Part shown: positions 1 to 64,000 of the stretch, in pieces | Numbering within the stretch: position 1 is the first letter of the stretch | How the letters are laid out: every line of letters starts with the position of its first letter | Assembly: GCA_020249925.1 (NCBI GenBank) | Contig: JADCER010000005.1 | Location: 248,001-312,000 of the forward strand | DNA length: 64,000 nt | Reading direction: 5' to 3' | Source of the DNA: Roseomonas sp. | Lineage (GTDB): Bacteria > Pseudomonadota > Alphaproteobacteria > Acetobacterales > Acetobacteraceae | Program-made: the position numbers and the translations under genes | Notes under the pieces: generated by a model | What the model was told of the DNA's origin: nothing | What the model saw: only the letters and a program-made list of their open reading frames with translations | Database searches by the model: none

Positions 1-1
1 G

Positions 2-745
2 GGGCATGACCTGACCTGGTCCATTGCCTATCGCACTTTTGATACATTATCGCGCGTGCTGTCGCCCTATCAGATCAATCCCTTTCCCATCAATTACAAT
101 CCGCTGCGCGATGCGCTGAACCAGAGCATTGATTTTGAGCGGCTGCGTGAGGAAACCAAGGCGCCGCGGCTGTTTGTTTCGGCCACCAATGTACGCACCG
201 GCAAGCCGCGCGTTTTCACGCGGCGGGAAATTGATGCAGAGGTGTTGCTGGCATCGGCCTGCCTGCCGCAGGTCTTCAAGGCAGTGGAGATTGAGGGCGA
301 ATCCTATTGGGATGGCGGCTACCTCGGCAATCCCGCGCTATGGCCGTTGTATGAACAGGGCGGGCCGCCCGATATCATGCTGATCCAATTGAACCCGCAA
401 GTGCGCGAAGAAATGCCGACAAGCGCTTCGGATATCGTCAATCGGCTGAATGAAATCACCTTCAATGGCAGCCTGATGGCGGAAATGCGCGCGATTGATT
501 TCGTGCAGCGCCTATTGGATGCGGGGCGGCTGGAGCAGCCGCGTTATCGGCGCCTGTTCATCCATTTGATCGAGGATGAGGATCGGCTCCGGTCCTTCAA
601 GCTTTCCACTAAATTCAATGGCGATTGGGAGTTTCTGTGCATGCTGCGCCAATTCGGGCGCGATGCGGCAGAGAAATGGTTGACCGATCATTTTGACAAG
701 CTCGGCCGCGAAAGCAGCGTGGATATTCGGGAACGCTTCCTGTGA
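2..745 (+). CDS. Patatin-like phospholipase, 5'-truncated by the window edge
   Basis: The reading frame is open from base 2, so the start lies outside the window. The visible part is about 247 codons. It carries the patatin Asp-Gly-Gly box (WDGGYLGN, near base 308-330) preceded by a typical ASACLPQVF stretch. The catalytic Ser of the GxSxG motif would lie upstream and cannot be seen. Members of this family are cytoplasmic or peripheral lipid acyl hydrolases using a Ser-Asp dyad; the substrate is unknown. The stop overlaps the GTG start of the next gene by 4 bases (GTGA), so the two are probably co-transcribed. Confidence 0.85.
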   Translation, partial: GHDLTWSIAYRTFDTLSRVLSPYQINPFPINYNPLRDALNQSIDFERLREETKAPRLFVSATNVRTGKPRVFTRREIDAEVLLASACLPQVFKAVEIEGESYWDGGYLGNPALWPLYEQGGPPDIMLIQLNPQVREEMPTSASDIVNRLNEITFNGSLMAEMRAIDFVQRLLDAGRLEQPRYRRLFIHLIEDEDRLRSFKLSTKFNGDWEFLCMLRQFGRDAAEKWLTDHFDKLGRESSVDIRERFL

Positions 746-1512
746 CGGCGAAGGATATCTGGGACGCCAAGGTCTATTTGCAGTTTGAGGATGAAAGGCT
801 GCGCCCCGCGCTTGATCTGATTGCGCGCATTCCGCATGAGGCACCGAAGCTGGTGGTGGATTTGGGTTGCGGCGCCGGCAATGCGCTGCCGGTGCTGGCT
901 GCGCGCTTTCCCGGCGCGCGGGTGATGGGTGTGGATGGCAGTGCGGCGATGCTCGTGAAGGCTGCGGCGGCGGGGTTCGAGACTGCGCAGGCGGAGATCA
1001 GCACCTGGAAGCCGGAAGCGCCTGCGGATGTGATCTTCAGTAATGCCGCGCTGCAATGGTTGGGTGGGCATGAGGCGCTATTTCCGCGTCTGTTGGAGTG
1101 CCTCGCCCCTGGTGGTGTGCTGGCCGTGCAAATGCCATCCATGCATGCGGCACCCTTGCGCGCGGAGCAGGACCGGATTGCGCGCGAAGGGCCCTGGGCT
1201 GAGGTCTTGCAGCGCGTGAAAACTGCGCCCGCTATTCTGACGCCTGGAGCCTATTACGCGCTGCTCGGCCCGCGTGTCACAAAACTTGAGATGTGGGTGA
1301 CGGAATATATCCATGTGCTGCGCGGCGAAGACCCGGTGGTGCGCTGGGCCATGGGTACGAGCCTACGGCCTTTTCTGGATGCTTTGGGGCCAGAGGGCAG
1401 CAAGGGTTTTTTGGCGGCCTATGCGGCGGCGATGCGTGATGCCTATCCGCCGGGGCCGGATGGGGCGGTGCTGCTGCCGTTTCGGCGGTTGTTTATTTTA
1501 GCGCGGAGGTAG
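742..1512 (+). CDS. tam: Trans-aconitate 2-methyltransferase
   Basis: A protein of 256 residues with a class I SAM-methyltransferase fold. Motif I is DLGCGAGN (residues 40-47), and the acidic motif II region GVDGS follows at about 63-67. The overall pattern (IWDAKVYLQFEDERLRPA at the N-terminus and the NAALQWLGGHEAL stretch) matches Tam, which methylates trans-aconitate formed spontaneously from cis-aconitate and relieves aconitase inhibition. The start is GTG at 742, overlapping the stop of the patatin gene. There is no signal peptide, so it is cytoplasmic. A related small-molecule methyltransferase remains possible. Confidence 0.85.
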   Translation: MTAKDIWDAKVYLQFEDERLRPALDLIARIPHEAPKLVVDLGCGAGNALPVLAARFPGARVMGVDGSAAMLVKAAAAGFETAQAEISTWKPEAPADVIFSNAALQWLGGHEALFPRLLECLAPGGVLAVQMPSMHAAPLRAEQDRIAREGPWAEVLQRVKTAPAILTPGAYYALLGPRVTKLEMWVTEYIHVLRGEDPVVRWAMGTSLRPFLDALGPEGSKGFLAAYAAAMRDAYPPGPDGAVLLPFRRLFILARR

Positions 1513-1627
1513 GGGGGCAGCGGAGGAGCTTATGCTGGAACCATCACCACACTCTCCGATCTGGTTGATCAAAGCCCAGGCCTGACAGGCGCTGCCAAAC
1601 CAGCAGAATGGCCCGCCAATTGCCGCC

Positions 1628-2363
1628 GGGCACCGCATTGCTGCGCTTGATCATGATGCCAAGGGCTTGGAGGCGTTGCTGGCGGCGCATGGTTCCCCCC
1701 GAATCTACGGGCCATTGCAGCGGATCTTTCGACGGCGCGGGGATGCGAAGCAGTTATGGCCGCCGCCATCTCCCATTTCGGCCGCTTAGAAGTGCTCGTG
1801 AACAATACGGGCATTGGCGTATCCAGCCTGCGCCCCGATGCGGAAACCCGACTGCCAAGCCTTGAAGAGTTCAGCGGACCAGTCTGGAATCGCTTAATGT
1901 CACGGCCCCGATGCTGCTGACGCGTGCGGCCGTGCCCATGATGCGTGCGGCCGGCTGCGGAAGGATTATCAATAACGCCACATCCTTCCGCACCATGCTG
2001 CGCGTATTGCCCTATGGCGCCACCAAAGCGGCGCTGGAGGCCAGCTCAGCAGTCTGGGCCGCGGAGTTGGCGGGCAGCGGCATCGCGGTGAATATGCTGA
2101 TCCCCGGCGGCCCCACTGATGCGCCCTTCATTGGCGCTGAGTCTGGCTGGGCCAGGGATGCGATGCTGAGGCCCAGCATCATGGGCTCACCCTTGGCCTG
2201 GCTTGTCTCCGACAAAGCGGGGAATTTCACGGGCTAGCGCATCATCGCAGCACGTTGGGACTGCAGCCTTACAGGTGCGGAAGCCGCAGCCAGGGCAGGC
2301 CGCGCGATTGGCTGGCCCGAGCTTGGCGCCGACGCGGTTTGGTTGACCACCAAAAATTCTTAG
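1628..2363 (+). pseudogene. Decayed short-chain dehydrogenase/reductase (SDR) gene
   Basis: Three forward frames read successively as one SDR. Frame 2 from 1628 gives a HRIAALDHDAKGLEAL stretch. Frame 1 from about 1711 gives AIAADLSTA and then the VLVNNTGIGVSS motif (NNAG-like). Frame 3 from about 1880 gives LNVTAPMLLTRAAVP, a YGATKAALE active-site motif (YxxxK retained), and a C-terminal GNFTG, then an in-frame TAG (2235-2237), then RIIAARWD and an IGWPELG ending at 2361-2363. The first shift lies near a run of six C (1695-1700). The N-terminal GxxxGxG region is not recognisable. At least two frameshifts plus one nonsense codon make a functional product very unlikely. Confidence 0.85.
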
Positions 2364-2866
2364 AGTTTCAATGTTACGGCGAACCCCTGTGCTTTATCAT
2401 TCCGATACATGAAAAAATAGACCCCACCGAAAATGGGCGCCTTTTGCGGCCGCGTCGCGCAGGCGGCAGCAAGTTGCGGCGCGATAGACATGACCGCCTT
2501 TTCGGCCGGCCTGATACGCACGCTGCCAGCGCAGGATTCTGCCCGCGTTGCCCGCGTGGCCAGTACCTCAAGAGTGAATGTTTCCGGATTGATGCAGGGG
2601 TGCGGGATCACTCTGGGCTGCTGGCAGCCTACACTAACGGCTAACAAGGCGATTGGTTTGTTGGCCATTCGCCGGAGAAGCTACAAGGCGAAGGCAATCC
2701 CTCCTGTTCAGGCGCCCTGGGTCGGTTCCGCATGCACCTGGCCAAAGCCAGGCCGGCCTGGGGCGAGGCATTCACCCGCTCACTTCACGCTTCCATCCTT
2801 GGCCAAAATCGCGCAGGCTCTTCCTCAGCCGATGTCGTTTCGGTCCAAGATTGGGAGGAAGAAAAC
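2364..2866. other. Intergenic region, no supported gene
   Basis: About 500 bases between the SDR pseudogene and the solute-receptor gene. Short open frames exist on both strands, but none has family motifs or a convincing Shine-Dalgarno site. The region probably holds the promoter of the downstream receptor gene, although I could not pick a convincing -35/-10 pair. It may also contain gene debris, given the decayed neighbour. Confidence 0.5.
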
Positions 2867-3832
2867 ATGCGTTTCACGCTTTTCCGCAGCCTTGGTCTAG
2901 GCTTGCTTATGATGGCCATCACAGCGGGGCTTGGCGCCCCCATGAAGGCGCGCGCGCAATCCGCTGTTGTTATTGTCACCAGCTTTGGTCCAGGTTCCGC
3001 TGCCGATATTGTTGCGCGGCTGATCGCCGCAGAATTCCAGCCCATGCTGGGGCAGCCCTTTGTAGTGAAAAATACAACTGGTGCCGCCGGTACCATCGCC
3101 GCCAATGAAGTGGTGCGCGCGCGGCCCGATGGCATGACGCTGCTTTTTACCCCGGTGGGGCCGATTGCCATTCAGCCGAGTTTCATGCGCAATGCCGGAT
3201 ATCGCGCAACTGATCTTGCGCCCATCTGCATGGTGAATCGTGCGCCGCTCATTATGATGACGCAGCCTGATTCCGGCATGCGGACCGTGGCCGATGTTGT
3301 TGCACGTGCCCGCGCCGCGCCAGCCCCCATGCCCTTTGCCAGCACCGGGCCTGGTACCACGCCGCATCTTTCCATGGTCACTTTCGCACGCATCGCCGGC
3401 GTGACATTGAACCACATCGCCTATCGCGGTCCTGGTGATGTCATGGTAGCGATGCGCACACGGGATATCGAGATTTTCAACGACCATCCGTCATCCGTAC
3501 GCGCCAATAATCTTCATCCTGTCGCGGTGCTGAATCCAGAGCGTGTGCCGGATTTTCCCGATGTGCCGACCATGCGCGAACAAGGTTTCGATGTGAATTT
3601 TGCCATCTGGCACGGTCTTTTTGCGCCGGCCAATACGCCGCCGGCCATCATCGCCCGTTACGAAACCGCATGTGAACGCGCGGTGGGCTCGGCCGCAATG
3701 CGTGAGGGCCATGAACGCATCCAAACGCCCATCACCTTCCAGAATGCGCGCGATTTCGGTGCAACTGTCATGCGGGATTCTGATTCCTTCCGCCGCATCA
3801 TTGAGGAGAATAATCTGCGGCAGGCGGAGTAA
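2867..3832 (+). CDS. Tripartite tricarboxylate transporter (TTT/Bug family) substrate-binding protein
   Basis: A 321-residue periplasmic receptor. Residues 1 to about 29 form a signal peptide ending near ARAQ. The mature part starts with the Bug-family pattern (GPGSAADIVARLIA, then VKNTTGAAGTIAANEVVRARPDG), followed by TPHLSMVTFARIAG and the HIAYRGPGDVM signature. Family members bind carboxylates and pass them to TctAB permeases or signal on their own. No tctA or tctB lies nearby, so this is an orphan receptor, as is common for Bug proteins. I chose ATG 2867 because GGGAGGAA (2853-2860) sits just upstream; the open frame extends further 5' but lacks a site. The substrate is unknown. Confidence 0.9.
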   Translation: MRFTLFRSLGLGLLMMAITAGLGAPMKARAQSAVVIVTSFGPGSAADIVARLIAAEFQPMLGQPFVVKNTTGAAGTIAANEVVRARPDGMTLLFTPVGPIAIQPSFMRNAGYRATDLAPICMVNRAPLIMMTQPDSGMRTVADVVARARAAPAPMPFASTGPGTTPHLSMVTFARIAGVTLNHIAYRGPGDVMVAMRTRDIEIFNDHPSSVRANNLHPVAVLNPERVPDFPDVPTMREQGFDVNFAIWHGLFAPANTPPAIIARYETACERAVGSAAMREGHERIQTPITFQNARDFGATVMRDSDSFRRIIEENNLRQAE

Positions 3833-3848
3833 CGGCGCCTTCGGCACA

Positions 3849-3870
3849 AGACTTCCCTGCGCGGAAGTCT
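3849..3870 (+). terminator. Possible terminator hairpin after the TTT receptor gene
   Basis: Eight-base arms AGACTTCC (3849-3856) and GGAAGTCT (3863-3870) pair perfectly around a 6-base loop, starting 17 bases after the stop codon. No T-run follows, so it may only be a 3' stabilising hairpin. Confidence 0.45.
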
Positions 3871-3890
3871 CCCATTCGTGCATGTTCAAG

Positions 3891-3908
3891 CCAAGTGGTA
3901 TCACTTGG
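3891..3908. promoter_or_regulatory. Perfect inverted repeat, candidate operator
   Basis: CCAAGTG (3891-3897) and CACTTGG (3902-3908) form perfect 7-base arms separated by GTAT. The size and symmetry suit a dimeric regulator, but no regulator gene lies next to it. It could equally be part of the intergenic repeat that follows. Confidence 0.35.
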
Positions 3909-3934
3909 GGGCGGAGCGAATGCGATCAAATGAA

Positions 3935-3985
3935 GGCTTGGAGCCTATCCCATGGCCGCATATGAAACGGGAAAAGCTCCAAGCC
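3935..3985. repeat. Inverted repeat with 10-base arms, possible dispersed intergenic element
   Basis: GGCTTGGAGC (3935-3944) pairs with GCTCCAAGCC (3976-3985) across a 31-base loop. The arms are perfect. Only one copy occurs in this window, so its repeat nature is a guess based on its structure and non-coding location. Confidence 0.4.
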
Positions 3986-4354
3986 GGGCGGGTATGCTCC
4001 GCAAGCTTGAGCATGGGCGGGCGCATGTTGAAGATGGCGGCCGTTTGGCATGCGCCCGATAAAGCGGCACCAGGTGCTGGCCAAGCCGGCACCCGGCCGA
4101 TCCGTGGCAGTCCAGGTGGAAAGCCCTGATCCCCAGCCGATTGTAAGGCGCATCCCAGCACCGGGGGACCGGGCTTAGCACCGCTGGCAATCTTTGCTCT
4201 TGACGAAAGGCCTAGGCGCCCCGCAACCTTCCCATGTCAAAGACCGAAAGCCGGCCAAGATCGGTTCGGCCGCCGAGACGCAATGAACAAGGGCGGTGTC
4301 TGGTGGTTCAGGCTGCCAGGAACACCCCGGACGTCCATGAGGGAGGACCTGAAG

Positions 4355-5635
4355 ATGAATTGGACCAAGCGATCATTATTGGGGTTGGCGGGCGCCTTTG
4401 CCCTTTCCTGGGGGCTGAGCGCCCCGGCAGCGGCGCAGCAGCAGCCGCCCATTCGCATCGGCATTCTGGTTGCCCTGGAAGGCGCCTTTGCCGCGGGCGG
4501 GCGCGATGCCGTACGCAATGTGGAATTGGCACTGCGTCAGGTGAATCATACCGTCGCCGGCCGGCGCATCGAAACCATCGTGGCGCCCACGGATACCCGC
4601 CCCGATACGGCCGTGCGTCAGGCGCGCAAGCTGATCGAACAGGATCGCGTGGATTTCATCATTGGCCCGCTTTCCGGTTCGGAAGGTATCGCCATTCGTG
4701 ACTACGCCAAAACAATCCCCGATCGTACCATCATCAATGGCATTTCCGGTGCGCTGGAAATGACCTGGGTTGACCCCGCGCCGAATGTCTTCCGCTTCAA
4801 CCTGGACGGCGCGCAATGGGGCAGCGGGCTTGGCACCTATGTGGTGCGCAACAAGGGCTGGCGCCGCATCGCGACTGTCTCCGCGGATTATTCCTTCGGC
4901 TATACCAATTTCCTTGGCTTCGCCGTTGATTTCTGCCGCGCCGGCGGCACGATTGTGCAGCGTTTTTGGGTGCCGCTGGGTGCTGCTGATTTCGGCGGCG
5001 TCATTGCGCAATTGCCGGATAATGTGGATGCCATCTATCTCGGCATGGGTGGCACGGATGCGATCAACTTCCTCAATCAATGGCAGCAGGCCGGTGCCGG
5101 CACGCGGTTGATCGGCGGTACCATCATGGCCGACCAGACCGTGCTTTCCGCCCGCGGTCGCGCCAAGGATGCGCTGATCGGCACGCCCACTTCCGGCCCG
5201 CTTGCGGAAGATAATCCCGATCCAGCCTGGCAGAATTACGTGCGGCTCTATCGCGAAGCCTTCCCTGCGAATGAGCGTTTCAATAGCCCATCGCTCTTCG
5301 GCGTTGGCTATTTCATCGCGACTTCCGCCGCCATTGCTGGGCTGAACGCGGTTAATGGTGATCTGAGCGACGGTCAGCGTCGGTTCAATGCGGCGCTTTC
5401 CTCGCTCAAGCTGGCCACACCACTTGGTGAGGTGAGCCTGAATGAGAACCGTCAGGCAACGGGCACGGTATTCGTGAACGAAGTTGCGGAAGGCCCGGGG
5501 GGCACCTTGGTGAACCGCATGGTGGCGCGCGTGGATGGGGTGAACCAGACCCTAGGCATGACCGCCGAGCAGTTCCGTGCGATGGGCCTGCCTTCCCGCA
5601 CCAACCCTGATTGCCGCGCCTTGGGCGGGGGCTGA
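4355..5635 (+). CDS. Branched-chain amino acid-type ABC transporter substrate-binding protein
   Basis: A 426-residue type I periplasmic binding protein. A signal peptide (about residues 1-28, ending SAPAAAQ) precedes the PIRIGILVALEGAFAAGGRDAVRNVELAL start typical of LivK-like proteins. FIIGPLSGSEGIAIRDYA follows at the ligand hinge. It delivers ligand to the LivHM permease encoded next. The context (molybdenum hydroxylase and hydrolases) argues for a non-amino-acid ligand, perhaps aromatic, heterocyclic or carboxylate; this is inference. ATG 4355 is preceded by GGGAGGA (4341-4347); an upstream extension of the frame to 4283 lacks a site. A strong hairpin directly follows the gene. Confidence 0.92.
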   Translation: MNWTKRSLLGLAGAFALSWGLSAPAAAQQQPPIRIGILVALEGAFAAGGRDAVRNVELALRQVNHTVAGRRIETIVAPTDTRPDTAVRQARKLIEQDRVDFIIGPLSGSEGIAIRDYAKTIPDRTIINGISGALEMTWVDPAPNVFRFNLDGAQWGSGLGTYVVRNKGWRRIATVSADYSFGYTNFLGFAVDFCRAGGTIVQRFWVPLGAADFGGVIAQLPDNVDAIYLGMGGTDAINFLNQWQQAGAGTRLIGGTIMADQTVLSARGRAKDALIGTPTSGPLAEDNPDPAWQNYVRLYREAFPANERFNSPSLFGVGYFIATSAAIAGLNAVNGDLSDGQRRFNAALSSLKLATPLGEVSLNENRQATGTVFVNEVAEGPGGTLVNRMVARVDGVNQTLGMTAEQFRAMGLPSRTNPDCRALGGG

Positions 5636-5652
5636 TCCAAGATGATGGCAGC

Positions 5653-5686
5653 GTGACTCCGGCGAAACTTTTTTCGCCGGAGTCAC
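5653..5686 (+). promoter_or_regulatory. Strong intra-operon hairpin between receptor and permease genes
   Basis: Perfect 15-base arms (5653-5667 and 5672-5686) with a 4-base loop CTTT start 17 bases after the stop codon of the receptor gene. The stem has a GC-rich base and an AAA/TTT top. No trailing T-run is present, so it is more likely an mRNA-stabilising or attenuating element that raises the receptor:permease ratio than a full terminator. Confidence 0.7.
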
Positions 5687-5815
5687 GGTTGGCCTTATCG
5701 CTTCTGGCCTAAGCCCCATGCCCGCTTCCAGCCGCCACTCCTGTGCGGTTGGAACAAGGATTTGGGGGCTTGTGCCGCGGCCCTGCCTTTCCCAGCGCAT
5801 CATGATGGAGCAGCC

Positions 5816-6829
5816 ATGACAGAATTCACGCGACGCCATCCGCTTTGGTCGCTGATCATTGTCGTGCTGGTGGCGCTGCTGCTCTGGCTTATTCTTGCGC
5901 CATGGACACCGGGTGTGGAGGCGGTGCTGGGGCGCAAACGTGTTTTTCTGAATGCGATCTTTGGGGGACTGACGCTTGGCGCGCTGTATTTCCTGGTCGG
6001 TTCCGGCTTCACGCTGATTTTCGGACTGATGCGCAATGTCAATCTTGCGCATGGGTCACTTTATTTGCTCGGCGGCTATATCGGCTATGTCGTCTCCAAC
6101 GTGACAGGGGAATGGTGGATCACGCTGCCGGTGGTCTTTATTGTAGTCGCCTTGCTAGGCCTATTGCTGCAGCACCAGGTGTTTCGCCGCATGGAAGGGC
6201 AGGAACTGCGCCAGACCATGGTGACGATTGGCCTTTCGGTGGTGCTGGCTGATCTGATGCTTTGGGTTTGGGGCGGGCAATCCTATACGCTGCAAACCCC
6301 GCAATGGCTGACGGGGCCAGCAACCTTGCCAATTGTTGTGGGTACGGATCGCAGCGGCAATCCGGTCTATATGCGCTTTCCGCAGGTACGCATTGCCATC
6401 CTGGTCATGGCTATCATCATTGGCGTCGGGATGTGGCTGGTGCTCAATCGCACACGTCTTGGCATGTTGATCCGTGCAGGCGTTGATGACCGTGAAATGC
6501 TGACAGCATCCGGTGTGCGCATCCATTATGTCTTCCTCGCCGTCTTCGGTTTCGGCGCGGGGCTTGCGGGCATAGCGGGCGTTGTTGGGGGCACTTTCCA
6601 ATCCCTTGCCCCGGGTGAGGATACGCGATTCCTATTGGCAAGCCTTGTCGTGGTGATTGTGGGCGGCATGGGGTCCATACCCGGTGCGGCGCTTGGCGCG
6701 CTCATTATCGGGTTGGTTGAACAAATCGGGCTTGTCTATGCGCCAACCTATTCCGTCGTATTCACATTTCTGATCATGGCCCTGGTGCTGGCATTCCGCC
6801 CGCAGGGCTTGATGGGAAGCAACCGATGA
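5816..6829 (+). CDS. LivH-type ABC transporter permease
   Basis: A 337-residue polytopic membrane protein. After a first hydrophobic segment (about residues 11-28) comes the family pattern NAIFGGLTLGALYFLVGSG with GLMRNVNLAHG, then repeated hydrophobic segments, the GMLIRAGVDDREMLTASGV cytoplasmic coupling loop, and the LLASLVVVIVGGMGSIPGAALGALIIG signature. It forms the membrane channel together with the LivM-type protein encoded next. ATG 5816 has GGAG (5807-5810) five bases upstream; the frame is open from 5762 but that start has no site. The N-terminal extra transmembrane segment is somewhat longer than in E. coli LivH. Confidence 0.92.
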   Translation: MTEFTRRHPLWSLIIVVLVALLLWLILAPWTPGVEAVLGRKRVFLNAIFGGLTLGALYFLVGSGFTLIFGLMRNVNLAHGSLYLLGGYIGYVVSNVTGEWWITLPVVFIVVALLGLLLQHQVFRRMEGQELRQTMVTIGLSVVLADLMLWVWGGQSYTLQTPQWLTGPATLPIVVGTDRSGNPVYMRFPQVRIAILVMAIIIGVGMWLVLNRTRLGMLIRAGVDDREMLTASGVRIHYVFLAVFGFGAGLAGIAGVVGGTFQSLAPGEDTRFLLASLVVVIVGGMGSIPGAALGALIIGLVEQIGLVYAPTYSVVFTFLIMALVLAFRPQGLMGSNR

Positions 6830-6842
6830 AGGGGCGGGCGCC

Positions 6843-7922
6843 ATGGCGGTGAATGACGCGCCGCGCTCAGGCGGCCTGGATGCTCCTTTGCTAGGCAGCG
6901 GTTTTGGTCGCGTGCCGGCGGCCTATTGGGCGATTGGCTTCATCCTGCTGATCATGCCTGTATTCGCCGGTAATTTCTGGCTGTTTCAGATTTTCGGTTG
7001 GTCCTTTTGTCTTGGCATCATTGCGCTGTCGCTGATGTTCCTGGCCGGCTATGGCGGCATGGTCAGCCTGGTGCAGATGACCGTTGCGGCATTGGCTGGA
7101 TATGCGGTCGCCATCCTTGGCACTTCGGGCGTGCAGCAGATCAGCCTTGGCATGCCCTGGTGGCTGTACATTCCCTTGGCAATCATCATCGCGGCGGTTT
7201 TCGCAACCCTGGTCGGCGCGCTGGCGGTGCGGACCGAGGGCATTTACACCATCATGATCACGCTGGCGATTGCCAGTGCCTTCTTCTATTTCACACGCCA
7301 GAACTACGATATCTTCAACGGCTATAATGGCTTCAACTTTGTCGTACCGCCGCGCCTTTTTGGCGTGGATTGGCGCCAGCCAACCGCGTTCTATTATCTG
7401 AGCCTTGTCATGGCGGCGCTATGCTATTTGGCCGTTCTTTATGTTGCGCGCTCACCCTTCGGCTTGGCCCTGCAAGGGGTCCGCGATAATCCGCGGCGCA
7501 TGGCAGCCATGGGCTTCAATGTCACTGCGCATCGCATCGCCGCTTACACGTTTTCCGGTGTGATTGCAGCGATTGGTGGCATTCTGTTGGTGTGGCAAAA
7601 CACGCAGGTAGCGCCCTTTACCGCCGGCATTCCCGCGGTGATTGATATTCTGATCATCGCGGTGATTGGTGGCATAAGGCGCCCCATCGGCCCCTTTGTG
7701 GGTGCCTTCATCTATGTGCTGCTAAGCACCTTCAGCCCCGATGTGCTTTCAAGCTTTGGTCTTTCAACGGAACGCTTCAAGCTGATTGTCGGGCTTGGCT
7801 TCCTGGCCGTGGTCTTCTTTTCCCCTGATGGCGCCTTGGGTCTTTGGGATCGTTGGCGCGAAAGGCAGCGCAAGAATCTCGACCCACTGACGGGGCGGCC
7901 AAAAGCGGCGGGGGCCGCATGA
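6843..7922 (+). CDS. LivM-type ABC transporter permease
   Basis: A 359-residue membrane protein, partner of the LivH-type permease. Family features include LMFLAGYGGMVSLVQMTVAALAGYAVA, VRTEGIYTIMITLAIASAF, the coupling-helix region SPFGLALQGVRDNPRRMAAMGFNV, and VIDILIIAVIGGIRRPIGPFVGA. About eight to ten hydrophobic segments are visible. A C-terminal tail with DRWRERQRKNLDP is cytoplasmic by charge. It starts 13 bases after livH-like and overlaps the next gene by ATGA, so translation is probably coupled. Confidence 0.92.
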   Translation: MAVNDAPRSGGLDAPLLGSGFGRVPAAYWAIGFILLIMPVFAGNFWLFQIFGWSFCLGIIALSLMFLAGYGGMVSLVQMTVAALAGYAVAILGTSGVQQISLGMPWWLYIPLAIIIAAVFATLVGALAVRTEGIYTIMITLAIASAFFYFTRQNYDIFNGYNGFNFVVPPRLFGVDWRQPTAFYYLSLVMAALCYLAVLYVARSPFGLALQGVRDNPRRMAAMGFNVTAHRIAAYTFSGVIAAIGGILLVWQNTQVAPFTAGIPAVIDILIIAVIGGIRRPIGPFVGAFIYVLLSTFSPDVLSSFGLSTERFKLIVGLGFLAVVFFSPDGALGLWDRWRERQRKNLDPLTGRPKAAGAA

Positions 7923-8728
7923 ATATCGCAGCGCCCAACCCGCCCTTGATCGAACGCATCGGCGCTGCCGGTGCGGGCAATGCGCTGGAACTGCGCGGTG
8001 TCACCAAGCTTTTTGGCGCACTTTCTGCGATTGCTGATATCACCATGACCGTGGAAGCGGGTGAAAGACGCGCGGTGCTCGGATCAAATGGTGCGGGCAA
8101 GACCACCTTGTTCAATTGCGTCACGGGCGATTTCCTGCCGAGTTCCGGTACCATCCGTTTGTTTGGTGAGGATGTGACGGAGTTTCCCGCGCATGAACGC
8201 ATCCGGCGCGGCCTTCGGCGTACCTATCAGATCTCCTTGCTTTTCGGCGGCCTCAGCGTTGCCGATAATGTCTATCTGGCGTGCCGCGGTGTCAGCCGCA
8301 ATCGCTTTTCCCTGCTGCGGCCACGGCGCGGGGACCCATTATTGACACGCTGTGAGGAATTGATCGAAGCCGTACACCTGACCGAGGTGCGGCAAAAGCT
8401 GGTGAGTGAATTGAGCTATGGCCAGCAGCGCCAGCTTGAAATCGCGCTTGCCCTTGCTGGCGCGCCGCGGCTTATTCTGTTTGATGAACCCGCTGCCGGG
8501 CTTTCACCAACCGAACGGGCGGAACTCATCGCAATCCTCACCAACATGCCGCCGCATATCGGCTTCATCATCATCGAACATGACATGGATGTTGCGCTGC
8601 GCGTCGCTCAGCGTGTGACCATGATGCATAATGGCCGCGTCTTCAAGGAAGGCACGCCTGCGGAGATCGAGGAAGATCCGCAAGTGCAGGAACTCTATCT
8701 TGGGGATGGCCGCCATGCGCATGCCTGA
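7919..8728 (+). CDS. LivG-type ABC transporter ATP-binding protein
   Basis: A 269-residue ATPase. The Walker A is GSNGAGKTT, the signature is LSYGQQRQLEIALALA, Walker B is LILFDEPAAGLSP, and the H-loop is IIEHDMDV. The BPD-type C-terminus (GTPAEIEEDPQVQELYLG) is typical of LivG. It energises import by the LivHM-type permease together with the second ATPase, which here is part of a fusion protein. The start ATG overlaps the upstream stop (ATGA at 7919-7922). Confidence 0.92.
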   Translation: MNIAAPNPPLIERIGAAGAGNALELRGVTKLFGALSAIADITMTVEAGERRAVLGSNGAGKTTLFNCVTGDFLPSSGTIRLFGEDVTEFPAHERIRRGLRRTYQISLLFGGLSVADNVYLACRGVSRNRFSLLRPRRGDPLLTRCEELIEAVHLTEVRQKLVSELSYGQQRQLEIALALAGAPRLILFDEPAAGLSPTERAELIAILTNMPPHIGFIIIEHDMDVALRVAQRVTMMHNGRVFKEGTPAEIEEDPQVQELYLGDGRHAHA

Positions 8729-10913
8729 GAAAACGGGTCCTGCCGCGCTTGAGATTCGCGGGCTGAATGTCTTCTACGGCGCAAGTCATGCCTTGCAAGG
8801 CGTTGATCTGCGGCTGGATGCCGGGGCGCTTTCCGTTGTTGGTCGCAATGGCATGGGCAAGACCACGCTCTGCAAGGCCATCATGGGCCTGGTGCCGGTT
8901 GCCTCCGGTTCCATCAGTTTTCATGGTCAGCCCTTGGTCGGGCGCTCGCCAGCCGATATCGCGCGCGCAGGCATCGGTTATGTGCCGCAGGGCAGAAGGC
9001 TCTGGCGTTCCCTGACCGTCGAAGAACATTTGAAAATGGTGGAGCGCAAGGGCGGCGCCTGGACCATTGAGCGGATTTTCTCCACCTTCCCGCGCCTTGC
9101 GGAGCGGCGCGGCAATGGTGGCGCTCAGCTTTCAGGCGGTGAGCAGCAAATGCTCGCCATCAGTCGCGCCCTGCTGATGAACCCTAAGCTGCTGGTGATG
9201 GATGAGCCGACCGAAGGTCTGGCGCCGGTCATTGTCGCGCAGCTTGAGGAATTGCTGGTGCAACTCGCGCAAGATGGCGAGATTGATGTGCTGGTGATCG
9301 AACAGAATATCGGTGTCGCCTGCGCCATTGCGGAAACGGTCGCCATTATGGTGAATGGCCGCATCAATCGCAGCGCACCGGCGCGTGAATTGGCCGCCGA
9401 TCGGGAATTGCAGCAACGCCTGCTGGGCGTTGGCCGCCATGGTCATGAGGATATTCCGGCAGAGCCAACACAAAGCACCGCCGCAGCGCAAGAAAGCGCA
9501 GTCGCAACACCTGGCGGGCCGGTGAAGATTTATGTTTCAAACCCAACGCCCCCCACGCGCTGGTCGAAGCCTGTTCCGGTTGAAGTGCTGGAACGCACAG
9601 CGCGTATACTGACTGCGCAACCGTTGATGGGCGCAGCTGCTGCACAAGCCGAAATCCGCCCACTTTCTATGCCGGGCGCTGAGGTGATTCTGGTGGCCGG
9701 TACACTTGATACCAAAGGGGCAGAGCTTCGCTTCATGCGCGACCAGATCCGCGCTGCTGGCTTGCCTGTAAGGCTTGTTGATCTGTCCACCACGGGCGGC
9801 CATTCCGGCGCCGATATTCCGGCCCATCAAATCGCTGCCTTTCATCCGCGCGGCGCAGCAGGCGTCTTTACTGGAGATCGTGGGGCGGCCGTCGCCGGCA
9901 TGACGGAGGCTTTCAAGCGCTGGATAGAACGGCAAACCGGCATTGCCGGCATTCTTTCCGCCGGTGGTTCCGGCGGCACGGCGCTTGTCGCGCCTGCGAT
10001 GCGCGCGCTACCCATCGGCATACCCAAGCTGATCGTTTCCACCATCGCAAGCGGTGATGTGCGCGCCTATGTTGGCGCAACCGACATCACCATGATGCAT
10101 TCAGTGGCCGATGTGCAGGGGCTGAATGCAATCACCGAGGACATTCTTGGCAATGCTGCCCAGGCCATGATCGGTATGGTGCAGGCGCGCCGCACCGCAA
10201 AACCGCGCCAGCTGCAACGCCCCGCCATCGCCCTTTCCATGTTTGGTGTCACCACGCCTTGCATCCGCCAGATTGCAGACGCACTCAATAAGGAATGGGA
10301 CTGTCTTATTTTTCATGCCACCGGCATTGGCGGGCAATCAATGGAAAAATTGATTGACTCGCAAAAGGTTGTCGGCGTGATTGATATGACTACGACCGAA
10401 ATCGCCGATATGCTGTTCGGTGGTATTTTGCCGGCCACGGCAGACCGTTTTGGCGCTGTCATCCGTACGCGCTTGCCCTATATCGGTTCTGTCGGCGCGG
10501 TGGATATGGTGAATTTTGGTCCTCCTGACACGGTGCCTGAGGCCTATCGCGGCCGCCAATTCTATCAGCATAATCCGCAGATCACGCTGATGCGTACGAC
10601 AGCAGCTGAGTGCACCGCCATTGGACAATGGATTGCAGCGCGATTGAATTTGATGGATGGGCCAGTGCGCTTCTATCTGCCCGAAGGCGGTGTATCGGCG
10701 CTGGATGCCCCAGGCAAAGCGTTTCACGATCCTGCAGCGCGGGAGGCCTTGTTCCGTGCCATGGAAGCGACCTTCCGTCCTGGCCCCAATCGCCGTTTGC
10801 TGCGGGTGCGCCACCACATCAATGATGCCGCCTTTGCGGCCATGGTGGTCGCGGAATTCCAAAATCTGCTCGGCCCAGCGCGGCCTTCACGCAAAAGGCA
10901 GGGGGTGCCGTGA
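8715..10913 (+). CDS. LivF-type ABC ATPase fused to a Tm-1-like (UPF0261) domain
   Basis: A 732-residue fusion. Residues 1 to about 242 form a full LivF ATPase: Walker [10 protein letters not shown] (43-51), signature LSGGEQQ (139-145), Walker B LLVMDEP (159-165). A linker of about 80 residues, rich in Ala, Pro and Gln, leads to a UPF0261/Tm-1 N-terminal domain from about residue 322 ([23 protein letters not shown], then [37 protein letters not shown], and [15 protein letters not shown]). In tomato Tm-1 this ATP-binding domain is joined to a TIM-barrel domain; here the TIM-barrel partner is the next gene, overlapping by GTGA. The start is ATG 8715, with GGGGA at 8702-8706; ATG 8706 and 8721 are alternatives. 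Stand-alone LivF is about 235 residues, so the fusion is unusual. The Tm-1 domain's activity is unknown. Confidence 0.9.
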
Positions 10914-11749
10914 ATATTCGGGTAGAATCTCGCAGCGCCATTCTGGAACGCTTTCGCGCCATGATCGCGCGTGGCGAACCGATTATCGGTGGCGGCGCTG
11001 GCACAGGGCTCTCTGCGAAATGCGAGGAAGCCGGCGGCATCGACTTGATCGTGATCTATAATTCCGGGCGGTTTCGCATGGCTGGCCGCGGGAGCCTGGC
11101 GGGCTTGATGCCCTATGGTGACGCCAATGCAATTGTGATGGATATGGCGGCCGAGGTGCTGCCAGTTGTGCGCCGCACGCCGGTCCTTGCCGGTGTGTGC
11201 GCGACCGATCCATTCCGGCTGATGGATGTTTTTCTGGATGAGGTAAAGCGTGTGGGTTTCGCTGGCGTGCAGAACTTCCCGACCGTTGGCCTGATCGATG
11301 GGATTTTCCGCCAGAATCTGGAAGAAACCGGCATGTCCTATGCGCTGGAAGTAGATATGATTGCGCTGGCGCAGCGCAAGGACCTGCTGACAACGCCCTA
11401 TGTTTTCAATGAAGCAGACGCGAAGGCCATGGCAAATGCCGGCGCTGACATCATCGTTGTGCATCTTGGGCTGACCACCGGCGGCAGCATTGGCGCGGAA
11501 ACGGCGCTACGGCTTGCCGATTGCCCACCCATTGTGGATCGTATCGCAAAAGCAGCCTTGGCAGAGAAACCTGATGCCATCATCCTGGTGCATGGTGGGC
11601 CGGTGGCCATGCCGGAAGATGCCGACTTTATCCTGAAGAATTGCATCCATTGCCACGGCTTTTATGGCGCTTCTTCCATGGAACGCCTGCCAGCCGAAAT
11701 CGCATTGACCGAACAGACCCGTGCCTTCAAGCGCATCACGGGTCGTTGA
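10910..11749 (+). CDS. TIM-barrel protein of the PEP hydrolase-like/Tm-1 C-terminal family
   Basis: A 279-residue cytoplasmic protein of the family often labelled phosphoenolpyruvate hydrolase or TIM-barrel signal transduction protein (PF09370). Visible features are [52 protein letters not shown], then [24 protein letters not shown], and the C-terminal [12 protein letters not shown]. It corresponds to the C-terminal half of plant Tm-1, whose N-terminal half is fused to the LivF ATPase encoded just upstream. Start GTG 10910 overlaps the upstream stop. Its reaction has not been established as far as I know; the gene order suggests a catalytic or regulatory complex with the ABC ATPase fusion. 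Confidence 0.88.
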
Positions 11750-11767
11750 ACAGAAAAGGGAACGAGC

Positions 11768-14494
11768 ATGACCGGACAAACCATCGGGCAACTCATCCTA
11801 ACACTCATTCTCCTCATCATCGCGATCGCCATCATCTATTGGGTGATGCAGCGGCTTTATCGGCGATCCACCAAGGAGGTCGCCTTTGTGCGCACTGGTT
11901 TTCTTGGAGAGAAAGTAGTCATTGATGGTGGCGCCTTTGTCTGGCCCATTATTCATGACATCACACCGGTCAATATGAATGTGTTGCCCTTGCAGGTCAT
12001 TCGCTCAAAATCGGAAGCGCTGATTACGCGTGACCGGATGCGGATTGATCTTGAAGCGGAATTCTTTGTTCGCGTAAAACCGGAAAAGCGCGCGGTCGCC
12101 ATGGCGGCCTCAACGCTTGGTCGCCGCACGCTGGAACCCGAACGGCTGAACGCGCTGCTCTCCGGCAAATTCGAAAGCGCCTTACGGGCCATTGCGGCTG
12201 AGATGGATATGGCAGGCATGCATGAAAACCGCGCCGATTACGTCGCGCGCGTGAAGTCTGCCGCGCAAGTTGATCTGGAGAAGAATGGTCTAGAACTCGA
12301 AAGTGTCGCGATCCTGGATATTGACCAGACGAGCCTTGAATTCTTCAACCCATCCAATCGGTTTGATGCGGAAGGCCTGACTGCACTTATTCGTGACATT
12401 GAGGAACGTCGCAAGCTCCGTAACGATATCGAGCAGGACGCAATGATCCAGATCCGTGCTCGGAATCTCGAGGCGGAGAAACAGGCGCTCGATATTGAAA
12501 GGGAGAGTGAATCCGCCCGGCTTGAGCAGGAGCGCGAGATCGAATTCCGTCGGGCGCAACAGCGCGCGGAATTGGCAAAGGAGCGCGCCACCCGCGATAC
12601 CGAAGCTGAAGAGGCCCAGATCACCGCGCGCGAGACTATCGAGAAGGCTCGCATTGCCAATGAACGTGCGATTGCCGAAGCGCGCATCGCCTCAGAACGG
12701 GAAGTGCGTGCGCGGGAAATCGCTCGCCAGAAAGCCATTGACTCCGAAGAAATCGCCGCGCGTGAGGAGATTGAAAAGGCGCGCATCCTGCAGGAAAGGG
12801 CGGTGCGTGAGGCCAGGATAGAAAATGAGCGTGAAACCCAGTCACGTGAAATCGCCAAGCAAAAGGCCTTGCAGGAGGCGGAAATCGCCGCGCGCGAGTC
12901 AACCGAGCGCGCCCGCATTGCTCAGGAACAGGCAGTCGACGAAGCGCGCATTGCCAAGGAGCGCGAGACCCAATCGCTGGAGATTGAGCGTCAGCGCTTG
13001 CTGGAACAGGCGGAGATTGTCGCACGCGAGGAAACCGAAAAGCGGCGCATGGCGCAAACGCTGCTGCTGAACCAGACACGCATTGCTGGTGAGGAGAAAG
13101 TCCGCAAGCAGGAGATTGAGCGTCAGAAAACGCTTGAAGAGGCCGAAATCCATGCCCGCGAAGCGGTCGAGCGAGCACGCATCACCCAAGCAGCAGAGGT
13201 CAACGAAGCCCGTATCGCCGAAGATCGACGCATCCGGGAACTTGAAATTGAGCGGCAAAAAACGGTCGAGACAGCTGAAATCGCTGCTGCCGAAGCGACG
13301 GAGGGTGCGCGTATCGCCCGCGAAAGGCGCCTGGCTGCAGAGAAAATAACCGCTGAAGAAGCGACACGGGCCCGGGAGATCGCGCGCGAACAGGCCATAG
13401 AAGCCGCCGAAATCGCGCGGCGTGAAGATGTGGAGAAAGCACGCATCGCTGCTGAACTTGCACTCGAGCAGGAACGCATCGCGAGCCGGCAAAGCCGCGA
13501 GGTCACCGATATCGAACGCGCCCGCATTGTGGAGGCTGCCGAACAGTCAAAGCTCGTCGCGCTGGCTGCCGAAAGGGCCAAGGCGGCGCAGGCAGACGCA
13601 ACCGTGCGCCAGGCCCAGATTGTCGCCACACGCGATGTGGAGACAGCCGAGGTTGAGCGCGAACGCGCGGTTGAGGCTGCACGGCTTGAGCGTCGGCGCT
13701 CACTGGAGCAGCTTGAAATCTCGCGCGTCCAGGCGCTGCGCGAGGCCGAGATCGAAAGCCGCGAGGATATTGAGCGTGCGCGCATCGCTTCCGAAAGGCA
13801 GCTTGATGAAATCCGTATAGATCACGAAACAATTCGCCGCCGGCTTGAAGTTGAGCGCGAAAAGACTGTTGAGACCTATCAGATGGAGAAGGCCATCACC
13901 CTGTATCGCAAGTCCCTCGAAGAATCCGCGGCGCGCGCTGAGGCTGAGGCGGCACGTGCACTTGCCGCGATTTCCGAGGAAAAAGTGCTCACCGCACGTG
14001 AGACCGAGGCAGCGAACCGCCGTAAATCCGTGGATGTCCTGATGGCAGAAAAAGCCGCCGCGGAAGCGCGCCTGCGGGCCGAAGCCGAGAAGATTCGTGC
14101 CGCGGTTGAAGCCGAAGCGCAGAAACTGCTAAATGAGGCAGAGAATATCCTGACCGATGAGGCGCGCCATTCACTCTTCCGACGCAAGATGCTGGAACAT
14201 GTGGAAGGTATTGTCGCCGCCAGCGTGAAGCCGCTTGAGAAGATCCAGGATATTCGCATCATGCAGCTTGACGGCGTGACCGGTGGCAGCAGCCGTGAAG
14301 GCTCACCAACCGATGAGGTGATCAATTCCGCCCTGCGCTACCGCGTGCAGGCGCCGCTGATTGACAGTCTTTTGAGCGATATCGGGATTGAAGGCGGCAG
14401 CCTTGCCAAGCAGGGGGGGCTGATGCGGGAGGCTTCCGACATGCAGCGCATTGCCGAAAGTGCGCGTAAATCCGGCAAGGGAGAGCAGAAGTAA
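11768..14494 (+). CDS. SPFH/flotillin-like membrane protein with an extended hendecad coiled coil
   Basis: A 908-residue protein. Residues 8-26 form one N-terminal transmembrane helix. An SPFH/band-7 domain spans about 35-195 (KEVAFVRTGFLGEKVV through DIDQTSLEFFNPSNRFD), as in flotillin/YqiK. Residues about 205-800 are an almost uninterrupted charged helix (Glu, Ala, Arg, Ile). Residues 283-590 consist of seven tandem 44-residue units (4 x 11, hendecad), each starting like AEIAAREEIEKARI; an eighth unit lies at 660-703. The C-terminal 100 residues form a small globular or oligomerisation part. YqiK-type flotillins are typically about 550 residues, so the coil is expanded. It starts 18 bases after the TIM-barrel gene. 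It probably forms a membrane scaffold; its role in this operon is unknown. Confidence 0.88.
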   Translation: MTGQTIGQLILTLILLIIAIAIIYWVMQRLYRRSTKEVAFVRTGFLGEKVVIDGGAFVWPIIHDITPVNMNVLPLQVIRSKSEALITRDRMRIDLEAEFFVRVKPEKRAVAMAASTLGRRTLEPERLNALLSGKFESALRAIAAEMDMAGMHENRADYVARVKSAAQVDLEKNGLELESVAILDIDQTSLEFFNPSNRFDAEGLTALIRDIEERRKLRNDIEQDAMIQIRARNLEAEKQALDIERESESARLEQEREIEFRRAQQRAELAKERATRDTEAEEAQITARETIEKARIANERAIAEARIASEREVRAREIARQKAIDSEEIAAREEIEKARILQERAVREARIENERETQSREIAKQKALQEAEIAARESTERARIAQEQAVDEARIAKERETQSLEIERQRLLEQAEIVAREETEKRRMAQTLLLNQTRIAGEEKVRKQEIERQKTLEEAEIHAREAVERARITQAAEVNEARIAEDRRIRELEIERQKTVETAEIAAAEATEGARIARERRLAAEKITAEEATRAREIAREQAIEAAEIARREDVEKARIAAELALEQERIASRQSREVTDIERARIVEAAEQSKLVALAAERAKAAQADATVRQAQIVATRDVETAEVERERAVEAARLERRRSLEQLEISRVQALREAEIESREDIERARIASERQLDEIRIDHETIRRRLEVEREKTVETYQMEKAITLYRKSLEESAARAEAEAARALAAISEEKVLTARETEAANRRKSVDVLMAEKAAAEARLRAEAEKIRAAVEAEAQKLLNEAENILTDEARHSLFRRKMLEHVEGIVAASVKPLEKIQDIRIMQLDGVTGGSSREGSPTDEVINSALRYRVQAPLIDSLLSDIGIEGGSLAKQGGLMREASDMQRIAESARKSGKGEQK

Positions 14495-14932
14495 ATGGCA
14501 CGGGTCTATATCAGCTCGGTCATTGATGCGCCGGTTGGACGCGTTTGGGAACGCGTACGCGACTTCAACGGGCTGCCGCGTTGGCTGCCGCTGGTGCGCG
14601 AAAGCCGCATCGAAAATGGCGAACCTTCGGATCGCGTTGGGTGTGTGCGGGATTTTCGGCTGCAGAATGGCGATAGGCTGCGCGAACAGCTTCTGGCGCT
14701 TTCCGATTATGATTATTTCTGTACCTATTCCATTCTTGAAAGTCCGATGCCGCTGACAGCCTATATTGCTACGCTGCGTCTGACCCCAATCACGGATGGC
14801 GATCGAACTTTTGCTGAATGGTCCGCGGAGTTTGACTGCGCTGCGGAGCTTGCCGAGGAACTGGTGACCAATATCGGCCAGAATGTCTTTGAGGCCGGCT
14901 TCACCGCACTAAAGCGTCAGATGGTGGCCTGA
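14495..14932 (+). CDS. SRPBCC (START-like) family protein, first of two paralogues
   Basis: A 145-residue cytoplasmic protein with a Bet v 1/START-like helix-grip fold of the polyketide cyclase 2/MxaD type: an N-terminal strand VYISSVIDAPVGRVWERVRDFNGLPRWLP, then DRVGCVRDF and LREQLLALSDYDYFCTYSILESPMPL. Such proteins bind hydrophobic ligands. In carbon monoxide dehydrogenase clusters a related SRPBCC protein (CoxG) links the molybdenum enzyme to the membrane and quinone, which makes a similar role possible here. The ATG follows the SPFH stop codon with no gap. It shares much of its sequence pattern with the next gene. Confidence 0.85.
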   Translation: MARVYISSVIDAPVGRVWERVRDFNGLPRWLPLVRESRIENGEPSDRVGCVRDFRLQNGDRLREQLLALSDYDYFCTYSILESPMPLTAYIATLRLTPITDGDRTFAEWSAEFDCAAELAEELVTNIGQNVFEAGFTALKRQMVA

Positions 14933-14933
14933 C

Positions 14934-15380
14934 ATGCCGCGCGTTGTGCGAAGCACCGTGATTGCCGAGCCGGTTGAAACCATCTGGGCCATATTGCGCG
15001 ACTTCAATGGCCATGATCAGTGGCATCCTGCCGTAGCGGAAAGCACCATTGAACGCGGGCAGACAGCAGATCGGGTTGGCTGCGTGCGGCGCTTTCGCCT
15101 GGCAGATGGTTCCGAATTGCGCGAAAAACTGTTGACGCTATCTGACGCAGATATGGCGTTCAGCTACTGCCTATTGGATACGCCGATACCCTTGCTCAAT
15201 TACGTTGCACATGTGCGGCTTGCGCCAGTGACCGATGGGGATCAGACCTTCTGGCATTGGGAAAGCCGCTTCGATACGCCGAAAGGCCGCGAGGCGGAGT
15301 TGACGCGTCTTGTGGGCGAAGAAATTTACAATGGCGGCTTCAATGCCATTCGTGGCCATCTTGCGGAAAGGGTACGCTGA
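14934..15380 (+). CDS. SRPBCC (START-like) family protein, second paralogue
   Basis: A 148-residue protein of the same family as its upstream neighbour. It shares RVGCVRRFRL, LREKLLTLSDADMAFSYCLLDTPIPL and PVTDGDQTFWHWESRFDT in equivalent positions, so the pair arose by tandem duplication. The gap to the first copy is one base, and its stop overlaps the start of the FAD subunit gene by one base. The two may form a heterodimer or bind two ligands; this is inference. Confidence 0.85.
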   Translation: MPRVVRSTVIAEPVETIWAILRDFNGHDQWHPAVAESTIERGQTADRVGCVRRFRLADGSELREKLLTLSDADMAFSYCLLDTPIPLLNYVAHVRLAPVTDGDQTFWHWESRFDTPKGREAELTRLVGEEIYNGGFNAIRGHLAERVR

Positions 15381-16174
15381 TGGCGGTAACCATCGAAAAG
15401 CATGCAACCGTTGGCGATGCGCAACGCGCGCTTGGTGGTGACGCGGTCTATCTCGGCGGTGGTACCGTTCTGATGCGCGAAATCAACGCTGGCTTTGTGC
15501 AGGGCAGAATCATTCGCAGCACTGACCCTGTACTCAAGCAGATCAGGCAGAGCGGCGATGGTTTTGAGATTGGCGCTGGCGTCACCATGAGTGCGCTTGC
15601 AAACCATGCGGAGCTTGCTTTTCTGCACCCAGTGGTACGCGCCATTGGTGGCCCGCAGATACGCAATATGGCAACCATTGGCGGCAATCTTTTTGCTGAA
15701 CCACCCTATGGCGATCTGGCGGCAGCCTTGCTTGCTCTTGGGGCGCGCCTTGTCATGGCGGGCGGGCAAGCGCGGCCGATTGAGGAGTTTTTCCGGGATC
15801 GGAAGCGGGCTGGTTTGATCACCGCCATTCAGCTGCCCCGCCCGCGTGACAATAAAAGCTTCGCCTTCCACAAGGTCAGCCGCGTCAAGCCAAAAGGCGT
15901 TTCCGTAATGTCGTTCTCAGCGCTGCTGCCGCGCGATGCTGGGCGTTTGCGTGGTGTGCGCATCGCCTGTATCGGCCTTGGCCCCGGGCCACTACGCGCT
16001 TTCTCAGCGGAACGCGCACTCGAAGGCCAGGTCTTGGATGCCGCAAGCATCACCCGTGCCGCGCAGCTTGTCACAGATGGCTTGGAACCGCCGACAGATG
16101 CCCTTGCCTCTTCCTGGTATCGGCGGGAAGTGGCGGGCGTTCACCTTACGCGTCTGCTTGAAAGGATGATCTGA
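15380..16174 (+). CDS. FAD-binding (CoxM-type) subunit of a molybdenum hydroxylase
   Basis: A 264-residue medium subunit of the xanthine dehydrogenase/CODH family. It contains the FAD motifs (VYLGGGTVLMREINAG near the N-terminus and NMATIGGNLF around residues 95-105), then PYGDLAAALLALGARLVM and a C-terminal CO-dehydrogenase flavoprotein domain (FHKVSRVKPKGVSVMSFSALL). It transfers electrons from the 2Fe-2S subunit to FAD. The start ATG at 15380 shares one base with the upstream stop. Sequence type alone does not tell the substrate. Confidence 0.9.
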   Translation: MAVTIEKHATVGDAQRALGGDAVYLGGGTVLMREINAGFVQGRIIRSTDPVLKQIRQSGDGFEIGAGVTMSALANHAELAFLHPVVRAIGGPQIRNMATIGGNLFAEPPYGDLAAALLALGARLVMAGGQARPIEEFFRDRKRAGLITAIQLPRPRDNKSFAFHKVSRVKPKGVSVMSFSALLPRDAGRLRGVRIACIGLGPGPLRAFSAERALEGQVLDAASITRAAQLVTDGLEPPTDALASSWYRREVAGVHLTRLLERMI

Positions 16175-16175
16175 T

Positions 16176-16649
16176 ATGGCAATGAAGCCGGTCACCTTCA
16201 TCCTGAATGGCGAGGCCAAGGCAGCCTTTACTGAGGATGGTCAAAATCTTCTCGATATGCTGCGCCGCGGCGTTGGTGATCTTTCACCCAAATATGGCTG
16301 CGCGCAGGGCAGTTGTGGGGCATGCACCGTGCTGATCAATGGTGAACCGCAATTGGCCTGTCTTGTTTTGGCAGAGTCGGTAGAGGGTAAAGATCTGGAA
16401 ACAACGGCAGGGCTCGGTCGTGCAGGTCTCCATCCGCTGCAGGAAGCTTTCATGCAACGCTTTGCCGCGCAATGCGGTTATTGCACCCCTGGTATGCTTA
16501 TGGCGGCAAAGGCCTTGCTGGATATAAATCCACGCCCGACACGTGATCAGGTCATCGAAGCCATCTCTGGAAATCTTTGCCGCTGCACGGGATATGAGCC
16601 GATCATTGCTGCCATTCTCGATGTTGCGGAAGGAAGACAGGCGCCATGA
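16176..16649 (+). CDS. 2Fe-2S (CoxS-type) subunit of a molybdenum hydroxylase
   Basis: A 157-residue small subunit with both iron-sulfur domains. The plant-ferredoxin type cluster is bound by YGCAQGSCGACTVLING and the following Cys of LAC. The helical C-terminal cluster is bound by QCGYCTPGML and NLCRCTGYEPI. All eight Cys expected for two 2Fe-2S centres are present. It relays electrons from the molybdopterin subunit to the FAD subunit. The gene overlaps the large-subunit gene by ATGA. Confidence 0.93.
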   Translation: MAMKPVTFILNGEAKAAFTEDGQNLLDMLRRGVGDLSPKYGCAQGSCGACTVLINGEPQLACLVLAESVEGKDLETTAGLGRAGLHPLQEAFMQRFAAQCGYCTPGMLMAAKALLDINPRPTRDQVIEAISGNLCRCTGYEPIIAAILDVAEGRQAP

Positions 16650-18289
16650 GTGGAACCCTGACCGACCAGCCCATGATAGATTTCCGCAAGGAAATTTTCG
16701 CTGATGAGCGTGACGATAATCTGAATGAGATCGGCAAGCCAACCCGGCGTCAGGATATCACCGGTCACGTCACGGGGCGCTCGCCTTTTTACGATGACCA
16801 TCTTTTTGAAGGGCTGCTGCATATCCGCTGCGTGCGTTCGCCCCATCATGCGGCGCGGGTCCGGCGCATAGATCTGAGCGCTGCGGAGCGTATGCCGGGC
16901 GTTGTGCGTATTCTCACCGGCAAGGATGTGCCGCGAAATCTCAATACACTGCTTTCACTGCTTGATTTCGGCATTGATGATGAACCAGTGCTGTCAACAG
17001 ACCGCGTGCGCTATCGTGGGGAACCGGTTGCTGCGGTGATCGCGACCTCAGAAGCGCGCGCGCGTGATGCCGTGGCCAAGGTGCTGGTGGAATGGGAGCC
17101 CTTGCCGCATGTGTTGGATGTTGAGGAGGCAATCAAACCAGGGGCGCCGGTTGTTCTTGATATCTACCCCAGTAATAAATTCATCTATCACGGCAAATAT
17201 GATCATCAGAAACTACGCTACGGTGATGTCGAGGCCGCTTTCAGGCAGGCTGACCACATTGTCGAAGGCCGTTATCAGATGTCGCCGATTGAACAGGCGC
17301 CGATTGAAACCTGCGGCGCCATCGCTACACCTGAACAGAATGGGCGCTACGCCTGCTATAGCGCTACCCAGGCGCTTTTCTTTTCACTCGCGGTTTCCTC
17401 GAAAGTTTTGGAAATGCCATCAAGCCGCCTGCATTTTATCGGTGGTACGGTAGGTGGTGGTTTCGGTGGCAAGGTGGATAGTATTCACGAGCCGCTTGCC
17501 ATTCTTGGCGCCATGCTCACCGGGCGCCCCTGCAAATGCATGTGGGACCGTGAGGAGGAAATGCAGGTTGGCGCGCCGCGCGGTGCCGAACGCTGGTATA
17601 TCAAGGATGGCGTGATGCGTGATGGGCGCATTATTGCACGCAGCTTCACGGGCTATTTCGATTCAGGTGCCTATACCCGTCTTTCATCCTACGCCATCAT
17701 CAAGGGTGTTGGGCATTTGCCCGGCCCCTATACGATTCCGAATGTGTCAGCAAATGTTTATTGCGTTTACACCAACCGTACGCCGGCAACAGCGATGCGT
17801 GGTTTTGGCATCACCGGCGTGGATTTTGCCATCGAAGCCCATATGGACAAGGTCGCCGATACTGTCGGGCTCAACCCGATTGAACTGCGTATCCTGAATG
17901 CCTATCGCGATGGTGACATGAAAGCGCATCGTAGGCTGGCGAAGAATTGTGCCTTGATTGAATGTTGCCAGGTTGTGGCTGAGAAAGCGGGCGTGAAGCT
18001 GAGCCCCGCCATGCTGGCGGCCTCCTCTCGTAAGGGGGGTGGGGGTGACAGGGCGCGATTGCCGACAAACACAGCGACAGATCAGGATGGATTGGTGCGC
18101 GGTTTCCAAGGTGGCAGCTATGGCCGAAAAGGTGCGAAGCCAGCTTCGCTTCCCGGACTCTCCCAGACCATACAATCAGCCGCGCCCATGCCTGCGCAAA
18201 CGCCGCCGCCAGCTACAGCACCACAACAGCCGCCGCCACGGGTTGGCAGTATGCGCTTTTCCTCCCTCTCTGGGTTCAGGAGGCGCTGA
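16646..18289 (+). CDS. Molybdopterin-binding large subunit, N-terminal part (split CoxL-type)
   Basis: A 547-residue protein covering the a/b hammerhead domain and first molybdopterin-binding domain of a xanthine dehydrogenase/CODH-type large subunit. Visible motifs are RRQDITGHVTGRSPFYDDH at the N-terminus, FIGGTVGGGFGGK (the MPT/Mo contact), and ATAMRGFGIT. The last is of the RGFG type and not the AYXCSFR motif of form I CO dehydrogenases, so CO oxidation is unlikely. The last 97 residues form a linker with a Pro-rich stretch (about 514-531) and end in SGFRRR at a TGA stop. The second half of the subunit follows in the same frame after three bases. Confidence 0.88.
   Translation: MSGTLTDQPMIDFRKEIFADERDDNLNEIGKPTRRQDITGHVTGRSPFYDDHLFEGLLHIRCVRSPHHAARVRRIDLSAAERMPGVVRILTGKDVPRNLNTLLSLLDFGIDDEPVLSTDRVRYRGEPVAAVIATSEARARDAVAKVLVEWEPLPHVLDVEEAIKPGAPVVLDIYPSNKFIYHGKYDHQKLRYGDVEAAFRQADHIVEGRYQMSPIEQAPIETCGAIATPEQNGRYACYSATQALFFSLAVSSKVLEMPSSRLHFIGGTVGGGFGGKVDSIHEPLAILGAMLTGRPCKCMWDREEEMQVGAPRGAERWYIKDGVMRDGRIIARSFTGYFDSGAYTRLSSYAIIKGVGHLPGPYTIPNVSANVYCVYTNRTPATAMRGFGITGVDFAIEAHMDKVADTVGLNPIELRILNAYRDGDMKAHRRLAKNCALIECCQVVAEKAGVKLSPAMLAASSRKGGGGDRARLPTNTATDQDGLVRGFQGGSYGRKGAKPASLPGLSQTIQSAAPMPAQTPPPATAPQQPPPRVGSMRFSSLSGFRRR
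18278..18283 (+). promoter_or_regulatory. Shine-Dalgarno site for the C-terminal half of the split large subunit
   Basis: AGGAGG lies inside the last codons of the N-terminal half, nine bases before ATG 18293. This consensus-strength site at ideal spacing means the C-terminal half can be translated as its own protein, right after termination at 18287-18289. Confidence 0.8.
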
Positions 18290-18292
18290 GCC

Positions 18293-19315
18293 ATGGCACT
18301 TCATCGTGGACGCGGCTTTGCCGCCATCAATTACCCGATCGGTATGAATCTTGGAGGTGATCCCAGCCAGGCACTAATCCATTCCAACCCCGATGGCAAA
18401 TTCACCGTTGCCCTTTCTGCCATTGATCTTGGCCAGGGCATGAAGTCCGTCACGCGCCAGATCGCGGCGGAAACCTTGGGTGTGCCTGTGACGGATGTTT
18501 ATGTGGACACCGCCGATAGCGATACGGGCCCGCATGATATGGGCAGTTTTGCCAGCCGCGGCACACATCGCATGGGCAATGCGGTCATCATGGCGGCCAA
18601 GGAAGCGCGTGCTGTCATGCTTGAAGCGGCAGCTGAAGAGCTTGAGGTGGATGCAGCGGATTTGGTGACGGATGGGCGCGGCAATATCCATGTGCGCGGC
18701 GCGCCGGGGAGGTCCATCACCACCATGGCTGCGGCGCAGGCTGCGCAATTCAAGCAGGGGCGCACTATTGCTGGCCGCGGCATTTTTCTCATTCCGCTCA
18801 GTGATGTTGATCCTGATACCGGTGAAATGACGCCCGTTTCGACCTTCGCTCATGCAGCCATGCTGGTGGAAGTGGAAGTTGATGATGAAACCGGCGAAGT
18901 GACGATTACTGATATGAAATCTGCCTACGAAGTTGGACGCGCCTTGAACCCGCGTCTGGTAGAGCAGCAATTGCGCGGCGGCGCCTGGATGGGCATGAGC
19001 CACGCGGCGTGGGAGACGACAGAACCCTATTACCCGGCACGCGATCACGGGCCGGTGGATTTCAATACCTACCTCATGCCTGGCCCCGGCGATTTGGCGC
19101 CGCATCACATCAGTGTGCTGGAGCGCCCTGCCGAAGATGGTCCCTATGGCGGCAAGGGGCCTGGCGAGATGTGCGCCAATCCTGTGCTACCTGCTGTGGT
19201 GAATGCGGTTTATGATGCGATTGGTGTGCGTGTAGATGAACTGCCCGTGACACCTGAAAAAGTGCTCCGTGGTCTTCGCGCACAGGGCGGCGCGAAGCCG
19301 CGACGGCGATTATAA
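18293..19315 (+). CDS. Molybdopterin-binding large subunit, C-terminal part (split CoxL-type)
   Basis: A 340-residue protein equal to the second molybdopterin-binding domain. It starts GRGFAAINYPIGMNLGG, then shows the cofactor motif DLGQGMKSVTRQIAAETLG, TADSDTGPHDMGSFASRGTHRMGNAV, and ends with PYGGKGPGEM, which carries the conserved catalytic Glu of the family. It lies in the same frame as the N-terminal half, separated only by TGA and GCC. Its own AGGAGG site supports separate translation. The two products together give a complete subunit of about 890 residues, somewhat longer than the usual 770-800. A recent nonsense mutation is the alternative explanation. Confidence 0.88.
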   Translation: MALHRGRGFAAINYPIGMNLGGDPSQALIHSNPDGKFTVALSAIDLGQGMKSVTRQIAAETLGVPVTDVYVDTADSDTGPHDMGSFASRGTHRMGNAVIMAAKEARAVMLEAAAEELEVDAADLVTDGRGNIHVRGAPGRSITTMAAAQAAQFKQGRTIAGRGIFLIPLSDVDPDTGEMTPVSTFAHAAMLVEVEVDDETGEVTITDMKSAYEVGRALNPRLVEQQLRGGAWMGMSHAAWETTEPYYPARDHGPVDFNTYLMPGPGDLAPHHISVLERPAEDGPYGGKGPGEMCANPVLPAVVNAVYDAIGVRVDELPVTPEKVLRGLRAQGGAKPRRRL

Positions 19316-19316
19316 T

Positions 19317-20195
19317 ATGGCAATAAGGCGCAGCATTGGCGGCATTGACAGTCCAGAGGCGCTGGCGCGCGCGCTGCGTGATGCGCAGTATATCGCTGAT
19401 GAAGGTCTCGCCACTGCGGCTTACCTTGCGCTCGCTTTGGGAAAACCTTTGCTGCTTGAGGGCGCACCTGGTGTCGGCAAGACCGAAGCGGCAAAGGCGC
19501 TTTCCGCCATCCTTGCGCGAGAGCTTGTGCGGCTCCAAGCCTATGAAGGCATCGATGCCGCTGCTGCGATGTATGAATGGAATTTCCCGCGCCAAATGCT
19601 GGCCATTCGGCAGGCGGGCGATTCCTACATCAATCTGTATGGTGATGATTTTCTGATTGCGCGCCCCTTGCTTCTGGCACTGCAACGGCCCCGCGAAAGG
19701 CTATTGCTGATTGATGAAATTGATCGGTCAGACCATGAGTTTGAGGCTTTCCTGCTTGAATTCCTCTCTGATTTCAGCCTGTCCATCCCGGAACGCGGCA
19801 CAATACGCGCAAGCGAACCGCCTGTAGTGGTCATGACATCCAATCGCACGCGGGAGTTGCATGAAGCCTTGCGGCGGCGCTGCGTTTATCACTGGATTGG
19901 CTATCCGGACCCGCAATTGGAGGCGCAGATTGTGATGATGCGCGCATCATCTGTTGCGCGCGACACGGCGCATAGGGTGGTTGCTGCAGTTGGCCGGTTG
20001 CGCAAGGAACCCCTGGCAAAGCCGCCTGGCGTTGCTGAAACGGTTGAATGGGCGGAAGCAGCCACCTTGTTGAATGCACAGGGTGCAAGCTGGCCCGCGG
20101 CCTTTGCGCGTGCGATTGGCGTCGTGCTGAAGGATCAGGATGACCTAGCCTATATTGCGCTACGGCTTGATGCTGTTCTGAAGGGGGCGGCATGA
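19317..20195 (+). CDS. MoxR-family AAA+ ATPase (CoxD-like)
   Basis: A 292-residue AAA+ protein. Walker A is GAPGVGKTE, Walker B is LLLIDEIDR, the sensor region is VVVMTSNRTRELHEALRRRCVYHWI. MoxR proteins next to a VWA gene and a CODH-type enzyme (CoxD/CoxE) insert sulfur or copper into, or otherwise mature, the molybdenum active site in known systems. The same role for this hydroxylase is inferred from gene order. It begins one base after the large-subunit stop and overlaps the VWA gene by ATGA. Confidence 0.9.
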   Translation: MAIRRSIGGIDSPEALARALRDAQYIADEGLATAAYLALALGKPLLLEGAPGVGKTEAAKALSAILARELVRLQAYEGIDAAAAMYEWNFPRQMLAIRQAGDSYINLYGDDFLIARPLLLALQRPRERLLLIDEIDRSDHEFEAFLLEFLSDFSLSIPERGTIRASEPPVVVMTSNRTRELHEALRRRCVYHWIGYPDPQLEAQIVMMRASSVARDTAHRVVAAVGRLRKEPLAKPPGVAETVEWAEAATLLNAQGASWPAAFARAIGVVLKDQDDLAYIALRLDAVLKGAA

Positions 20196-21301
20196 TCCCG
20201 CCTGCGCTGACGCCCTTCCTCGCTTTCCCGCAAGCGCTTCGTATGCAGGGCTTTGCGGCAGCGACGGAACAAACGGAAGGTTTCCTTGCTGCTGTCGGGT
20301 TGCTGGGGCCGAGGTCAATCCACGATCTGCGCCGCGCCGCCCATGCCGTTTATGGACCGGCGCCGGAACGGATTGAGGATTTCAACTCTGTCTTTGATGC
20401 AATCTTTCTTGGCAGGGCGTGCCTCGCACCCGCGGAGGCAGAGGGTGAAGAAGCGCCACGTGCCTTTGATGCGGGCGAGATTGAATTGTTGCCGCAGCCT
20501 GAAGATGAGACACCCTCTGGCCAAGAGGCGACGGCGCTGGAGCGATTGTCAACGCGTCCAATCAATGTGGTGGATGAGGAGACAGTGCTGCGCGCCTTTG
20601 CCCGGGCCTTGCCAGGTGCTGTGCCGCGGCGGCGTTCGCGCCGCCTTCGTGCCGGCAGCGGCGCATTGGCGGATCCGCGCCGTGCCTTCCGCGAATTGCT
20701 CCGCCGTGATGGGGAACTCAGCCGATTGCCGCGGCGCCATCGCCTGCAACGCCAGCGACGCGTACTTCTGCTGATTGATGTTTCGGGCAGCATGAAGGCG
20801 GGCACGGATGGTGCGCTCAGGCTTGCGCATGCCATGGTGCAATCGCTTGAACGGGCAGAGGTCTTCACCATCGGTACGCGTCTCACGCGCGTGACGCGCG
20901 CCTTGCGCTACAGGAATCGGGAACAGGCGCTGACACTCGCCGCCGGGCTTGTGGCGGATTGGGATGGCGGCACGCGGTTGGGCGAGGCGCTGGGTATCTT
21001 TCTTTCCGTGCCACGTTTCGCAAGTTTCGCACGCGGGGCGGTGGTAATCATTCTTTCCGATGGCTTGGAACGCGGCGGGCCTGACGCTTTGGTGCAGGCC
21101 ATGCAGCGGATGCGTGGTCTCGCTTGGCATATTCTGTGGCTGAGCCCCCTGGCGAATACGCCGGGCTATAAACCAGAGACAACCGCCATGCGTGCCATCC
21201 TGCCCTATATTGATAACTTGGCCGATGGCAGCAGCGCCATTGCCATTGCACGTTCCTTGGTGGGGTCGGCGCCAATAGCGCGCGCTGGAACAAGCGCATG
21301 A
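20192..21301 (+). CDS. VWA domain-containing protein (CoxE-like)
   Basis: A 369-residue protein. The C-terminal half holds a VWA domain with a perfect MIDAS motif (LLIDVSGSMK), then a metal-site Thr in DWDGGTRLG and the VVIILSDGLERGG segment. The N-terminal half is helical with an acidic stretch (EAEGEEAPRAFDAGEIELLPQPEDE) and a basic RRRSRRLRAGSG stretch, as in CoxE. It acts with the MoxR ATPase encoded upstream in enzyme maturation. There is no signal peptide, so it is cytoplasmic. It overlaps the next gene by ATGA. Confidence 0.9.
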   Translation: MIPPALTPFLAFPQALRMQGFAAATEQTEGFLAAVGLLGPRSIHDLRRAAHAVYGPAPERIEDFNSVFDAIFLGRACLAPAEAEGEEAPRAFDAGEIELLPQPEDETPSGQEATALERLSTRPINVVDEETVLRAFARALPGAVPRRRSRRLRAGSGALADPRRAFRELLRRDGELSRLPRRHRLQRQRRVLLLIDVSGSMKAGTDGALRLAHAMVQSLERAEVFTIGTRLTRVTRALRYRNREQALTLAAGLVADWDGGTRLGEALGIFLSVPRFASFARGAVVIILSDGLERGGPDALVQAMQRMRGLAWHILWLSPLANTPGYKPETTAMRAILPYIDNLADGSSAIAIARSLVGSAPIARAGTSA

Positions 21302-22179
21302 GGATCATCGACAGCCATTTTCATGTCTGGCGTCAGGCGGATCTTCCCTGGCTAATGGGACCCATGCAGCCGCGGATTTTTGGTGGCTATGAAGCGATTA
21401 GGCGCGATTATCCCATCAGCGAATACCTGGCCGATATTGCCGACACCGGCGTTGAAAAGGCGGTCTATGTCCAGGCAAATTGGCCAAATGATAAGGCAGT
21501 GGAGGAAGTTGCCTGGATAGAACGTCTGGCGCTTGAAACCGGCTGGCCGCATGCAAGCATCGCTTATGCCGATATGACGGTTGAGGATGTTCGGCCTTTT
21601 TTGGACCGTCTTGTACGCCATCCGCGACTGCGCGGCATTCGCCAGCAATTTCATTGGCACCCAAATCCGCAATATCGCTTTGCCCTACATGCGGATCTCT
21701 GCCGCGACAGGCAGGTTCAGCGCAATATGGCACGGCTTGCCGATTACGCGCTGACCTTCGATTTGCAGGTGTTTGCTGAACAAATGGCGGGTGCCGCTGA
21801 ATTGGCGCAAGCCTGCCCGCGCGTAACCTTCGTTTTGCAGCATGCCGGCATGCTGGAAGATCTTTCGGCCAGCGGGCGCGATGATTGGCAAAAGGGCATG
21901 GCGGCCTTGGCCGCGTGCCCGAATGTGATGGTGAAGCTTTCCGGCCTTGGCACTTTTCTGCATCGCCTGGATCCGGCGCATATCACCCGGATTTACGTAC
22001 AAACCCTGCAGCTTTTCGGGCATGCGCGCTGCCTTTGGGGTTCGAATTTCCCGATCGAGAAACTCTGGACCGGTTACGCCCCTTTACTTGCGGCCCATCG
22101 CAGCGCCATGCGCGATCTGGATGAAGCGGCGATACGTGGCCTGTTGTTTGACAATGCCAGCCGGGTCTACCGGCTTTAG
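21298..22179 (+). CDS. Amidohydrolase family (amidohydrolase 2) TIM-barrel hydrolase
   Basis: A 293-residue protein of the 2-pyrone-4,6-dicarboxylate lactonase/amidohydrolase 2 type. The HxH metal motif is DSHFHVW (His7 and His9). Other conserved parts are GIRQQFHWHPN, VLQHAGM, VKLSGLGTF and LWGSNFPIEKL with the catalytic-position Asn/Asp region at the C-terminus. Relatives hydrolyse lactones such as L-rhamnono-, fucono- or PDC lactone, or decarboxylate aromatic acids. With the two other lactonase-like proteins encoded next, a lactone-opening step in the pathway is a reasonable inference. Confidence 0.88.
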   Translation: MRIIDSHFHVWRQADLPWLMGPMQPRIFGGYEAIRRDYPISEYLADIADTGVEKAVYVQANWPNDKAVEEVAWIERLALETGWPHASIAYADMTVEDVRPFLDRLVRHPRLRGIRQQFHWHPNPQYRFALHADLCRDRQVQRNMARLADYALTFDLQVFAEQMAGAAELAQACPRVTFVLQHAGMLEDLSASGRDDWQKGMAALAACPNVMVKLSGLGTFLHRLDPAHITRIYVQTLQLFGHARCLWGSNFPIEKLWTGYAPLLAAHRSAMRDLDEAAIRGLLFDNASRVYRL

Positions 22180-22191
22180 GGAGGAATGAGC

Positions 22192-23040
22192 ATGGCTCTC
22201 GAAATCAAGCTGCTGGATTACGGCGATATCGAGCTGGAATCGAGCTTTCTGGTTCTCGCGCGGGATTGCGGGCGCATCCGCCGCGTGCCGGTTTATGGCT
22301 TTCTGATCATGGGCGGGCGTTATCCGATTGTGGTCGATACCGGTTATCGCGATAACGCCATCATGGAAACGCTTGGCATGCGCGGCCTGCAATTCCATGA
22401 AAACATGATCGAACGCCAGCTTGCCCGCTTTGGCGTGAAGCCGGGTGATGTGCGCTATGTACTGCATACGCATTTGCATATTGACCATGCTGGCAAGGAT
22501 GATCACTTCCCAATGAATACCACGGTAGTGGTCAATCGCCGTGAATTGGAATGCTCGGTTTCGGGTCTTATGCATCCACAATATCCGAAGCCAGATATCC
22601 AGCATTTGATCGAAAGGCTGCATACGCGCCATGCGCTGCGCTTTGAGGATCTGGAGCTTTCAGGACCCGTGGAGATCATGCCCGGGGTTGTGCTGGAAGC
22701 GGCCAATGCACATACGGAAGGGTCCATGAATGTCCATGTTGAAACAGCCGAAGGGCGTGCCACGATCTGTGGCGACGTGATCTATGATTTCAATGATCAG
22801 ATCGTGGAGCCGGTTTTCCAGGTGAGCCTCCATGAACCGCAGGTCACCGGCAATCACGCAGGATCGAAGCGGGGCGAGAAGGCGGCAATCAAGAAGCTGC
22901 TCAACTCCTCAAAATTCCTGCTGCCCGTGCATGACAAACCAGCCAAGATTGAGCATGGCCAGGTGATTGGCCGACTTGAGCTGCAGGTGCCGGGACCGGT
23001 TGCACAAACCGTTGCGCGCCGGGATTGGTTTCCGGTCTGA
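22192..23040 (+). CDS. Metallo-beta-lactamase fold hydrolase (AHL-lactonase-like)
   Basis: A 282-residue protein with the zinc-binding motif HLHIDH (residues 94-99, preceded by His92), further ligands in EAANAHTEGSMNV and GDVIYDFNDQ, and a C-terminal His region. It resembles the N-acyl homoserine lactonase family of the MBL fold, which opens lactone rings; quorum quenching is not implied. ATG 22192 is preferred over ATG 22186 because AGGGAGG (22178-22184) is at the right distance only for 22192. No signal peptide is present. Neighbouring lactonase-type genes suggest a common pathway. Confidence 0.85.
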   Translation: MALEIKLLDYGDIELESSFLVLARDCGRIRRVPVYGFLIMGGRYPIVVDTGYRDNAIMETLGMRGLQFHENMIERQLARFGVKPGDVRYVLHTHLHIDHAGKDDHFPMNTTVVVNRRELECSVSGLMHPQYPKPDIQHLIERLHTRHALRFEDLELSGPVEIMPGVVLEAANAHTEGSMNVHVETAEGRATICGDVIYDFNDQIVEPVFQVSLHEPQVTGNHAGSKRGEKAAIKKLLNSSKFLLPVHDKPAKIEHGQVIGRLELQVPGPVAQTVARRDWFPV

Positions 23041-23051
23041 GGGAGGCTGCC

Positions 23052-24620
23052 ATGGCTCATGTCGCGCTGGATCCGGGTTTCCGCCGACTGATTGATGAAC
23101 ATGCCCCCGTGCTTCAGGTGGGCAGCGGCTTCACCTTCACCGAGGGGCCGATCTGGCACCCGAGCGAACATTATCTGCTTTTCTCGGACATGCCGGCGGA
23201 TATGCGCCGCCGCCTTGATCGTGCCGGCGTGCGAGAGATTGAGCGGCCATCCAATAAATCAAACGGGCTCACCTATGATGCAGATCTCAATCTGCTGATT
23301 TGTGAGCATGCAACCTCATCCGTTGTGCGTGTGCGCCCCAATGGGCTGCGAGAGGTATTGGCCAGCCATTATCAGGGGCGGGAATTGAATTCGCCCAATG
23401 ATCTCTGCGTGAAGTCGGATGGCGCGATCTATTTCACCGATCCCTGGTATGGCCGTATGCCTGTTTATGGCGTTGAACGCCCGCGCCAGCTTGGGTGGCA
23501 GGGCGTATTTCGCATTAGGCCAGGCGCGCAGCCGGGTGAGGAACCTCAGCTTGTCGTGGATCGCTATATCTTCAGCCAACCAAATGGCATTTGCTTTTCG
23601 CCCTGCGAGAAATTTCTTTATGTGAATGATACCGAACAAGCGAATATCCGTGCGTTTGATGTCGGTTCGGATGGAATGCTGCGTAATGGGCGCATCTTCG
23701 CCTCTGGCCTGCGTGATAGCCTTGCCCCCGGCCTGCCCGATGGCATGAAATGCGATACTGATGGCAATGTCTGGTGCACCGGGCCTGGCGGCATTTGGGT
23801 TTATGCGCCGTCCGGCAAGCTGATGGGCAAGGTCGCCATTCCGGAAATGCCAGCCAATCTGCATTGGGGCGGGGCGGATTGGCGCACGCTTTATGTCTGC
23901 GCCACCACTTCGGTCTATGCCATTCCCGTCAAAATCGGCCCGCGCCACGAACCCTTCATGGCAGTGCGCCAAACCGCGCGCGAAACTACGCCACAACAGG
24001 ATGAGGTTTTGCGGCTTGATCCATCGCGCTGCGCGCTCATCATTCAGGATATGCAGAATGATGTGGTGATGGATGGTGGCGCCTTCGCGTCTTCCGGCAG
24101 CCCTGATCATTGCCGACAACAAAATGCCATTCCCAACATCGCCCGGCTTGCTGCGCATTGTCGCAGTCGCGGCATTCCGGTGATCCATGTCTGGTTTGTC
24201 AGGCGCGCTGATGCCCGCGACATGACCCTGAATGCGCCACTATTTGAAGGTTGCGTGGACGCCAATGCCATGATCGAAGGCACATGGGGCGCGGAACCTG
24301 TACCAGGGCTTGAAGCGCAGCCGGGTGATCACATCCTCCGCAAGGCCCGCATGAGCGCCTGGGAAGGTACGGCGCTTGAACGCATCCTGAAGGCCGAAGG
24401 CCGCGACATCATTATCGAAACCGGCGCATGGACGAATATGAGCATCGAACACACAGCCAGAACTGGCGCCGATAAGGGCTATATCATGGTTATCCCGGAA
24501 GATGGCTGTTCCACCATGAATGCGGATTGGCACCGCGCTTCCATTGACTATGCCATGCGCAATGTCGCGATGGTGACTTCGACAGATGAGGTATTGCGCG
24601 CCCTGGGGTCAGCAATCTGA
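23052..24620 (+). CDS. SMP-30/gluconolactonase-like domain fused to an isochorismatase-like domain lacking the Cys nucleophile
   Basis: A 522-residue fusion. Residues about 20-300 are an SMP-30/LRE beta-propeller: FTEGPIW with metal-ligand Glu31, LNSPNDLCV with Asn/Asp ligands, and GLPDGMKCDTDGNVW. From about residue 325 an isochorismatase/cysteine hydrolase domain follows: catalytic Asp333 (IIQDMQNDVV), Lys431 (LRKARMSAW), but Ser464 (WTNMSIEHTAR; codon AGC at 24441-24443) where the nucleophilic Cys of the Asp-Lys-Cys triad is expected. The second domain may thus be inactive as a classical amidase, or use Ser. The first should be a lactonase or sugar-acid hydrolase. Start ATG 23052 follows GGGAGG. 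The cytosolic location is inferred from the lack of a signal peptide. Confidence 0.88.
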   Translation: MAHVALDPGFRRLIDEHAPVLQVGSGFTFTEGPIWHPSEHYLLFSDMPADMRRRLDRAGVREIERPSNKSNGLTYDADLNLLICEHATSSVVRVRPNGLREVLASHYQGRELNSPNDLCVKSDGAIYFTDPWYGRMPVYGVERPRQLGWQGVFRIRPGAQPGEEPQLVVDRYIFSQPNGICFSPCEKFLYVNDTEQANIRAFDVGSDGMLRNGRIFASGLRDSLAPGLPDGMKCDTDGNVWCTGPGGIWVYAPSGKLMGKVAIPEMPANLHWGGADWRTLYVCATTSVYAIPVKIGPRHEPFMAVRQTARETTPQQDEVLRLDPSRCALIIQDMQNDVVMDGGAFASSGSPDHCRQQNAIPNIARLAAHCRSRGIPVIHVWFVRRADARDMTLNAPLFEGCVDANAMIEGTWGAEPVPGLEAQPGDHILRKARMSAWEGTALERILKAEGRDIIIETGAWTNMSIEHTARTGADKGYIMVIPEDGCSTMNADWHRASIDYAMRNVAMVTSTDEVLRALGSAI

Positions 24621-24695
24621 AGATACTGGGACGTTTGGCTGACACCTTCTCCACTACACAAATAGATGAAGCCTAATCATTCGGGATTGATAAAA

Positions 24696-25514
24696 ATGCG
24701 CTTTGTCCTTTGCAATGAGGTACTGCGTCATTTGCCTTTTAATGAACAGGCACAGCTTTCTGCAGCCTTAGGCTATGACGGTTTGGAGGTTGCACCATTC
24801 ACGCTCCATCCTGATGCACCGCATTGCTTGAGCAAGGCTATGCGCAACGAATTTCGTCGTATGGCTGAAGATGTCGGCCAGCCTATTGCCGGTCTGCATT
24901 GGCTTCTCGTTGCTCCTTCTGGGCTTTCCATCACGGAAGCCAGTCTTCATGACAAGACCTGTGATGTCATGCGTGCACTGATTGATCTTGCGGTTGACCT
25001 GGGAGCAACTTATCTGGTGCATGGTTCTCCTGCACAGCGTGAGGTAACGTTTCCGGGCGATGCCGAACGCGCTGAAGCCGCATTGTGCAAGGCCGCCCTT
25101 CATGCACAATCCGCCGGCCTGATATACCTTCTGGAACCGCTCGATCCGGGCCAGACAAATTGGGCAAGCTCTTTGGCTGAGGCGCTGGATATCGTCGCAC
25201 GCATCGGCAATCCCGCCTTGTGCAGCATGTTGGATGTAAGCGCCGCCGGGAATGGAGAGGCCGAAGCACCTGACACGCTTCTGCGACGCCACATGGCCAG
25301 CGGCCTGATCGCCCATGTGCATCTGAATGATCGCAATCGTCGCGCGCCTGGCCAAGGGCAGGATCAATTCGCCCCAATCCTTCGCGCGCTCACCGAAACT
25401 GGCTATCAGGGCATATGCGGTGTTGAACCCTTTGAATATCATCCAGACCCGGCAGCCTGCGCGGCACGCGCCATTGGCTATTTGCGCGGTATTGAGGAGG
25501 GGCTCTCAACGTGA
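24696..25514 (+). CDS. Sugar phosphate isomerase/epimerase-like TIM-barrel protein
   Basis: A 272-residue xylose isomerase-like TIM barrel (AP endonuclease 2 superfamily). Typical segments are LGYDGLEVAPFTL, GLHWLLVAPSGL, LVHGSPAQR, LLEPLDPGQTNWA, MLDVSAAG, IAHVHLNDRNRRAPGQGQ and GVEPFEYHPDP, which supply the usual Glu, Asp and His metal ligands. Members isomerise or epimerise keto sugars and similar hydroxy-ketones. ATG 24696 is chosen for its family-like MRFVLCNEVL start; ATG 24666 would add ten unusual residues. It ends overlapping the GTG start of the enolase-superfamily gene. Confidence 0.82.
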   Translation: MRFVLCNEVLRHLPFNEQAQLSAALGYDGLEVAPFTLHPDAPHCLSKAMRNEFRRMAEDVGQPIAGLHWLLVAPSGLSITEASLHDKTCDVMRALIDLAVDLGATYLVHGSPAQREVTFPGDAERAEAALCKAALHAQSAGLIYLLEPLDPGQTNWASSLAEALDIVARIGNPALCSMLDVSAAGNGEAEAPDTLLRRHMASGLIAHVHLNDRNRRAPGQGQDQFAPILRALTETGYQGICGVEPFEYHPDPAACAARAIGYLRGIEEGLST

Positions 25515-26914
25515 AGTTTCAGTTTCTCGAAACAGAGCGATTTGAATGGCGCTTTACCTTGCGTATGCCTTTTCGCTTTGGTGTGATCACTGTCAGGGAT
25601 GGCATTCAGGCTGTGGTGCGTGTGCGCATTCGCGATGTGACAGGAAGGGAAGGCTTTGGCGTGGCTGCCGAGACCCTTGCGGCGAAATGGTTCGACAAGG
25701 ATGCAGCCCTGACTGATGCCGATAACCAGCATCAGCTACGCCGTACGCTTGAGATTGCGGAGGCGCAGTCGCTCGCCGCGGGCTTCAATACGGCCTTCGG
25801 CCATTACGCCGATGGCTATAACGCATATGTTGCTGCCTGCGCGGCGGAAGGGCTCAATCCTCTTGTGGCCAGTTTTGGCCGCGCGCTTTGGGACCGCGCA
25901 GCCTTCGATGCCCTGCTCCGTCTTGCCGGTCTTTCCTTTGATGCGGGTCTGCGCGCTAATCTTGGCGGCATGGCGCCACATGTGGTCATTCCTGATCTTG
26001 CGGATTTCGATTTCGCTGCGATGCTGGCACATGTACCAAAGCCGGCCCGGTTGCACGCGCGCCATACGGTTGGCTTGGTTGACCCCATCACCAGCGCGGA
26101 TTTGACGGACGCAGTGGATGATGGTCTGCCCGAAACACTGGAACAGGTTTTGGCCACCTATCGCCATCTCTATTGGAAGCTCAAGGTCAGCGGCAATATC
26201 GCGGAAGATGTCGCGCGGCTTTGCCGTATCGCTGCCGTATTGGATCGCTCGCATGGCTATCACGCAACGCTTGACGGCAATGAACAATATGAGGATGCGG
26301 AGAGCGTATTGGCGCTATGGCGCGCGATAGAGGCTGAGCCAAGATTGACACGGCTGCGCGCTTCCATCTTGTTCATCGAACAGCCTATCAAGCGCTCGCA
26401 TGCACTGCAGGAAAGCATCACGGATATCGCCGCTGCCCGGCCCGTGATAATTGATGAGAGTGATGGCGCGCTGGATGCATTCCTAGTCGCCAAAGGGCTC
26501 GGCTATAGCGGGGTTTCCAGCAAGGCATGCAAGGGCATTTGGCGATCCCTGATCAACTTGGCGCGTTGCCGGCAATGGGGCCAGGGCTATTTCATGTCAG
26601 CCGAAGATCTTACAACTCTAGCCGGGCTTTGCGTGCAGCAAGATCTTGCCTTGGTCAGTGCCCTCGGCCTTGCCCATGTGGAACGCAATGGCCATCACTT
26701 CATAGATGGCTTTGCAGGCCGCCCGGCAGCCGAAGCGCAGGCCTATCGGGCAGCGCATCCCGATCTTTATGAGGATACGTCACATGGTCCGCGGCTTCGC
26801 ATTCGTGCAGGGTTGCTTGACATCGGCAGCATTGCAACACCCGGCCTGGGCAGCGCCCCCTGGCCGGATGTTACGGCCATGCAGCCCATGGAAAAAGCTG
26901 CTTGGCCGAAATGA
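25511..26914 (+). CDS. Enolase-superfamily (mandelate racemase-like) protein
   Basis: A 467-residue protein with a two-domain enolase-superfamily layout. The N-terminal capping domain begins ERFEWRFTLRMPFRFG. In the barrel, KLK (Lys223 and Lys225) is the KxK catalytic motif, and metal ligands fit Asp255 (LDGNEQY), Glu290 (FIEQPI) and Asp315/Glu316 (IDESDG); Lys338 or Lys341 may be the second base. Members abstract a proton alpha to a carboxylate and dehydrate or racemise acids. It is longer than common dehydratases (about 370-400). Start GTG 25511 overlaps the upstream stop. It is the last gene of the long co-directional block. Confidence 0.8.
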   Translation: MKFQFLETERFEWRFTLRMPFRFGVITVRDGIQAVVRVRIRDVTGREGFGVAAETLAAKWFDKDAALTDADNQHQLRRTLEIAEAQSLAAGFNTAFGHYADGYNAYVAACAAEGLNPLVASFGRALWDRAAFDALLRLAGLSFDAGLRANLGGMAPHVVIPDLADFDFAAMLAHVPKPARLHARHTVGLVDPITSADLTDAVDDGLPETLEQVLATYRHLYWKLKVSGNIAEDVARLCRIAAVLDRSHGYHATLDGNEQYEDAESVLALWRAIEAEPRLTRLRASILFIEQPIKRSHALQESITDIAAARPVIIDESDGALDAFLVAKGLGYSGVSSKACKGIWRSLINLARCRQWGQGYFMSAEDLTTLAGLCVQQDLALVSALGLAHVERNGHHFIDGFAGRPAAEAQAYRAAHPDLYEDTSHGPRLRIRAGLLDIGSIATPGLGSAPWPDVTAMQPMEKAAWPK

Positions 26915-26950
26915 AAACCACGAAGACGTCTATGGGCCAGACCATCTACT

Positions 26951-27079
26951 TCAATTCACCGTAATGCGTGCCTCACGCACGACACGGCCCCATTTCTCCA
27001 GCTCACTTCGCATATGGGCCGCAATCTCCGCAGGGGTGGAGGTCATGGCATCAGCACCAACTCGTGTCAGATCATGATG
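26951..27079 (-). pseudogene. 3' fossil of a TctC/Bug-family receptor gene
   Basis: On the minus strand, reading from 27079 to the TGA at 26953-26951, about 42 codons translate to the typical C-terminus of a Bug-family solute receptor (VGADAMTSTPAEIAAH, then SELEKWGRVVREA and ITVN). No start or upstream domain remains. It lies immediately downstream of the TIM-barrel gene on the same strand and appears to be what is left after a deletion removed the rest of the receptor gene. Confidence 0.8.
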
Positions 27080-27081
27080 CC

Positions 27082-27891
27082 TCACACCATGCGCGCGTAG
27101 CGTTCTTTCATGATGCGCAAAACCTCATCCGGTGCTTCTGCCCACCAGCGGCGCGACAGCAGCTCAACCTCCACAAAACCTTCATATCTGGCCGCACTCA
27201 CCATGGCGCTGATGCCGGCGATATCAATCACGCCGTCACCTGGCATGCCACGATCAAAGACAAGATCAGTGGTCGGGACGAGCCAATCGCAAATATGAAA
27301 GCCAGCAATCTTGCCCGCAGCGCGCGCCATTTGGTGGCTGAGTTCCGGATCCCACCAGACATGATAAACGTCCAGAACAACCCCAACACCCTCACCCAAT
27401 GCGGCGCAGAGATCAAGCGCCTGGCCGAGTGTGGAAAGCACCGAACGATCCGCGCAGGTCATGGGATGGAGCGGTTCCAGCCCCAAAGTCACGCCAGCAG
27501 CGCGTGCTTCGGGCAGGATCGTCTCAAGCCCCTCACGCACCATGCGGCGCGCGCCCTGAATATCCTTCGACCCTGTCGGCAAGCCGCCGCAGACCATGAC
27601 CAGGCTACGCGCTTGCAGCTTATGCGCTTCTTCGATGGCGCGACGATTATCCTCAATCGCCGCCGCGCGCCCTGCGGCATCGGCAGCGGGAAACATGCCG
27701 CCACGGCAAAGCCCTGTCACCGTCAAGCCAGCATCGCGGATCCGCCGCGCGGCGGCATCCACCCCCATTGCTGCCAGCACATCCCGCCAGGGCGATATGC
27801 CCGGAATGCCATGGCGTGCGCAGCCTTCGATACATTCAGCGAGTCCCCATTTCTCACGTACCGTGACGGTATTAAGGCTGAGGGGCTTCAC
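27082..27891 (-). CDS. Sugar phosphate isomerase/epimerase-like TIM-barrel protein
   Basis: A 269-residue xylose isomerase-like TIM barrel. Segments include LAECIEGCARHGIPGISPWRD, GLCRGGMFPA, LVMVCGGLP, LGLEPLHPM (conserved Glu), VVLDVYHVWWDP (Asp, His), GFHICDWLVP and VEVELLS (final Glu ligand). The start codon overlaps the stop of the upstream DUF993 gene (ATGA, minus strand), so both act in the same process, probably isomerising or dehydrating a sugar-acid-type intermediate. It is distinct in sequence from the similar-fold protein at 24696. Confidence 0.87.
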   Translation of the reverse strand: MKPLSLNTVTVREKWGLAECIEGCARHGIPGISPWRDVLAAMGVDAAARRIRDAGLTVTGLCRGGMFPAADAAGRAAAIEDNRRAIEEAHKLQARSLVMVCGGLPTGSKDIQGARRMVREGLETILPEARAAGVTLGLEPLHPMTCADRSVLSTLGQALDLCAALGEGVGVVLDVYHVWWDPELSHQMARAAGKIAGFHICDWLVPTTDLVFDRGMPGDGVIDIAGISAMVSAARYEGFVEVELLSRRWWAEAPDEVLRIMKERYARMV

Positions 27892-29048
27892 GCCACACCA
27901 TGCAATGCCAAAAGCTGGCGCATCCGGCTGGCCGCGCGTTCCGGATCGCTCAGCAGGCCCGCCGCGTCAGCAAGCCTGAACAATTCCGCAAAATGCTGAA
28001 TACTGCGGGTGCTTTGCTGCCCGCCCACCATCACGAAATGATCCTGATGGCCATTCAACCATGCCATGAAGACCACGCCTGTCTTGTAGAAGCGTGTTGG
28101 TGCCTTGAAGATATGGCGGGAAAGCGGGACTGTTGGCGCCAGAATATCATGAAAACTGGCAAGATCATTCTTGGCGAGGGAGGCAAGCGCACCACCCACG
28201 GCGGGTGCGATCGGGTCGAAGATACCCAATAGCGCATCGGAATGGCCCTGCGCATCGCCAGCGATCAATTCGGCATAGTTGAAGTCATCACCAGTATACA
28301 TCCGCACACCGCGCGGCAGGCGGCGGCGCATGGTGATTTCCTTCTTGTCATCCAGAAGGGATATCTTCACGCCATCTACCTTATGCGCATGGGCGTGAAT
28401 GACCGAAAGCGCGGTTTCCATCGCGGCCATGTGATCATAATGGCCCCAATAGCCTTCAAGTGCGGGGTCAAACATTTCACCGAGCCAATGGATGATCACG
28501 GGTTCACGCACGGAACCCAGGATGCGCGCGTAAACACGTTCGTAATCCGCGGGGGTCTTGGCGGCCTTTGCCAGCGCACGGGACGCCATCAGAATGATGC
28601 GCCCACCCATTTTCTCAACCGCTTCGCATTGTTCCTCATAGGCGCGGATCACATCATCCACCGTCACATCAGGGCCGGGCGCCAGATGATCCGTCCCCGC
28701 GCCACTTGCGATCATCGCGCCCGGATGATCCTTCGCTGCATCAAGGCTCAGGCGGATAAGCTGTTGCGCCGCAGTCCAATCAAGCCCCATGCCCCGCTGC
28801 GCCGTATCCATGGCCTCTGCCACGCCAAGGCCAAGCGACCAAAGATGCTTGCGGAAGGCTATGGTCCGATCCCAATCAAGTTTTGCATCAAGCCAGGGAT
28901 CCTGTTCGGCCAGAGGATCAGCCACAACATGGGCAGCCGCGAAGGCGATGCGCGGATAGGGCGGCAAGGCTTTCGCGAAGGCGCGCGGCGGGCTGGTGGT
29001 GAAGCTCGTGATCGAGCCATCGGGATTGGTCAGATCAAGGCGCGCCAT
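27888..29048 (-). CDS. DUF993 family protein (dihydrodipicolinate synthase-like)
   Basis: A 386-residue cytoplasmic protein of the DUF993 family, often listed as dihydrodipicolinate synthase family. Recognisable parts are RIAFAAAHVVADP near the N-terminus, MDTAQRGMGLDW, and VIIHWLGEMFDPALEGYWG. A Lys in VDGVKISLLD is the likely Schiff-base residue by analogy with the DapA-like TIM-barrel aldolases; this is inference. ATG 29048 is preferred because GGAGGAG lies nine bases upstream on the minus strand; a longer start at 29066 would begin before this site. Translation is coupled to the downstream TIM-barrel gene. Confidence 0.85.
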   Translation of the reverse strand: MARLDLTNPDGSITSFTTSPPRAFAKALPPYPRIAFAAAHVVADPLAEQDPWLDAKLDWDRTIAFRKHLWSLGLGVAEAMDTAQRGMGLDWTAAQQLIRLSLDAAKDHPGAMIASGAGTDHLAPGPDVTVDDVIRAYEEQCEAVEKMGGRIILMASRALAKAAKTPADYERVYARILGSVREPVIIHWLGEMFDPALEGYWGHYDHMAAMETALSVIHAHAHKVDGVKISLLDDKKEITMRRRLPRGVRMYTGDDFNYAELIAGDAQGHSDALLGIFDPIAPAVGGALASLAKNDLASFHDILAPTVPLSRHIFKAPTRFYKTGVVFMAWLNGHQDHFVMVGGQQSTRSIQHFAELFRLADAAGLLSDPERAASRMRQLLALHGVA

Positions 29049-29198
29049 GCAAAACTTCTCCTCCATCCGGTATCGTCAGGCAACTTCTCATGCCAGGGTT
29101 CATCCATCCAGTATTTTTGTTCAGGAATTGCAGTAGCATCCGACACCTCTGGTCACAGACAACGCCAAGCCAAAAGCCACCCAAAACCACATGACGCG

Positions 29199-29227
29199 TT
29201 GAAGCGCAGAGGCTACAGTTTTTATGA
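29199..29227 (+). promoter_or_regulatory. Possible sigma-70 type promoter for the CoA-transferase gene
   Basis: TTGAAG (29199-29204), a 17-base spacer and TTATGA (29222-29227) lie in the divergent intergenic region before the CaiB-type gene. Only moderately close to consensus. If right, it excludes ATG 29224 as the start, because that codon lies inside the -10 box. Confidence 0.35.
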
Positions 29228-29247
29228 AACAACCGCAGGGGAAGTCC

Positions 29248-30375
29248 ATGGGCGCGCTGAAGGGTATCACGGTGCTGGAACTCGCAGGCATTGGGCCGGG
29301 TCCCTTCTGCGCGATGTTGCTGGCGGATATGGGCGCGCGAGTGATCCGCATTGATCGCCCCGAAGGCCCAGCCGGCACGCGCGATGATGTCGTTTTGCGT
29401 GGGCGTCGCTCCTTGTGTCTTGATCTCAAGAATCCCACCGCCGTTGAAGTCTTGAAGCGCATGGCCCAGCAAGCTGATGCGCTGATTGAAGGCTTCCGGC
29501 CAGGTGTCATGGAACGGCTTGGCCTTGGCCCAGAGCCGCTGCTCAAGGCAAATCCGCGGCTGATCTATGGCCGCATGACAGGATGGGGGCAGGCGGGACC
29601 ACTCGCGAAACGCGCGGGGCATGACATCAATTACATCGCACTCACTGGGGCGCTGCATGCCATTGGCGATCCTGATCGCCCACCGCCACCGCCGCTTAAT
29701 CTTATCGGTGATTATGGTGGCGGGGGAATGCTGCTGGCCTTGGGCATTCTGGCTGCCGTTATCGAACGCGCCAATTCTGGCCGCGGCCAGGTGGTGGATG
29801 CCGCCATGGTGGATGGCGCGGCGCTATTGATGGCGCCCATCTATGGCATGCTCTCCCTCGGCCGTTGGGCACCCAAGCGGGGCGCGAATTTCCTGGATGG
29901 CACGGCAAGTTTTTACGGCAGCTACGCTTGTGCTTGCGGCGGCTATGTCGCGGTTGGCCCCATTGAACCCGCTTTCTTCGCGGAAATGCTCCAGCGCTTG
30001 GGCCTTGATGCCTCCAGTTTCGAAAACCGCATGGATCCTGCGACCTGGTCCACCCACAAGGCCAGATTGGCGGAAGCATTTCTTGGCCGAACACGCGATG
30101 CATGGGCGGAAATATTCGCCGATAGTGATGGCTGCGTCACACCGATTCTTTCCATGGCCGAGGCACCATCGCATCCCCATATCGCCGCGCGTGAGACTTT
30201 TGTTGCCGCACATGGTGCTGTGCAACCAGCGCCCGCACCGCGCTTCTCTCGTACGCCATCGGCCATTGGCGCGGCACCGCCATTGCGTGGTGAACATGGC
30301 GCAGAAATCCTGGCTGAATTCGGCTTTTCGGCGCAGGAGATCGACATCCTGGTGGCCACCATACCACCGCGATGA
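29248..30375 (+). CDS. CaiB/BaiF CoA-transferase family protein (alpha-methylacyl-CoA racemase type)
   Basis: A 375-residue class III CoA-transferase-fold protein. It begins LKGITVLELAGIGPGPFCAMLLADMGARVIRIDRP and carries FRPGVMERLGLGPEPLLKANPRLIYGRMTGWGQ and the racemase-type active-site segment GHDINYIALTGALHAIG with its Asp. That segment fits alpha-methylacyl-CoA racemase better than CoA transfer. AGGGGA (29237-29242) five bases upstream supports ATG 29248. The gene stands alone on the plus strand, convergent with the acyl-CoA ligase gene. It probably epimerises 2-methyl-branched acyl-CoAs. Confidence 0.88.
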   Translation: MGALKGITVLELAGIGPGPFCAMLLADMGARVIRIDRPEGPAGTRDDVVLRGRRSLCLDLKNPTAVEVLKRMAQQADALIEGFRPGVMERLGLGPEPLLKANPRLIYGRMTGWGQAGPLAKRAGHDINYIALTGALHAIGDPDRPPPPPLNLIGDYGGGGMLLALGILAAVIERANSGRGQVVDAAMVDGAALLMAPIYGMLSLGRWAPKRGANFLDGTASFYGSYACACGGYVAVGPIEPAFFAEMLQRLGLDASSFENRMDPATWSTHKARLAEAFLGRTRDAWAEIFADSDGCVTPILSMAEAPSHPHIAARETFVAAHGAVQPAPAPRFSRTPSAIGAAPPLRGEHGAEILAEFGFSAQEIDILVATIPPR

Positions 30376-30420
30376 TTCGCGCTTGACCATTGTTAAGCGC
30401 CCGCAGCGCACCCGCACCCG

Positions 30421-31935
30421 TTAGCGGAAGCGTTCCTTCAATACGCGGCGGAGCAGCTTGCCAGCTTCGCTGCGCGGCAATGCCTCAAGAAAATCGACCG
30501 CCACCGGGATTTTCAGACTACCAAGATGCGCGCGACAATGGGCGATAATGGCCTCAGCCAGTGTGGCATTGGCCGCAACATTCCGCGGCACCACCAGCGC
30601 GTGCGGGCGTTCGCCCAATTCAACATCTGGCACCCCAATCACCGCGGCTTCCGCTACTGCCGGATGCAGGCCGAGCACAGCCTCGATCTCTGCCGGATAG
30701 ATATTGACGCCACCTGAAAGGATCAGATCCGCCCGACGGTCCGACAGAAACAGGAAACCTTCCGCATCCAGCCAGCCAAGATCATGCAGGGTCGCCCAGC
30801 CCTGATCATTATAGGCAGCGGCAGTTTTTTCGGGATCATTATGGTAGGCGAAGCGCGCCCCGCCTTCGAACCAAATGCGCCCAATCTCTCCGGGTGGGAG
30901 CGCGCGGCCTTCCTCATCCAGGATATGCACCGCGCCATAGGCAGGGCGGCCCACACTGCCGGGCTTGCGCAGCCAAGTCTCACTGTCAATGAAGCAAACG
31001 CCAATGCCTTCGCTACCGGCATAGTATTCGCGGATGATCGGCCCCCACCAATCCAGCATCGCCCGCTTCACCGGAATGGGGCAAGGCGCTGCGGCATGAA
31101 TGGCGCAGCGATGGCTGGAAAGATCGAAGGCGTTTCGCACCGTATCCGGCAGGGCAAGCAGGCGCACAAACATGGTCGGCACCCATTGGCTATGGGTCAC
31201 GCGATATTTTTCGATCAGCGCCAAACACGAAGCGGCATCGAATTTTCGCGTGATCACCGCCGTGCCGCCACCATCAATGGTGCGTTGGACATAGCGATTG
31301 GGCGCTGCGTGATAGAGCGGCGCTGGCGAGAGATAGACCGTATCCGCATCAAATCCGTAAAAGCCCTTCCAGCTCATGTCGAATTCAGGCTTATGGCGAT
31401 CCGCAAAAGGAATGAGCGCACGACGAATACCCTTGGGCAGGCCAGTGGTACCCGAAGAATAAAGGAATTCGCGACCGATCGGCCTTTCACCCTCGGGCCA
31501 TGTTGTGGGCCGACCTTCCACCAGGGATTGCAGTGGCGTAAAGCCTGAAATGGTACCGCCCAGGCTGAAACGATGGGCCAAGTGCTGAAGATCCAGCGCC
31601 TCCACCAATGGACTTAGCCCGGCCTCAGCGAATAAGGCTAGCGCACCAGAATCGCGCAGCACATGGGCCACTTCATGTGCGCGCAAATGAATGGATAGAG
31701 GCGTCACCATCAGGCCAGCGCGCTTGGCCCCATAGGTGAGCATCAGGAATTCCGGCGTGTTTTCCAACAATAGCGCAATGCCCTGCCCTGGGGTCAGCCC
31801 AAGCGCCACCAGCCCATGCGCGATCTGGTTCGCTGCCTCATCCAATGCCCGAAAACTGAGGATAGTGCCGCTATCGGGAAAAATGGCCGCAGGCTTGTCG
31901 GGTGTTGCGCGCGCCAGATTGGCAAGATGCGGCAT
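30421..31935 (-). CDS. AMP-dependent acyl-CoA synthetase/ligase
   Basis: A 504-residue ANL-superfamily enzyme. The ATP-binding motif is YSSGTTGLPKG (159-169), with YYAGSEGIG as A5, GWATLHDLGWLDAEGFLFLSDR as A7-A8, and catalytic Lys in SEAGKLLRR near the C-terminus. It activates a carboxylic acid to its adenylate and then the CoA thioester. HAAPNRYVQ and APLYHAAP resemble fatty-acid or aromatic-acid ligases, but the exact acid is not clear. It is divergent from the acyl-CoA dehydrogenase gene, suggesting joint function in a branched or medium-chain acid pathway. Confidence 0.9.
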   Translation of the reverse strand: MPHLANLARATPDKPAAIFPDSGTILSFRALDEAANQIAHGLVALGLTPGQGIALLLENTPEFLMLTYGAKRAGLMVTPLSIHLRAHEVAHVLRDSGALALFAEAGLSPLVEALDLQHLAHRFSLGGTISGFTPLQSLVEGRPTTWPEGERPIGREFLYSSGTTGLPKGIRRALIPFADRHKPEFDMSWKGFYGFDADTVYLSPAPLYHAAPNRYVQRTIDGGGTAVITRKFDAASCLALIEKYRVTHSQWVPTMFVRLLALPDTVRNAFDLSSHRCAIHAAAPCPIPVKRAMLDWWGPIIREYYAGSEGIGVCFIDSETWLRKPGSVGRPAYGAVHILDEEGRALPPGEIGRIWFEGGARFAYHNDPEKTAAAYNDQGWATLHDLGWLDAEGFLFLSDRRADLILSGGVNIYPAEIEAVLGLHPAVAEAAVIGVPDVELGERPHALVVPRNVAANATLAEAIIAHCRAHLGSLKIPVAVDFLEALPRSEAGKLLRRVLKERFR

Positions 31936-32157
31936 GGGCCTTCCTTATCGTCTTGATCCATCATTGACGGCCATTTCCTATCCGCCAAATTCTTCCCCAA
32001 CAGGCAAAGACTAAGGCCAATAGCTGCGCATTTTCAAGAAATGTTTCCGGCGCAAGATAAGGCGTGGCGTGATCGAAAACCGGCCGCTAGACAGGTGGAC
32101 CCCGCATCCGCACAATCGCCCTTGGCGCAAGGTAACCAAGCCCAAGGGAGGCATCGC

Positions 32158-33336
32158 ATGATTCCCCGTACTGTCTTTTCCCCCGCCCATGAGCAATTCC
32201 GCGACCAGGTGCGCCGCTTCGTTGCGCGCGAAATCCTGCCGCATCACGCGGCCTGGGAAGAAGCGGGCGTGGTGCCGCGCGAAGCCTGGCGCAAGGCGGG
32301 TGAGGCCGGGCTTTTGCTCTGCAATGTTCCGGAAGAATGGGGCGGCATGGGCGGGGATTTCCTGCATAGCGCCATTGTCATTGAGGAAATGTCGCGCGCC
32401 GGTGCGACCGGCCCCGCTTTCTCACTGCATTCGGATATCGTGGCGCCTTATCTGCTGCATTACGGCACGGAAGCCCAAAAGCGCCGCTGGTTGCCTGCCA
32501 TGACGCGCGGGGATGCCTTGGCTGCCATTGCCATGACCGAACCGCAAGGCGGCAGTGATTTGCAGGCCATCCGCACCACGGCGATCCGTGATGGCGATGA
32601 TTATGTCATCAGCGGTCAGAAGATCTACATCACCAATGCGCAGGGCGCGGATGTGATTGTCGTCGCCGCCAAGACCGACCCCACAGCGCGCGGGCGCGGC
32701 GTCAGCCTTATCCTGGTAGAGACCGATCGGCCCGGCTTTGCGCGCGGCAAGCCGCTCAAGAAGGTTGGCTGCAAGGCGATGGATACGTCAGAGCTGTTTT
32801 TCGATCAGGTGCGGGTGCCGGTCACCAATTTGCTCGGGGAAGAAGGGCGTGGCTTCGCCCAATTGATGACAGAGCTTGCGCAGGAAAGGCTGGTGCAGGC
32901 CGTGCGCGCGGTGGCGTCAGCAGAAGCGGCGCTGGAACAGACCATCGCCTATGTCACGGCACGCCCCGCCTTTGGCCAGACAGTGGCGGATTTCCAGAAT
33001 ACACAGTTCCGCCTTGCGGAAATGCGTGCGGAAATCGCGGTCTTGCGCGTTTATGTGGACCGCTGCCTTGAAGTGCATCTGACCGGTGGCCTGGATGCGG
33101 TGGATGCCGCCATCGCCAAGATGCAGACAACCGAAATGCTTGGCCGCGTGGTGGACCAATGCGTGCAACTGCATGGCGGCGCGGGCTATATGTGGGAATA
33201 CCCCATTGCGCGTGCCTGGGCTGATGCGCGCATGGCGCGCATCGCAGGCGGTTCCATCGAAGTCATGAAGCAGATCATCGCGCGTTCGCTATTGCCCAAG
33301 CAGGAAAAGCGCCAGGGCCACGCTGCGGCAGAATAG
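32158..33336 (+). CDS. Acyl-CoA dehydrogenase
   Basis: A 392-residue flavoprotein. Visible are the N-terminal helical domain (HEQFRDQVRRFVAREILPHHAAWEE), the middle beta domain signature AIAMTEPQGGSDLQAI, YVISGQKIYITNAQGAD, and the C-terminal LHGGAGYMWEYPIARAWADARMARIAGGSIEVMKQIIARSL. The catalytic Glu of MCAD-type enzymes is Gly at the equivalent place (AGGS), so the base is more likely the helix-G Glu in AQERL, as in long-chain and isovaleryl enzymes. ATG 32158 follows AGGGAGG (32145-32151). It dehydrogenates an acyl-CoA of unknown chain type and passes electrons to ETF. Confidence 0.9.
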   Translation: MIPRTVFSPAHEQFRDQVRRFVAREILPHHAAWEEAGVVPREAWRKAGEAGLLLCNVPEEWGGMGGDFLHSAIVIEEMSRAGATGPAFSLHSDIVAPYLLHYGTEAQKRRWLPAMTRGDALAAIAMTEPQGGSDLQAIRTTAIRDGDDYVISGQKIYITNAQGADVIVVAAKTDPTARGRGVSLILVETDRPGFARGKPLKKVGCKAMDTSELFFDQVRVPVTNLLGEEGRGFAQLMTELAQERLVQAVRAVASAEAALEQTIAYVTARPAFGQTVADFQNTQFRLAEMRAEIAVLRVYVDRCLEVHLTGGLDAVDAAIAKMQTTEMLGRVVDQCVQLHGGAGYMWEYPIARAWADARMARIAGGSIEVMKQIIARSLLPKQEKRQGHAAAE

Positions 33337-33385
33337 GCTTCGCCGCAAGCGATCAGGCCGCCAAAATGAACGTAACCGATCCCCC

Positions 33386-34489
33386 TCACTCCATCACAAT
33401 CTTCGGCGCGGCATCCGCCTTCGCCGCCGCCTTTTCCCAAACGCGCCGCGCAATGCGGCGATAGGATTGCGCTTCTTCCGATTCCGGCCGCGCCATCACA
33501 ATCGGCGTACCGGCATCGGCCAATTCACGGATTTCAAGCTTCAGCGGCAATTCGCCCAAAAACTCAACGCCCAGCCTCTCCGCTTCCCGCCGCGCGCCGC
33601 CATGGCTGAAGATGTCGGACCGATGGCCGCAATTGGGGCAGCAGAAGAAGGACATATTCTCGATCAGTCCCAGCACCGGGACATTGACCTTCTCGAACAT
33701 CCGCACGCCGCGCCTGGCATCCAGCAGCGCCACATCCTGCGGCGTGGAGACAATCACCGCCCCCGCCAAAGGCACGCGCTGAGACATGGTCAGCTGCGCA
33801 TCACCCGTGCCGGGGGGCATATCCACAATCATCACATCCAAGGGGCCCCAGGCCACTTGCCCCATCATTTGCTCCAGTGCGCCCATTACCATCGGGCCGC
33901 GCCAGATCATCGGCGTTTCTTCCTCCACCAAAAACCCGATGGACATGGCCTTCAGCCCCCAGCGGCTGAGCGGGGTGATGCGCTGGCCCTCTGACCGCGG
34001 CCTTTCCCGCGTGCCGAGCATTTGCGGCAGTGATGGCCCGTAGATATCCGCGTCCAGTAGCCCGACCTTGAGGCCATCGGCGGCCAAGGCCACCGCCAGA
34101 TTGACCGCGGTGGTGGATTTGCCGACGCCGCCTTTACCAGACGCTACCGCGATAATCGCCCTGACATCGGAAAGCAGCATGGGGCCGGGGCCAGCCGGGC
34201 CGCGCGGGGCGGCGGGCCGGGCGGCGGGTGCGGCTTCGGCGCGATGCGCGGTCAGCACCACGGTTGCGGAAAGCACGCCGGGCACGGCGCGCGCGGCGGC
34301 TTCGGCCGCGGCGCGCACCGGTTCCATGGCCGCGGCGGCTTCTCGGGCCACCTGCAGGGCGAAATGCACCATGCCATCGCGCACCACCAGGCCCTGCACC
34401 ATGCCCGCGCCCACCACATCCCGGCCGGAAGCCGGGTCCTTCACTGCCGTCAGGGCCTTGGTCACCGCTGCCGCCAAATCATCCGCCAT
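33386..34489 (-). CDS. mrp: Mrp/NBP35 family Fe-S cluster carrier ATPase
   Basis: A 367-residue protein. Residues about 5-85 form a DUF59/MIP18-type domain. An Ala/Pro linker leads to the P-loop ATPase with the deviant Walker A SGKGGVGKSTT (117-127), LLDADIYGPSLPQMLG, IVDMPPGTGDAQLT, and the metal-binding pair Cys284/Cys287 (CPNC) with GHRSDIFSHGG. The family binds and transfers Fe-S clusters to apoproteins in the cytosol. It is divergent from hflK with about 177 bases between them, where both promoters must lie. Confidence 0.93.
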   Translation of the reverse strand: MADDLAAAVTKALTAVKDPASGRDVVGAGMVQGLVVRDGMVHFALQVAREAAAAMEPVRAAAEAAARAVPGVLSATVVLTAHRAEAAPAARPAAPRGPAGPGPMLLSDVRAIIAVASGKGGVGKSTTAVNLAVALAADGLKVGLLDADIYGPSLPQMLGTRERPRSEGQRITPLSRWGLKAMSIGFLVEEETPMIWRGPMVMGALEQMMGQVAWGPLDVMIVDMPPGTGDAQLTMSQRVPLAGAVIVSTPQDVALLDARRGVRMFEKVNVPVLGLIENMSFFCCPNCGHRSDIFSHGGARREAERLGVEFLGELPLKLEIRELADAGTPIVMARPESEEAQSYRRIARRVWEKAAAKADAAPKIVME

Positions 34490-34666
34490 CGCTTGAAAAG
34501 CCCCTGCCCATGGTCAATATCCGCCCTGCCCGGGTTACAGCACCGTTAGCTGCTTTCCGGGAGGGTCGCGCGCCTCTATATGGGGGTTGGCTTCCCGCTT
34601 GAAGCATCCCGCCCAATTTTGGGCCCTTGGTTTTTTGACGTTCACCTGCTGGAGACCACGCCTTTC

Positions 34667-35890
34667 ATGCCCTGGAACAATAATAGTGGCGGTCAAAGCC
34701 CCTGGGGCAATCCGCGCCCTTCGGGCCCTTGGGGTCAGCCGCCTTCGGGCGGCGGTGGCGGCGGCGGCGGCCAAGGGGGCCGCGGGCCGGATATAGATGA
34801 CGCTATCCGCCAAGCGCAGGAGGCGATTCGCCGTATCCTGCCCGGTGGCGGGTCCGGCAGCGGCAAGCTGGTCGCTCTGCTGGGCATTGTGGTGATCCTG
34901 GGCTGGGCTTTTTCCGGCTTTTACCGCGTTCAGCCCGATGAACAGGGCGTGGTGATGCGTTTCGGCGCCTTCAGCCACACAACCCAGCCTGGCTTGAATT
35001 ATCGCCTGCCCTGGCCGATCGAAAGCCACACCACGCCGCGTGTGACACGCATCAACCGCGTGGATATCGGCTTTGTCGGCGCTCAGGATGGCAGCATCAC
35101 CGGCGGGCGCGTGATGGCAGCACGTGATGTGCTGGAAGAAAGCCTGATGCTGACGGGTGATGAGAATATCATCGACATTGATGTCGCCGTCTTTTGGCGC
35201 ATTCGCGATGCCGGTGAATTCCTGTTCAATACGCGCAACCCCGAAAGCACGGTGAAAACCGCGGCTGAGAGCGTGATGCGCGAAGTGATCGGGCGCACCG
35301 CAATCCAGCCGGCGCTGACCGAAGCGCGCGCGCAGATCGAACAGGAAGTGCGCCGTGGCGCCCAGGCGATCATGGACCAATACCGCGCCGGCATTGAAGT
35401 GACGCAGGTGCAATTGCAGAAGGTGGACCCGCCTGCCCAGGTGGTTGATGCCTTCCGTGATGTGCAGCGCGCCAATGCGGACCGTGAACGTCAACGCAAT
35501 GAAGCCGAAAGCTTCCGCAATGACATCATTCCCCGCGCCCGTGGTGAGGCTGAACGTATGGTCCAGGAAGCCCAGGGCTTCCGTGAAAGCCAGGTCGCGC
35601 GTGCCGGCGGTGAAAGTGCCCGCTTCCTGTCGGTGCTTTCGGCCTATGAACAGGCGCGCGATGTGACCACGCGCCGGATGTATTTGGAAACCATGGAAGA
35701 AATCCTCCGCCGCAACCCCAAGGTCATTGTGGATGACCGTTTGCAGGGCGTGGTGCCCTTCCTGCAATTGGGCGAAACCGGTGGCGCGCGACAGCCGCCT
35801 GCTGCCGCGCCTCAGCAACGGCCCGCGCCATTACCACCAGGGGCGGCTGCCGCACCCATGATACAAAACCGCACGGGGGTGCCGCGATGA
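34667..35890 (+). CDS. hflK: FtsH protease modulator HflK
   Basis: A 407-residue SPFH protein. A Gly/Pro-rich cytoplasmic N-terminus (GGGGGGGG) precedes one transmembrane helix (LVALLGIVVILGWAFSGFY, around residues 66-84), then the SPFH domain (YRVQPDEQGVVMRFGAF through VTQVQLQKVDPPAQVVDAFRDVQRA), a coiled coil rich in Ala, Glu and Arg, and a Pro/Gln/Ala-rich tail. With HflC it forms the periplasmic cage that encloses FtsH. ATG 34667 lies after a weak GGAG (34651-34654). The stop overlaps hflC by ATGA. Confidence 0.95.
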   Translation: MPWNNNSGGQSPWGNPRPSGPWGQPPSGGGGGGGGQGGRGPDIDDAIRQAQEAIRRILPGGGSGSGKLVALLGIVVILGWAFSGFYRVQPDEQGVVMRFGAFSHTTQPGLNYRLPWPIESHTTPRVTRINRVDIGFVGAQDGSITGGRVMAARDVLEESLMLTGDENIIDIDVAVFWRIRDAGEFLFNTRNPESTVKTAAESVMREVIGRTAIQPALTEARAQIEQEVRRGAQAIMDQYRAGIEVTQVQLQKVDPPAQVVDAFRDVQRANADRERQRNEAESFRNDIIPRARGEAERMVQEAQGFRESQVARAGGESARFLSVLSAYEQARDVTTRRMYLETMEEILRRNPKVIVDDRLQGVVPFLQLGETGGARQPPAAAPQQRPAPLPPGAAAAPMIQNRTGVPR

Positions 35891-36774
35891 ACCGCTCCAT
35901 CATTCTGCTTGGCGTGCTGGCGGCGGCGATCTTCACCGCGTCTTCCACGCTGTTCACCGTGCATCAGACGCAGCAGGTGCTGATCACACAATTCGGCGAA
36001 CCGCGCCGCGTGATCCAGGAACCGGGCCTGCATTGGAAGCTGCCCTTCATCCAATCGGTCATTACCTTCGACCGGCGCCTGCTGGATTTCGATGCGCCAG
36101 GCGAAGAAGTGATCCTGGGTGACCAGCGCCGGCTGATCGTGGACAGCTTCACGCGCTATCGCATCACTGATCCGCTGCGCTTCTTCCAGACGGTGGGTGC
36201 GACGGAAGCGGGCATTCGCGCCCGGCTCAATTCCATCGTCACCTCATCGCTCCGGCGCGTGCTGGGTAATGAGCCCTTGCTCGCGGTGCTCTCCACCGAT
36301 CGGGCGCGGATCATGGGCGAAATTCGCCGTCAGGTGAATGAAGAAGCGCGCCAATTCGGCATTGCGGTGGAAGATGTGCGTATTCGTCGCGCTGATCTGC
36401 CGGGCGAAAACACGCAAGCCATCCTTTCACGCATGCAATCCGAACGTGAACGCGTGGCGCGCGAAGCCCGTGCGGAAGGCGCGGAAGTGGCGCAGCGCGT
36501 GCGTGCGGGCGCTGAGCGTGAACGCACCGTGCTGATTGCGGAAGCCCAGGCGCAGGCGGATATCCTGCGTGGTCAGGGCGAACAGGAAGCCATCCGCATT
36601 TTCGCGGAAGCCTTCCAGCGCGACCCGGCCTTCTTCCAATTCTGGCGCACCATGCAGGCCTATCGTGAAGCCTTCACGGAAGGCGATACCCGGCTGGTGC
36701 TGACACCGGATTCGGAATTCTTCCGCTACTTCCGCGAAAGCCCGAATGGCCTGGCAGCACCTGCGCCGAGGTGA
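35887..36774 (+). CDS. hflC: FtsH protease modulator HflC
   Basis: A 295-residue SPFH protein. A single N-terminal transmembrane helix (ILLGVLAAAIFTASSTLFTV) is followed by HQTQQVLITQFGEPRRVIQEPGLHWKLPFIQSV and the SPFH domain ending in FGIAVEDVRIRRADLPGENTQAIL. The Arg/Glu/Ala coiled coil and the hydrophobic FFQFWRTMQAYREAF segment near the C-terminus are conserved in HflC. It acts with HflK and FtsH in membrane protein quality control. Both ends overlap the neighbouring genes by four bases. Confidence 0.95.
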   Translation: MNRSIILLGVLAAAIFTASSTLFTVHQTQQVLITQFGEPRRVIQEPGLHWKLPFIQSVITFDRRLLDFDAPGEEVILGDQRRLIVDSFTRYRITDPLRFFQTVGATEAGIRARLNSIVTSSLRRVLGNEPLLAVLSTDRARIMGEIRRQVNEEARQFGIAVEDVRIRRADLPGENTQAILSRMQSERERVAREARAEGAEVAQRVRAGAERERTVLIAEAQAQADILRGQGEQEAIRIFAEAFQRDPAFFQFWRTMQAYREAFTEGDTRLVLTPDSEFFRYFRESPNGLAAPAPR

Positions 36775-36965
36775 GCTTTACCGCGCTGCTCCAGGGCATA
36801 GCCGTTGTGCTGGCCCTGGAAGGCTTGGCCTATGCCATCGCCCCGGGCTTCATGCGCCGGATGCTGGCAAGCCTGGCTGAAACGCCGGAGGCACGGCTCA
36901 GGCTTGGTGGGCTGATCGCGGCGGTGGGCGGCATTGGCCTTGCCTGGCTACTGAAGCTTTGGTGA
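36771..36965 (+). CDS. DUF2065 small membrane protein (YjeT-like)
   Basis: A 64-residue protein starting with GTG 36771, overlapping the hflC stop. Two hydrophobic segments (about residues 5-25 and 44-62) flank a short polar stretch, RRMLASLAETPEARLRLGG. DUF2065/YjeT genes follow hflC in many proteobacteria, and this position and length fit. Function is unknown; the location suggests an accessory to the HflKC-FtsH complex. Confidence 0.88.
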   Translation: MSFTALLQGIAVVLALEGLAYAIAPGFMRRMLASLAETPEARLRLGGLIAAVGGIGLAWLLKLW

Positions 36966-37068
36966 GGCTGTGTGTTTTGTGGCATTTCCTTGCCGGCCGG
37001 TGCCTTAAATTCGCGGCCCTGCCGCCAATCTGTTATGGTTGTTGACGCCATCCCCGAGGAGAACTTCC

Positions 37069-38583
37069 TTGCGTATCGTCCATCTTGCCCTTGCCGGTGC
37101 CATGGCCCTGGCGCCGGTCGCCCCCCTGACGCTGATCTCCCCGGCCCAGGCGCAGCAGCGCGCGCCGGAAAGCTTCGCACCGCTCGCGCGGGAATTGCTG
37201 CCGGCGGTGGTGAATATCTCCACCACCAAGAATGTCGCACCGCGCTCCGGCCGGCCCAATGCGCCGGATATGCCGCAACTGCCGCCGGGCAGCCCGTTTG
37301 AGGAATTTTTCCGCGATTTCTTCAATCGTAACCGCCCCCCCGGCCAAGGCCAGGGTGAAGCGCCGCAGCAGCGCCAGCGCCGCGCGCAATCGCTCGGGTC
37401 TGGCTTCATCATTGATGCGCAGGAAGGCATTGTGGTCACGAATAACCACGTGATTGACGGCGCTGATGAAATCAATGTGATCCTGCAGGACAAGACCACC
37501 ATTCGCGCCGAATTGGTGGGCACCGATCCGCGCACGGATATTGCGGTTCTGCGCATCCGGCATGACAAGCCGCTGGCCTCTGTTGCCTTTGGCGATTCGG
37601 ATCAATCGGAAGTGGGCGATTGGGTGATTGCCATCGGCAATCCCTTTGGCTTTGGCGGCACCGTGACGGCGGGGATCGTTTCGGCCCGCGGGCGCGATAT
37701 CGGCCAGGGGCTTTATGATGATTTCATCCAGACGGATGCTTCGATCAATCAGGGCAATTCCGGCGGGCCGCTATTCAACATGCGCGGCCAGGTGATTGGC
37801 ATCAATACCGCCATTGTCTCGCCAAGCGGGGTGTCGGCCGGGCTTGGCTTTGCCATCCCGTCCAATATGGCAACGCGCGTGGTGGCGCAGCTGCGTGATG
37901 CGGGGCGTGTGCGGCGTGGCTGGATTGGTGTGAATATCCAGGGTGTGACGGATGACATTGCCGAAGCTTTGCGCCTGCCCGCAGGCACGCGCGGTGCCCT
38001 TGTAGCCAATGCGCAGGCCGAAGGGCCTGCAGCGCAGGCGGGCATTCGCTCAGGCGATGTGATCATCCGCTTCAATGGCGTGCCGGTGCCGGAAATGCGG
38101 GCCCTGCCACGAATTGTCGCGGATAATACCGTGGGCAGTTCCGTGCCTGTGGTGATCTGGCGCGACGGCAAGGAAGAAACCGTGACGGTGACGCTCGGCG
38201 AATTGCCGGCGGAACAGCGCCAGGCAAGTGCGCCGGCGGCGCCTCCGCCCGGTCAGGGGCCGGTGGAATTGACCGGGCTTGGCTTGCGCGTGGCGGCGAT
38301 TACCAATGAGCTCCGCCAGCGCTTCAACCTGCGCCCCGAACAGCGCGGCGTGGTGATTGTGGAAGTCATCCCGGGCACCCCCGCCGCAGAGCGTGAGCTC
38401 CGCCCCGGTGATGTGATTGTGGAAGTGCAGCAGCAGCGCGTAACCACACCGGCCGAAGTGCAGGAACAGGTTGAACGTCTGCGCCGGCAGAACCGCAATG
38501 TTGGCCTGTTTGCCGTGGAAAACGCCGGGGGGCAGCGCTTTGTGCCGCTTCGCTTGAACGCACGGGGCAATGCGCCGGGGTGA
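37069..38583 (+). CDS. Deg/HtrA family periplasmic serine protease
   Basis: A 504-residue protein. An N-terminal signal peptide (about 1-29, ending SPAQAQ) precedes the trypsin-like domain with catalytic His127 (TNNHVID), Asp157 (DPRTDIAVLRI) and Ser231 (NQGNSGGPL). Two PDZ domains follow, beginning near GWIGVNIQGV and VELTGLGLRVAAI. A Q-rich loop inserts before the His motif. The probable start is TTG 37069, since GAGGAG (37056-37061) is seven bases upstream and no ATG or GTG fits. Degrades or refolds misfolded envelope proteins. Gene order hflKC-DUF2065-deg is common in alphaproteobacteria. Confidence 0.93.
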   Translation: MRIVHLALAGAMALAPVAPLTLISPAQAQQRAPESFAPLARELLPAVVNISTTKNVAPRSGRPNAPDMPQLPPGSPFEEFFRDFFNRNRPPGQGQGEAPQQRQRRAQSLGSGFIIDAQEGIVVTNNHVIDGADEINVILQDKTTIRAELVGTDPRTDIAVLRIRHDKPLASVAFGDSDQSEVGDWVIAIGNPFGFGGTVTAGIVSARGRDIGQGLYDDFIQTDASINQGNSGGPLFNMRGQVIGINTAIVSPSGVSAGLGFAIPSNMATRVVAQLRDAGRVRRGWIGVNIQGVTDDIAEALRLPAGTRGALVANAQAEGPAAQAGIRSGDVIIRFNGVPVPEMRALPRIVADNTVGSSVPVVIWRDGKEETVTVTLGELPAEQRQASAPAAPPPGQGPVELTGLGLRVAAITNELRQRFNLRPEQRGVVIVEVIPGTPAAERELRPGDVIVEVQQQRVTTPAEVQEQVERLRRQNRNVGLFAVENAGGQRFVPLRLNARGNAPG

Positions 38584-38603
38584 TCCGTCAGGGCGGATCA
38601 CCC
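38578..38603. terminator. Bidirectional terminator between convergent deg and SDR genes
   Basis: GGGTGATCCG (38578-38587) and CGGATCACCC (38594-38603) form perfect 10-base arms with a 6-base loop. It overlaps the protease stop codon and sits just past the convergent SDR stop. No long T-run follows on either strand, so efficiency is uncertain. Confidence 0.65.
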
Positions 38604-38613
38604 TTGGCGTCTT

Positions 38614-39366
38614 TCACGTCAGGAAGGCGCCGCCATTCACGTGAATGGTCTGGCCGGTGATATAGCCGCCCTCTGGCCCCGCCAGCAGGCGCACCATATC
38701 GGCGATTTCGGCCACACTTGCCCGGCGGCGCATGGGGATGCCGTTATCGGCTAGCGTGCTTGGCATGGACCCGGCCGAAGCGCCGCGCACCGTATCCACC
38801 GCACCGGGGGCAACGCTATTGGCGCGAATGCCTTTTGGGGCCAATTCCACCGCAAGTGCGCGCATCAGGCCTTCCAGCCCTGCCTTGGAGGCGGAGACAT
38901 GCGCCCGATTGGGCGTGCCGACATGGGTTGAAATGCCCGATAGCCCGATGATCGAACCACCGCCGCGCGCAATCATCTGCGGCACGAAGGCTTGCGTGAC
39001 GATAAACGCGCCATCCAGCGCGACCGAGAGGATTTCTCGCCATTCCGCGAAGGACATGTCCAGAAAGCTGGTCTGGCGGCGCAGTCCCGCATTGGTCACC
39101 AGAATATCCACGCCACCCATCTGGGCCGCCACAGCAGCCGCCATGCCGGCCACTTCCTCGGGCTTGGAGATATCGGCGCGATAGGCCATGGCGCGGCCGC
39201 CCCCGGCGATGATTTCATCAGCCACGGCCTTTATCGCGGCTTCATCCGATCGGCCATTCACCACAAGGGCGGCGCCATCGGCGGCGAGCCTGAGCGCAAT
39301 GGCGCGGCCGATATTCTTGCCCGCACCCGTGACCAGCGCGACCTTGCCTGCAAGCGAAGCATTCAT
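38614..39366 (-). CDS. SDR family oxidoreductase lacking the catalytic Tyr
   Basis: A 250-residue SDR. The cofactor motif is TGAGKNIGRAIA (GxxxGxG), then ILVTNAGLRRQ (NAG), the Ser-containing GLSGISTHVG, and VNGGAFLT at the end. In the YxxxK position the sequence is VSASK (within RAHVSASKAG), so the catalytic Tyr is replaced by Val while Lys is kept. The fold and cofactor binding look intact, but the reaction may use another residue or be lost. ATG 39366 is chosen to fit the family start (NASLAGKVALVTG); the frame extends to 39498 without support. Cytoplasmic. Confidence 0.88.
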   Translation of the reverse strand: MNASLAGKVALVTGAGKNIGRAIALRLAADGAALVVNGRSDEAAIKAVADEIIAGGGRAMAYRADISKPEEVAGMAAAVAAQMGGVDILVTNAGLRRQTSFLDMSFAEWREILSVALDGAFIVTQAFVPQMIARGGGSIIGLSGISTHVGTPNRAHVSASKAGLEGLMRALAVELAPKGIRANSVAPGAVDTVRGASAGSMPSTLADNGIPMRRRASVAEIADMVRLLAGPEGGYITGQTIHVNGGAFLT

Positions 39367-39518
39367 GAGCGTTTCTCCATCTTCACCTGGCAGGATAGGC
39401 GCATCCCGCTTGGGATGAAATGCACCATACCGCAGGATTTGCGGCGCTGCGTTTCGGGGCTTAGGATTGGGCGACGTATGGCGCCCGGTCTGGCGCAAAG
39501 AGTTGAAGGCGGAAGCAC

Positions 39519-41285
39519 ATGCTGGTCATTTCGGAACAAGGCATCGGCCATATCATCGAAGCCTGGCTCAAGCGCTTCAACGCGGCGCTGGCGGCGGGCG
39601 ACACATCAGCGCTTGGCGCGCTGTTCCGCACCGAAAGCCATTGGCGCGATATCGTGGCGCTGGGGCGGCGCATCCGCACTGTCAGCGGTCAGCCGAAGCT
39701 GGTGGAGGCACTGCTGGCCGCGGTCGCCGAAGCCGGCGCCAAGGGCTTTGCGATAGATGAGGAACGCGCGCCGCCACGCTTTGTGGAACGCGCCGGCGAA
39801 GACACCATCGAAGCTATTTTGCGCTTTGAGACCAAAATCGGCACCGGCGCGGCACTACTGCGCTTGAAGCGCGCGGAAGCCTCAGGCGAAGCGCCAATGG
39901 CCTGGGTGCTGACCACCGCACTTGATAGCCTGCGCGGCTTTGATGTGGACAGCATGCGCGAAGCGCGTGAGGAACCGGCTTTTGAACGTGAATTCAACGG
40001 CCCGAATTGGCTCGATAAGCGGCGCGAGGCGCAGCGTTTCGAAGGCCGCGATCCGGCGGTGCTGATTGTGGGTGGCGGCCATGCCGGCGTTACCGCCGCA
40101 GCTTGGCTCGGTGCGCTCAATATCGAAGCGCTGATCGTGGATCGCATGGCGCGGGTCGGCGATAATTGGCGGCTGCGCTACCATGGGCTCAAGCTGCACA
40201 ACCAGGTGCATAGCAATCACTTCCCCTTCCTGTCCTTCCCGAAGACCTGGCCGAAATATATCCCCAAGGACAAGATCGCCAATTGGATCGAATCCTATGT
40301 CGAGACCATGGAGATCAATTTCTGGACCAAAACGAGTTTCGAGGGCGCCACTTATGACGCGGCGGCGAAATGCTGGGTGGCACGGCTGAAGCTTGCTGAT
40401 GGCAGCGAACGCATCATGCGCCCGCGCCATATCATCATGGCCACCAGCGTGAGCGGCACGCCGAACCTGCCGGAAATTCCAACCCTTGATCGCTTCAAGG
40501 GGAAGGTTGTGCATTCCTCTGGCTTCAAGAATGGCGCGGAATGGAAGGGCAAGCCGGTTTTTGTTTTCGGCACCGGCACCAGCGCGCATGACATTACGCA
40601 GGACCTGCATGGCAATGGCGCCAAGGTGACCATGGTGCAGCGCAGCCCAACACTGATCGTGAATGTGGAACCGAGCGCGCAGCTGTATGATGGCGTTTAT
40701 TACGGCAAGGGGCCAACGCTTGAAGACCGCGATCTGATCAATGTGTCCTTCCCGCTTTCGGTGATGAAACAGGCGCATAAGATCCTGACTGACAAAACGC
40801 GGGAATTGGACAAGCCCTTGCTGGATGGGCTGGAAAAGATCGGCTTCCGTCTGGAATTTGGCGATAATGGCACGGGCTGGCCGCTGAAATATCGTTCCCG
40901 TGGCGGTGGCTATTATTTCAATGTCGGCTGTTCGGAATTGCTGGTGCGGCGCGAAGTAGGGCTGATCCAGTATCACGACATCGCCGAATTCAACGCAACC
41001 GGCATGAAGATGAAGGATGGCCGCGAATTGCCGGCGGAGCTTTTGGTACTCGCCACCGGCTATAAGGGCCAGGATCATCTGGTGCGCGGTTTCTTTGGCG
41101 ATGCGGTGGCCGATCGCGTCGGCAAGGTCTGGGGCTTTGATGAGGCCGATCAGGAATTGCGCAATATGTGGATGGAAACGCCGCAACAGGGCTTATGGTT
41201 CACCGGCGGTTCCTTTGCGCAATGCCGGATGTATTCGAAATATCTTGCGATGCAGATCAAGGCGCGGGAAGAAGGCTTGGTTTGA
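39519..41285 (+). CDS. FAD-dependent monooxygenase with N-terminal NTF2/SnoaL-like domain
   Basis: A 588-residue protein. Residues about 10-140 resemble a SnoaL/NTF2-like domain (FNAALAAGDTSALGALFRTESHWRDIVAL). From about 178 a flavin-containing monooxygenase follows: FAD motif VGGGHAG (184-190), NADPH motif FGTGTSAHDI (350-359), and the ATGYKGQ segment near the C-terminus. Enzymes of this type oxygenate ketones (Baeyer-Villiger) or heteroatoms. The fused N-terminal domain is known in some bacterial sequences annotated as NAD(P)/FAD-dependent oxidoreductases. It stands alone, divergent from the SDR gene. Confidence 0.88.
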   Translation: MLVISEQGIGHIIEAWLKRFNAALAAGDTSALGALFRTESHWRDIVALGRRIRTVSGQPKLVEALLAAVAEAGAKGFAIDEERAPPRFVERAGEDTIEAILRFETKIGTGAALLRLKRAEASGEAPMAWVLTTALDSLRGFDVDSMREAREEPAFEREFNGPNWLDKRREAQRFEGRDPAVLIVGGGHAGVTAAAWLGALNIEALIVDRMARVGDNWRLRYHGLKLHNQVHSNHFPFLSFPKTWPKYIPKDKIANWIESYVETMEINFWTKTSFEGATYDAAAKCWVARLKLADGSERIMRPRHIIMATSVSGTPNLPEIPTLDRFKGKVVHSSGFKNGAEWKGKPVFVFGTGTSAHDITQDLHGNGAKVTMVQRSPTLIVNVEPSAQLYDGVYYGKGPTLEDRDLINVSFPLSVMKQAHKILTDKTRELDKPLLDGLEKIGFRLEFGDNGTGWPLKYRSRGGGYYFNVGCSELLVRREVGLIQYHDIAEFNATGMKMKDGRELPAELLVLATGYKGQDHLVRGFFGDAVADRVGKVWGFDEADQELRNMWMETPQQGLWFTGGSFAQCRMYSKYLAMQIKAREEGLV

Positions 41286-41384
41286 TTAGAGTCTTTCTGA
41301 GTTGTTGCGGATCGTAGCCGATCCCCCCTCAAACGCCGACGCGCGCCCCGGCGCACTTGGCTTCGCCGCATAGGCCCGACGCTG

Positions 41385-41867
41385 ATGAACGCCCCGGCTA
41401 TTGTATTCGGCACGGCTGCTGCGCGCTTGAATAAGGCGGCGGCGGGGAGTGCCTTGGAGATCAACAACCTCGCTGCCGGGCGTGCTGCGATCCTGCGCCA
41501 AAAGACGCTGGACGGCCTGCCGATTTCCGTCGGCAATGCCATGAAGCTACTGGTGGGCCCGAGCCTTGAATTGCCCGCGCGCCAATTGACGGTGAGTGTC
41601 GGTGCCACGTAGATCAGCAACGCCAATATCTATGCCCGCTTTGTCCAGTCGCTGGCCGAACCCCCGATCCCGAATAACCGCTGGTACCTATTTGGCGATC
41701 CGCCGACGGCGCCGGTCTATGTCTATGGCTATTTGAACGGTGCCGAGGGTCCGCAGGTTACCACGGGCCCAGTCTCCGCTATTCATGGTGTCGAGGTGAG
41801 CGTTATTTTGACTTCGGCGTCGGCGCCATTGATTGGCGCGGGGCCTGGTTCAACTCCGGCACCTAAT
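41385..41867 (+). pseudogene. Remnant A of a phage major capsid protein gene (C-terminal part)
   Basis: The frame from about 41385 reads NNLAAGRAAILRQKTLDGLPI, then KLLVGPSLELPARQLTVSVGAT, a TAG stop (41610-41612, probably CAG originally), ISNANIYARFVQSL, NRWYLFGDPPTAPVYVYGYLNGAEGPQV, and a one-base shift near 41805 into DFGVGAIDWRGAWFNSGT and TAA at 41865-41867. This is the C-terminal pattern of tailed-phage capsid or prohead protease/capsid fusion proteins. The N-terminal part is missing. One nonsense codon and one deletion show it is dead. Confidence 0.8.
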
Positions 41868-41912
41868 CACCGGTCGTGAGACCTGCCGATGCCGAAGCGT
41901 CGCCGGCAGGCC

Positions 41913-42512
41913 CTAGCGCAGCGGCACAATGCCAGGTAGCGCTCGGACCCGTGCGATCCAAGCCGACAGGGCGGGCCAGCGCTGGAGGTCGAAGCCACCC
42001 TCGTCGGCCACATGCGTGTAAGCGAACAGTGCCAGGTCAGCGATCGTCGGGCCGGGCTCCGTTAGCCAGTCGTGCCGCATCAGCCGTTCCTCCATCACCC
42101 CGAGCGCGCGCTCTCCGCCCTCGCGGCAGCGCTCGAGCCGCTCCGCCTCGGCTTTGGTGGTGCGGAGGTAGGCCCGGATGTTGCGTGCGACCGCGATGTA
42201 AGGCTCGTGGCTGTACTGCTCGTAGAACAGCCACTCGAACACCCGGGTGCGGGCCAGGCCAGGTGGCGGCAGCCAAGGCGTGCCCTCGGCGAAATGTGCG
42301 AGGATGGCGTTCGACTCCACAAAGACATTGCCGTCCTCAGTCTCCACCACGGGCACCTTGCCCATGGGGTTGCGATGCAGGAAAGCCGGTGTGCGGGTTT
42401 CACCCCCGTTCGTGTCCACCTCCACCCAACGGATGGGGTGGCCTGTGAGCCTCAGGATCTGAACCGCTTTCCAGCAATTGCCCGAAGGGGTCATGCCGTA
42501 GACCGTCGCCAT
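41913..42512 (-). CDS. Glutathione S-transferase family protein
   Basis: A 199-residue GST. The thioredoxin-like N-terminal domain starts VYGMTPSGNCWKAVQILRLTG, with the cis-Pro region GKVPVVETEDG and ESNAILAHFAEG for glutathione contacts. The helical C-terminal domain carries the GPTIADLALFAYTHVADEGG N-capping motif. AGGAGG five bases upstream of ATG 42512 is a strong Shine-Dalgarno site. The gene lies between two phage capsid remnants and looks more GC-rich and different in codon choice from its neighbours, suggesting it arrived with mobile DNA. Substrate unknown. Confidence 0.9.
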   Translation of the reverse strand: MATVYGMTPSGNCWKAVQILRLTGHPIRWVEVDTNGGETRTPAFLHRNPMGKVPVVETEDGNVFVESNAILAHFAEGTPWLPPPGLARTRVFEWLFYEQYSHEPYIAVARNIRAYLRTTKAEAERLERCREGGERALGVMEERLMRHDWLTEPGPTIADLALFAYTHVADEGGFDLQRWPALSAWIARVRALPGIVPLR

Positions 42513-42667
42513 GCTAGCCTCCTACGCGGACGCGCTTCGGATCGATGAGTCTAGGGCGCGTCAACAGGCCGGGTCAACCCGGCGAATTGCAGACCAGCCA
42601 TACCCGACGCGCCGTGCCGGACGCGGCGTCAATCACCTCCGTACTCAAACCAGGATGCCCCATTATT

Positions 42668-42975
42668 ATGAAAACTTTCATCCAACCGCGCGACAGCCTA
42701 GTGGTCCGATCGCTGCTGTCGGTTCCCGATAGCGGCGTGAATCGGCACACTAAATTCATGGCTAGTGGTACGCGGGCGCATTTTGGGGACGGGAAAGGTC
42801 AGCATGAATCGCACCACTAGCGTTGGCCGTCCCCTATGCGGGCGGCGTCACTTCCGGCCAAGGTGTCCTGGTCGCCGTGCTCTTCGGCATGGCTGCCGTC
42901 GAGGTCAGCGTGATCATTGACTTCGACGTCGGTGCCATTGATTGGCGCGGGATCTGGTTCCATTCGGGCGTCTGA
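42668..42975 (+). pseudogene. Remnant B: chimera of a DUF2190 phage protein and a capsid C-terminus, interrupted by an insertion
   Basis: ATG 42668 begins MKTFIQPRDSL, the N-terminus of DUF2190 (capsid cement/decoration) proteins. The frame is cut at 42701 by the inserted element and resumes at 42817 with LAVPYAGGVTSGQGVLV and LFGMAA (DUF2190). It then runs without a break into VEVSVIIDFDVGAIDWRG and WFHSGV with TGA at 42973-42975, the same tail as capsid remnant A. DUF2190 genes usually sit just upstream of the capsid gene, so a deletion fused the two. The tail matches remnant A closely at the DNA level. Confidence 0.75.
42698..42820. mobile_element. Small non-autonomous inserted element (MITE-like) with CTAG target duplication
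   Basis: A 115-base body (42702-42816) lies between two CTAG copies (42698-42701 and 42817-42820). Its ends are imperfect inverted repeats: GTGGTCCGAT at the left and GTGGTGCGAT read inward from the right, with a further TGCTG match. A related copy of the CGATTCA motif occurs internally on the minus strand (near 42735-42750). It has no coding capacity. Removing the body and one CTAG restores an uninterrupted DUF2190 frame, which strongly supports a genuine insertion. The IS family is not identified. Confidence 0.72.
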
Positions 42976-42990
42976 TCGGCTTTCGCCTGC

Positions 42991-43410
42991 CTAACTTGGC
43001 GCATCGCTAAAGGGGTTACGCACCGTAACCCCGCGCCAGGTAAAGCCATCCTGCATGTCTTCGGAAAGCAGGTAACGGCAACCGGCCTGCGCCGCGGCGG
43101 CAAGCATTACGGAATCCCAAAAGCCAAGGCGATGGGTGGTGACCAATTCCATCGCTTCCACAATCACATCCGGCGTTGTTTCGATCATCGCAAAACTATC
43201 TGACCAGCCAAGCAAGGCGCTGCGCACTTCGGCGGCCTCGCGCTTGGCCTTGCGCGTCAGTACGACAAATAATTCGCCCAGCGCCTGAACGGGCAACATC
43301 ACTTCATGCTCCCCGAATTCCTGCAATATCTTGAGCGCCGCATCCTTGCGCGCCTGGCCATTCACGCCTTCGGCATAGGCAAGCACATTGGTGTCGAGTG
43401 CGACGCGCAT
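42991..43410 (-). CDS. PIN domain toxin (VapC-like)
   Basis: A 139-residue PIN-domain protein. The acidic nuclease residues are visible as Asp6 (VALDTNVLAY), a central Glu in QALGELFVVL, Asp in GFWDSVMLAAA and Asp in LLSEDMQDG. It is expected to be an RNA endoribonuclease inhibited by the antitoxin encoded immediately upstream; the start ATG 43410 is one base after the antitoxin stop. A longer open frame to 43545 overlaps the antitoxin and is not used. Typical toxin size. Confidence 0.9.
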   Translation of the reverse strand: MRVALDTNVLAYAEGVNGQARKDAALKILQEFGEHEVMLPVQALGELFVVLTRKAKREAAEVRSALLGWSDSFAMIETTPDVIVEAMELVTTHRLGFWDSVMLAAAAQAGCRYLLSEDMQDGFTWRGVTVRNPFSDAPS

Positions 43411-43411
43411 T

Positions 43412-43654
43412 TCAGCGCTCGTATAATTCGTCGCGGCTCCAGCGGCCGATATTCTGAACGGGTTGCGCCGCAAGGCGTGCCAGCAAGGCCTCGCGCGCGG
43501 CTTTGCGGCCCGCTTCGGCGGCGCTGCAAGGACCGATCTGGGCAACCTGCTCGCCGTGGGAAGTCACCACGAAACGCCGGCCTTCTTCGCGAACTTCGCG
43601 GAGCAGACGGGAAAAGGCGCGGTTCGCCTCAGCGGCTGAGATAAGCTGATCCAT
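43412..43654 (-). CDS. Phd/YefM family antitoxin
   Basis: An 80-residue antitoxin. The N-terminal DNA-binding Phd fold is seen as ISAAEANRAFSRLLREVREEGRRFVVTSHGEQVAQI; the C-terminal part (AREALLARLAAQPVQNIGRWSRDELYER) should wrap the PIN toxin. The Shine-Dalgarno site is missing because the predicted transcript begins at or next to the ATG. It likely represses its own promoter via the inverted repeats upstream. Confidence 0.9.
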   Translation of the reverse strand: MDQLISAAEANRAFSRLLREVREEGRRFVVTSHGEQVAQIGPCSAAEAGRKAAREALLARLAAQPVQNIGRWSRDELYER

Positions 43655-43660
43655 GGTGCG

Positions 43661-43699
43661 AATATAGTGAATTGCACTACTTTTCGCAACTGGTAGTGC
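43661..43699 (-). promoter_or_regulatory. Toxin-antitoxin promoter overlapping inverted-repeat operators
   Basis: On the minus strand, TTGCGA (43689-43684), a 17-base spacer and TATATT (43666-43661) form a good promoter. The spacer contains TAGTG-N5-CACTA (43665-43679 on the plus strand), and a second pair GCACTAC (43674-43680) / GTAGTGC (43693-43699) spans the -35 box. The transcription start would fall at about 43654, the A of the antitoxin ATG, so the mRNA may be leaderless. Confidence 0.65.
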
Positions 43700-43716
43700 C
43701 GGCGGCCATTGGGCTT

Positions 43717-43734
43717 CGTTAATATATATTAACG
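43717..43734. promoter_or_regulatory. AT-rich perfect palindrome at the 3' end of the MFS gene
   Basis: An 18-base perfect palindrome, CGTTAATATATATTAACG, covers the stop codon of the MFS gene and lies about 60 bases upstream of the antitoxin ATG. It stands out in GC-rich surroundings. It could be an operator for the toxin-antitoxin region or a weak terminator. Confidence 0.45.
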
Positions 43735-44877
43735 GGCTTTGGTCTCACCGGCCTCGCGCAACGCCCACATCAGGCTTGCCGCGAAGCCTGCGAGCAATAG
43801 CCAAAACACGCTCAGCGTCGCGCCGGCGCCAAAGGCATCCATGGCGAAACCGGCCATCAGCGGCGGGATGCAAAAGCCGATATGCGCCACCAGGAAAACG
43901 CCCGCCGCCGCGCGGGCGCGATCCAGCCCCGCCTTTTCGGAAACCCCCGCCAGCCCGCCAATATACAAGAACCCATAAGCCGCGCTGCCGACCAGGGCAC
44001 CACCCAGCAGCAGCGCGGGCAGCGCCGCATGCAGCGTGCCCCACATGACCAAGCCGGTCCCCAGCACCAGTACCGGCAAGCCAATCAGCACCAGGCGCTT
44101 GGCCGCGATGCGCGCCATCAATTGCTGCACCAAGGCGCCCACCAGAATCATGAAGCACACTGCCAGCGGCCCCATGCGCGGATAGCCGGCTTCCGTCAGC
44201 GCGGTCGGCACGGCGGTGATCACCGTGCCCGTCACCGCCCAGGCGGCCAGCATACTCAGTGAAAGCGGCAGCGTGCCGCGCGGAAAACTTGGCATGCGCA
44301 GCCACGCCACACGCGCCGGGGTTTTGGTTTCCGGCAGGAAGAATACCAGCAGAAAGATCGTCGCAAGAGCTGTCAGATGCAGCCAGAAGGTCAGCGGTGG
44401 TTCGCGGCCACCGAAGATTTCAATCACCATCATGGTGGCGATGCCGCCCGCCGCAAAGCCACTCGCGCTGGCAAGCGTGGTGACTTGCGCGGCGCGGCGC
44501 CCAGCTTCCGGCCCCTCAGCCAATTCCGCCGCCCAGGCGGTGGCGCCGCCCGCCAGCAAACCCACCGCCAGCCCCTGCATGCCGCGCGCAAAGGCCAGCG
44601 CGGCAAGCCCCGGCGCCGTGATCAGCGCAATCGTGCCGCAAATCGTCAGCGCCAGCGCAGCAAGTATGCAGGGCTTGCGCCCAATACGGTCCGACATGCC
44701 GCCCAATAGCGGCGCGGAGATGATCGCACTCGCGGCATAGGCGATGAAGGCGGCGGAAAGCCCGCCCGCGCCCTGGCCATCGCGCGCCGCATAGGTGGTG
44801 AAAAGCGGCATGGCGAGGGTCGTTGAAAAGCCAATGGTGAAGACCGCCGCGCCAATCACCCAAATACCGCGAGACAT
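43729..44877 (-). CDS. MFS transporter
   Basis: A 382-residue major facilitator protein with about 12 hydrophobic segments. The loop 2-3 motif reads LGGMSDRIGRKPCIL, and a PETKTPARV cytoplasmic segment separates the two halves. Substrate class cannot be read from the sequence; drug or metabolite efflux is plausible. ATG 44877 (SRGIWVIGAAVFTIGFSTTLAMPLF) puts the first helix near the N-terminus; an open frame to a TTG at 44937 would add 20 polar residues. AGGAG lies 14 bases upstream, which is a long spacing. The gene is divergent from the PBP gene. Confidence 0.87.
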   Translation of the reverse strand: MSRGIWVIGAAVFTIGFSTTLAMPLFTTYAARDGQGAGGLSAAFIAYAASAIISAPLLGGMSDRIGRKPCILAALALTICGTIALITAPGLAALAFARGMQGLAVGLLAGGATAWAAELAEGPEAGRRAAQVTTLASASGFAAGGIATMMVIEIFGGREPPLTFWLHLTALATIFLLVFFLPETKTPARVAWLRMPSFPRGTLPLSLSMLAAWAVTGTVITAVPTALTEAGYPRMGPLAVCFMILVGALVQQLMARIAAKRLVLIGLPVLVLGTGLVMWGTLHAALPALLLGGALVGSAAYGFLYIGGLAGVSEKAGLDRARAAAGVFLVAHIGFCIPPLMAGFAMDAFGAGATLSVFWLLLAGFAASLMWALREAGETKAR

Positions 44878-44962
44878 TGCCAAGCCTGGCGCTCCTGAAA
44901 CCGGCTTGATGTTCCGGGGCTTGTCCCGCCGCGTCAATCACTGTTTCGCCGAAGGGGCCGGC

Positions 44963-46858
44963 GTGATATGCAAACGCATGGCCCGAGCATCGGCCAAATC
45001 CTCACAAGGTCGCGGCACGCCCCCCCGAAGCCCGGCCAGAGAGGCTCTCGGCGCGCGTCTTTCCGCCCCCCCCTCACGTCCTGCGGCGCGTCCGCGGCGG
45101 CGCTGGGGTCTGCTGCGCTTTGGTTTCCTGGCGACAATCTGGGGCCTGATCGCCGCTTCCGTGGTGTTGCTGATTCTCGCTTGGGATTTGCCACGCCCGG
45201 AATCGGCGCTTGCGACAACGCGGCGGCCTTCCACCACGCTATTGGCTTCCGATGGCAAACTGCTTGCGACCAATGGCGATTTGTATGGCGAAACGCTCAG
45301 GCTGCGCGACATGCCGGCGCATCTGCCAGCCGCCTTCATCGCCATTGAGGATCGGCGCTTTCGCGAGCATTGGGGCATTGACCCGATCGGGCTGTTGCGC
45401 GCGGTGCATGCCAATTTCACCTCCGGCCGCGTGGTGCAGGGCGGTTCCACCCTCACGCAGCAATTGGCGAAAAACCTGTTCCTGACACCGGAACGCAGCC
45501 TGAAGCGCAAGGCGCAGGAAGCCATGCTGGCCTTTTGGCTGGAACAGCGTTTCAGCAAGGATGAATTGCTCGAGATTTATTTGAACCGCGTTTATCTGGG
45601 GGCGGGCACTTACGGCGTGGATGCGGCGGCGCGGCTTTATTTTGGTGTCTCGGCGCGTCGGCTGACGCCGGGGCAGTCGGCGATTCTGGCCGGGCTGCCC
45701 AAGGCGCCATCACGCTTCAATCCGCGCGTCAATCAGGCGGCGGCCATGACGCGCGGGATGGAAGTGCTGACCGCCATGACCGAAACCGGCGTGCTGACGG
45801 CGACCCAGGCCTTGCAGGCGGCCGAGGCGATACGCTTCACCCCGGCACCTTCGCGCGATGCCGGCTGGTTCGCCGATTGGGTGCAGGATGGCATGGCGGG
45901 GCGCGCGCCAGGCCATGCCGATCTGGTATTGCGCACCACGCTCGATCCCGTTTTGCAGGCGGCGGCCGAGGCGCGGATTGACGCCATCTTGGCCGGGCCG
46001 GGCGCGCGGGCCGGAATATTCCAGGGCGCAGTTGTCGCCATGGACGCCGCAACCGGTGCAGTGCGCGCCATGGCCGGCGGCAAGGATTACCGCAATAGCC
46101 CCTTCAACCGCGCGACCCAGGCACGGCGTCAACCAGGTAGCGCCATCAAGCCCTTTGTCTTCCTGGCAGCCTTGGAGGCTGGCGTTGGGCCGCAGGATAT
46201 GATCGCGGATACCGCGCTCAATCTTGGCGGCTGGTCACCGGGCAATGGCCAATGGCGCGCGCGGGGCGAAATCAGCGTTGAAGAAGCGCTGGCCCATAGC
46301 GTGAATACTTCCGCCGTGCGGCTGATGCAGCGCGCCGGCGGGCATCGCAAGGTGGCGGAAGCTGCGCGGCGCGCCGGGCTGGATGGGCCTTTTCCGCGTG
46401 ATGCGACCATCGCGCTTGGTACTGGCGAAGTGACGCTGCTTGATCTGGTGGCGGCCTATGCCCCCTTTGCCAATGGCGGCTTTCGCGTGGAGCCCTTTGG
46501 CGTGGCACAAGTGCAGGCCGAAGGCCGCCCCTGGCCCTTGCCGCGGACCGAGCCCGAACGCGCCTTCACACCTGAACATATGGACGCCATGCGCGCCATG
46601 ATGGCCGCAGTGGTGGCGCGCGGGACCGGTCGCGCAGCGGCCATCCCTGGCCGGAGCGTGATCGGCAAAACCGGCACCACGCAGGAATATCGCGATGCCT
46701 GGTTCATCGGCATCAGCGGTGGCCTGGTGATGGGCGTTTGGCTCGGCAATGATGATGGCGTGCCGATGGATAATGTCGCCGGTGGCGGGCTGCCGGCGCG
46801 GCTCTTCCGCGACATTCTGGAAAGCGCTGCCAGCGAAAGAGCAAGCTCTGCGCGTTAG
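44963..46858 (+). CDS. Class A penicillin-binding protein (PBP1A/1C-like)
   Basis: A 631-residue bifunctional peptidoglycan synthase. A basic N-terminal tail and one transmembrane helix (LLRFGFLATIWGLIAASVVLLILAW) precede the GT51 glycosyltransferase domain: AIEDRRFREHWGIDP with catalytic Glu, GGSTLTQQLAKNLFL, and RKAQEAMLAFWLEQ. The transpeptidase has SxxK in PGSAIKPF, SxN in HSVNTSA and KTG in GKTGTTQEY. GTG 44963 has GAAGGGG (44951-44957) upstream; ATG 44978 is the alternative. It is shorter than typical PBP1A because it lacks a long OB insertion. Divergent from the MFS gene. Confidence 0.92.
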   Translation: MICKRMARASAKSSQGRGTPPRSPAREALGARLSAPPSRPAARPRRRWGLLRFGFLATIWGLIAASVVLLILAWDLPRPESALATTRRPSTTLLASDGKLLATNGDLYGETLRLRDMPAHLPAAFIAIEDRRFREHWGIDPIGLLRAVHANFTSGRVVQGGSTLTQQLAKNLFLTPERSLKRKAQEAMLAFWLEQRFSKDELLEIYLNRVYLGAGTYGVDAAARLYFGVSARRLTPGQSAILAGLPKAPSRFNPRVNQAAAMTRGMEVLTAMTETGVLTATQALQAAEAIRFTPAPSRDAGWFADWVQDGMAGRAPGHADLVLRTTLDPVLQAAAEARIDAILAGPGARAGIFQGAVVAMDAATGAVRAMAGGKDYRNSPFNRATQARRQPGSAIKPFVFLAALEAGVGPQDMIADTALNLGGWSPGNGQWRARGEISVEEALAHSVNTSAVRLMQRAGGHRKVAEAARRAGLDGPFPRDATIALGTGEVTLLDLVAAYAPFANGGFRVEPFGVAQVQAEGRPWPLPRTEPERAFTPEHMDAMRAMMAAVVARGTGRAAAIPGRSVIGKTGTTQEYRDAWFIGISGGLVMGVWLGNDDGVPMDNVAGGGLPARLFRDILESAASERASSAR

Positions 46859-46949
46859 GGGTTATCATCCGCTCGCCTGCTTTGCGCCGCGTGACTTGGC
46901 GGGGCTGATCACTCTATGGTGACGCGCTGCAGCCGCCGGGAGAACTGCC

Positions 46950-48383
46950 ATGCCAACCACCCTGATCCGCAAGGCCGATCTGATTGTCGCCTGGGACGCC
47001 ACCGAGAAATCGCACACCTATCTGCCCGATGCCGATATGGCCTTTACCGATGGCGTGCTGCGCTTTGTTGGCCGGCATTATGAAGGCCCCGCGGATGAGG
47101 TGATGGATGGCAAGGGCCTGATGATCATGCCGGGCCTGGTCAATATCCATTCCCACCCATCGAGCGAGCCGATGAATAAGGGTTTTCTGGATGAGGTTGG
47201 CTCACCGGGTCTCTATAACTCATCGCTTTACGAATACATGCCGATCTTCCGCGCGGATGCTGAAGCCGTGCCGCATTGCGTGCGCGTCGCGCTTTCCGAA
47301 TTGCTGCTTTCGGGCGTGACCACGCTTGCTGATCTTTCGATGGCGCATCCGGGTTGGCTTGATCTGCTGGCCGAAGCAGGCATGCGGGTTTGTGTGGCGC
47401 CGATGTTCCGTTCTGCCCGTTGGTACACCAAGAATGGCCATGTGGTGGAATATGAATGGGATGAAAAAGCCGGCGAGAAGGCGATGGAAGAAGCGCTGCG
47501 TTTGGTTGAGCGCGCCGAACAGCATGAATGCGGCCGGCTTTTCGGCATGGTGGTGCCGGCGCAGATTGATACCTGCTCCGCCGGGCTTTTGAAGGATAGC
47601 CGGGCCGAGGCCAATAAGCGCGGGCTATCCTGGCAAGTGCATGCGGCGCAATCCGTCGTCGAATTCCACGAAATCACGCGCCGGCATGGCATGACGCCAA
47701 TCGGCTGGCTTGATTCACTCGGGCTTTTGGGCGAACGCGCGATCATTGGTCATGGGATTTTCCTGGATGATCATCCTTCAACGCGCTGGCATACCGAAAC
47801 GGATTTGAAGCGGTTGGCAGAAACCGGCACGACGGTGGCGCATTGCCCGACGGTTTTTGCGCGGCGCGGCATCGCCTTGCGTGATCTGGGGCGATATATG
47901 CGAAACGGCGTGAATATGGGGATCGGCACGGATACCTATCCGCATAATATGCTGGATGAAATGCGCCTGGCCGCGCATATCGCACGCACGCAAGCGGGTT
48001 CGCCGCGCACGCTGCGCACGACTGATCTGTTCAACGCCGCGACCATTGGCGGCGCGGTGGCTCTCGGGCGCGATGACATTGGCCGGCTTGCGGTGGGCTG
48101 CAAGGCGGATTTCTCGCTGGTGGATATCACCCACCCGATGATCCGCCCGGCCTATGACCCCATTCGCAGCCTGATCTATGCGGCGGGCGACCGCGCGCTG
48201 AAGGCAGTATTCGTGGATGGCCGCAAGGTGGTGGAAAATGGCGAGGTGCTGACGATGGATTACCGCCAGGCGGCCGAGCATTTGCATGAAGCCCAGCAGC
48301 GCGTGATCGCCAAGGTGCCAAAGCAGGATTGGGCGCATCGCCAGGCTGAGCAAATCGCGCCGCCCACCTTTCATTGGTCTTGA
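46950..48383 (+). CDS. Amidohydrolase family protein (TRZ/ATZ/cytosine deaminase-like)
   Basis: A 477-residue metal-dependent hydrolase. Metal ligands: HxH in VNIHSHPSS, His in SWQVHAAQS, His in IIGHGIFLDD, and Asp in GIGTDTYPHNM. The C-terminal composite beta domain ends KAVFVDGRKVVENGEVL. The arrangement fits the subtype III amidohydrolases that deaminate or dechlorinate heterocycles. GGGAG precedes ATG 46950. It is followed after 64 bases by a second amidohydrolase gene on the same strand, so a shared catabolic role is likely. Substrate unknown. Confidence 0.88.
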   Translation: MPTTLIRKADLIVAWDATEKSHTYLPDADMAFTDGVLRFVGRHYEGPADEVMDGKGLMIMPGLVNIHSHPSSEPMNKGFLDEVGSPGLYNSSLYEYMPIFRADAEAVPHCVRVALSELLLSGVTTLADLSMAHPGWLDLLAEAGMRVCVAPMFRSARWYTKNGHVVEYEWDEKAGEKAMEEALRLVERAEQHECGRLFGMVVPAQIDTCSAGLLKDSRAEANKRGLSWQVHAAQSVVEFHEITRRHGMTPIGWLDSLGLLGERAIIGHGIFLDDHPSTRWHTETDLKRLAETGTTVAHCPTVFARRGIALRDLGRYMRNGVNMGIGTDTYPHNMLDEMRLAAHIARTQAGSPRTLRTTDLFNAATIGGAVALGRDDIGRLAVGCKADFSLVDITHPMIRPAYDPIRSLIYAAGDRALKAVFVDGRKVVENGEVLTMDYRQAAEHLHEAQQRVIAKVPKQDWAHRQAEQIAPPTFHWS

Positions 48384-48447
48384 AGCGCGGGCTGGCAGGC
48401 GCTTCGAAATTGGATAACATACCCCTCAGAAAACAGGAGGCTCGCCC

Positions 48448-50160
48448 ATGACCGATATCGTAATCCGTGGCGGTGTTGTGGTGGATGGCACCGGGGCCGC
48501 GCCGCGTGAAGCCGATGTGGCTATGGCCGGCGGGCGCATTACCGCCATTGGCCATGTGTCGGAACGCGGCACCACGGAAATTGACGCGCGCGGCAAGCTG
48601 GTGACGCCGGGCTTTGTGGATATCCACACGCATTATGATGGGCAGGCGGTGTGGGATTCGCATTTGGCGCCTTCTGCCTGGCATGGCGTGACGACTGCGG
48701 TGATGGGCAATTGCGGCGTTGGCTTCGCGCCCTGCCGTGCGGCGGATCGCGATAAGCTGATTGAATTGATGGAAGGTGTGGAAGACATCCCAGGGCCCAT
48801 TTTGCATGAGGGGCTGAATTGGGCTTGGGAAAGCTTCCCCGAATATCTGAATGCTTTGGCCGCGCGCCCACGCGACATGGATATTTGCGCCCTGCTGCCG
48901 CATGGCGCGGTGCGCGTGCATGTCATGGGTGAACGCGCGCTCAATCTGGAAAACGCCAATCAGGCGGATATTGCCGCCATGCGCGCCATTACCGCCGATG
49001 CGGTGCGCGCGGGCGCCTTTGGTGTTTCCACATCGCGCACCATCAGCCACAAGACCCTGAAGGGCGACCCGACACCGACACTCCGCGCGCAGGAAGATGA
49101 GCTGCGCGGCCTGGCGCAGGGCTTGCGTGATGGCGGCGGCGGCTTGCTGGAATTGGTGTCCGATTGGAATACGCCTGACCCTGCCACCGAATTCGCCATG
49201 GTGCGGCGCGTGGTGGAAGCCACGGGACAGCCTGTCGTGTTTTCCCTGACGGCGCGGCATGACCGGACGGAAGCCTGGAAGGAATTGCTGGCTCTGTCCG
49301 ATGGCGCCGCAGCGGCGGGGCTGCCGATCCGCCCCGTGTTTCCGCCGCGCCCGATTGGCATTCTGCTGGGGCTGGAAGGCAGCCAGAATCCGTTTTCCGG
49401 CTGCCCGAGCTATAAGGAAATCGCACACCTGCCGGCGGCCGAGCGCGCCGCCGCCATGGCGGAACCGGGAAGGCGCGCGCGGATTCTTTCGGAGGATCGC
49501 ATTTCGGGCAGCAATTTCCCGCTGATTTCGCGCCTTGCTTTTGAACGCATGTTCCCTTTTGGCGATCCGCCAGATTACGCGCCGCCGGCTTCGGCTTCCA
49601 TCGCCGCCATGGCCGCGCGGGAAGGGCGGAAGGCCGAGGAAATCGCGTATGATCTGCTGATTGCAGATGATGGGCGCGGCTTCATCTTCGCGCCGCTCAC
49701 AAATTTCGCCGATTACACGCTTTCAGCGAGTGCGGAGTGTCTCCGCCATCCCAATGCCATTGCCGGGCTTTCCGATGGTGGCGCGCATGTGGGCTTTATC
49801 TCGGACGGGTCCTTCCCGACCTTCCTGCTTACCTATTGGGCACGGGATGCGAAGGAAGCGGTGTTCCCAGTGGAGGATATGATCCGCCGCCTGACATCTG
49901 ATACTGCGCGCGCGGCGGGCCTACATGATCGCGGCGTATTGCGCGCGGGCATGAAGGCGGATGTGAATGTGATTGATTTCGCGGCGCTGAAACTGCAAGC
50001 GCCGCGCATGGTGCGCGATTTGCCGGCAGGTGGGCGGCGCTTGCTGCAAAAGGCTGATGGTTATGTCGCGACCATTGTGAATGGTGCGGTGACCTATCGC
50101 GATGGGGTGGCGACTGGCGCGCTGCCGGGGCGGTTGTTGCGGGCGGGGCGGGTGGCCTGA
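48448..50160 (+). CDS. Amidohydrolase (N-acyl-D-amino-acid deacylase-like)
   Basis: A 570-residue amidohydrolase. It begins IVIRGGVVVDGTGAAPREADVAM and has HxH in VDIHTHYDGQAVWD, GNCGVGFAPC, GLSDGGAHVGFISDGSFPTFLLTYW (Asp ligand) and a C-terminal VIDFAALKLQAPRMVRDLPAGG segment. The pattern matches D-aminoacylase-type proteins, which act on N-acyl-D-amino acids or related amides. AGGAGG lies upstream of ATG 48448. A short inverted repeat (GAAGCGC at 48382-48388, GCGCTTC at 48399-48405) separates it from the upstream gene and may attenuate transcription. No signal peptide. Confidence 0.88.
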   Translation: MTDIVIRGGVVVDGTGAAPREADVAMAGGRITAIGHVSERGTTEIDARGKLVTPGFVDIHTHYDGQAVWDSHLAPSAWHGVTTAVMGNCGVGFAPCRAADRDKLIELMEGVEDIPGPILHEGLNWAWESFPEYLNALAARPRDMDICALLPHGAVRVHVMGERALNLENANQADIAAMRAITADAVRAGAFGVSTSRTISHKTLKGDPTPTLRAQEDELRGLAQGLRDGGGGLLELVSDWNTPDPATEFAMVRRVVEATGQPVVFSLTARHDRTEAWKELLALSDGAAAAGLPIRPVFPPRPIGILLGLEGSQNPFSGCPSYKEIAHLPAAERAAAMAEPGRRARILSEDRISGSNFPLISRLAFERMFPFGDPPDYAPPASASIAAMAAREGRKAEEIAYDLLIADDGRGFIFAPLTNFADYTLSASAECLRHPNAIAGLSDGGAHVGFISDGSFPTFLLTYWARDAKEAVFPVEDMIRRLTSDTARAAGLHDRGVLRAGMKADVNVIDFAALKLQAPRMVRDLPAGGRRLLQKADGYVATIVNGAVTYRDGVATGALPGRLLRAGRVA

Positions 50161-50174
50161 TGGCTGTGCATGAC

Positions 50175-50630
50175 TCACGCCCTGGGTGCACCCGGTTTCG
50201 TGGCTGACAGTCTTGCGCTCATCGCAAAGGCAATAACCGCCATGTCAGCATCGCTCACCGCCAGGACCCCAAAGCGAAGCTGAAAGCCCCAGGCGGAACC
50301 TCGGGACGCCGTGAATTCGAGCTTTCCCAGTAAGGGGCGGATGTCTGCTTTTTCGCCGACCAGCCAATCAACATTGCGCCGCCAGGGCTGAAATCCGCTG
50401 CCCATATCGAAGCAATATGGTTCCGTATCACGAATGATGCCGATGGCGGTGAAGGCTTGTAGTGGTTGGCGCCCGCGGAACGCCTCGGTCGGCGAATAAT
50501 AGGCGACATGCTGCCCGGGGCGCATGCGCCGGAGCGGCGCTGCCTTGCCATGGCACACCTGCATGAAGCTGCCCGCCACGCCCGAGGCGACATGATCAGC
50601 GCAGGCGACCGCAATCCAACCGCCCGTCAT
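50175..50630 (-). CDS. EVE domain-containing protein
   Basis: A 151-residue EVE-domain protein. Key segments: WIAVACADHVASGVAGSFMQVCHGKAAPLRRMRPGQHVAYYSPTE (with GxxCHGK, Pro-Gly turn and YYSP), FTAIGIIRD, and IRPLLGKLEFTASRGSAWGFQLRFG. EVE domains are PUA-like modules that bind modified bases in DNA or RNA. The start ATG overlaps the VOC gene stop (ATGA), so the two are co-expressed. An upstream open frame to 50843 overlaps VOC and is not used. Confidence 0.88.
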   Translation of the reverse strand: MTGGWIAVACADHVASGVAGSFMQVCHGKAAPLRRMRPGQHVAYYSPTEAFRGRQPLQAFTAIGIIRDTEPYCFDMGSGFQPWRRNVDWLVGEKADIRPLLGKLEFTASRGSAWGFQLRFGVLAVSDADMAVIAFAMSARLSATKPGAPRA

Positions 50631-50989
50631 GGCGCAGCGAATACGCGCAGCCGATGCCCATCGGGGTCTTGCGCAAGAAAGCTGAAGCCAAAATCCATCT
50701 GTGCTGGCGCAGATATGATGTTCAGGCCGTAAGCCATCCAATCCGCATGCAGCCGAATGACCTCTGCGGCATCCGCGAGCTGAAATGACAACTCGCAGCC
50801 CCCGACCGCCCCGGCAGAGGGCTGAACCGCCGAACGCAGCCATAGGCCCAGCATCATGCCGCTTTGCAGCGCGAAGAGCGCGAAACCGGGCGATGCCTGG
50901 ACCGGCGGGCGACCCAGCAGTTTTGTGTAGAAGTCGGTACTTACCGAAACATCCGCCACATAGAGCACGGTGAAATTGGGTTCAGGCAT
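50627..50989 (-). CDS. VOC family (glyoxalase/bleomycin resistance-like) protein
   Basis: A 120-residue protein with one beta-alpha-beta-beta-beta VOC pair: FTVLYVADVSVSTDFYTKLLGRPPVQASPGFALFAL, then GGCELSFQLADAAEVIRLHADWMAYG and FSFLAQDPDGHRLRVF. It probably binds a small ligand or metal as a dimer. ATG 50989 has AGGAGG upstream; an extension to 51031 is not supported. It lies directly downstream of the likely WYL-regulator operator and is coupled to the EVE gene. Confidence 0.88.
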   Translation of the reverse strand: MPEPNFTVLYVADVSVSTDFYTKLLGRPPVQASPGFALFALQSGMMLGLWLRSAVQPSAGAVGGCELSFQLADAAEVIRLHADWMAYGLNIISAPAQMDFGFSFLAQDPDGHRLRVFAAP

Positions 50990-51030
50990 GGGGTTCCTCC
51001 TATGCAGGAGATCGAACCTAATCGCTGGCA

Positions 51031-51047
51031 CTGACAGATTCTGTCAG
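51031..51047. promoter_or_regulatory. Likely operator of the WYL/YafY regulator
   Basis: CTGACAG (51031-51037), ATT and CTGTCAG (51041-51047) form a perfect 7-base inverted repeat between the 3' end of the WYL regulator gene and the VOC start, 42 bases before the VOC ATG. On the minus strand the first half can also serve as a -35 box (CTGACA), so repression by occlusion fits. Assignment to the adjacent regulator is inference. Confidence 0.6.
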
Positions 51048-51053
51048 CAGTCT

Positions 51054-51737
51054 TCAGAACGGGCCTTTGCACTCAATTTCTTGCCATTTTTGCAGTAGCG
51101 CTTGGCGCCTCTGCGGATAGCGCTCCCCCGTTTCGGTCAGGCCGGCAATACGGTCGGCGCGAAAATGGCGGAAGTCGCCACGTAATTCGCACCACGCCGC
51201 CAGCAAACGCACTTGATCGAAGTAAACCAACCCAAAGGGCCAAACGCGCCGTTCGGTTTCCCTGCCCTGTTCGTCGCGATAGCGCAGCACCAGGCATCGG
51301 CCGGCACGGATGGCGCGGCGCAGTGCCGGCAATAGATCAACGGCTGCCTGATCCGCCGGCGGCACCACGAGCGACGACTCCTCAAGTGCACTTCTTGCCC
51401 CGACTGGCAGAACCCCCGCGAGCTTCGCCAGCGCCACACGAGAGGCATCCGCCAATACCTCATCACCCTGTTGCGCGACCCAACGCAAACCAAGCGCCAG
51501 GGCTTCGATCTCTTCTTCCTGAAACATCAGGGGCGGCAGCAGAAAACCAGGCCGCAAAACATAGCCAATGCCGGCTTCGCCGCTGATTTCAGCGCCTTGT
51601 CCCTGCAGGGTGGCGATGTCGCGATAGAGGCTGCGCAGGCTGATGCCGAGTTCCGCCGCTAACACCGCCCCATTTACCGGCCGCCTATGCTGCCGCAAGA
51701 GTTGCAAAAGATCGAGCAGACGGGCGGCGCGCGACAA
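51054..51737 (-). CDS. YafY-type HTH/WYL domain transcriptional regulator
   Basis: A 227-residue regulator. Residues about 1-60 are a winged helix (RLLDLLQLLRQHRRPVNGAVLAAELGISLRSLYRDIATLQGQG). The C-terminal WYL domain includes RAGRCLVLRYRDEQGRETERRVWPFGLVYFDQVRLLAAWCELRGDFRHFRADRI, with WPFGLVYF in place of the WYL motif. WYL regulators sense small ligands or nucleic acids. The gene starts three bases after the 3-hydroxyacyl-CoA dehydrogenase stop, and its likely operator lies just past its own 3' end, upstream of VOC-EVE. Confidence 0.9.
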   Translation of the reverse strand: MSRAARLLDLLQLLRQHRRPVNGAVLAAELGISLRSLYRDIATLQGQGAEISGEAGIGYVLRPGFLLPPLMFQEEEIEALALGLRWVAQQGDEVLADASRVALAKLAGVLPVGARSALEESSLVVPPADQAAVDLLPALRRAIRAGRCLVLRYRDEQGRETERRVWPFGLVYFDQVRLLAAWCELRGDFRHFRADRIAGLTETGERYPQRRQALLQKWQEIECKGPF

Positions 51738-51740
51738 GAC

Positions 51741-52667
51741 TCATTTCCCTCGCGCTTCCAGCAAGCGCACCAAAGCCGCGTCACGCCACGCCGCAAGTTC
51801 CCGCGTAGACGCCCCCTTGGTGCCTTCCGCGACACCTTCGGCCAGTATGCGCTGCAAGGCTTCATCTACCTTGGGATGCCCCAGATCATCCCACCAGCTT
51901 GTCACCGCAGGCAGCAAATGGTGCAGGAAATGCGCCATGCCGCCTTCGCCGCCCGCCAGATGGAAGGTGGTATGCGGGCCCATCAGCGCCCAGCGGAGCC
52001 CAGGGCCTTCGCTGATGGCCGCATCCACATCGGCAACACTCGCAACCCCTTCCGCCACCAGATGCACCGCTTCGCGCCAAAGCGCCGCTTGCAAGCGGTT
52101 CGCCAAATGCCCGGGCACTTCTTTCTTGATTTCGATCGGATACTTGCCAATCGCGCGGTAGAATTCCATCGCCGCCTGCACCGCTTCCGGGCTCCCCTTG
52201 GCGCCGCCCACCACCTCAACCAATGGGATCAGATGCGGCGGGTTGAAGGGGTGGCCGATCACCACGCGTTCGGCATGCGCGCAATGTTCCGACAAGCGGC
52301 TGGCGAGCAGGCCGGAAGTGGAAGACGCAATCACCACATCCGCCGGCAAAGCGGCATCAATACGCGCAAGCAAGGGCTGCTTCACATCCAGGCGTTCCGG
52401 CGCGCTTTCCTGCACGAAATCCGCCCCGGCCACGGCCGCCACGGGGTCCGCTTCAAAGCGCCAGGCATTGGGGTTGGCATCCGCCTTGCCGCCAAGCCGC
52501 ATCAGGATCGGCCAGGCATTTTCTACCATGCGGCGGATCAAATCCGGCGCACCGGGGGAGGGATCGCTCGCTGTCACACTTAGACCACGGCTCAGGAAAT
52601 AGGCCGCCCAGGAAGCGCCAATGGTGCCCGCGCCAATTACCGCGACATGCTTGATATCCTGCCTCAT
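51741..52667 (-). CDS. 3-hydroxyacyl-CoA dehydrogenase family protein
   Basis: A 308-residue NAD-dependent dehydrogenase. The Rossmann motif is VAVIGAGTIGASWAAYFLSRG, followed by VQESAPERLDVKQPLLARIDAALPADVVIASSTSGL, the catalytic His region VIGHPFNPPHLIPLVEVVGG, and KEVPGHLANRLQAALWREAVHL. The pattern is close to L-carnitine/3-hydroxybutyryl-CoA dehydrogenases. ATG 52667 is preceded by GGAGG at eight bases; the frame to 52724 is not supported. It is divergent from the serine hydrolase gene with about 100 bases between. Confidence 0.9.
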   Translation of the reverse strand: MRQDIKHVAVIGAGTIGASWAAYFLSRGLSVTASDPSPGAPDLIRRMVENAWPILMRLGGKADANPNAWRFEADPVAAVAGADFVQESAPERLDVKQPLLARIDAALPADVVIASSTSGLLASRLSEHCAHAERVVIGHPFNPPHLIPLVEVVGGAKGSPEAVQAAMEFYRAIGKYPIEIKKEVPGHLANRLQAALWREAVHLVAEGVASVADVDAAISEGPGLRWALMGPHTTFHLAGGEGGMAHFLHHLLPAVTSWWDDLGHPKVDEALQRILAEGVAEGTKGASTRELAAWRDAALVRLLEARGK

Positions 52668-52766
52668 GCTTCGATCCTCCGTTGGTTGGTGCCAGCCTAA
52701 CCAGAAAAGCCGCGCCCTGGCCATGCCGCCCGACGGGGGATAGGCTTCGCGTAAAGGAGAACGCCC

Positions 52767-53609
52767 ATGCAGGAATTGATCGCGCGCATGAATGCGGTCT
52801 GTGACGCGCAGCCCTTCACCACAAGCTGGTATGTGAAAGATCTGGTGACCGGCCAGGAAGCGGATCGCGATGGCGATATGGTGCTGCCATCAGCCAGCAC
52901 GCGCAAAACCTCCATCCTCATGCATGCGCTGTCGCGTGTGCATGAAGGCGTGCTGAAGCTTGATGAGCCATGCACCATTGAAGCTCGCCTGCAGGAAGGC
53001 GTGGATAGCGGCACCTATCAACACATGACGCCGGGCTGTGTGATCCCGCTGCGCGATGCTTTCGTGAATATGATCATCACCAGCGACAATGTCTGCACGC
53101 AGCTTGTGCTGGAAAGGCTGGATCGTGATGCGCTGAATGGCTGGTGCCGGCGTATTGGCATGAAGGGCACCACGCATCGGGTGAATTTCCCACCGCCCGG
53201 CCTTGCCTGGGATCACCCGATTGAAGCGGTGGCCAGCACCACTGCGCGTGATCAGGGCATTCTGCTGGACAAGATGCTGCAGGGTGCTGCGGATGCGGGC
53301 GCTGCGGCTGAACTCGGCGCCAGCAGGGAGCTTTGCCAATTGGGGCTTGATATCCTGTCCTGGCAGAGGCTCCGTAACCTGATCCCCTCCATGCTACCGG
53401 GCAAGACCAAGGTTGCGCATAAGACCGGGCGCGGGCCGCGCGGGCGGATGGATGCCGGCATTGTCTATCGTGGCAACACGCCGCGCTTCATCATCAGCGT
53501 CTATACGGATCGGGTGCCAGAGACCTTGCCGGATGGCATGCCGGGCTTTACCGCTGCCTTCGCCACCGCTGGGCGACTCACGCGTTTATGTTGGGATGCA
53601 ATGCCATGA
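52767..53609 (+). CDS. Serine hydrolase of the class A beta-lactamase fold, cytoplasmic
   Basis: A 280-residue protein with all three penicillin-recognition motifs: SxxK at Ser44-Lys47 (STRK), SDN at 106-108, and KTG at 219-221. The Glu166-type omega-loop is not obvious. There is no signal peptide, so it should work in the cytoplasm, unlike true beta-lactamases. The stop overlaps the next gene (ATGA), linking it to a dehydratase and a CoA-ester lyase. An esterase, amidase or thioesterase role is more likely than antibiotic resistance; this is inference. Confidence 0.85.
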   Translation: MQELIARMNAVCDAQPFTTSWYVKDLVTGQEADRDGDMVLPSASTRKTSILMHALSRVHEGVLKLDEPCTIEARLQEGVDSGTYQHMTPGCVIPLRDAFVNMIITSDNVCTQLVLERLDRDALNGWCRRIGMKGTTHRVNFPPPGLAWDHPIEAVASTTARDQGILLDKMLQGAADAGAAAELGASRELCQLGLDILSWQRLRNLIPSMLPGKTKVAHKTGRGPRGRMDAGIVYRGNTPRFIISVYTDRVPETLPDGMPGFTAAFATAGRLTRLCWDAMP

Positions 53610-54475
53610 CCGATGCTGAATTCGATGCGGCGATTGCCGCGCTTGCCCCTTGGGTGGGGCGGACGCGTATTGTGGAAGATGAAATCGGGCTGTCATCCGC
53701 GCGCCGCATCGCCGGCATGCTGGATATGGACCCGGCCAGCATCGCCCAAGGCATGGCGCTGCCGCCGCATTGGTTCAGCATGTTCTTTCCCGATATCGCC
53801 AAGCAAAGCGATATCGGCCCGGATGGCCACCCGAATAAGGGCGTGTTCCTGCCGCCCATTCCGCTGCCGCGCCGCATGGGTGCGGGCCGGCGCGTGACCA
53901 TCAATGGCAATCTGATTGTCGGTGAACCCGCGATCAAAAAGGCCGAGGTCGCGGCGATTGCGCCGAAGCACGGCCGCACCGGGCGCATGGCAGTGCTGAC
54001 CATGCGCCACACCATCGAAAGCCGCGGGCAAGTCATTGCCGTTGAGGAATTTGACGCGATGTATCGCGAAGCGACACCTCCGGGTCAGAAAACCACCGCA
54101 ACCCCGCCCGTGCCGGCGCCAGAAAATGCTGCCTGGTCGGATAAGGTCTTGCTGTCTTCGCCCTTGGTGTTTCGCTATTCCTCCGTCACCTGGAATGCGC
54201 ATCGCATCCATTACGATGCCGATTATGCGCGGGATGAGGAAGGCTATCAGGCAACCGTACAAAATGGTGGCCTGACCATGCAATTGATTCTGGATGCGGC
54301 GTTGAAGCGCGCCAAAGGAAGGTTGGTTGGCTTCACCGCGCGGCTCGCGCGCCCGCTTTGGGTGGGGGATACCGTGACGCTCTGTGGTGCGGCACAGGCA
54401 GACGGCAAGATGGAATGCTGGGCAGCGGATAAGGATGGCTTTCTCTGTGCCAAGCTGGAAGCGGAGTTTGCCTGA
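53606..54475 (+). CDS. HTD2/FAS1-type dehydratase (mesaconyl-CoA hydratase-like)
   Basis: A 289-residue double hot-dog protein. The N-terminal FAS1-like dehydratase domain shows HWFSMFFPDIAKQSDIGPDGHPNKGVFLPPIPLPRRMGAGRRV; the C-terminal domain shows FRYSSVTWNAHRIHYDADYARDEEGYQATVQNGGLTMQLIL, with His/Asp residues of the hydratase active site. Relatives hydrate mesaconyl-C4-CoA or similar enoyl-CoA thioesters. The next gene encodes a citramalyl-CoA-lyase-like enzyme, and the pair fits itaconate/mesaconate-type degradation. Start ATG 53606 overlaps the serine hydrolase stop. Confidence 0.88.
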   Translation: MTDAEFDAAIAALAPWVGRTRIVEDEIGLSSARRIAGMLDMDPASIAQGMALPPHWFSMFFPDIAKQSDIGPDGHPNKGVFLPPIPLPRRMGAGRRVTINGNLIVGEPAIKKAEVAAIAPKHGRTGRMAVLTMRHTIESRGQVIAVEEFDAMYREATPPGQKTTATPPVPAPENAAWSDKVLLSSPLVFRYSSVTWNAHRIHYDADYARDEEGYQATVQNGGLTMQLILDAALKRAKGRLVGFTARLARPLWVGDTVTLCGAAQADGKMECWAADKDGFLCAKLEAEFA

Positions 54476-55344
54476 TGCCGGCATCAAACCCGAATAGCTG
54501 GCGGTCGCTGCTGTTCATCCCTGCGGTGGCGGAGCGCTTTGTCGCCAAGGCGCATACGCGCGGCGCGGATGTGATCATTCTTGATTTGGAAGATTCGATC
54601 CCACCCACTGAGAAGAATGCTGCGCGCGCCGCACTGCCAGGGGCGGCCAAGGCGATTGCCGCGCATGGGCAGGAAATTTGCGTGCGCATCAACCGGCCCT
54701 TGGAATTGGCGGTGCCGGATATCGCTGCGGCCATCATGCCGGAAGTGTCCGCCCTGATGCTGCCCAAGGTGATGGGGCCGGAACATATCAAGCTTCTGTC
54801 GGAAGTGGTGGCAGCGCGCGAAGCGGCGCTTGGTATGCGGATTGGCCATACGCGCTTCATCGGCGTGGTGGAAACGCCCGATGCGCTGCCTGCCTTGCAT
54901 GCGATTGCTTTCGCTGATCCGCGCATGGCAGCGCTTGGCGTTGGTTCGGAAGATCTCTCCACCGAATTGGAAGCCGTGCCGGGCGCTGATTCGCTTTATG
55001 TCTATGGGATGATGGCAGTGGCAGCGGCGCGCGCGGCGCGTATCCTGCCGCTCGGGTCCATTGGCGTTTTTGCCGATTTCTCCGATCTTGATTCCTATCG
55101 CGCCTCGCTCAGGCGTTCACGCGCGCTTGGCTTCGGCTGTGCGGCCTGCATCCATCCCGCGCAAGTCGCCGTGGTGAATGAGGAATATGGGCCTGCCCCG
55201 GCAGAGGTGGAACGCGCGCGCCGCCTGATTGCGGCTTTTGATGTGGCGCTTGCGGAAGGCAAGGGCGCGGTCGCTTTTGAAGGTGCGATGATTGACCTTC
55301 CCGTGGTAGAACGCGCGCGTCGCCTTTTGGGAAGGGCTCGTTGA
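54475..55344 (+). CDS. HpcH/HpaI-type CoA-ester lyase (citramalyl/malyl-CoA lyase-like)
   Basis: A 289-residue CitE-like TIM barrel. It starts NSWRSLLFIPAVAERFVAKAHTRGADVIILDLEDSIPPTEK, with Glu/Asp metal ligands in LDLEDS; Arg in CVRINRP binds the carboxylate; VVETPDAL and GSEDLSTEL supply the remaining metal-site residues. The C-terminus includes GFGCAACIHPAQVAVVNEEYGP. Cleaves 3-hydroxy-acyl-CoA to acetyl- or propionyl-CoA plus a 2-oxo acid. Coupled by one-base overlap to the hydratase gene, consistent with sequential steps. Confidence 0.9.
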   Translation: MPASNPNSWRSLLFIPAVAERFVAKAHTRGADVIILDLEDSIPPTEKNAARAALPGAAKAIAAHGQEICVRINRPLELAVPDIAAAIMPEVSALMLPKVMGPEHIKLLSEVVAAREAALGMRIGHTRFIGVVETPDALPALHAIAFADPRMAALGVGSEDLSTELEAVPGADSLYVYGMMAVAAARAARILPLGSIGVFADFSDLDSYRASLRRSRALGFGCAACIHPAQVAVVNEEYGPAPAEVERARRLIAAFDVALAEGKGAVAFEGAMIDLPVVERARRLLGRAR

Positions 55345-56036
55345 TGCTGAAATGGCCACGCCGCGGTGTGCTCCTCACGCCAGCGCTGATCAGCGCTACA
55401 GCGCAGGCGCAAGCTGCACCCGAGGTGGATTTGCTGCTGGTGCTGGCGATGGATGCCTCCGGGTCCATTGATGGGGATGAGTTTCGCCTGCAACGCGAAG
55501 GCATTGCGGAATCCATCACGCATCCGGCGGTGCTCGCCGCCATTGCTGCCAATCCGCGCCGCGCCATTGCGCTGGCCATGACGGAATGGGGCAGCCCGGG
55601 TGGCGCTGCCTTGGTGGTGGATTGGCATCGCGTGAGTGATGCGGCATCAGCGCAAGTATTCGCCAATGCCGTGCTGGCCGCGCCGCGATCACGGCAAAGC
55701 TATAACGCGATTGGGGACGCAATCACCCATGCGGCGGCATTGATAACCGCTGCACCTTTCCGCGCAAATGAGCGCGTGATTGATGTGGCAGGGGATGGTC
55801 CGGATATGCGCTCCACAATCCTGGCACCCGATGCGCGGGATGCGGCAGTGGCGCAGGGCATCACCATCAATGGCCTCGCCATTGAAATCGCGCCCGTGAC
55901 GCGCGGCAATGAACCACTGCATGTGCATTATGAACGCAACATCATGGGCGGGCCTGGCGCCTTTGTGATGGTGGCTGAAACGCGGCGCGATTTCGCCCGC
56001 GCCATGCGCGCCAAGATGCTGCGGGAAATTGCGTAG
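55344..56036 (+). CDS. DUF1194 (VWA-like) exported protein
   Basis: A 230-residue protein of the DUF1194 family. A signal peptide (about 1-25) includes PRRGVLL, resembling a twin-arginine motif, and ends TAQAQAA. The mature part has a VWA-like MIDAS, AMDASGSIDGDEF, followed by AMTEWGSPGGAALVVDWHRV, and VIDVAGDGPDM. Function is not known. The ATG at 55344 shares a base with the upstream stop, but an exported VWA protein has no evident link with the CoA-ester pathway. It converges on the M32 carboxypeptidase gene. Confidence 0.87.
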   Translation: MLKWPRRGVLLTPALISATAQAQAAPEVDLLLVLAMDASGSIDGDEFRLQREGIAESITHPAVLAAIAANPRRAIALAMTEWGSPGGAALVVDWHRVSDAASAQVFANAVLAAPRSRQSYNAIGDAITHAAALITAAPFRANERVIDVAGDGPDMRSTILAPDARDAAVAQGITINGLAIEIAPVTRGNEPLHVHYERNIMGGPGAFVMVAETRRDFARAMRAKMLREIA

Positions 56037-56043
56037 CGCGGGA

Positions 56044-57531
56044 TTATTGAACCAGATAACGCGCCCGCAAATGATCCATGAAATCATTCGGGTCCAGCGG
56101 CTTGCCGGTGGCCGCGCGCAATAAATCCTGAAAGCCGAGCAGCGATCCCTTGCAATGCACATGGGCGCGGAGCCACCCCAGCAATGGCGCCATATCACCT
56201 TCTGCCAGCGCAGCGTCCAAGCCCGGTTCCGCCTTGCGCGCTGCCTTCATCAATTGCGCTGCCGCCATGGCCCCCAGCGTATAGGATGGGAAATAGCCAA
56301 AGGCACCATCATGCCAATGGATATCCTGCAAGCAGCCCTTGGCATCATTGGGCGGGCGAATGCCGAGCAGCTTCTCCAACCCCTCATTCCAGGCCGCGGG
56401 CAGATCAGCGACTGAAAGCGCGCCTTCGATCATCGCCTTTTCAAGCCTAAAGCGCAGAATGACATGGGCGGGATAGGTGATTTCATCCGCATCCACGCGA
56501 ATGAAGCCGCGTGACACGCGCCGCCAAAGCCGTGCGAGATTCTCGGGTGCGACCACCGCCGCATCGCAGCCAAAACGCGTGCGCAATTCACCGCCCAAAA
56601 AGCGCAAAAACGCATCCGAACGGCAGGCCTGCATTTCTACAATCAATGATTGGCTTTCATGCGCCGCCATCCCGGCTGCTTCGCCCACTGGCTGGCGCGC
56701 ATAGGCCGCCGGCAAGCCGCGTTCATAAAGCGCGTGCCCGGTTTCATGCAGCACACCCAGCAACGCCTTGGCGACATCCGCTTCATCATAAAAGGTCGTG
56801 ATACGCACATCGGCGGGCGTGCCGCCACAAAAGGGATGCAGCGATTCATCCAGCCGCGCATGATCATATTCCAAGCCAATGCGGGCCGAGAGCGCCTGGC
56901 ACAGCGCCTTCTGCGCTGCCACGGGAAACGCCCCTGTCAGCGGGACGGGCGCGCCGCGCCTGGCTTGGATTTCCTCAGCGCGCGGCAAGGCTTCAGCCAA
57001 GAACGCCTCATAGGTTGCGAAGACAGGCTCCACATCCGCCGCCGTCACACCGCACTGATAGCCATCCATCAGCGCATCATAGGGCGCCATGCCAAGCGCC
57101 GATGAAAGCGCCGCCGCGGTTTCGCGTTGTAGGGTGACAACTTCGGCCAAGGCCGGGCGCACCAAGGCGAAATCAGCGCGCGCCTTGGCGTCCCGCCAGA
57201 TTTTCTCACAGGCCGAATTGGCGCGTGTGCTTGCCTCCACCAGGCTGGTCGGCAGGGCCGTGGCACGCGCATGGGCGCGGCGCATCAGGGCAAGGTTAGC
57301 GCTGTCCCATTCGCCTTCTGCCGTAGCCACCGCAAGTTCTTCCGCCACCGCAGGCGCGGTCAGCAATTCATGCGCAAGGCCGGCAAGGGTCGCCAATTGC
57401 TCGCCCCGCGCGGCACCGCCACCAGAAGGCATCATGGCACTCGCATCCCAATGCAGCATGGCGGCGGCTTCATTCAGCGCGGCGATGCGCCCAAAGCGGG
57501 ATTTCAGGCTGGCATAGGCTGGGTTTGACAT
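56044..57531 (-). CDS. M32 family zinc carboxypeptidase
   Basis: A 495-residue thermostable carboxypeptidase 1-like enzyme. The zinc motif is HETGH (residues 262-266), followed downstream by AAHESQSLIVEMQ, the second signature with the Glu ligand. DVRITTFYDEADV and GALSVADLPAAWNEGLEKLLGI are further family segments. It removes C-terminal residues from peptides in the cytoplasm; there is no signal peptide. Length equals the family norm. Transcribed alone. Confidence 0.93.
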   Translation of the reverse strand: MSNPAYASLKSRFGRIAALNEAAAMLHWDASAMMPSGGGAARGEQLATLAGLAHELLTAPAVAEELAVATAEGEWDSANLALMRRAHARATALPTSLVEASTRANSACEKIWRDAKARADFALVRPALAEVVTLQRETAAALSSALGMAPYDALMDGYQCGVTAADVEPVFATYEAFLAEALPRAEEIQARRGAPVPLTGAFPVAAQKALCQALSARIGLEYDHARLDESLHPFCGGTPADVRITTFYDEADVAKALLGVLHETGHALYERGLPAAYARQPVGEAAGMAAHESQSLIVEMQACRSDAFLRFLGGELRTRFGCDAAVVAPENLARLWRRVSRGFIRVDADEITYPAHVILRFRLEKAMIEGALSVADLPAAWNEGLEKLLGIRPPNDAKGCLQDIHWHDGAFGYFPSYTLGAMAAAQLMKAARKAEPGLDAALAEGDMAPLLGWLRAHVHCKGSLLGFQDLLRAATGKPLDPNDFMDHLRARYLVQ

Positions 57532-57651
57532 AGGTCATTCCTGGGGGCGTGGGTTACCTTTAGCCTTTGAACATAGCGGCCTTGCCGCCCAAGCATAATG
57601 CCATGCGGCGGCGATCTTCTGCCAGCCAAGGGTCCGAAAGGTGGAGCACCG

Positions 57652-58668
57652 ATGATCAAAAGCCTTCTGCACCTGCTGCTGTTCTGCCTCACGCTCAGCC
57701 TGCCATGGCCGGTGCAGGCCCAAGCGCCGCAGCGTGTCACGATAGATAATTTCGCCCGCGCCGAAACGGACCATTATTTCGGCACTTATGTCGCACAAGG
57801 CGCTCTGGGCCGCTTTTTTCACCTGCGCGATGTCACACCGCTGGACCAGCAGGGCGTGGTGCGCATGAATCGCGATACGCTTTATTCCTTCGCAATCATT
57901 GATCTTGATGCGGGGCCGGTCACCGTGGAATTGCCCGATACGCGCGGGCGCTTCATGTCACTGCTGCTGATTGACCAGGACCATTACAACCCGGCTGTCT
58001 TCTATGCGCCCGGCAAGCATCGCTTCACGCGGGCCGAAATCGGCACGCGCTATCTGGGCCTTGCCATCCGCACCTTCCTTGACCCGAATGACCCCGCCGA
58101 TGTGGCGGCGGCGCGTGCGGCGCAGGATGCCTTGCGGATTGAACAACCAGGCGGCCCCGGCGTGTGGCAAGCACCGAATTGGGACAAATCCTCTCAGGAA
58201 GCGCTGCGCAATGCCTTGAGCGCGCTTGTCCCCTTCGCCGATTTCAAGAATGGTTTTGGCGCGCGCGGGCAGGTGGACCCGGTGGCGCGGCTTGTCGCCG
58301 CGGCCGCCGGCTGGGGTGGCAATCCTGCGCATGCGGCCATTTATCTGCCCATTCTGCCCCCAGAACCAGGTCGTAGCTGGCGGATGCGCCTTGCTGATGT
58401 GCCGGTGGATGGGTTCTGGTCGGTCACGGTTTATGATGCGCGCGGCTATATGGTGCCCAATCCGCGCAATGCCGTGTCGCTCAACAACGTCACCGCGAAT
58501 CGCGGGGCTGATGGTTCAGTGACTGTGCAATTCGGCGGCTGCGCCGATACCACGCCAAATTGCCTGCCGGTACCAAGCCCCTGGAATGCCGTGCTGCGGC
58601 TCTATCGCCCGCGGGCCGAGGTCACGGATGGGCGCTGGAGGATGCCGGGGCTTGAAGCAATACCCTGA
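57652..58668 (+). CDS. DUF1254 domain-containing exported protein
   Basis: A 338-residue protein. A signal peptide (about 1-24, ending PVQAQA) precedes a DUF1254 region with NFARAETDHYFGTYVAQGALGRFFHLRDVTPLDQQGVVRMNRDTLYSFAIIDL, then a DUF1214-type C-terminus with GFWSVTVYDARGYMVPNPRNAVSLNNVTANRGADGSVTVQFGGC. Such proteins are periplasmic and their activity is not established. GGAG at 57642-57645 precedes ATG 57652. It converges with surf1 across a shared terminator. Confidence 0.87.
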   Translation: MIKSLLHLLLFCLTLSLPWPVQAQAPQRVTIDNFARAETDHYFGTYVAQGALGRFFHLRDVTPLDQQGVVRMNRDTLYSFAIIDLDAGPVTVELPDTRGRFMSLLLIDQDHYNPAVFYAPGKHRFTRAEIGTRYLGLAIRTFLDPNDPADVAAARAAQDALRIEQPGGPGVWQAPNWDKSSQEALRNALSALVPFADFKNGFGARGQVDPVARLVAAAAGWGGNPAHAAIYLPILPPEPGRSWRMRLADVPVDGFWSVTVYDARGYMVPNPRNAVSLNNVTANRGADGSVTVQFGGCADTTPNCLPVPSPWNAVLRLYRPRAEVTDGRWRMPGLEAIP

Positions 58669-58694
58669 AGCCTTTGCGCCGCGCAGGCTTCAGG
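58664..58694. terminator. Bidirectional terminator between the DUF1254 and surf1 genes
   Basis: CCTGAAGCC (58664-58672) and GGCTTCAGG (58686-58694) form perfect 9-base arms; the 13-base loop can pair further (TGCG/CGCA). It overlaps both stop codons of the convergent genes. CTTCTTTC follows on the plus strand, a weak T-rich tail. Confidence 0.7.
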
Positions 58695-59361
58695 CCTTCT
58701 TTCGGTTGCGCCAGGCAAAGGCCACGAAAACGCCAATCAGGGATAACGCCAGCCCGTACCAAGTGATGGCATAGCCAAGGTGATTATTGCGCGGTCGCGG
58801 CAGGGTCTGAGAGGGCTCTGGCAGGCTGCCCGGCGGGCCCAGCAGCACCAGCCCATAACGTGCCATGCCCGGCACGCCCAAGGCCGCGCCAATCGCCACC
58901 GGATCGAAGTGATAAAAGCGCCGGCCCGCGACATCATCCTGCGCGGCGAAGCGCCCGGCGGGCTCGCCAAAGCGTATATAGCCGGTGATGCGCTGCGGGC
59001 CTTCGGGGCGGGGCAGGCCGGCCAGACCATCCAGCGGCACCCAGCCACGATCTACCAGGATGGGCGGGCCGGCATCACGCAGGAAGGGCACGATCAGCCG
59101 CGCGCCCATCCGATTGGCACGGATTTCGACACCCAACAGCGCCTCTCGCCCATGATCAAAGCGCCCGAGTGCTTCCAGCTTCGCATAGGGCGCTGGCGGG
59201 TCGCTGAAGGGCGCGGGCGGCGCAGCTTCGGCCGCCGCAATACGGGCCAGCAAATCGGTCTTCCAGCTCAGGCGCTGCGCCTGCCAGGTGCCAAGCCCAA
59301 GCAGGATGATCAGAACAGGCAGCCCTGCCAAAGCGGGCCACAGCATAGGTCGAGAGAACAT
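58690..59361 (-). CDS. SURF1 family cytochrome oxidase assembly protein
   Basis: A 223-residue protein with two transmembrane helices, one at the N-terminus (LWPALAGLPVLIILLGLGTWQ) and one at the C-terminus (YAITWYGLALSLIGVFVAFAW). Between them lie the SURF1 signatures LGTWQAQRLSWKTDLL, ILVDRGWVP and RPRNNHLGYAITWYGLA. It helps insert heme a into subunit I. ATG 59361 is chosen since it gives the family N-terminus; a long open frame upstream overlaps coxC on a different frame. It is the last gene of the cox operon here. Confidence 0.92.
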   Translation of the reverse strand: MFSRPMLWPALAGLPVLIILLGLGTWQAQRLSWKTDLLARIAAAEAAPPAPFSDPPAPYAKLEALGRFDHGREALLGVEIRANRMGARLIVPFLRDAGPPILVDRGWVPLDGLAGLPRPEGPQRITGYIRFGEPAGRFAAQDDVAGRRFYHFDPVAIGAALGVPGMARYGLVLLGPPGSLPEPSQTLPRPRNNHLGYAITWYGLALSLIGVFVAFAWRNRKKA

Positions 59362-59546
59362 CACCCACCCAAGTCGTGCCAGGGTAGCGCCATTGCAAGC
59401 CAAGCAGCATGCGCGGCGATATAAGCGCCGCATGCGGCAAGACCCGGGCGGATATCCGATAGGCCAGCAAGAAAATGGCCGCCCCCGCATCGCGGGTAGC
59501 GGCCAAGCAAGGCTGATGTCAGCACGCGGGCAATGCCCGGCGTCGA

Positions 59547-60410
59547 TCAGTGATGCGCGATTTCGCCCGCGCCCCACCAGTAGATGCAAACAAACAGGAA
59601 CAGCCAGACCACATCCACGAAGTGCCAATACCAAGCCGCCGCTTCGAAGCCGAAATGCTTCTCCGGCGTGAAGTGGCCTTTCATGGCGCGTATCAGGCAG
59701 ACAAACAGGAAGGTCGTGCCGACGATCACGTGGAAGCCGTGAAAGCCCGTTGCGAGGAAGAAGGTCGAGGAATAAATGCCACCATTGTAAAACTGGAACG
59801 GCGCCAAGGTGTATTCCCAAACCTGCAAGGCCGTGAAGATCACGCCCAGAAACACCGTGAGCGCGAGCCCGTTCACCAGCCCCTTCTGATCATTGTTGAG
59901 AAGGGCGTGATGCGCCCAGGTCACGGTGCAGCCCGACAGCAGCAGAATCATGGTGTTCAGGAAGGGCAGATCGAAAGGATCAAAAGTAAGCGTGCCCTTG
60001 GGCGGCCACATCGCCACTTCGGCGCCCGAAACATGCTCCGGGAAAAGCGCGAAATGGAAATAGGCCCAGAAGAAGGCCACGAAGAACATGACTTCTGAGG
60101 CGATGAACAACGTCATGCCATAGCGAAGCCCGATGCGCACGATCGGCGTATGCAGCCCCGGTGTTTGGCTTTCCTTCACCACATCGCGCCACCAGAAGAA
60201 CATGGTGGCAAGCGTACCGGCCAGCCCGAGCATGAAAACGAATTTTGATCCGTAATGCGCCCAGAGAATGATGCCAAGCACCAAGGCCCCGCCCGCGAAA
60301 GAGCCAACAATGGGCCAGGGTGAGGGGTCCACCAAATGGTAGGGGTGCTTATGAAGCGGCGGCGCTTCACCACCAGCCGTGGTTGCCTGCCCGTGAGATG
60401 TGCTTGCCAT
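59547..60410 (-). CDS. ctaE: Cytochrome c oxidase subunit III
   Basis: A 287-residue membrane protein with seven hydrophobic segments. Signatures are HPYHLVDPSPWPIVGSFAG, WWRDVVKES, FIASEVMFFVAFFWAYFH (Glu at the lipid-binding site), GCTVTWAHHAL, and FYNGGIYSSTFFLATGFHGFHVIVGT with the final WHFVDVVWLFLFVCIYWWG. It is the third core subunit of an aa3-type oxidase. ATG 60410 has no strong site but matches the family start. A gap of 120 bases separates it from ctaG. Confidence 0.96.
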   Translation of the reverse strand: MASTSHGQATTAGGEAPPLHKHPYHLVDPSPWPIVGSFAGGALVLGIILWAHYGSKFVFMLGLAGTLATMFFWWRDVVKESQTPGLHTPIVRIGLRYGMTLFIASEVMFFVAFFWAYFHFALFPEHVSGAEVAMWPPKGTLTFDPFDLPFLNTMILLLSGCTVTWAHHALLNNDQKGLVNGLALTVFLGVIFTALQVWEYTLAPFQFYNGGIYSSTFFLATGFHGFHVIVGTTFLFVCLIRAMKGHFTPEKHFGFEAAAWYWHFVDVVWLFLFVCIYWWGAGEIAHH

Positions 60411-60530
60411 TGTCAGTCCTGGTGCCTTCCTCGGTCACGGGCTTAGTGCCCGAACCGGACGCCCGCATCAATCCTGAAACCGCCCCCGAAATCAAGCCCA
60501 TGAGGCATGAAAACCGGGTTTATCCGCCAA

Positions 60531-61160
60531 TCAATTCTGCCTTGTGTTGCCACGCCCAACATGCGGCCCGGCATTGGCCAGGGCGCCTGCCTTTTTCGCA
60601 TCTTCCATGGTGCGGAAGAAACTATAAGAAAGTGTGATGGTGGTGATGTCGCGCGTGCTGGGATCCTCGGCAATGCGGGGATCTACCCAGAAGGTGACCG
60701 GCATATCCACACGCTCACCAGGTGTTAGGGTTTGTTCGTCGAAGCAGAAGCAGGCGATCTTGTGGAAATAGCGCCCGACCTTCTCCGGCGTTACATTATA
60801 GGTCGAAACCCCCGTCACCGGCGTATCGGCGCGATTCGTGGCGGAATAGAAGGCAAGGCCTTCTTCACCAAGCCGCAGCGTCACGCTGGTCTGTTCGGGC
60901 ATGAAGCGCCAGGGCAGTTGTGGATGCGTGGTGGCGTTGAAGCGGATGGTGATCTGCCGATCGCCAGCCGCGCCGGGCGCCGCCGCGCTGCGTTGCGTGG
61001 TGCCGCCAAAGCCTGTCACGCGGCAGAAAAGGTCGTAAAGCGGCACGGCGGCGAAGGAAAGACCCACCATAAAGGTCACCAAGCCTGCCGCGGCAAGCCC
61101 GGTGCGCTTGTTCCGTCTTGCGAGTTCCGCCTTGCGCTGATCCTGTTCCATGGGGGTCAT
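60531..61160 (-). CDS. ctaG: Cytochrome c oxidase assembly protein CtaG (Cox11)
   Basis: A 209-residue copper chaperone. One N-terminal transmembrane helix (TGLAAAGLVTFMVGLSFAAVPLYDLFC) leads to the periplasmic immunoglobulin-like domain with the CuB-delivery motif ACFCFDEQ; the copper-binding CFCF cysteines are both present, and Cys in DLFCRVTG is the third conserved one. It inserts CuB in subunit I. ATG 61160 is preceded by GAGGAG at eight bases; a longer frame to 61259 overlaps the small upstream gene and is not used. Confidence 0.95.
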   Translation of the reverse strand: MTPMEQDQRKAELARRNKRTGLAAAGLVTFMVGLSFAAVPLYDLFCRVTGFGGTTQRSAAAPGAAGDRQITIRFNATTHPQLPWRFMPEQTSVTLRLGEEGLAFYSATNRADTPVTGVSTYNVTPEKVGRYFHKIACFCFDEQTLTPGERVDMPVTFWVDPRIAEDPSTRDITTITLSYSFFRTMEDAKKAGALANAGPHVGRGNTRQN

Positions 61161-61182
61161 GTGGGAAGCTCCTCGCCGCCGC

Positions 61183-61311
61183 TCAAGCCCGAAGTAACCG
61201 TGCAATGCCGATGAAATAGAACAGCACCGAAAGCCCCACCAACACCAGCAGTAGGGCAATGTTGCGCCCGCGCCGGCGCTTTTCGAAAATCGCGCGTTCT
61301 TCCGGGGTCAT
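61183..61311 (-). CDS. Small single-helix cytochrome oxidase assembly-type protein (42 aa)
   Basis: A 42-residue product beginning MTPEERAIFEKRRRGRN followed by one transmembrane helix (IALLLVLVGLSVLFYFIGIARLL). The start ATG overlaps the ctaB stop (ATGA on the minus strand), and ctaG follows after 22 bases. A tiny membrane protein with this basic head and single helix sits between ctaB and ctaG in many alphaproteobacteria; its role is thought to be in oxidase assembly. It is too short for many gene callers. Confidence 0.85.
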   Translation of the reverse strand: MTPEERAIFEKRRRGRNIALLLVLVGLSVLFYFIGIARLLRA

Positions 61312-62261
61312 GGCGCAAGGATCAGCTTTTCGGCAGCCAGCACAGCGAAAAGTGCGAAAAGATAGGTCAGCGAAAAGCGGAAGCATTTCTTGGCCGCCTT
61401 GTCCCCCGCAAGGCTGCGGCCTTCGGCATCCTGCGCCTCTCGCAGTACGGCAACCGCGTGGCGGATGAAATTCAGGCCGAGCAGTGCTGCAATCGCGCCA
61501 TAGACAGGGCCGGAAAAGCCCATGAGCCAGGGTGCCATGCCGAGCGGCGCCAGCGCCAACGTGTAATACAGAATCTGCTTGCGCGTTTCGCGGGCGCCCG
61601 CCGTCACGGGCAGCATCGGCACGCCGGCCTTGGCGTAATCCTCATGCGCCCAAAGGGACAGCGCCCAGAAATGTGGCGGCGTCCAGATGAAGATGATGGC
61701 GAAAAGAATGATCGGCACCAGGGTGACGTCACCCGTCACCGCGGCCCAACCGATCAGCGGCGGAAAGGCACCGGCCGCGCCGCCGATCACGATATTCTGC
61801 GGCGTGCGGCGCTTCAGCCACATGGTATAAACCACCACATAAAACAGGATGGAAAAGGCCAGCACGCCAGCGGCCAGGTAATTGGTCGCAAAGGCCATCA
61901 CCACGACAGAACCGACACCAAGCAAAATGCCAAAGCCAAGCGCGGCATCCGGCGCAATGCGCCCGGCGGGAATGGGCCGGCGCGCCGTACGCCGCATCAC
62001 CGCATCAATATCGCGATCATACCACATATTGATGGCGCCAGAGGCACCCGCCGCCACCGCGATGCAGAGAATGGCAATCACCGCCAGCACCGGATGCAAA
62101 TGCCCCGGCGCCACCAGAAGCCCGGCGACCGCGCTGAATACCACCAGCGACATGACGCGCGGCTTGAGCAGCGCGACCCAATCGCCCACTTCCGAAATAT
62201 TGTAGGAAACAGGAAGGGGGGCCGCGCCCCCCTTGCCGTTTTCGATGACTGAGTCGCTCAT
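61308..62261 (-). CDS. ctaB: Protoheme IX farnesyltransferase (heme O synthase)
   Basis: A 317-residue UbiA-family prenyltransferase with nine or so transmembrane helices. The aspartate-rich catalytic motif is NMWYDRDIDAVMRRTARRPIPAG (Asp82, 84 and 86), and the second polar loop is WTPPHFWALSLWAHEDYAKAGVPMLP. It farnesylates heme b to heme O for the oxidase. Two adjacent ATG codons exist (62264, 62261); GGGG upstream is better spaced for the second. Located just downstream of coxA. Confidence 0.95.
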   Translation of the reverse strand: MSDSVIENGKGGAAPLPVSYNISEVGDWVALLKPRVMSLVVFSAVAGLLVAPGHLHPVLAVIAILCIAVAAGASGAINMWYDRDIDAVMRRTARRPIPAGRIAPDAALGFGILLGVGSVVVMAFATNYLAAGVLAFSILFYVVVYTMWLKRRTPQNIVIGGAAGAFPPLIGWAAVTGDVTLVPIILFAIIFIWTPPHFWALSLWAHEDYAKAGVPMLPVTAGARETRKQILYYTLALAPLGMAPWLMGFSGPVYGAIAALLGLNFIRHAVAVLREAQDAEGRSLAGDKAAKKCFRFSLTYLFALFAVLAAEKLILAP

Positions 62262-62285
62262 CATAACCCCAATGACGTTGCGGCC

Positions 62286-63881
62286 TTACCGCATCCGAGG
62301 AATTTCCTCAAAGGTATGGAAGGGCGGTGGAGACGCCACTTGCCATTCCAAGGTGGTCGCACCTTCGCCCCAGGGATTGGCTGCAGCCTTCACGCCGGAC
62401 CGCATGGTCACCCAGACGATGTAGAAGAAGAACACAAAGGAAGCGACCGAAATGACCGACCCGATGGAGGCAACGAAATTCCAACCCCAAAAGGCATCCG
62501 GATAATCCGGATAGCGGCGCGGCATGCCCTGATTGCCCGAGAAATGCATCGGGAAGAAGGTCAGGTTCACGCCGATAAAGGTCATCCAGAAATGGATCTT
62601 GCCGAGCGTCTCAGGATATTGCCGCCCGCACATCTTGCCGATCCAGTAATAGAAACCGGCATAGATCGAGAACACCGCACCAAGCGACAGCACGTAATGG
62701 AAATGCGCCACCACGTAATAGGTGTTGTGCAGGATCTGATCGATACCCGCATTGGCGAGCACCACGCCCGTCACGCCACCCACGGTAAAGAGGAAGATGA
62801 AGCCCACCGCGAAGAGCATGGGCGTATCCATCCTGATGGACCCGCCCCACATGGTCGCGATCCAGGAGAAGATCTTCACCCCCGTTGGCACCGCGATCAC
62901 CATCGTGGCCGCCATGAAGTAGGCGCGCGTGTCCACATCCATGCCGGAGGTGTACATATGGTGCGCCCAGACAATGAAGCCGACAAAGCCGATCGCCACC
63001 ATGGCGTAAGCCATGCCGAGGTAACCGAACACAGGCTTACGGCTGAAGGTGGAAATCACATGGCTGATGATGCCGAAGCCCGGCAGGATCATGATGTAGA
63101 CTTCCGGATGGCCGAAGAACCAGAACAGATGCTGGAACAGCACCGGGTCACCACCGCCTTCAGGGCGGAAGAAGGCCGTACCAAAATTGCGGTCCGTGAT
63201 CAGCATGGTGATCGCACCCGCCAGCACCGGCACCGCCAGCAGCAGCAGGAAGGCCGTGACCAGCATGGACCAGACAAACAGCGGCATCTTGTGCAGCGTC
63301 ATGCCAGGGGCGCGCATGTTGAAGATGGTGGTGATGAAATTGGCCGCACCCATGATGGATGAAGCGCCCGCCAAATGCAGCGAAAACAGCGCCAAATCCA
63401 TCGCCGGGCTGGAATGGAAGGTGCTGTCGGACAGCGGCGGATAGATCGTCCAGCCCGCGCCAGGGCCCTCACCCACGAAAAGGCTTGCCGCCAGCAGCAG
63501 GAAGGCCGGCACCAGCAACCAGAAGGAGATATTGTTCATGCGCGGGAAGGCCATATCCGGCGCCCCGATCATGATCGGCACGAACCAATTGCCGAAGCCC
63601 CCAATCAGCGCCGGCATGACCACAAAGAACACCATGATCAGGCCATGGGCCGAGATATAGGCATTCCACATCTGGCCATCAGAGAAAATCTGCATGCCGG
63701 GATACATGAGTTCCAGGCGCATCAGCAGCGAAATGCCGATCCCCACCACCGCCGCAACCAGCGAGAAGATGATGTAGAGCGTGCCGATATCCTTATGGTT
63801 CGTCGAAAAGAACCAGCGGGACACAAAGCCCGGCTTGTGATCGTGATGATCGTCGTGATGGGCGTGCGAAGCGGTTGCCAT
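62286..63881 (-). CDS. ctaD: Cytochrome c oxidase subunit I
   Basis: A 531-residue heme-copper oxidase core subunit. The His-rich N-terminus ([10 protein letters not shown]) is followed by the aa3 signature [13 protein letters not shown], then [22 protein letters not shown] (heme a ligand His), [18 protein letters not shown] (CuB His with the cross-linked Tyr), [15 protein letters not shown] (two CuB His), and [15 protein letters not shown] (heme His pair). The D-channel Asn/Asp region and Glu in GHPEVY mark a type A1 enzyme. ATG 63881 follows AGAGGGAAG. Confidence 0.97.
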
Positions 63882-63904
63882 GTTTGTCTTCCCTCTGCCG
63901 CGCC

Positions 63905-64000
63905 TTACCGGCGGGCCTCCGCGATCTGAAGTGAATCCTGAGAAACGGGCGCGGCGGCGATCACCGGCGCACTGCCATCAGCCCGGGCGAAACGCTTTTG
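63905..64000 (-). CDS. ctaC: Cytochrome c oxidase subunit II, C-terminal end only
   Basis: The last 31 codons plus TAA (stop at 63907-63905, minus strand) of a gene running off the right edge. The visible peptide ([15 protein letters not shown], then [12 protein letters not shown]) has no diagnostic motif. Assignment to coxB/ctaC rests on its position, directly upstream of coxA on the same strand, and a tail that resembles subunit II tails. The CuA domain lies outside the window. Confidence 0.7.

Follow-up and report, generated by a model that had tools for sequence, protein, structure and literature searches.

The gene block described here raises the question of whether an ABC importer, Tm-1 proteins, a flotillin-like protein and a molybdenum hydroxylase, encoded side by side in a Roseomonas sp., belong to one system and, if so, what kind of compound that system would handle. 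In the window, the 64-kb stretch of DNA that was analysed, the list of open reading frames places 20 genes within positions 4355-26914, all on the + strand. The initial annotation, which had described about 20 co-directional genes separated mostly by 4-base overlaps or by fewer than 20 bases, is confirmed on both points. With likely starts used, most junctions range from a 4-base overlap to an 18-base gap; the exceptions are the SBP-LivH spacing (about 180 bases, with the LivH start taken as 5816), the overlap of LivG with the LivF-Tm-1 fusion (8 to 23 bases, varying with the start chosen; candidates are 8631, 8706, 8715 and 8721) and the 45-base gap between genes 18 and 19. Judged from sequence comparison across genomes, genes 1-18 (4355-24620) form one conserved system, with the following features:

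4355..5635, + strand: LIV-type solute-binding protein (SBP; Peripla_BP_6, 1.4e-54; nearest solved structure 4zpj, then 4ey3 and 4evq)
5816..6829, + strand: LivH-type permease (BPD_transp_2; likely start)
6843..7922, + strand: LivM-type permease (BPD_transp_2)
7919..8728, + strand: LivG-type ATPase (ABC_tran, BCA_ABC_TP_C; likely start)
8706..10913, + strand: LivF-Tm-1 fusion (ABC_tran, UPF0261 and UPF0261_C in one ORF)
10910..11749, + strand: PEP-hydrolase-like TIM barrel (PF09370, PEP_hydrolase, 1.1e-128, 428 bits; solved relative 2p10)
11768..14494, + strand: 908-aa flotillin/SPFH protein with a hendecad-repeat arm (Flot; Flotillin-1 9bq2; 44-residue repeat)
14495..14932, + strand: SRPBCC protein a (Polyketide_cyc2)
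14934..15380, + strand: SRPBCC protein b (Polyketide_cyc2)
15380..16174 (longest ORF from 15257), + strand: CoxM-type FAD subunit (FAD_binding_5, CO_deh_flav_C)
16176..16649, + strand: CoxS-type 2x[2Fe-2S] subunit (Fer2_2, Fer2; cysteines conserved)
16646..18289, + strand: Mo subunit, first half (MoCoBD_1; best solved match 3hrd_A, the nicotinate dehydrogenase large Mo subunit)
18293..19315, + strand: Mo subunit, second half (MoCoBD_2; best solved match 3hrd_B; KGPGE with conserved Glu)
19317..20195, + strand: MoxR-type AAA ATPase (AAA_5; MadB-like, below cutoff)
20192..21301, + strand: VWA CoxE-type protein (VWA_CoxE, 3.4e-45)
21298..22179, + strand: Amidohydrolase_2, lactonase-like (PF04909; L-fucono-1,5-lactonase model 90.4 bits, cutoff 400)
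22186..23040, + strand: metallo-beta-lactamase (MBL)-fold lactonase-like hydrolase (Lactamase_B; HTHLHIDHAG conserved)
23052..24620, + strand: SGL (SMP-30) lactonase-like protein fused to an isochorismatase-like domain (SGL, Isochorismatase; Ser for the usual Cys)

Pfam backs the family assignments made earlier for the importer, Tm-1/TIM, SPFH, SRPBCC, hydroxylase and MoxR/VWA genes. Two descriptions were refined: the CoxMSL-type hydroxylase keeps its subunit families, with the large Mo subunit encoded by two genes, and the three lactonase- or hydrolase-type enzymes keep theirs, the last being an SGL-isochorismatase fusion. Within 4101-24100, neither promoter-like matches (4, against 8.7 in shuffles) nor terminator-like matches (23, against 21.1) rose above chance, and a search of the whole window turned up no Rfam family and no tRNA. 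The genes flanking the 18-gene set gave no clue to the substrate.

Gene order in other genomes carries the case for a single system. Among 80 named loci, which are the best 80 of at least 573 ranked by SPFH similarity and about half of which are Bradyrhizobium by title, 60 exceed 22 kb; all 18 genes lie on one strand in identical order in 54 of these 60, a count that omits the 20 shorter loci. Locus L164 is a clear exception. Non-pathogenic carriers of this 18-gene arrangement, called type I below, include Elioraea rosea, Jannaschia aquimarina and Hoeflea alexandrii. A sample of 385 genomes of the class, not chosen by gene order, agrees: a strong match to the long-form SPFH protein was found in six genomes and a close match to the split hydroxylase in the identical six, the two lying about 4 kb apart on a single contig. 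Thus, the importer, SPFH and hydroxylase parts are not scattered to unrelated places in relatives, and the earlier proposal of one system is supported. The type I gene combination and its order are fixed across families; identity correlations, for their part, can arise from shared descent alone. No description of this gene system was found in the open-licence literature, an absence that carries little weight as subscription journals fall mostly outside that scope.

The block as first drawn also took in genes 19-20, whereas the conserved unit ends with gene 18. Gene 19 encodes an AP_endonuc_2 TIM barrel (Pfam). Gene 20 has no Pfam match above the curated cutoff and no PDB match better than E 0.45; its motifs are of the enolase-superfamily kind, which we take to be typical of that superfamily, and are conserved in 14 relatives. 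Matches were found in 18 genomes, with 15 loci listed, one of them the window's own. Among the remaining 14 listed, gene 19 adjoins gene 20 in 12, DUF993 lies within 1.5 kb in four, and gene 18 is nearby in none. Genes 19-20 were therefore rejected as members and are regarded as a separate conserved pair.

By Pfam, the LIV/HAAT-type importer set is complete: an SBP, a pair of BPD_transp_2 permeases and a pair of ABC ATPases are encoded together. All five component families of known LIV/HAAT importers (LivFGHMJ, UrtABCDE) are represented, and the LivF portion matches UrtE at 214 bits. Unlike in those importers, LivF is here fused to Tm-1, and SBP, LivF and LivG score below the curated cutoffs for the named systems. 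The fusion, a single ORF in 59 of the 60 long loci, runs from ABC ATPase through a linker to the UPF0261/Tm-1 domain, as placed by Pfam and a structure model; the linker, modelled at low confidence, is probably disordered. Both UPF0261 domains are matched at full length (202 and 282.8 bits, cutoffs 27), and the model matches the fold of tomato Tm-1 in a search whose coverage is largely the ABC domain, with only a portion of Tm-1. The TIM barrel encoded next belongs to the same family as the second half of plant Tm-1, and Tm-1 adjoins a PEP_hydrolase gene in 23 of 26 loci. Plant and fungal Tm-1-like proteins combine UPF0261 with the TIM-barrel 'TBST', whereas in the present import operon UPF0261 shares its chain with an ABC ATPase instead; the passages on those proteins make no mention of an ABC transporter. 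An identity as an AcvAB/HpeHI acetovanillone kinase was rejected for Tm-1 and its partner, as that enzyme, in the passages available from its description, is of the phenylphosphate-synthase type with parts of 71.2 and 40.6 kDa, differing in family and sizes (PMC9618137).

The hydroxylase has the make-up of a xanthine-oxidase-family Mo enzyme: FAD, 2x[2Fe-2S] and MoCo-binding domains, and the Glu of KGPGE, presumably the catalytic residue. This Glu aligns with that of 3hrd_B, and the motif is conserved among relatives. The two Mo halves align with 3hrd_A and 3hrd_B over almost their whole length, with the split at the nicotinate dehydrogenase position; the split recurs in 59 of 60 loci, so a frameshift was rejected. 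Aerobic CO dehydrogenase (cox) operons have similar subunit types and, as here, MoxR and VWA CoxE-type genes. In contrast to them, the large Mo subunit here is split and carries an AMRGFG motif, and CO dehydrogenase was rejected as an identity (large-subunit model 169.4 and 93.2 bits, cutoff 991.15). In the nicotinate dehydrogenase NdhFSLM of Eubacterium barkeri, whose four-gene composition is outlined in PMC10331938, the Mo subunit likewise comprises two proteins and the FAD and 2x[2Fe-2S] subunits are separate. The present system differs from NdhFSLM in its longer first Mo half (547 aa, against 425) and in the MoxR, VWA and Amidohydrolase_2 genes that come next.

Among the hydrolases, the MBL-fold protein has AHL lactonases and 4-pyridoxolactonase as its nearest solved structures. 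The SGL-isochorismatase fusion was counted in only eight of the 60 loci, as most of them stop within gene 18; six of 12 flank sets have it as one ORF, and in Elioraea, Shinella and Yoonia the match runs through without a break. In its isochorismatase-like domain, Ser473 occupies what we take to be the position of the usual Cys (TNxC region). As this Ser is present in 15 of 15 sequences and the Cys nucleophile is absent, a thiol amidase was rejected.

The SPFH protein shares with flotillins a Flot domain (111.5 bits, cutoff 27) and a profile match to Flotillin-1, which covers the SPFH region upstream of the coiled-coil arm; the structure model is of low confidence. It differs from flotillins in its N-terminal hydrophobic segment and in an arm built of 44-residue repeat units, and it scores 29 bits against the FloT model (cutoff 700). 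From its family, the protein may serve as a scaffold.

Genes 1-18 are rather likely to constitute one horizontally mobile, self-contained system, held at the membrane, that takes up and breaks down an aromatic or heteroaromatic compound. The initial annotation had read the block as an uptake, hydroxylation and ring-opening pathway; uptake, hydroxylation and hydrolysis are still a fair reading of the enzyme families, with genes 19-20 removed. In the proposed scheme, the LIV-type importer (SBP, LivH, LivM, LivG, LivF) would take in the compound. Since the LivF ATPase would bear the ATP-binding-type Tm-1 (UPF0261) on a flexible linker, the compound would meet Tm-1 and its TIM partner as it leaves the pump on the cytoplasmic side, where the two may commit it chemically in a step that depends on ATP. 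The SRPBCC pair would hold or process the product. The split hydroxylase, of the type of nicotinate dehydrogenase and with the MoxR/VWA proteins for its maturation, would use oxygen from water to hydroxylate the ring. Opening and shortening the product could then fall to the three lactonase-like hydrolases and the isochorismatase-like domain, while the long-armed flotillin would form an assembly anchored in the membrane, on its cytoplasmic face, keeping pump and enzymes together. Homarine and trigonelline pathways were rejected as candidates, since none of the papers listed for them was relevant as judged by title and opening lines of the abstract.

A sugar-like compound (a lactol, or a branched sugar or sugar acid) is an unlikely substrate, although it would suit several observations. 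In such a route the Mo enzyme would oxidise a cyclic hemiacetal to a lactone, to be opened by the three hydrolases, which all come from lactonase-bearing families. Elsewhere, Tm-1/TIM genes stand beside CUT1-type importers with DhaK/DhaL, or next to Gfo/Idh/MocA genes and genes annotated for sugar transport, which suggests a sugar-like substrate for some members and counts against an aromatic one; in a sister operon, one Fe-ADH scores 517.7 against the 4-hydroxybutyrate dehydrogenase model, above its cutoff of 500. The Yoonia locus adds FAH and SDR genes of a type that also occurs in sugar-acid pathways, and these weigh against the aromatic reading. Against a sugar, the type I importer is LIV-type rather than sugar-type, and the solved proteins nearest its SBP include 4ey3 and 4evq, which presumably bind aromatics. 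Moreover, the Mo subunits are nearest, among solved structures, to nicotinate dehydrogenase and 4-hydroxybenzoyl-CoA reductase, and a sugar kinase, dehydratase and aldolase are all absent from the 18 genes. The UPF0261 protein of structure 9mpy, Saro_1862, was crystallised with acetovanillone, an aromatic ketone, a support weakened by its identity of only 32% to the Tm-1 domain.

The unit is modular, and its parts might be independent units that travel together, with an importer/Tm-1/SPFH set (perhaps a transport or stress module) and a hydroxylase cassette plus hydrolases acting on different compounds. Type II loci, ten of the 20 stretches examined, carry the importer, Tm-1, TIM partner, SPFH and two SRPBCC genes without the hydroxylase, in place of which stand an alpha/beta hydrolase and an amidohydrolase; the partner gene (PEPH) is absent from type II loci G084:C110 and G148:C159. 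Conversely, the cassette occurs without Tm-1 in Nonomuraea and Sinorhizobium BG8, and two of the 385 class genomes have CoxL2 without an SPFH match. The SRPBCC pair adjoins Tm-1/PEPH in only eight of 14 further family loci. Since related loci can lack either SPFH or the hydroxylase, the two need not occur together, which counts against import-coupled catabolism as one system. The fixed type I combination and order speak against independence, however, as does genome G134, in which both modules meet again in another arrangement with another importer, and we judge independence distinctly unlikely. Detoxification or signal quenching, in which a plant- or microbe-made lactone or heterocycle would be taken up and destroyed, fits the lactonase relatives of the MBL protein and the many hosts in plant-associated genera, but 18 genes with a high-affinity-type receptor would be costly and it is hard to see what a Mo hydroxylase would contribute to cleaving AHLs; we regard this reading as highly improbable.

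A bolder form of the import-coupled reading, which we regard as speculative and rather doubtful, would place a flotillin-type assembly, with an arm extended in steps of 11 residues, around the importer. Here, the LivF-borne Tm-1/TIM would be the first catabolic enzyme, its position on the ATPase meaning that the substrate is committed while leaving the pump and handed to the split hydroxylase in one chamber; the native function of the Tm-1 family would thereby be revealed. Bacteria, fungi and plants all have UPF0261 and its TIM-barrel partner; no native role is established for the two, and tomato Tm-1, a virus-resistance protein, is the main source of what is known about them. As the operon ties both proteins to an importer and to defined catabolic enzymes, and does so in bacteria that can be grown in culture, that role becomes directly testable. 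If import-coupled catabolism is correct, the locus would also exemplify the joining of an ABC importer ATPase to a metabolic enzyme, flotillins that serve one particular catabolic route and, in aerobic Proteobacteria, a Mo hydroxylase with a split subunit.

The SPFH arm provides a further handle, on how the size of flotillin assemblies is set. Its repeat is clear at the protein level, with no array found by TRF in the gene, and its length varies in steps of 11 residues: pattern anchors put 66 of 67 arms in one class modulo 11, and alignment puts 71 of 81 in one class and nine in a second, with one on a cut contig.

Within a genome of 3.94 Mb, the window carries 20 genes on the plus strand at 4355-26914, of which the first 18 were assigned to Pfam families as follows:

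Genes 1-5, plus strand: SBP, LivH, LivM, LivG and LivF~Tm-1
Genes 6-9, plus strand: PEPH (a PEP-hydrolase-like TIM barrel), SPFH, SRPBCC a and SRPBCC b
Genes 10-13, plus strand: CoxM, CoxS, CoxL1 and CoxL2, the large Mo subunit being encoded by two genes
Genes 14-18, plus strand: MoxR, CoxE, Amidohydrolase_2, MBL (metallo-beta-lactamase fold) and an SGL~isochorismatase fusion

Genes 1-18 are one conserved unit. A scan of named genomes seeded with the SPFH alignment returned at least 573 relatives, and the best 80, a Bradyrhizobium-rich sample by SPFH similarity, were retained; their hosts include Roseomonas, Elioraea, Jannaschia, Maliponia, Hoeflea, Mesorhizobium, Bosea, Bradyrhizobium and Geminicoccaceae. 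Sixty of these best 80 loci exceed 22 kb, and 54 of the 60 have the complete set of 18 genes, all on one strand and in identical order. Another five are missing one or two genes, and the last, from a gammaproteobacterial MAG, retains only genes 6-10. In 59 of the same 60 loci, LivF~Tm-1 is a single ORF, and CoxL1 and CoxL2 are distinct genes, likewise in 59. A Roseomonas sp. MAG encodes an SPFH protein identical to the window's. Co-occurrence was assessed in 385 genomes of the class, chosen independently of gene order, of which 49 gave SPFH matches (E 1e-30) and eight gave CoxL2 matches (E 1e-90). The six strongest SPFH genomes (E <1e-170, including the window's) are the six CoxL2 genomes with at least 70% identity, and in all six some 4 kb separates the two genes on a shared contig. 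The other two CoxL2 genomes in this search (56-58% identity) had no SPFH match.

In a single-contig genome (G045), nearly all long operon genes are split into overlapping pieces, a pattern that suggests errors of long-read sequencing more than gene decay.

The initial annotation had extended the block over 22 kb to include genes 19 and 20; we cut it to 4355-24620, as these two genes form a conserved pair elsewhere (adjacent in 12 of 14 relatives) and gene 18 was near gene 19 in none of the 14. When 12 flank pairs were compared, no outside gene was shared by three or more genomes, and the only other recurrent frames, on the minus strand at the gene 18 and SBP positions, were read as antisense frames. 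The neighboring features in the window are:

24666-26914, plus strand: TIM-barrel epimerase-like gene 19 and enolase-type gene 20 (no Pfam family above cutoff)
27082-29066: adjoining stretch, including the DUF993 gene (27888-29066, minus strand)

DUF993 lies within 1.5 kb of gene 19 in 4 of 14 relatives, and the gene 19-20 pair near DUF993 probably belongs to a sugar-type pathway of its own.

Of the 60 loci drawn from the best 80 of at least 573, 57 have an AraC-type regulator gene and 25 an Fe-ADH gene; in the loci inspected, both lie between SBP and LivH. In the window (stretch 4200-5816) neither occurs between SBP and LivH, and AraC is also absent there in both Elioraea loci.

The modules also occur in other combinations. 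Type II, with the order LivH-LivM-SBP-LivG-LivF~Tm-1-PEPH-SPFH-SRPBCC-SRPBCC, lacks the Mo hydroxylase cassette and adds an alpha/beta hydrolase (PcaD-like) and an Amidohydro_1 protein (Xaa-Pro-dipeptidase-like), both likenesses falling below cutoff. It is complete in 10 of 20 stretches examined, rearranged in one and cut by a contig end in another, the remaining eight holding SPFH relatives without Tm-1; a Variovorax plasmid also bears it. In type III (genomes G044 and G075), importer and Tm-1 are linked but unfused, and SPFH is absent. In type IV (G134), the cassette CoxM-S-L1-L2-MoxR-CoxE-Amidohydrolase_2 adjoins Tm-1, PEPH, a tandem SRPBCC protein and a CUT1-type importer (two ATPases with TOBE_2, SBP_bac_1 and a permease slightly below its cutoff). 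Nonomuraea and Sinorhizobium BG8 carry the hydroxylase cassette without Tm-1 within the stretches inspected, and the haloarchaeon Salinigranum has the four enzyme subunits of the cassette together with an SRPBCC gene. On the Salinigranum rubrum plasmid, this split Mo hydroxylase relative (CoxL2 60% identical) neighbors ABC importer genes, a cyclase-family gene and the SRPBCC gene. On a Yoonia SS1-5 plasmid, an operon of the window's kind (type I) is accompanied by a second LIV importer, Fe-ADH, an aldehyde dehydrogenase, AraC, two SDR genes and a fumarylacetoacetate-hydrolase-family gene.

The 44-residue repeat in the SPFH arm consists of four hendecads. Measured between two fixed points, arm length modulo 11 is 3 in 71 of 81 proteins, 0 in nine and 10 in one, on a cut contig. 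Fifteen of the 20 distinct lengths (454-718) share one class, and two classes hold all 20; the highest count for a single class in 20,000 random draws was 9. Sequences that are related do not count as independent. Of the other moduli from 5 to 18, none shows comparable clustering. Among other SPFH proteins, nine stretches yielded an arm value; it is 3 in genomes G125, G039 (both copies), G062, G084 and G148, 0 in G418, 7 in the stand-alone G405 and 10 in the frameshifted G045. The arm would be cytoplasmic, because charged residues come after the N-terminal hydrophobic segment; confidence in the structure model of the window's SPFH protein is low (mean pLDDT 61).

In literature drawn mostly from outside subscription journals, we found no description of the operon or of the LivF~Tm-1 fusion, and no UPF0261 function. 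The probable substrate class, aromatic or heteroaromatic, is indicated indirectly, by the UPF0261 structure crystallised with acetovanillone (9mpy), the SBP's nearest solved relatives and the relatives of the Mo enzyme. The known acetovanillone kinases, as described in PMC9618137, belong to a family other than Tm-1. The main counter-evidence to this substrate class is the sugar-type contexts of Tm-1 relatives. Across the phylum, Tm-1 adjoins PEPH in 23 of 26 loci, and the two also occur on the symbiosis plasmids of NGR234 (pNGR234a), M. japonicum (pMLa) and S. meliloti (pSymA); in NGR234 their neighbors are annotated as sugar transport. Two annotated symbiosis-plasmid records place a cupin, a Gfo/Idh/MocA oxidoreductase and a sigma-54 regulator next to the pair. 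In two further genomes, a CUT1-type importer adjoins Tm-1/PEPH/SRPBCC; in one (G053) these are followed by DhaK and DhaL (Pfam), and the other (G130) resembles it, judged from the start of its sequence.
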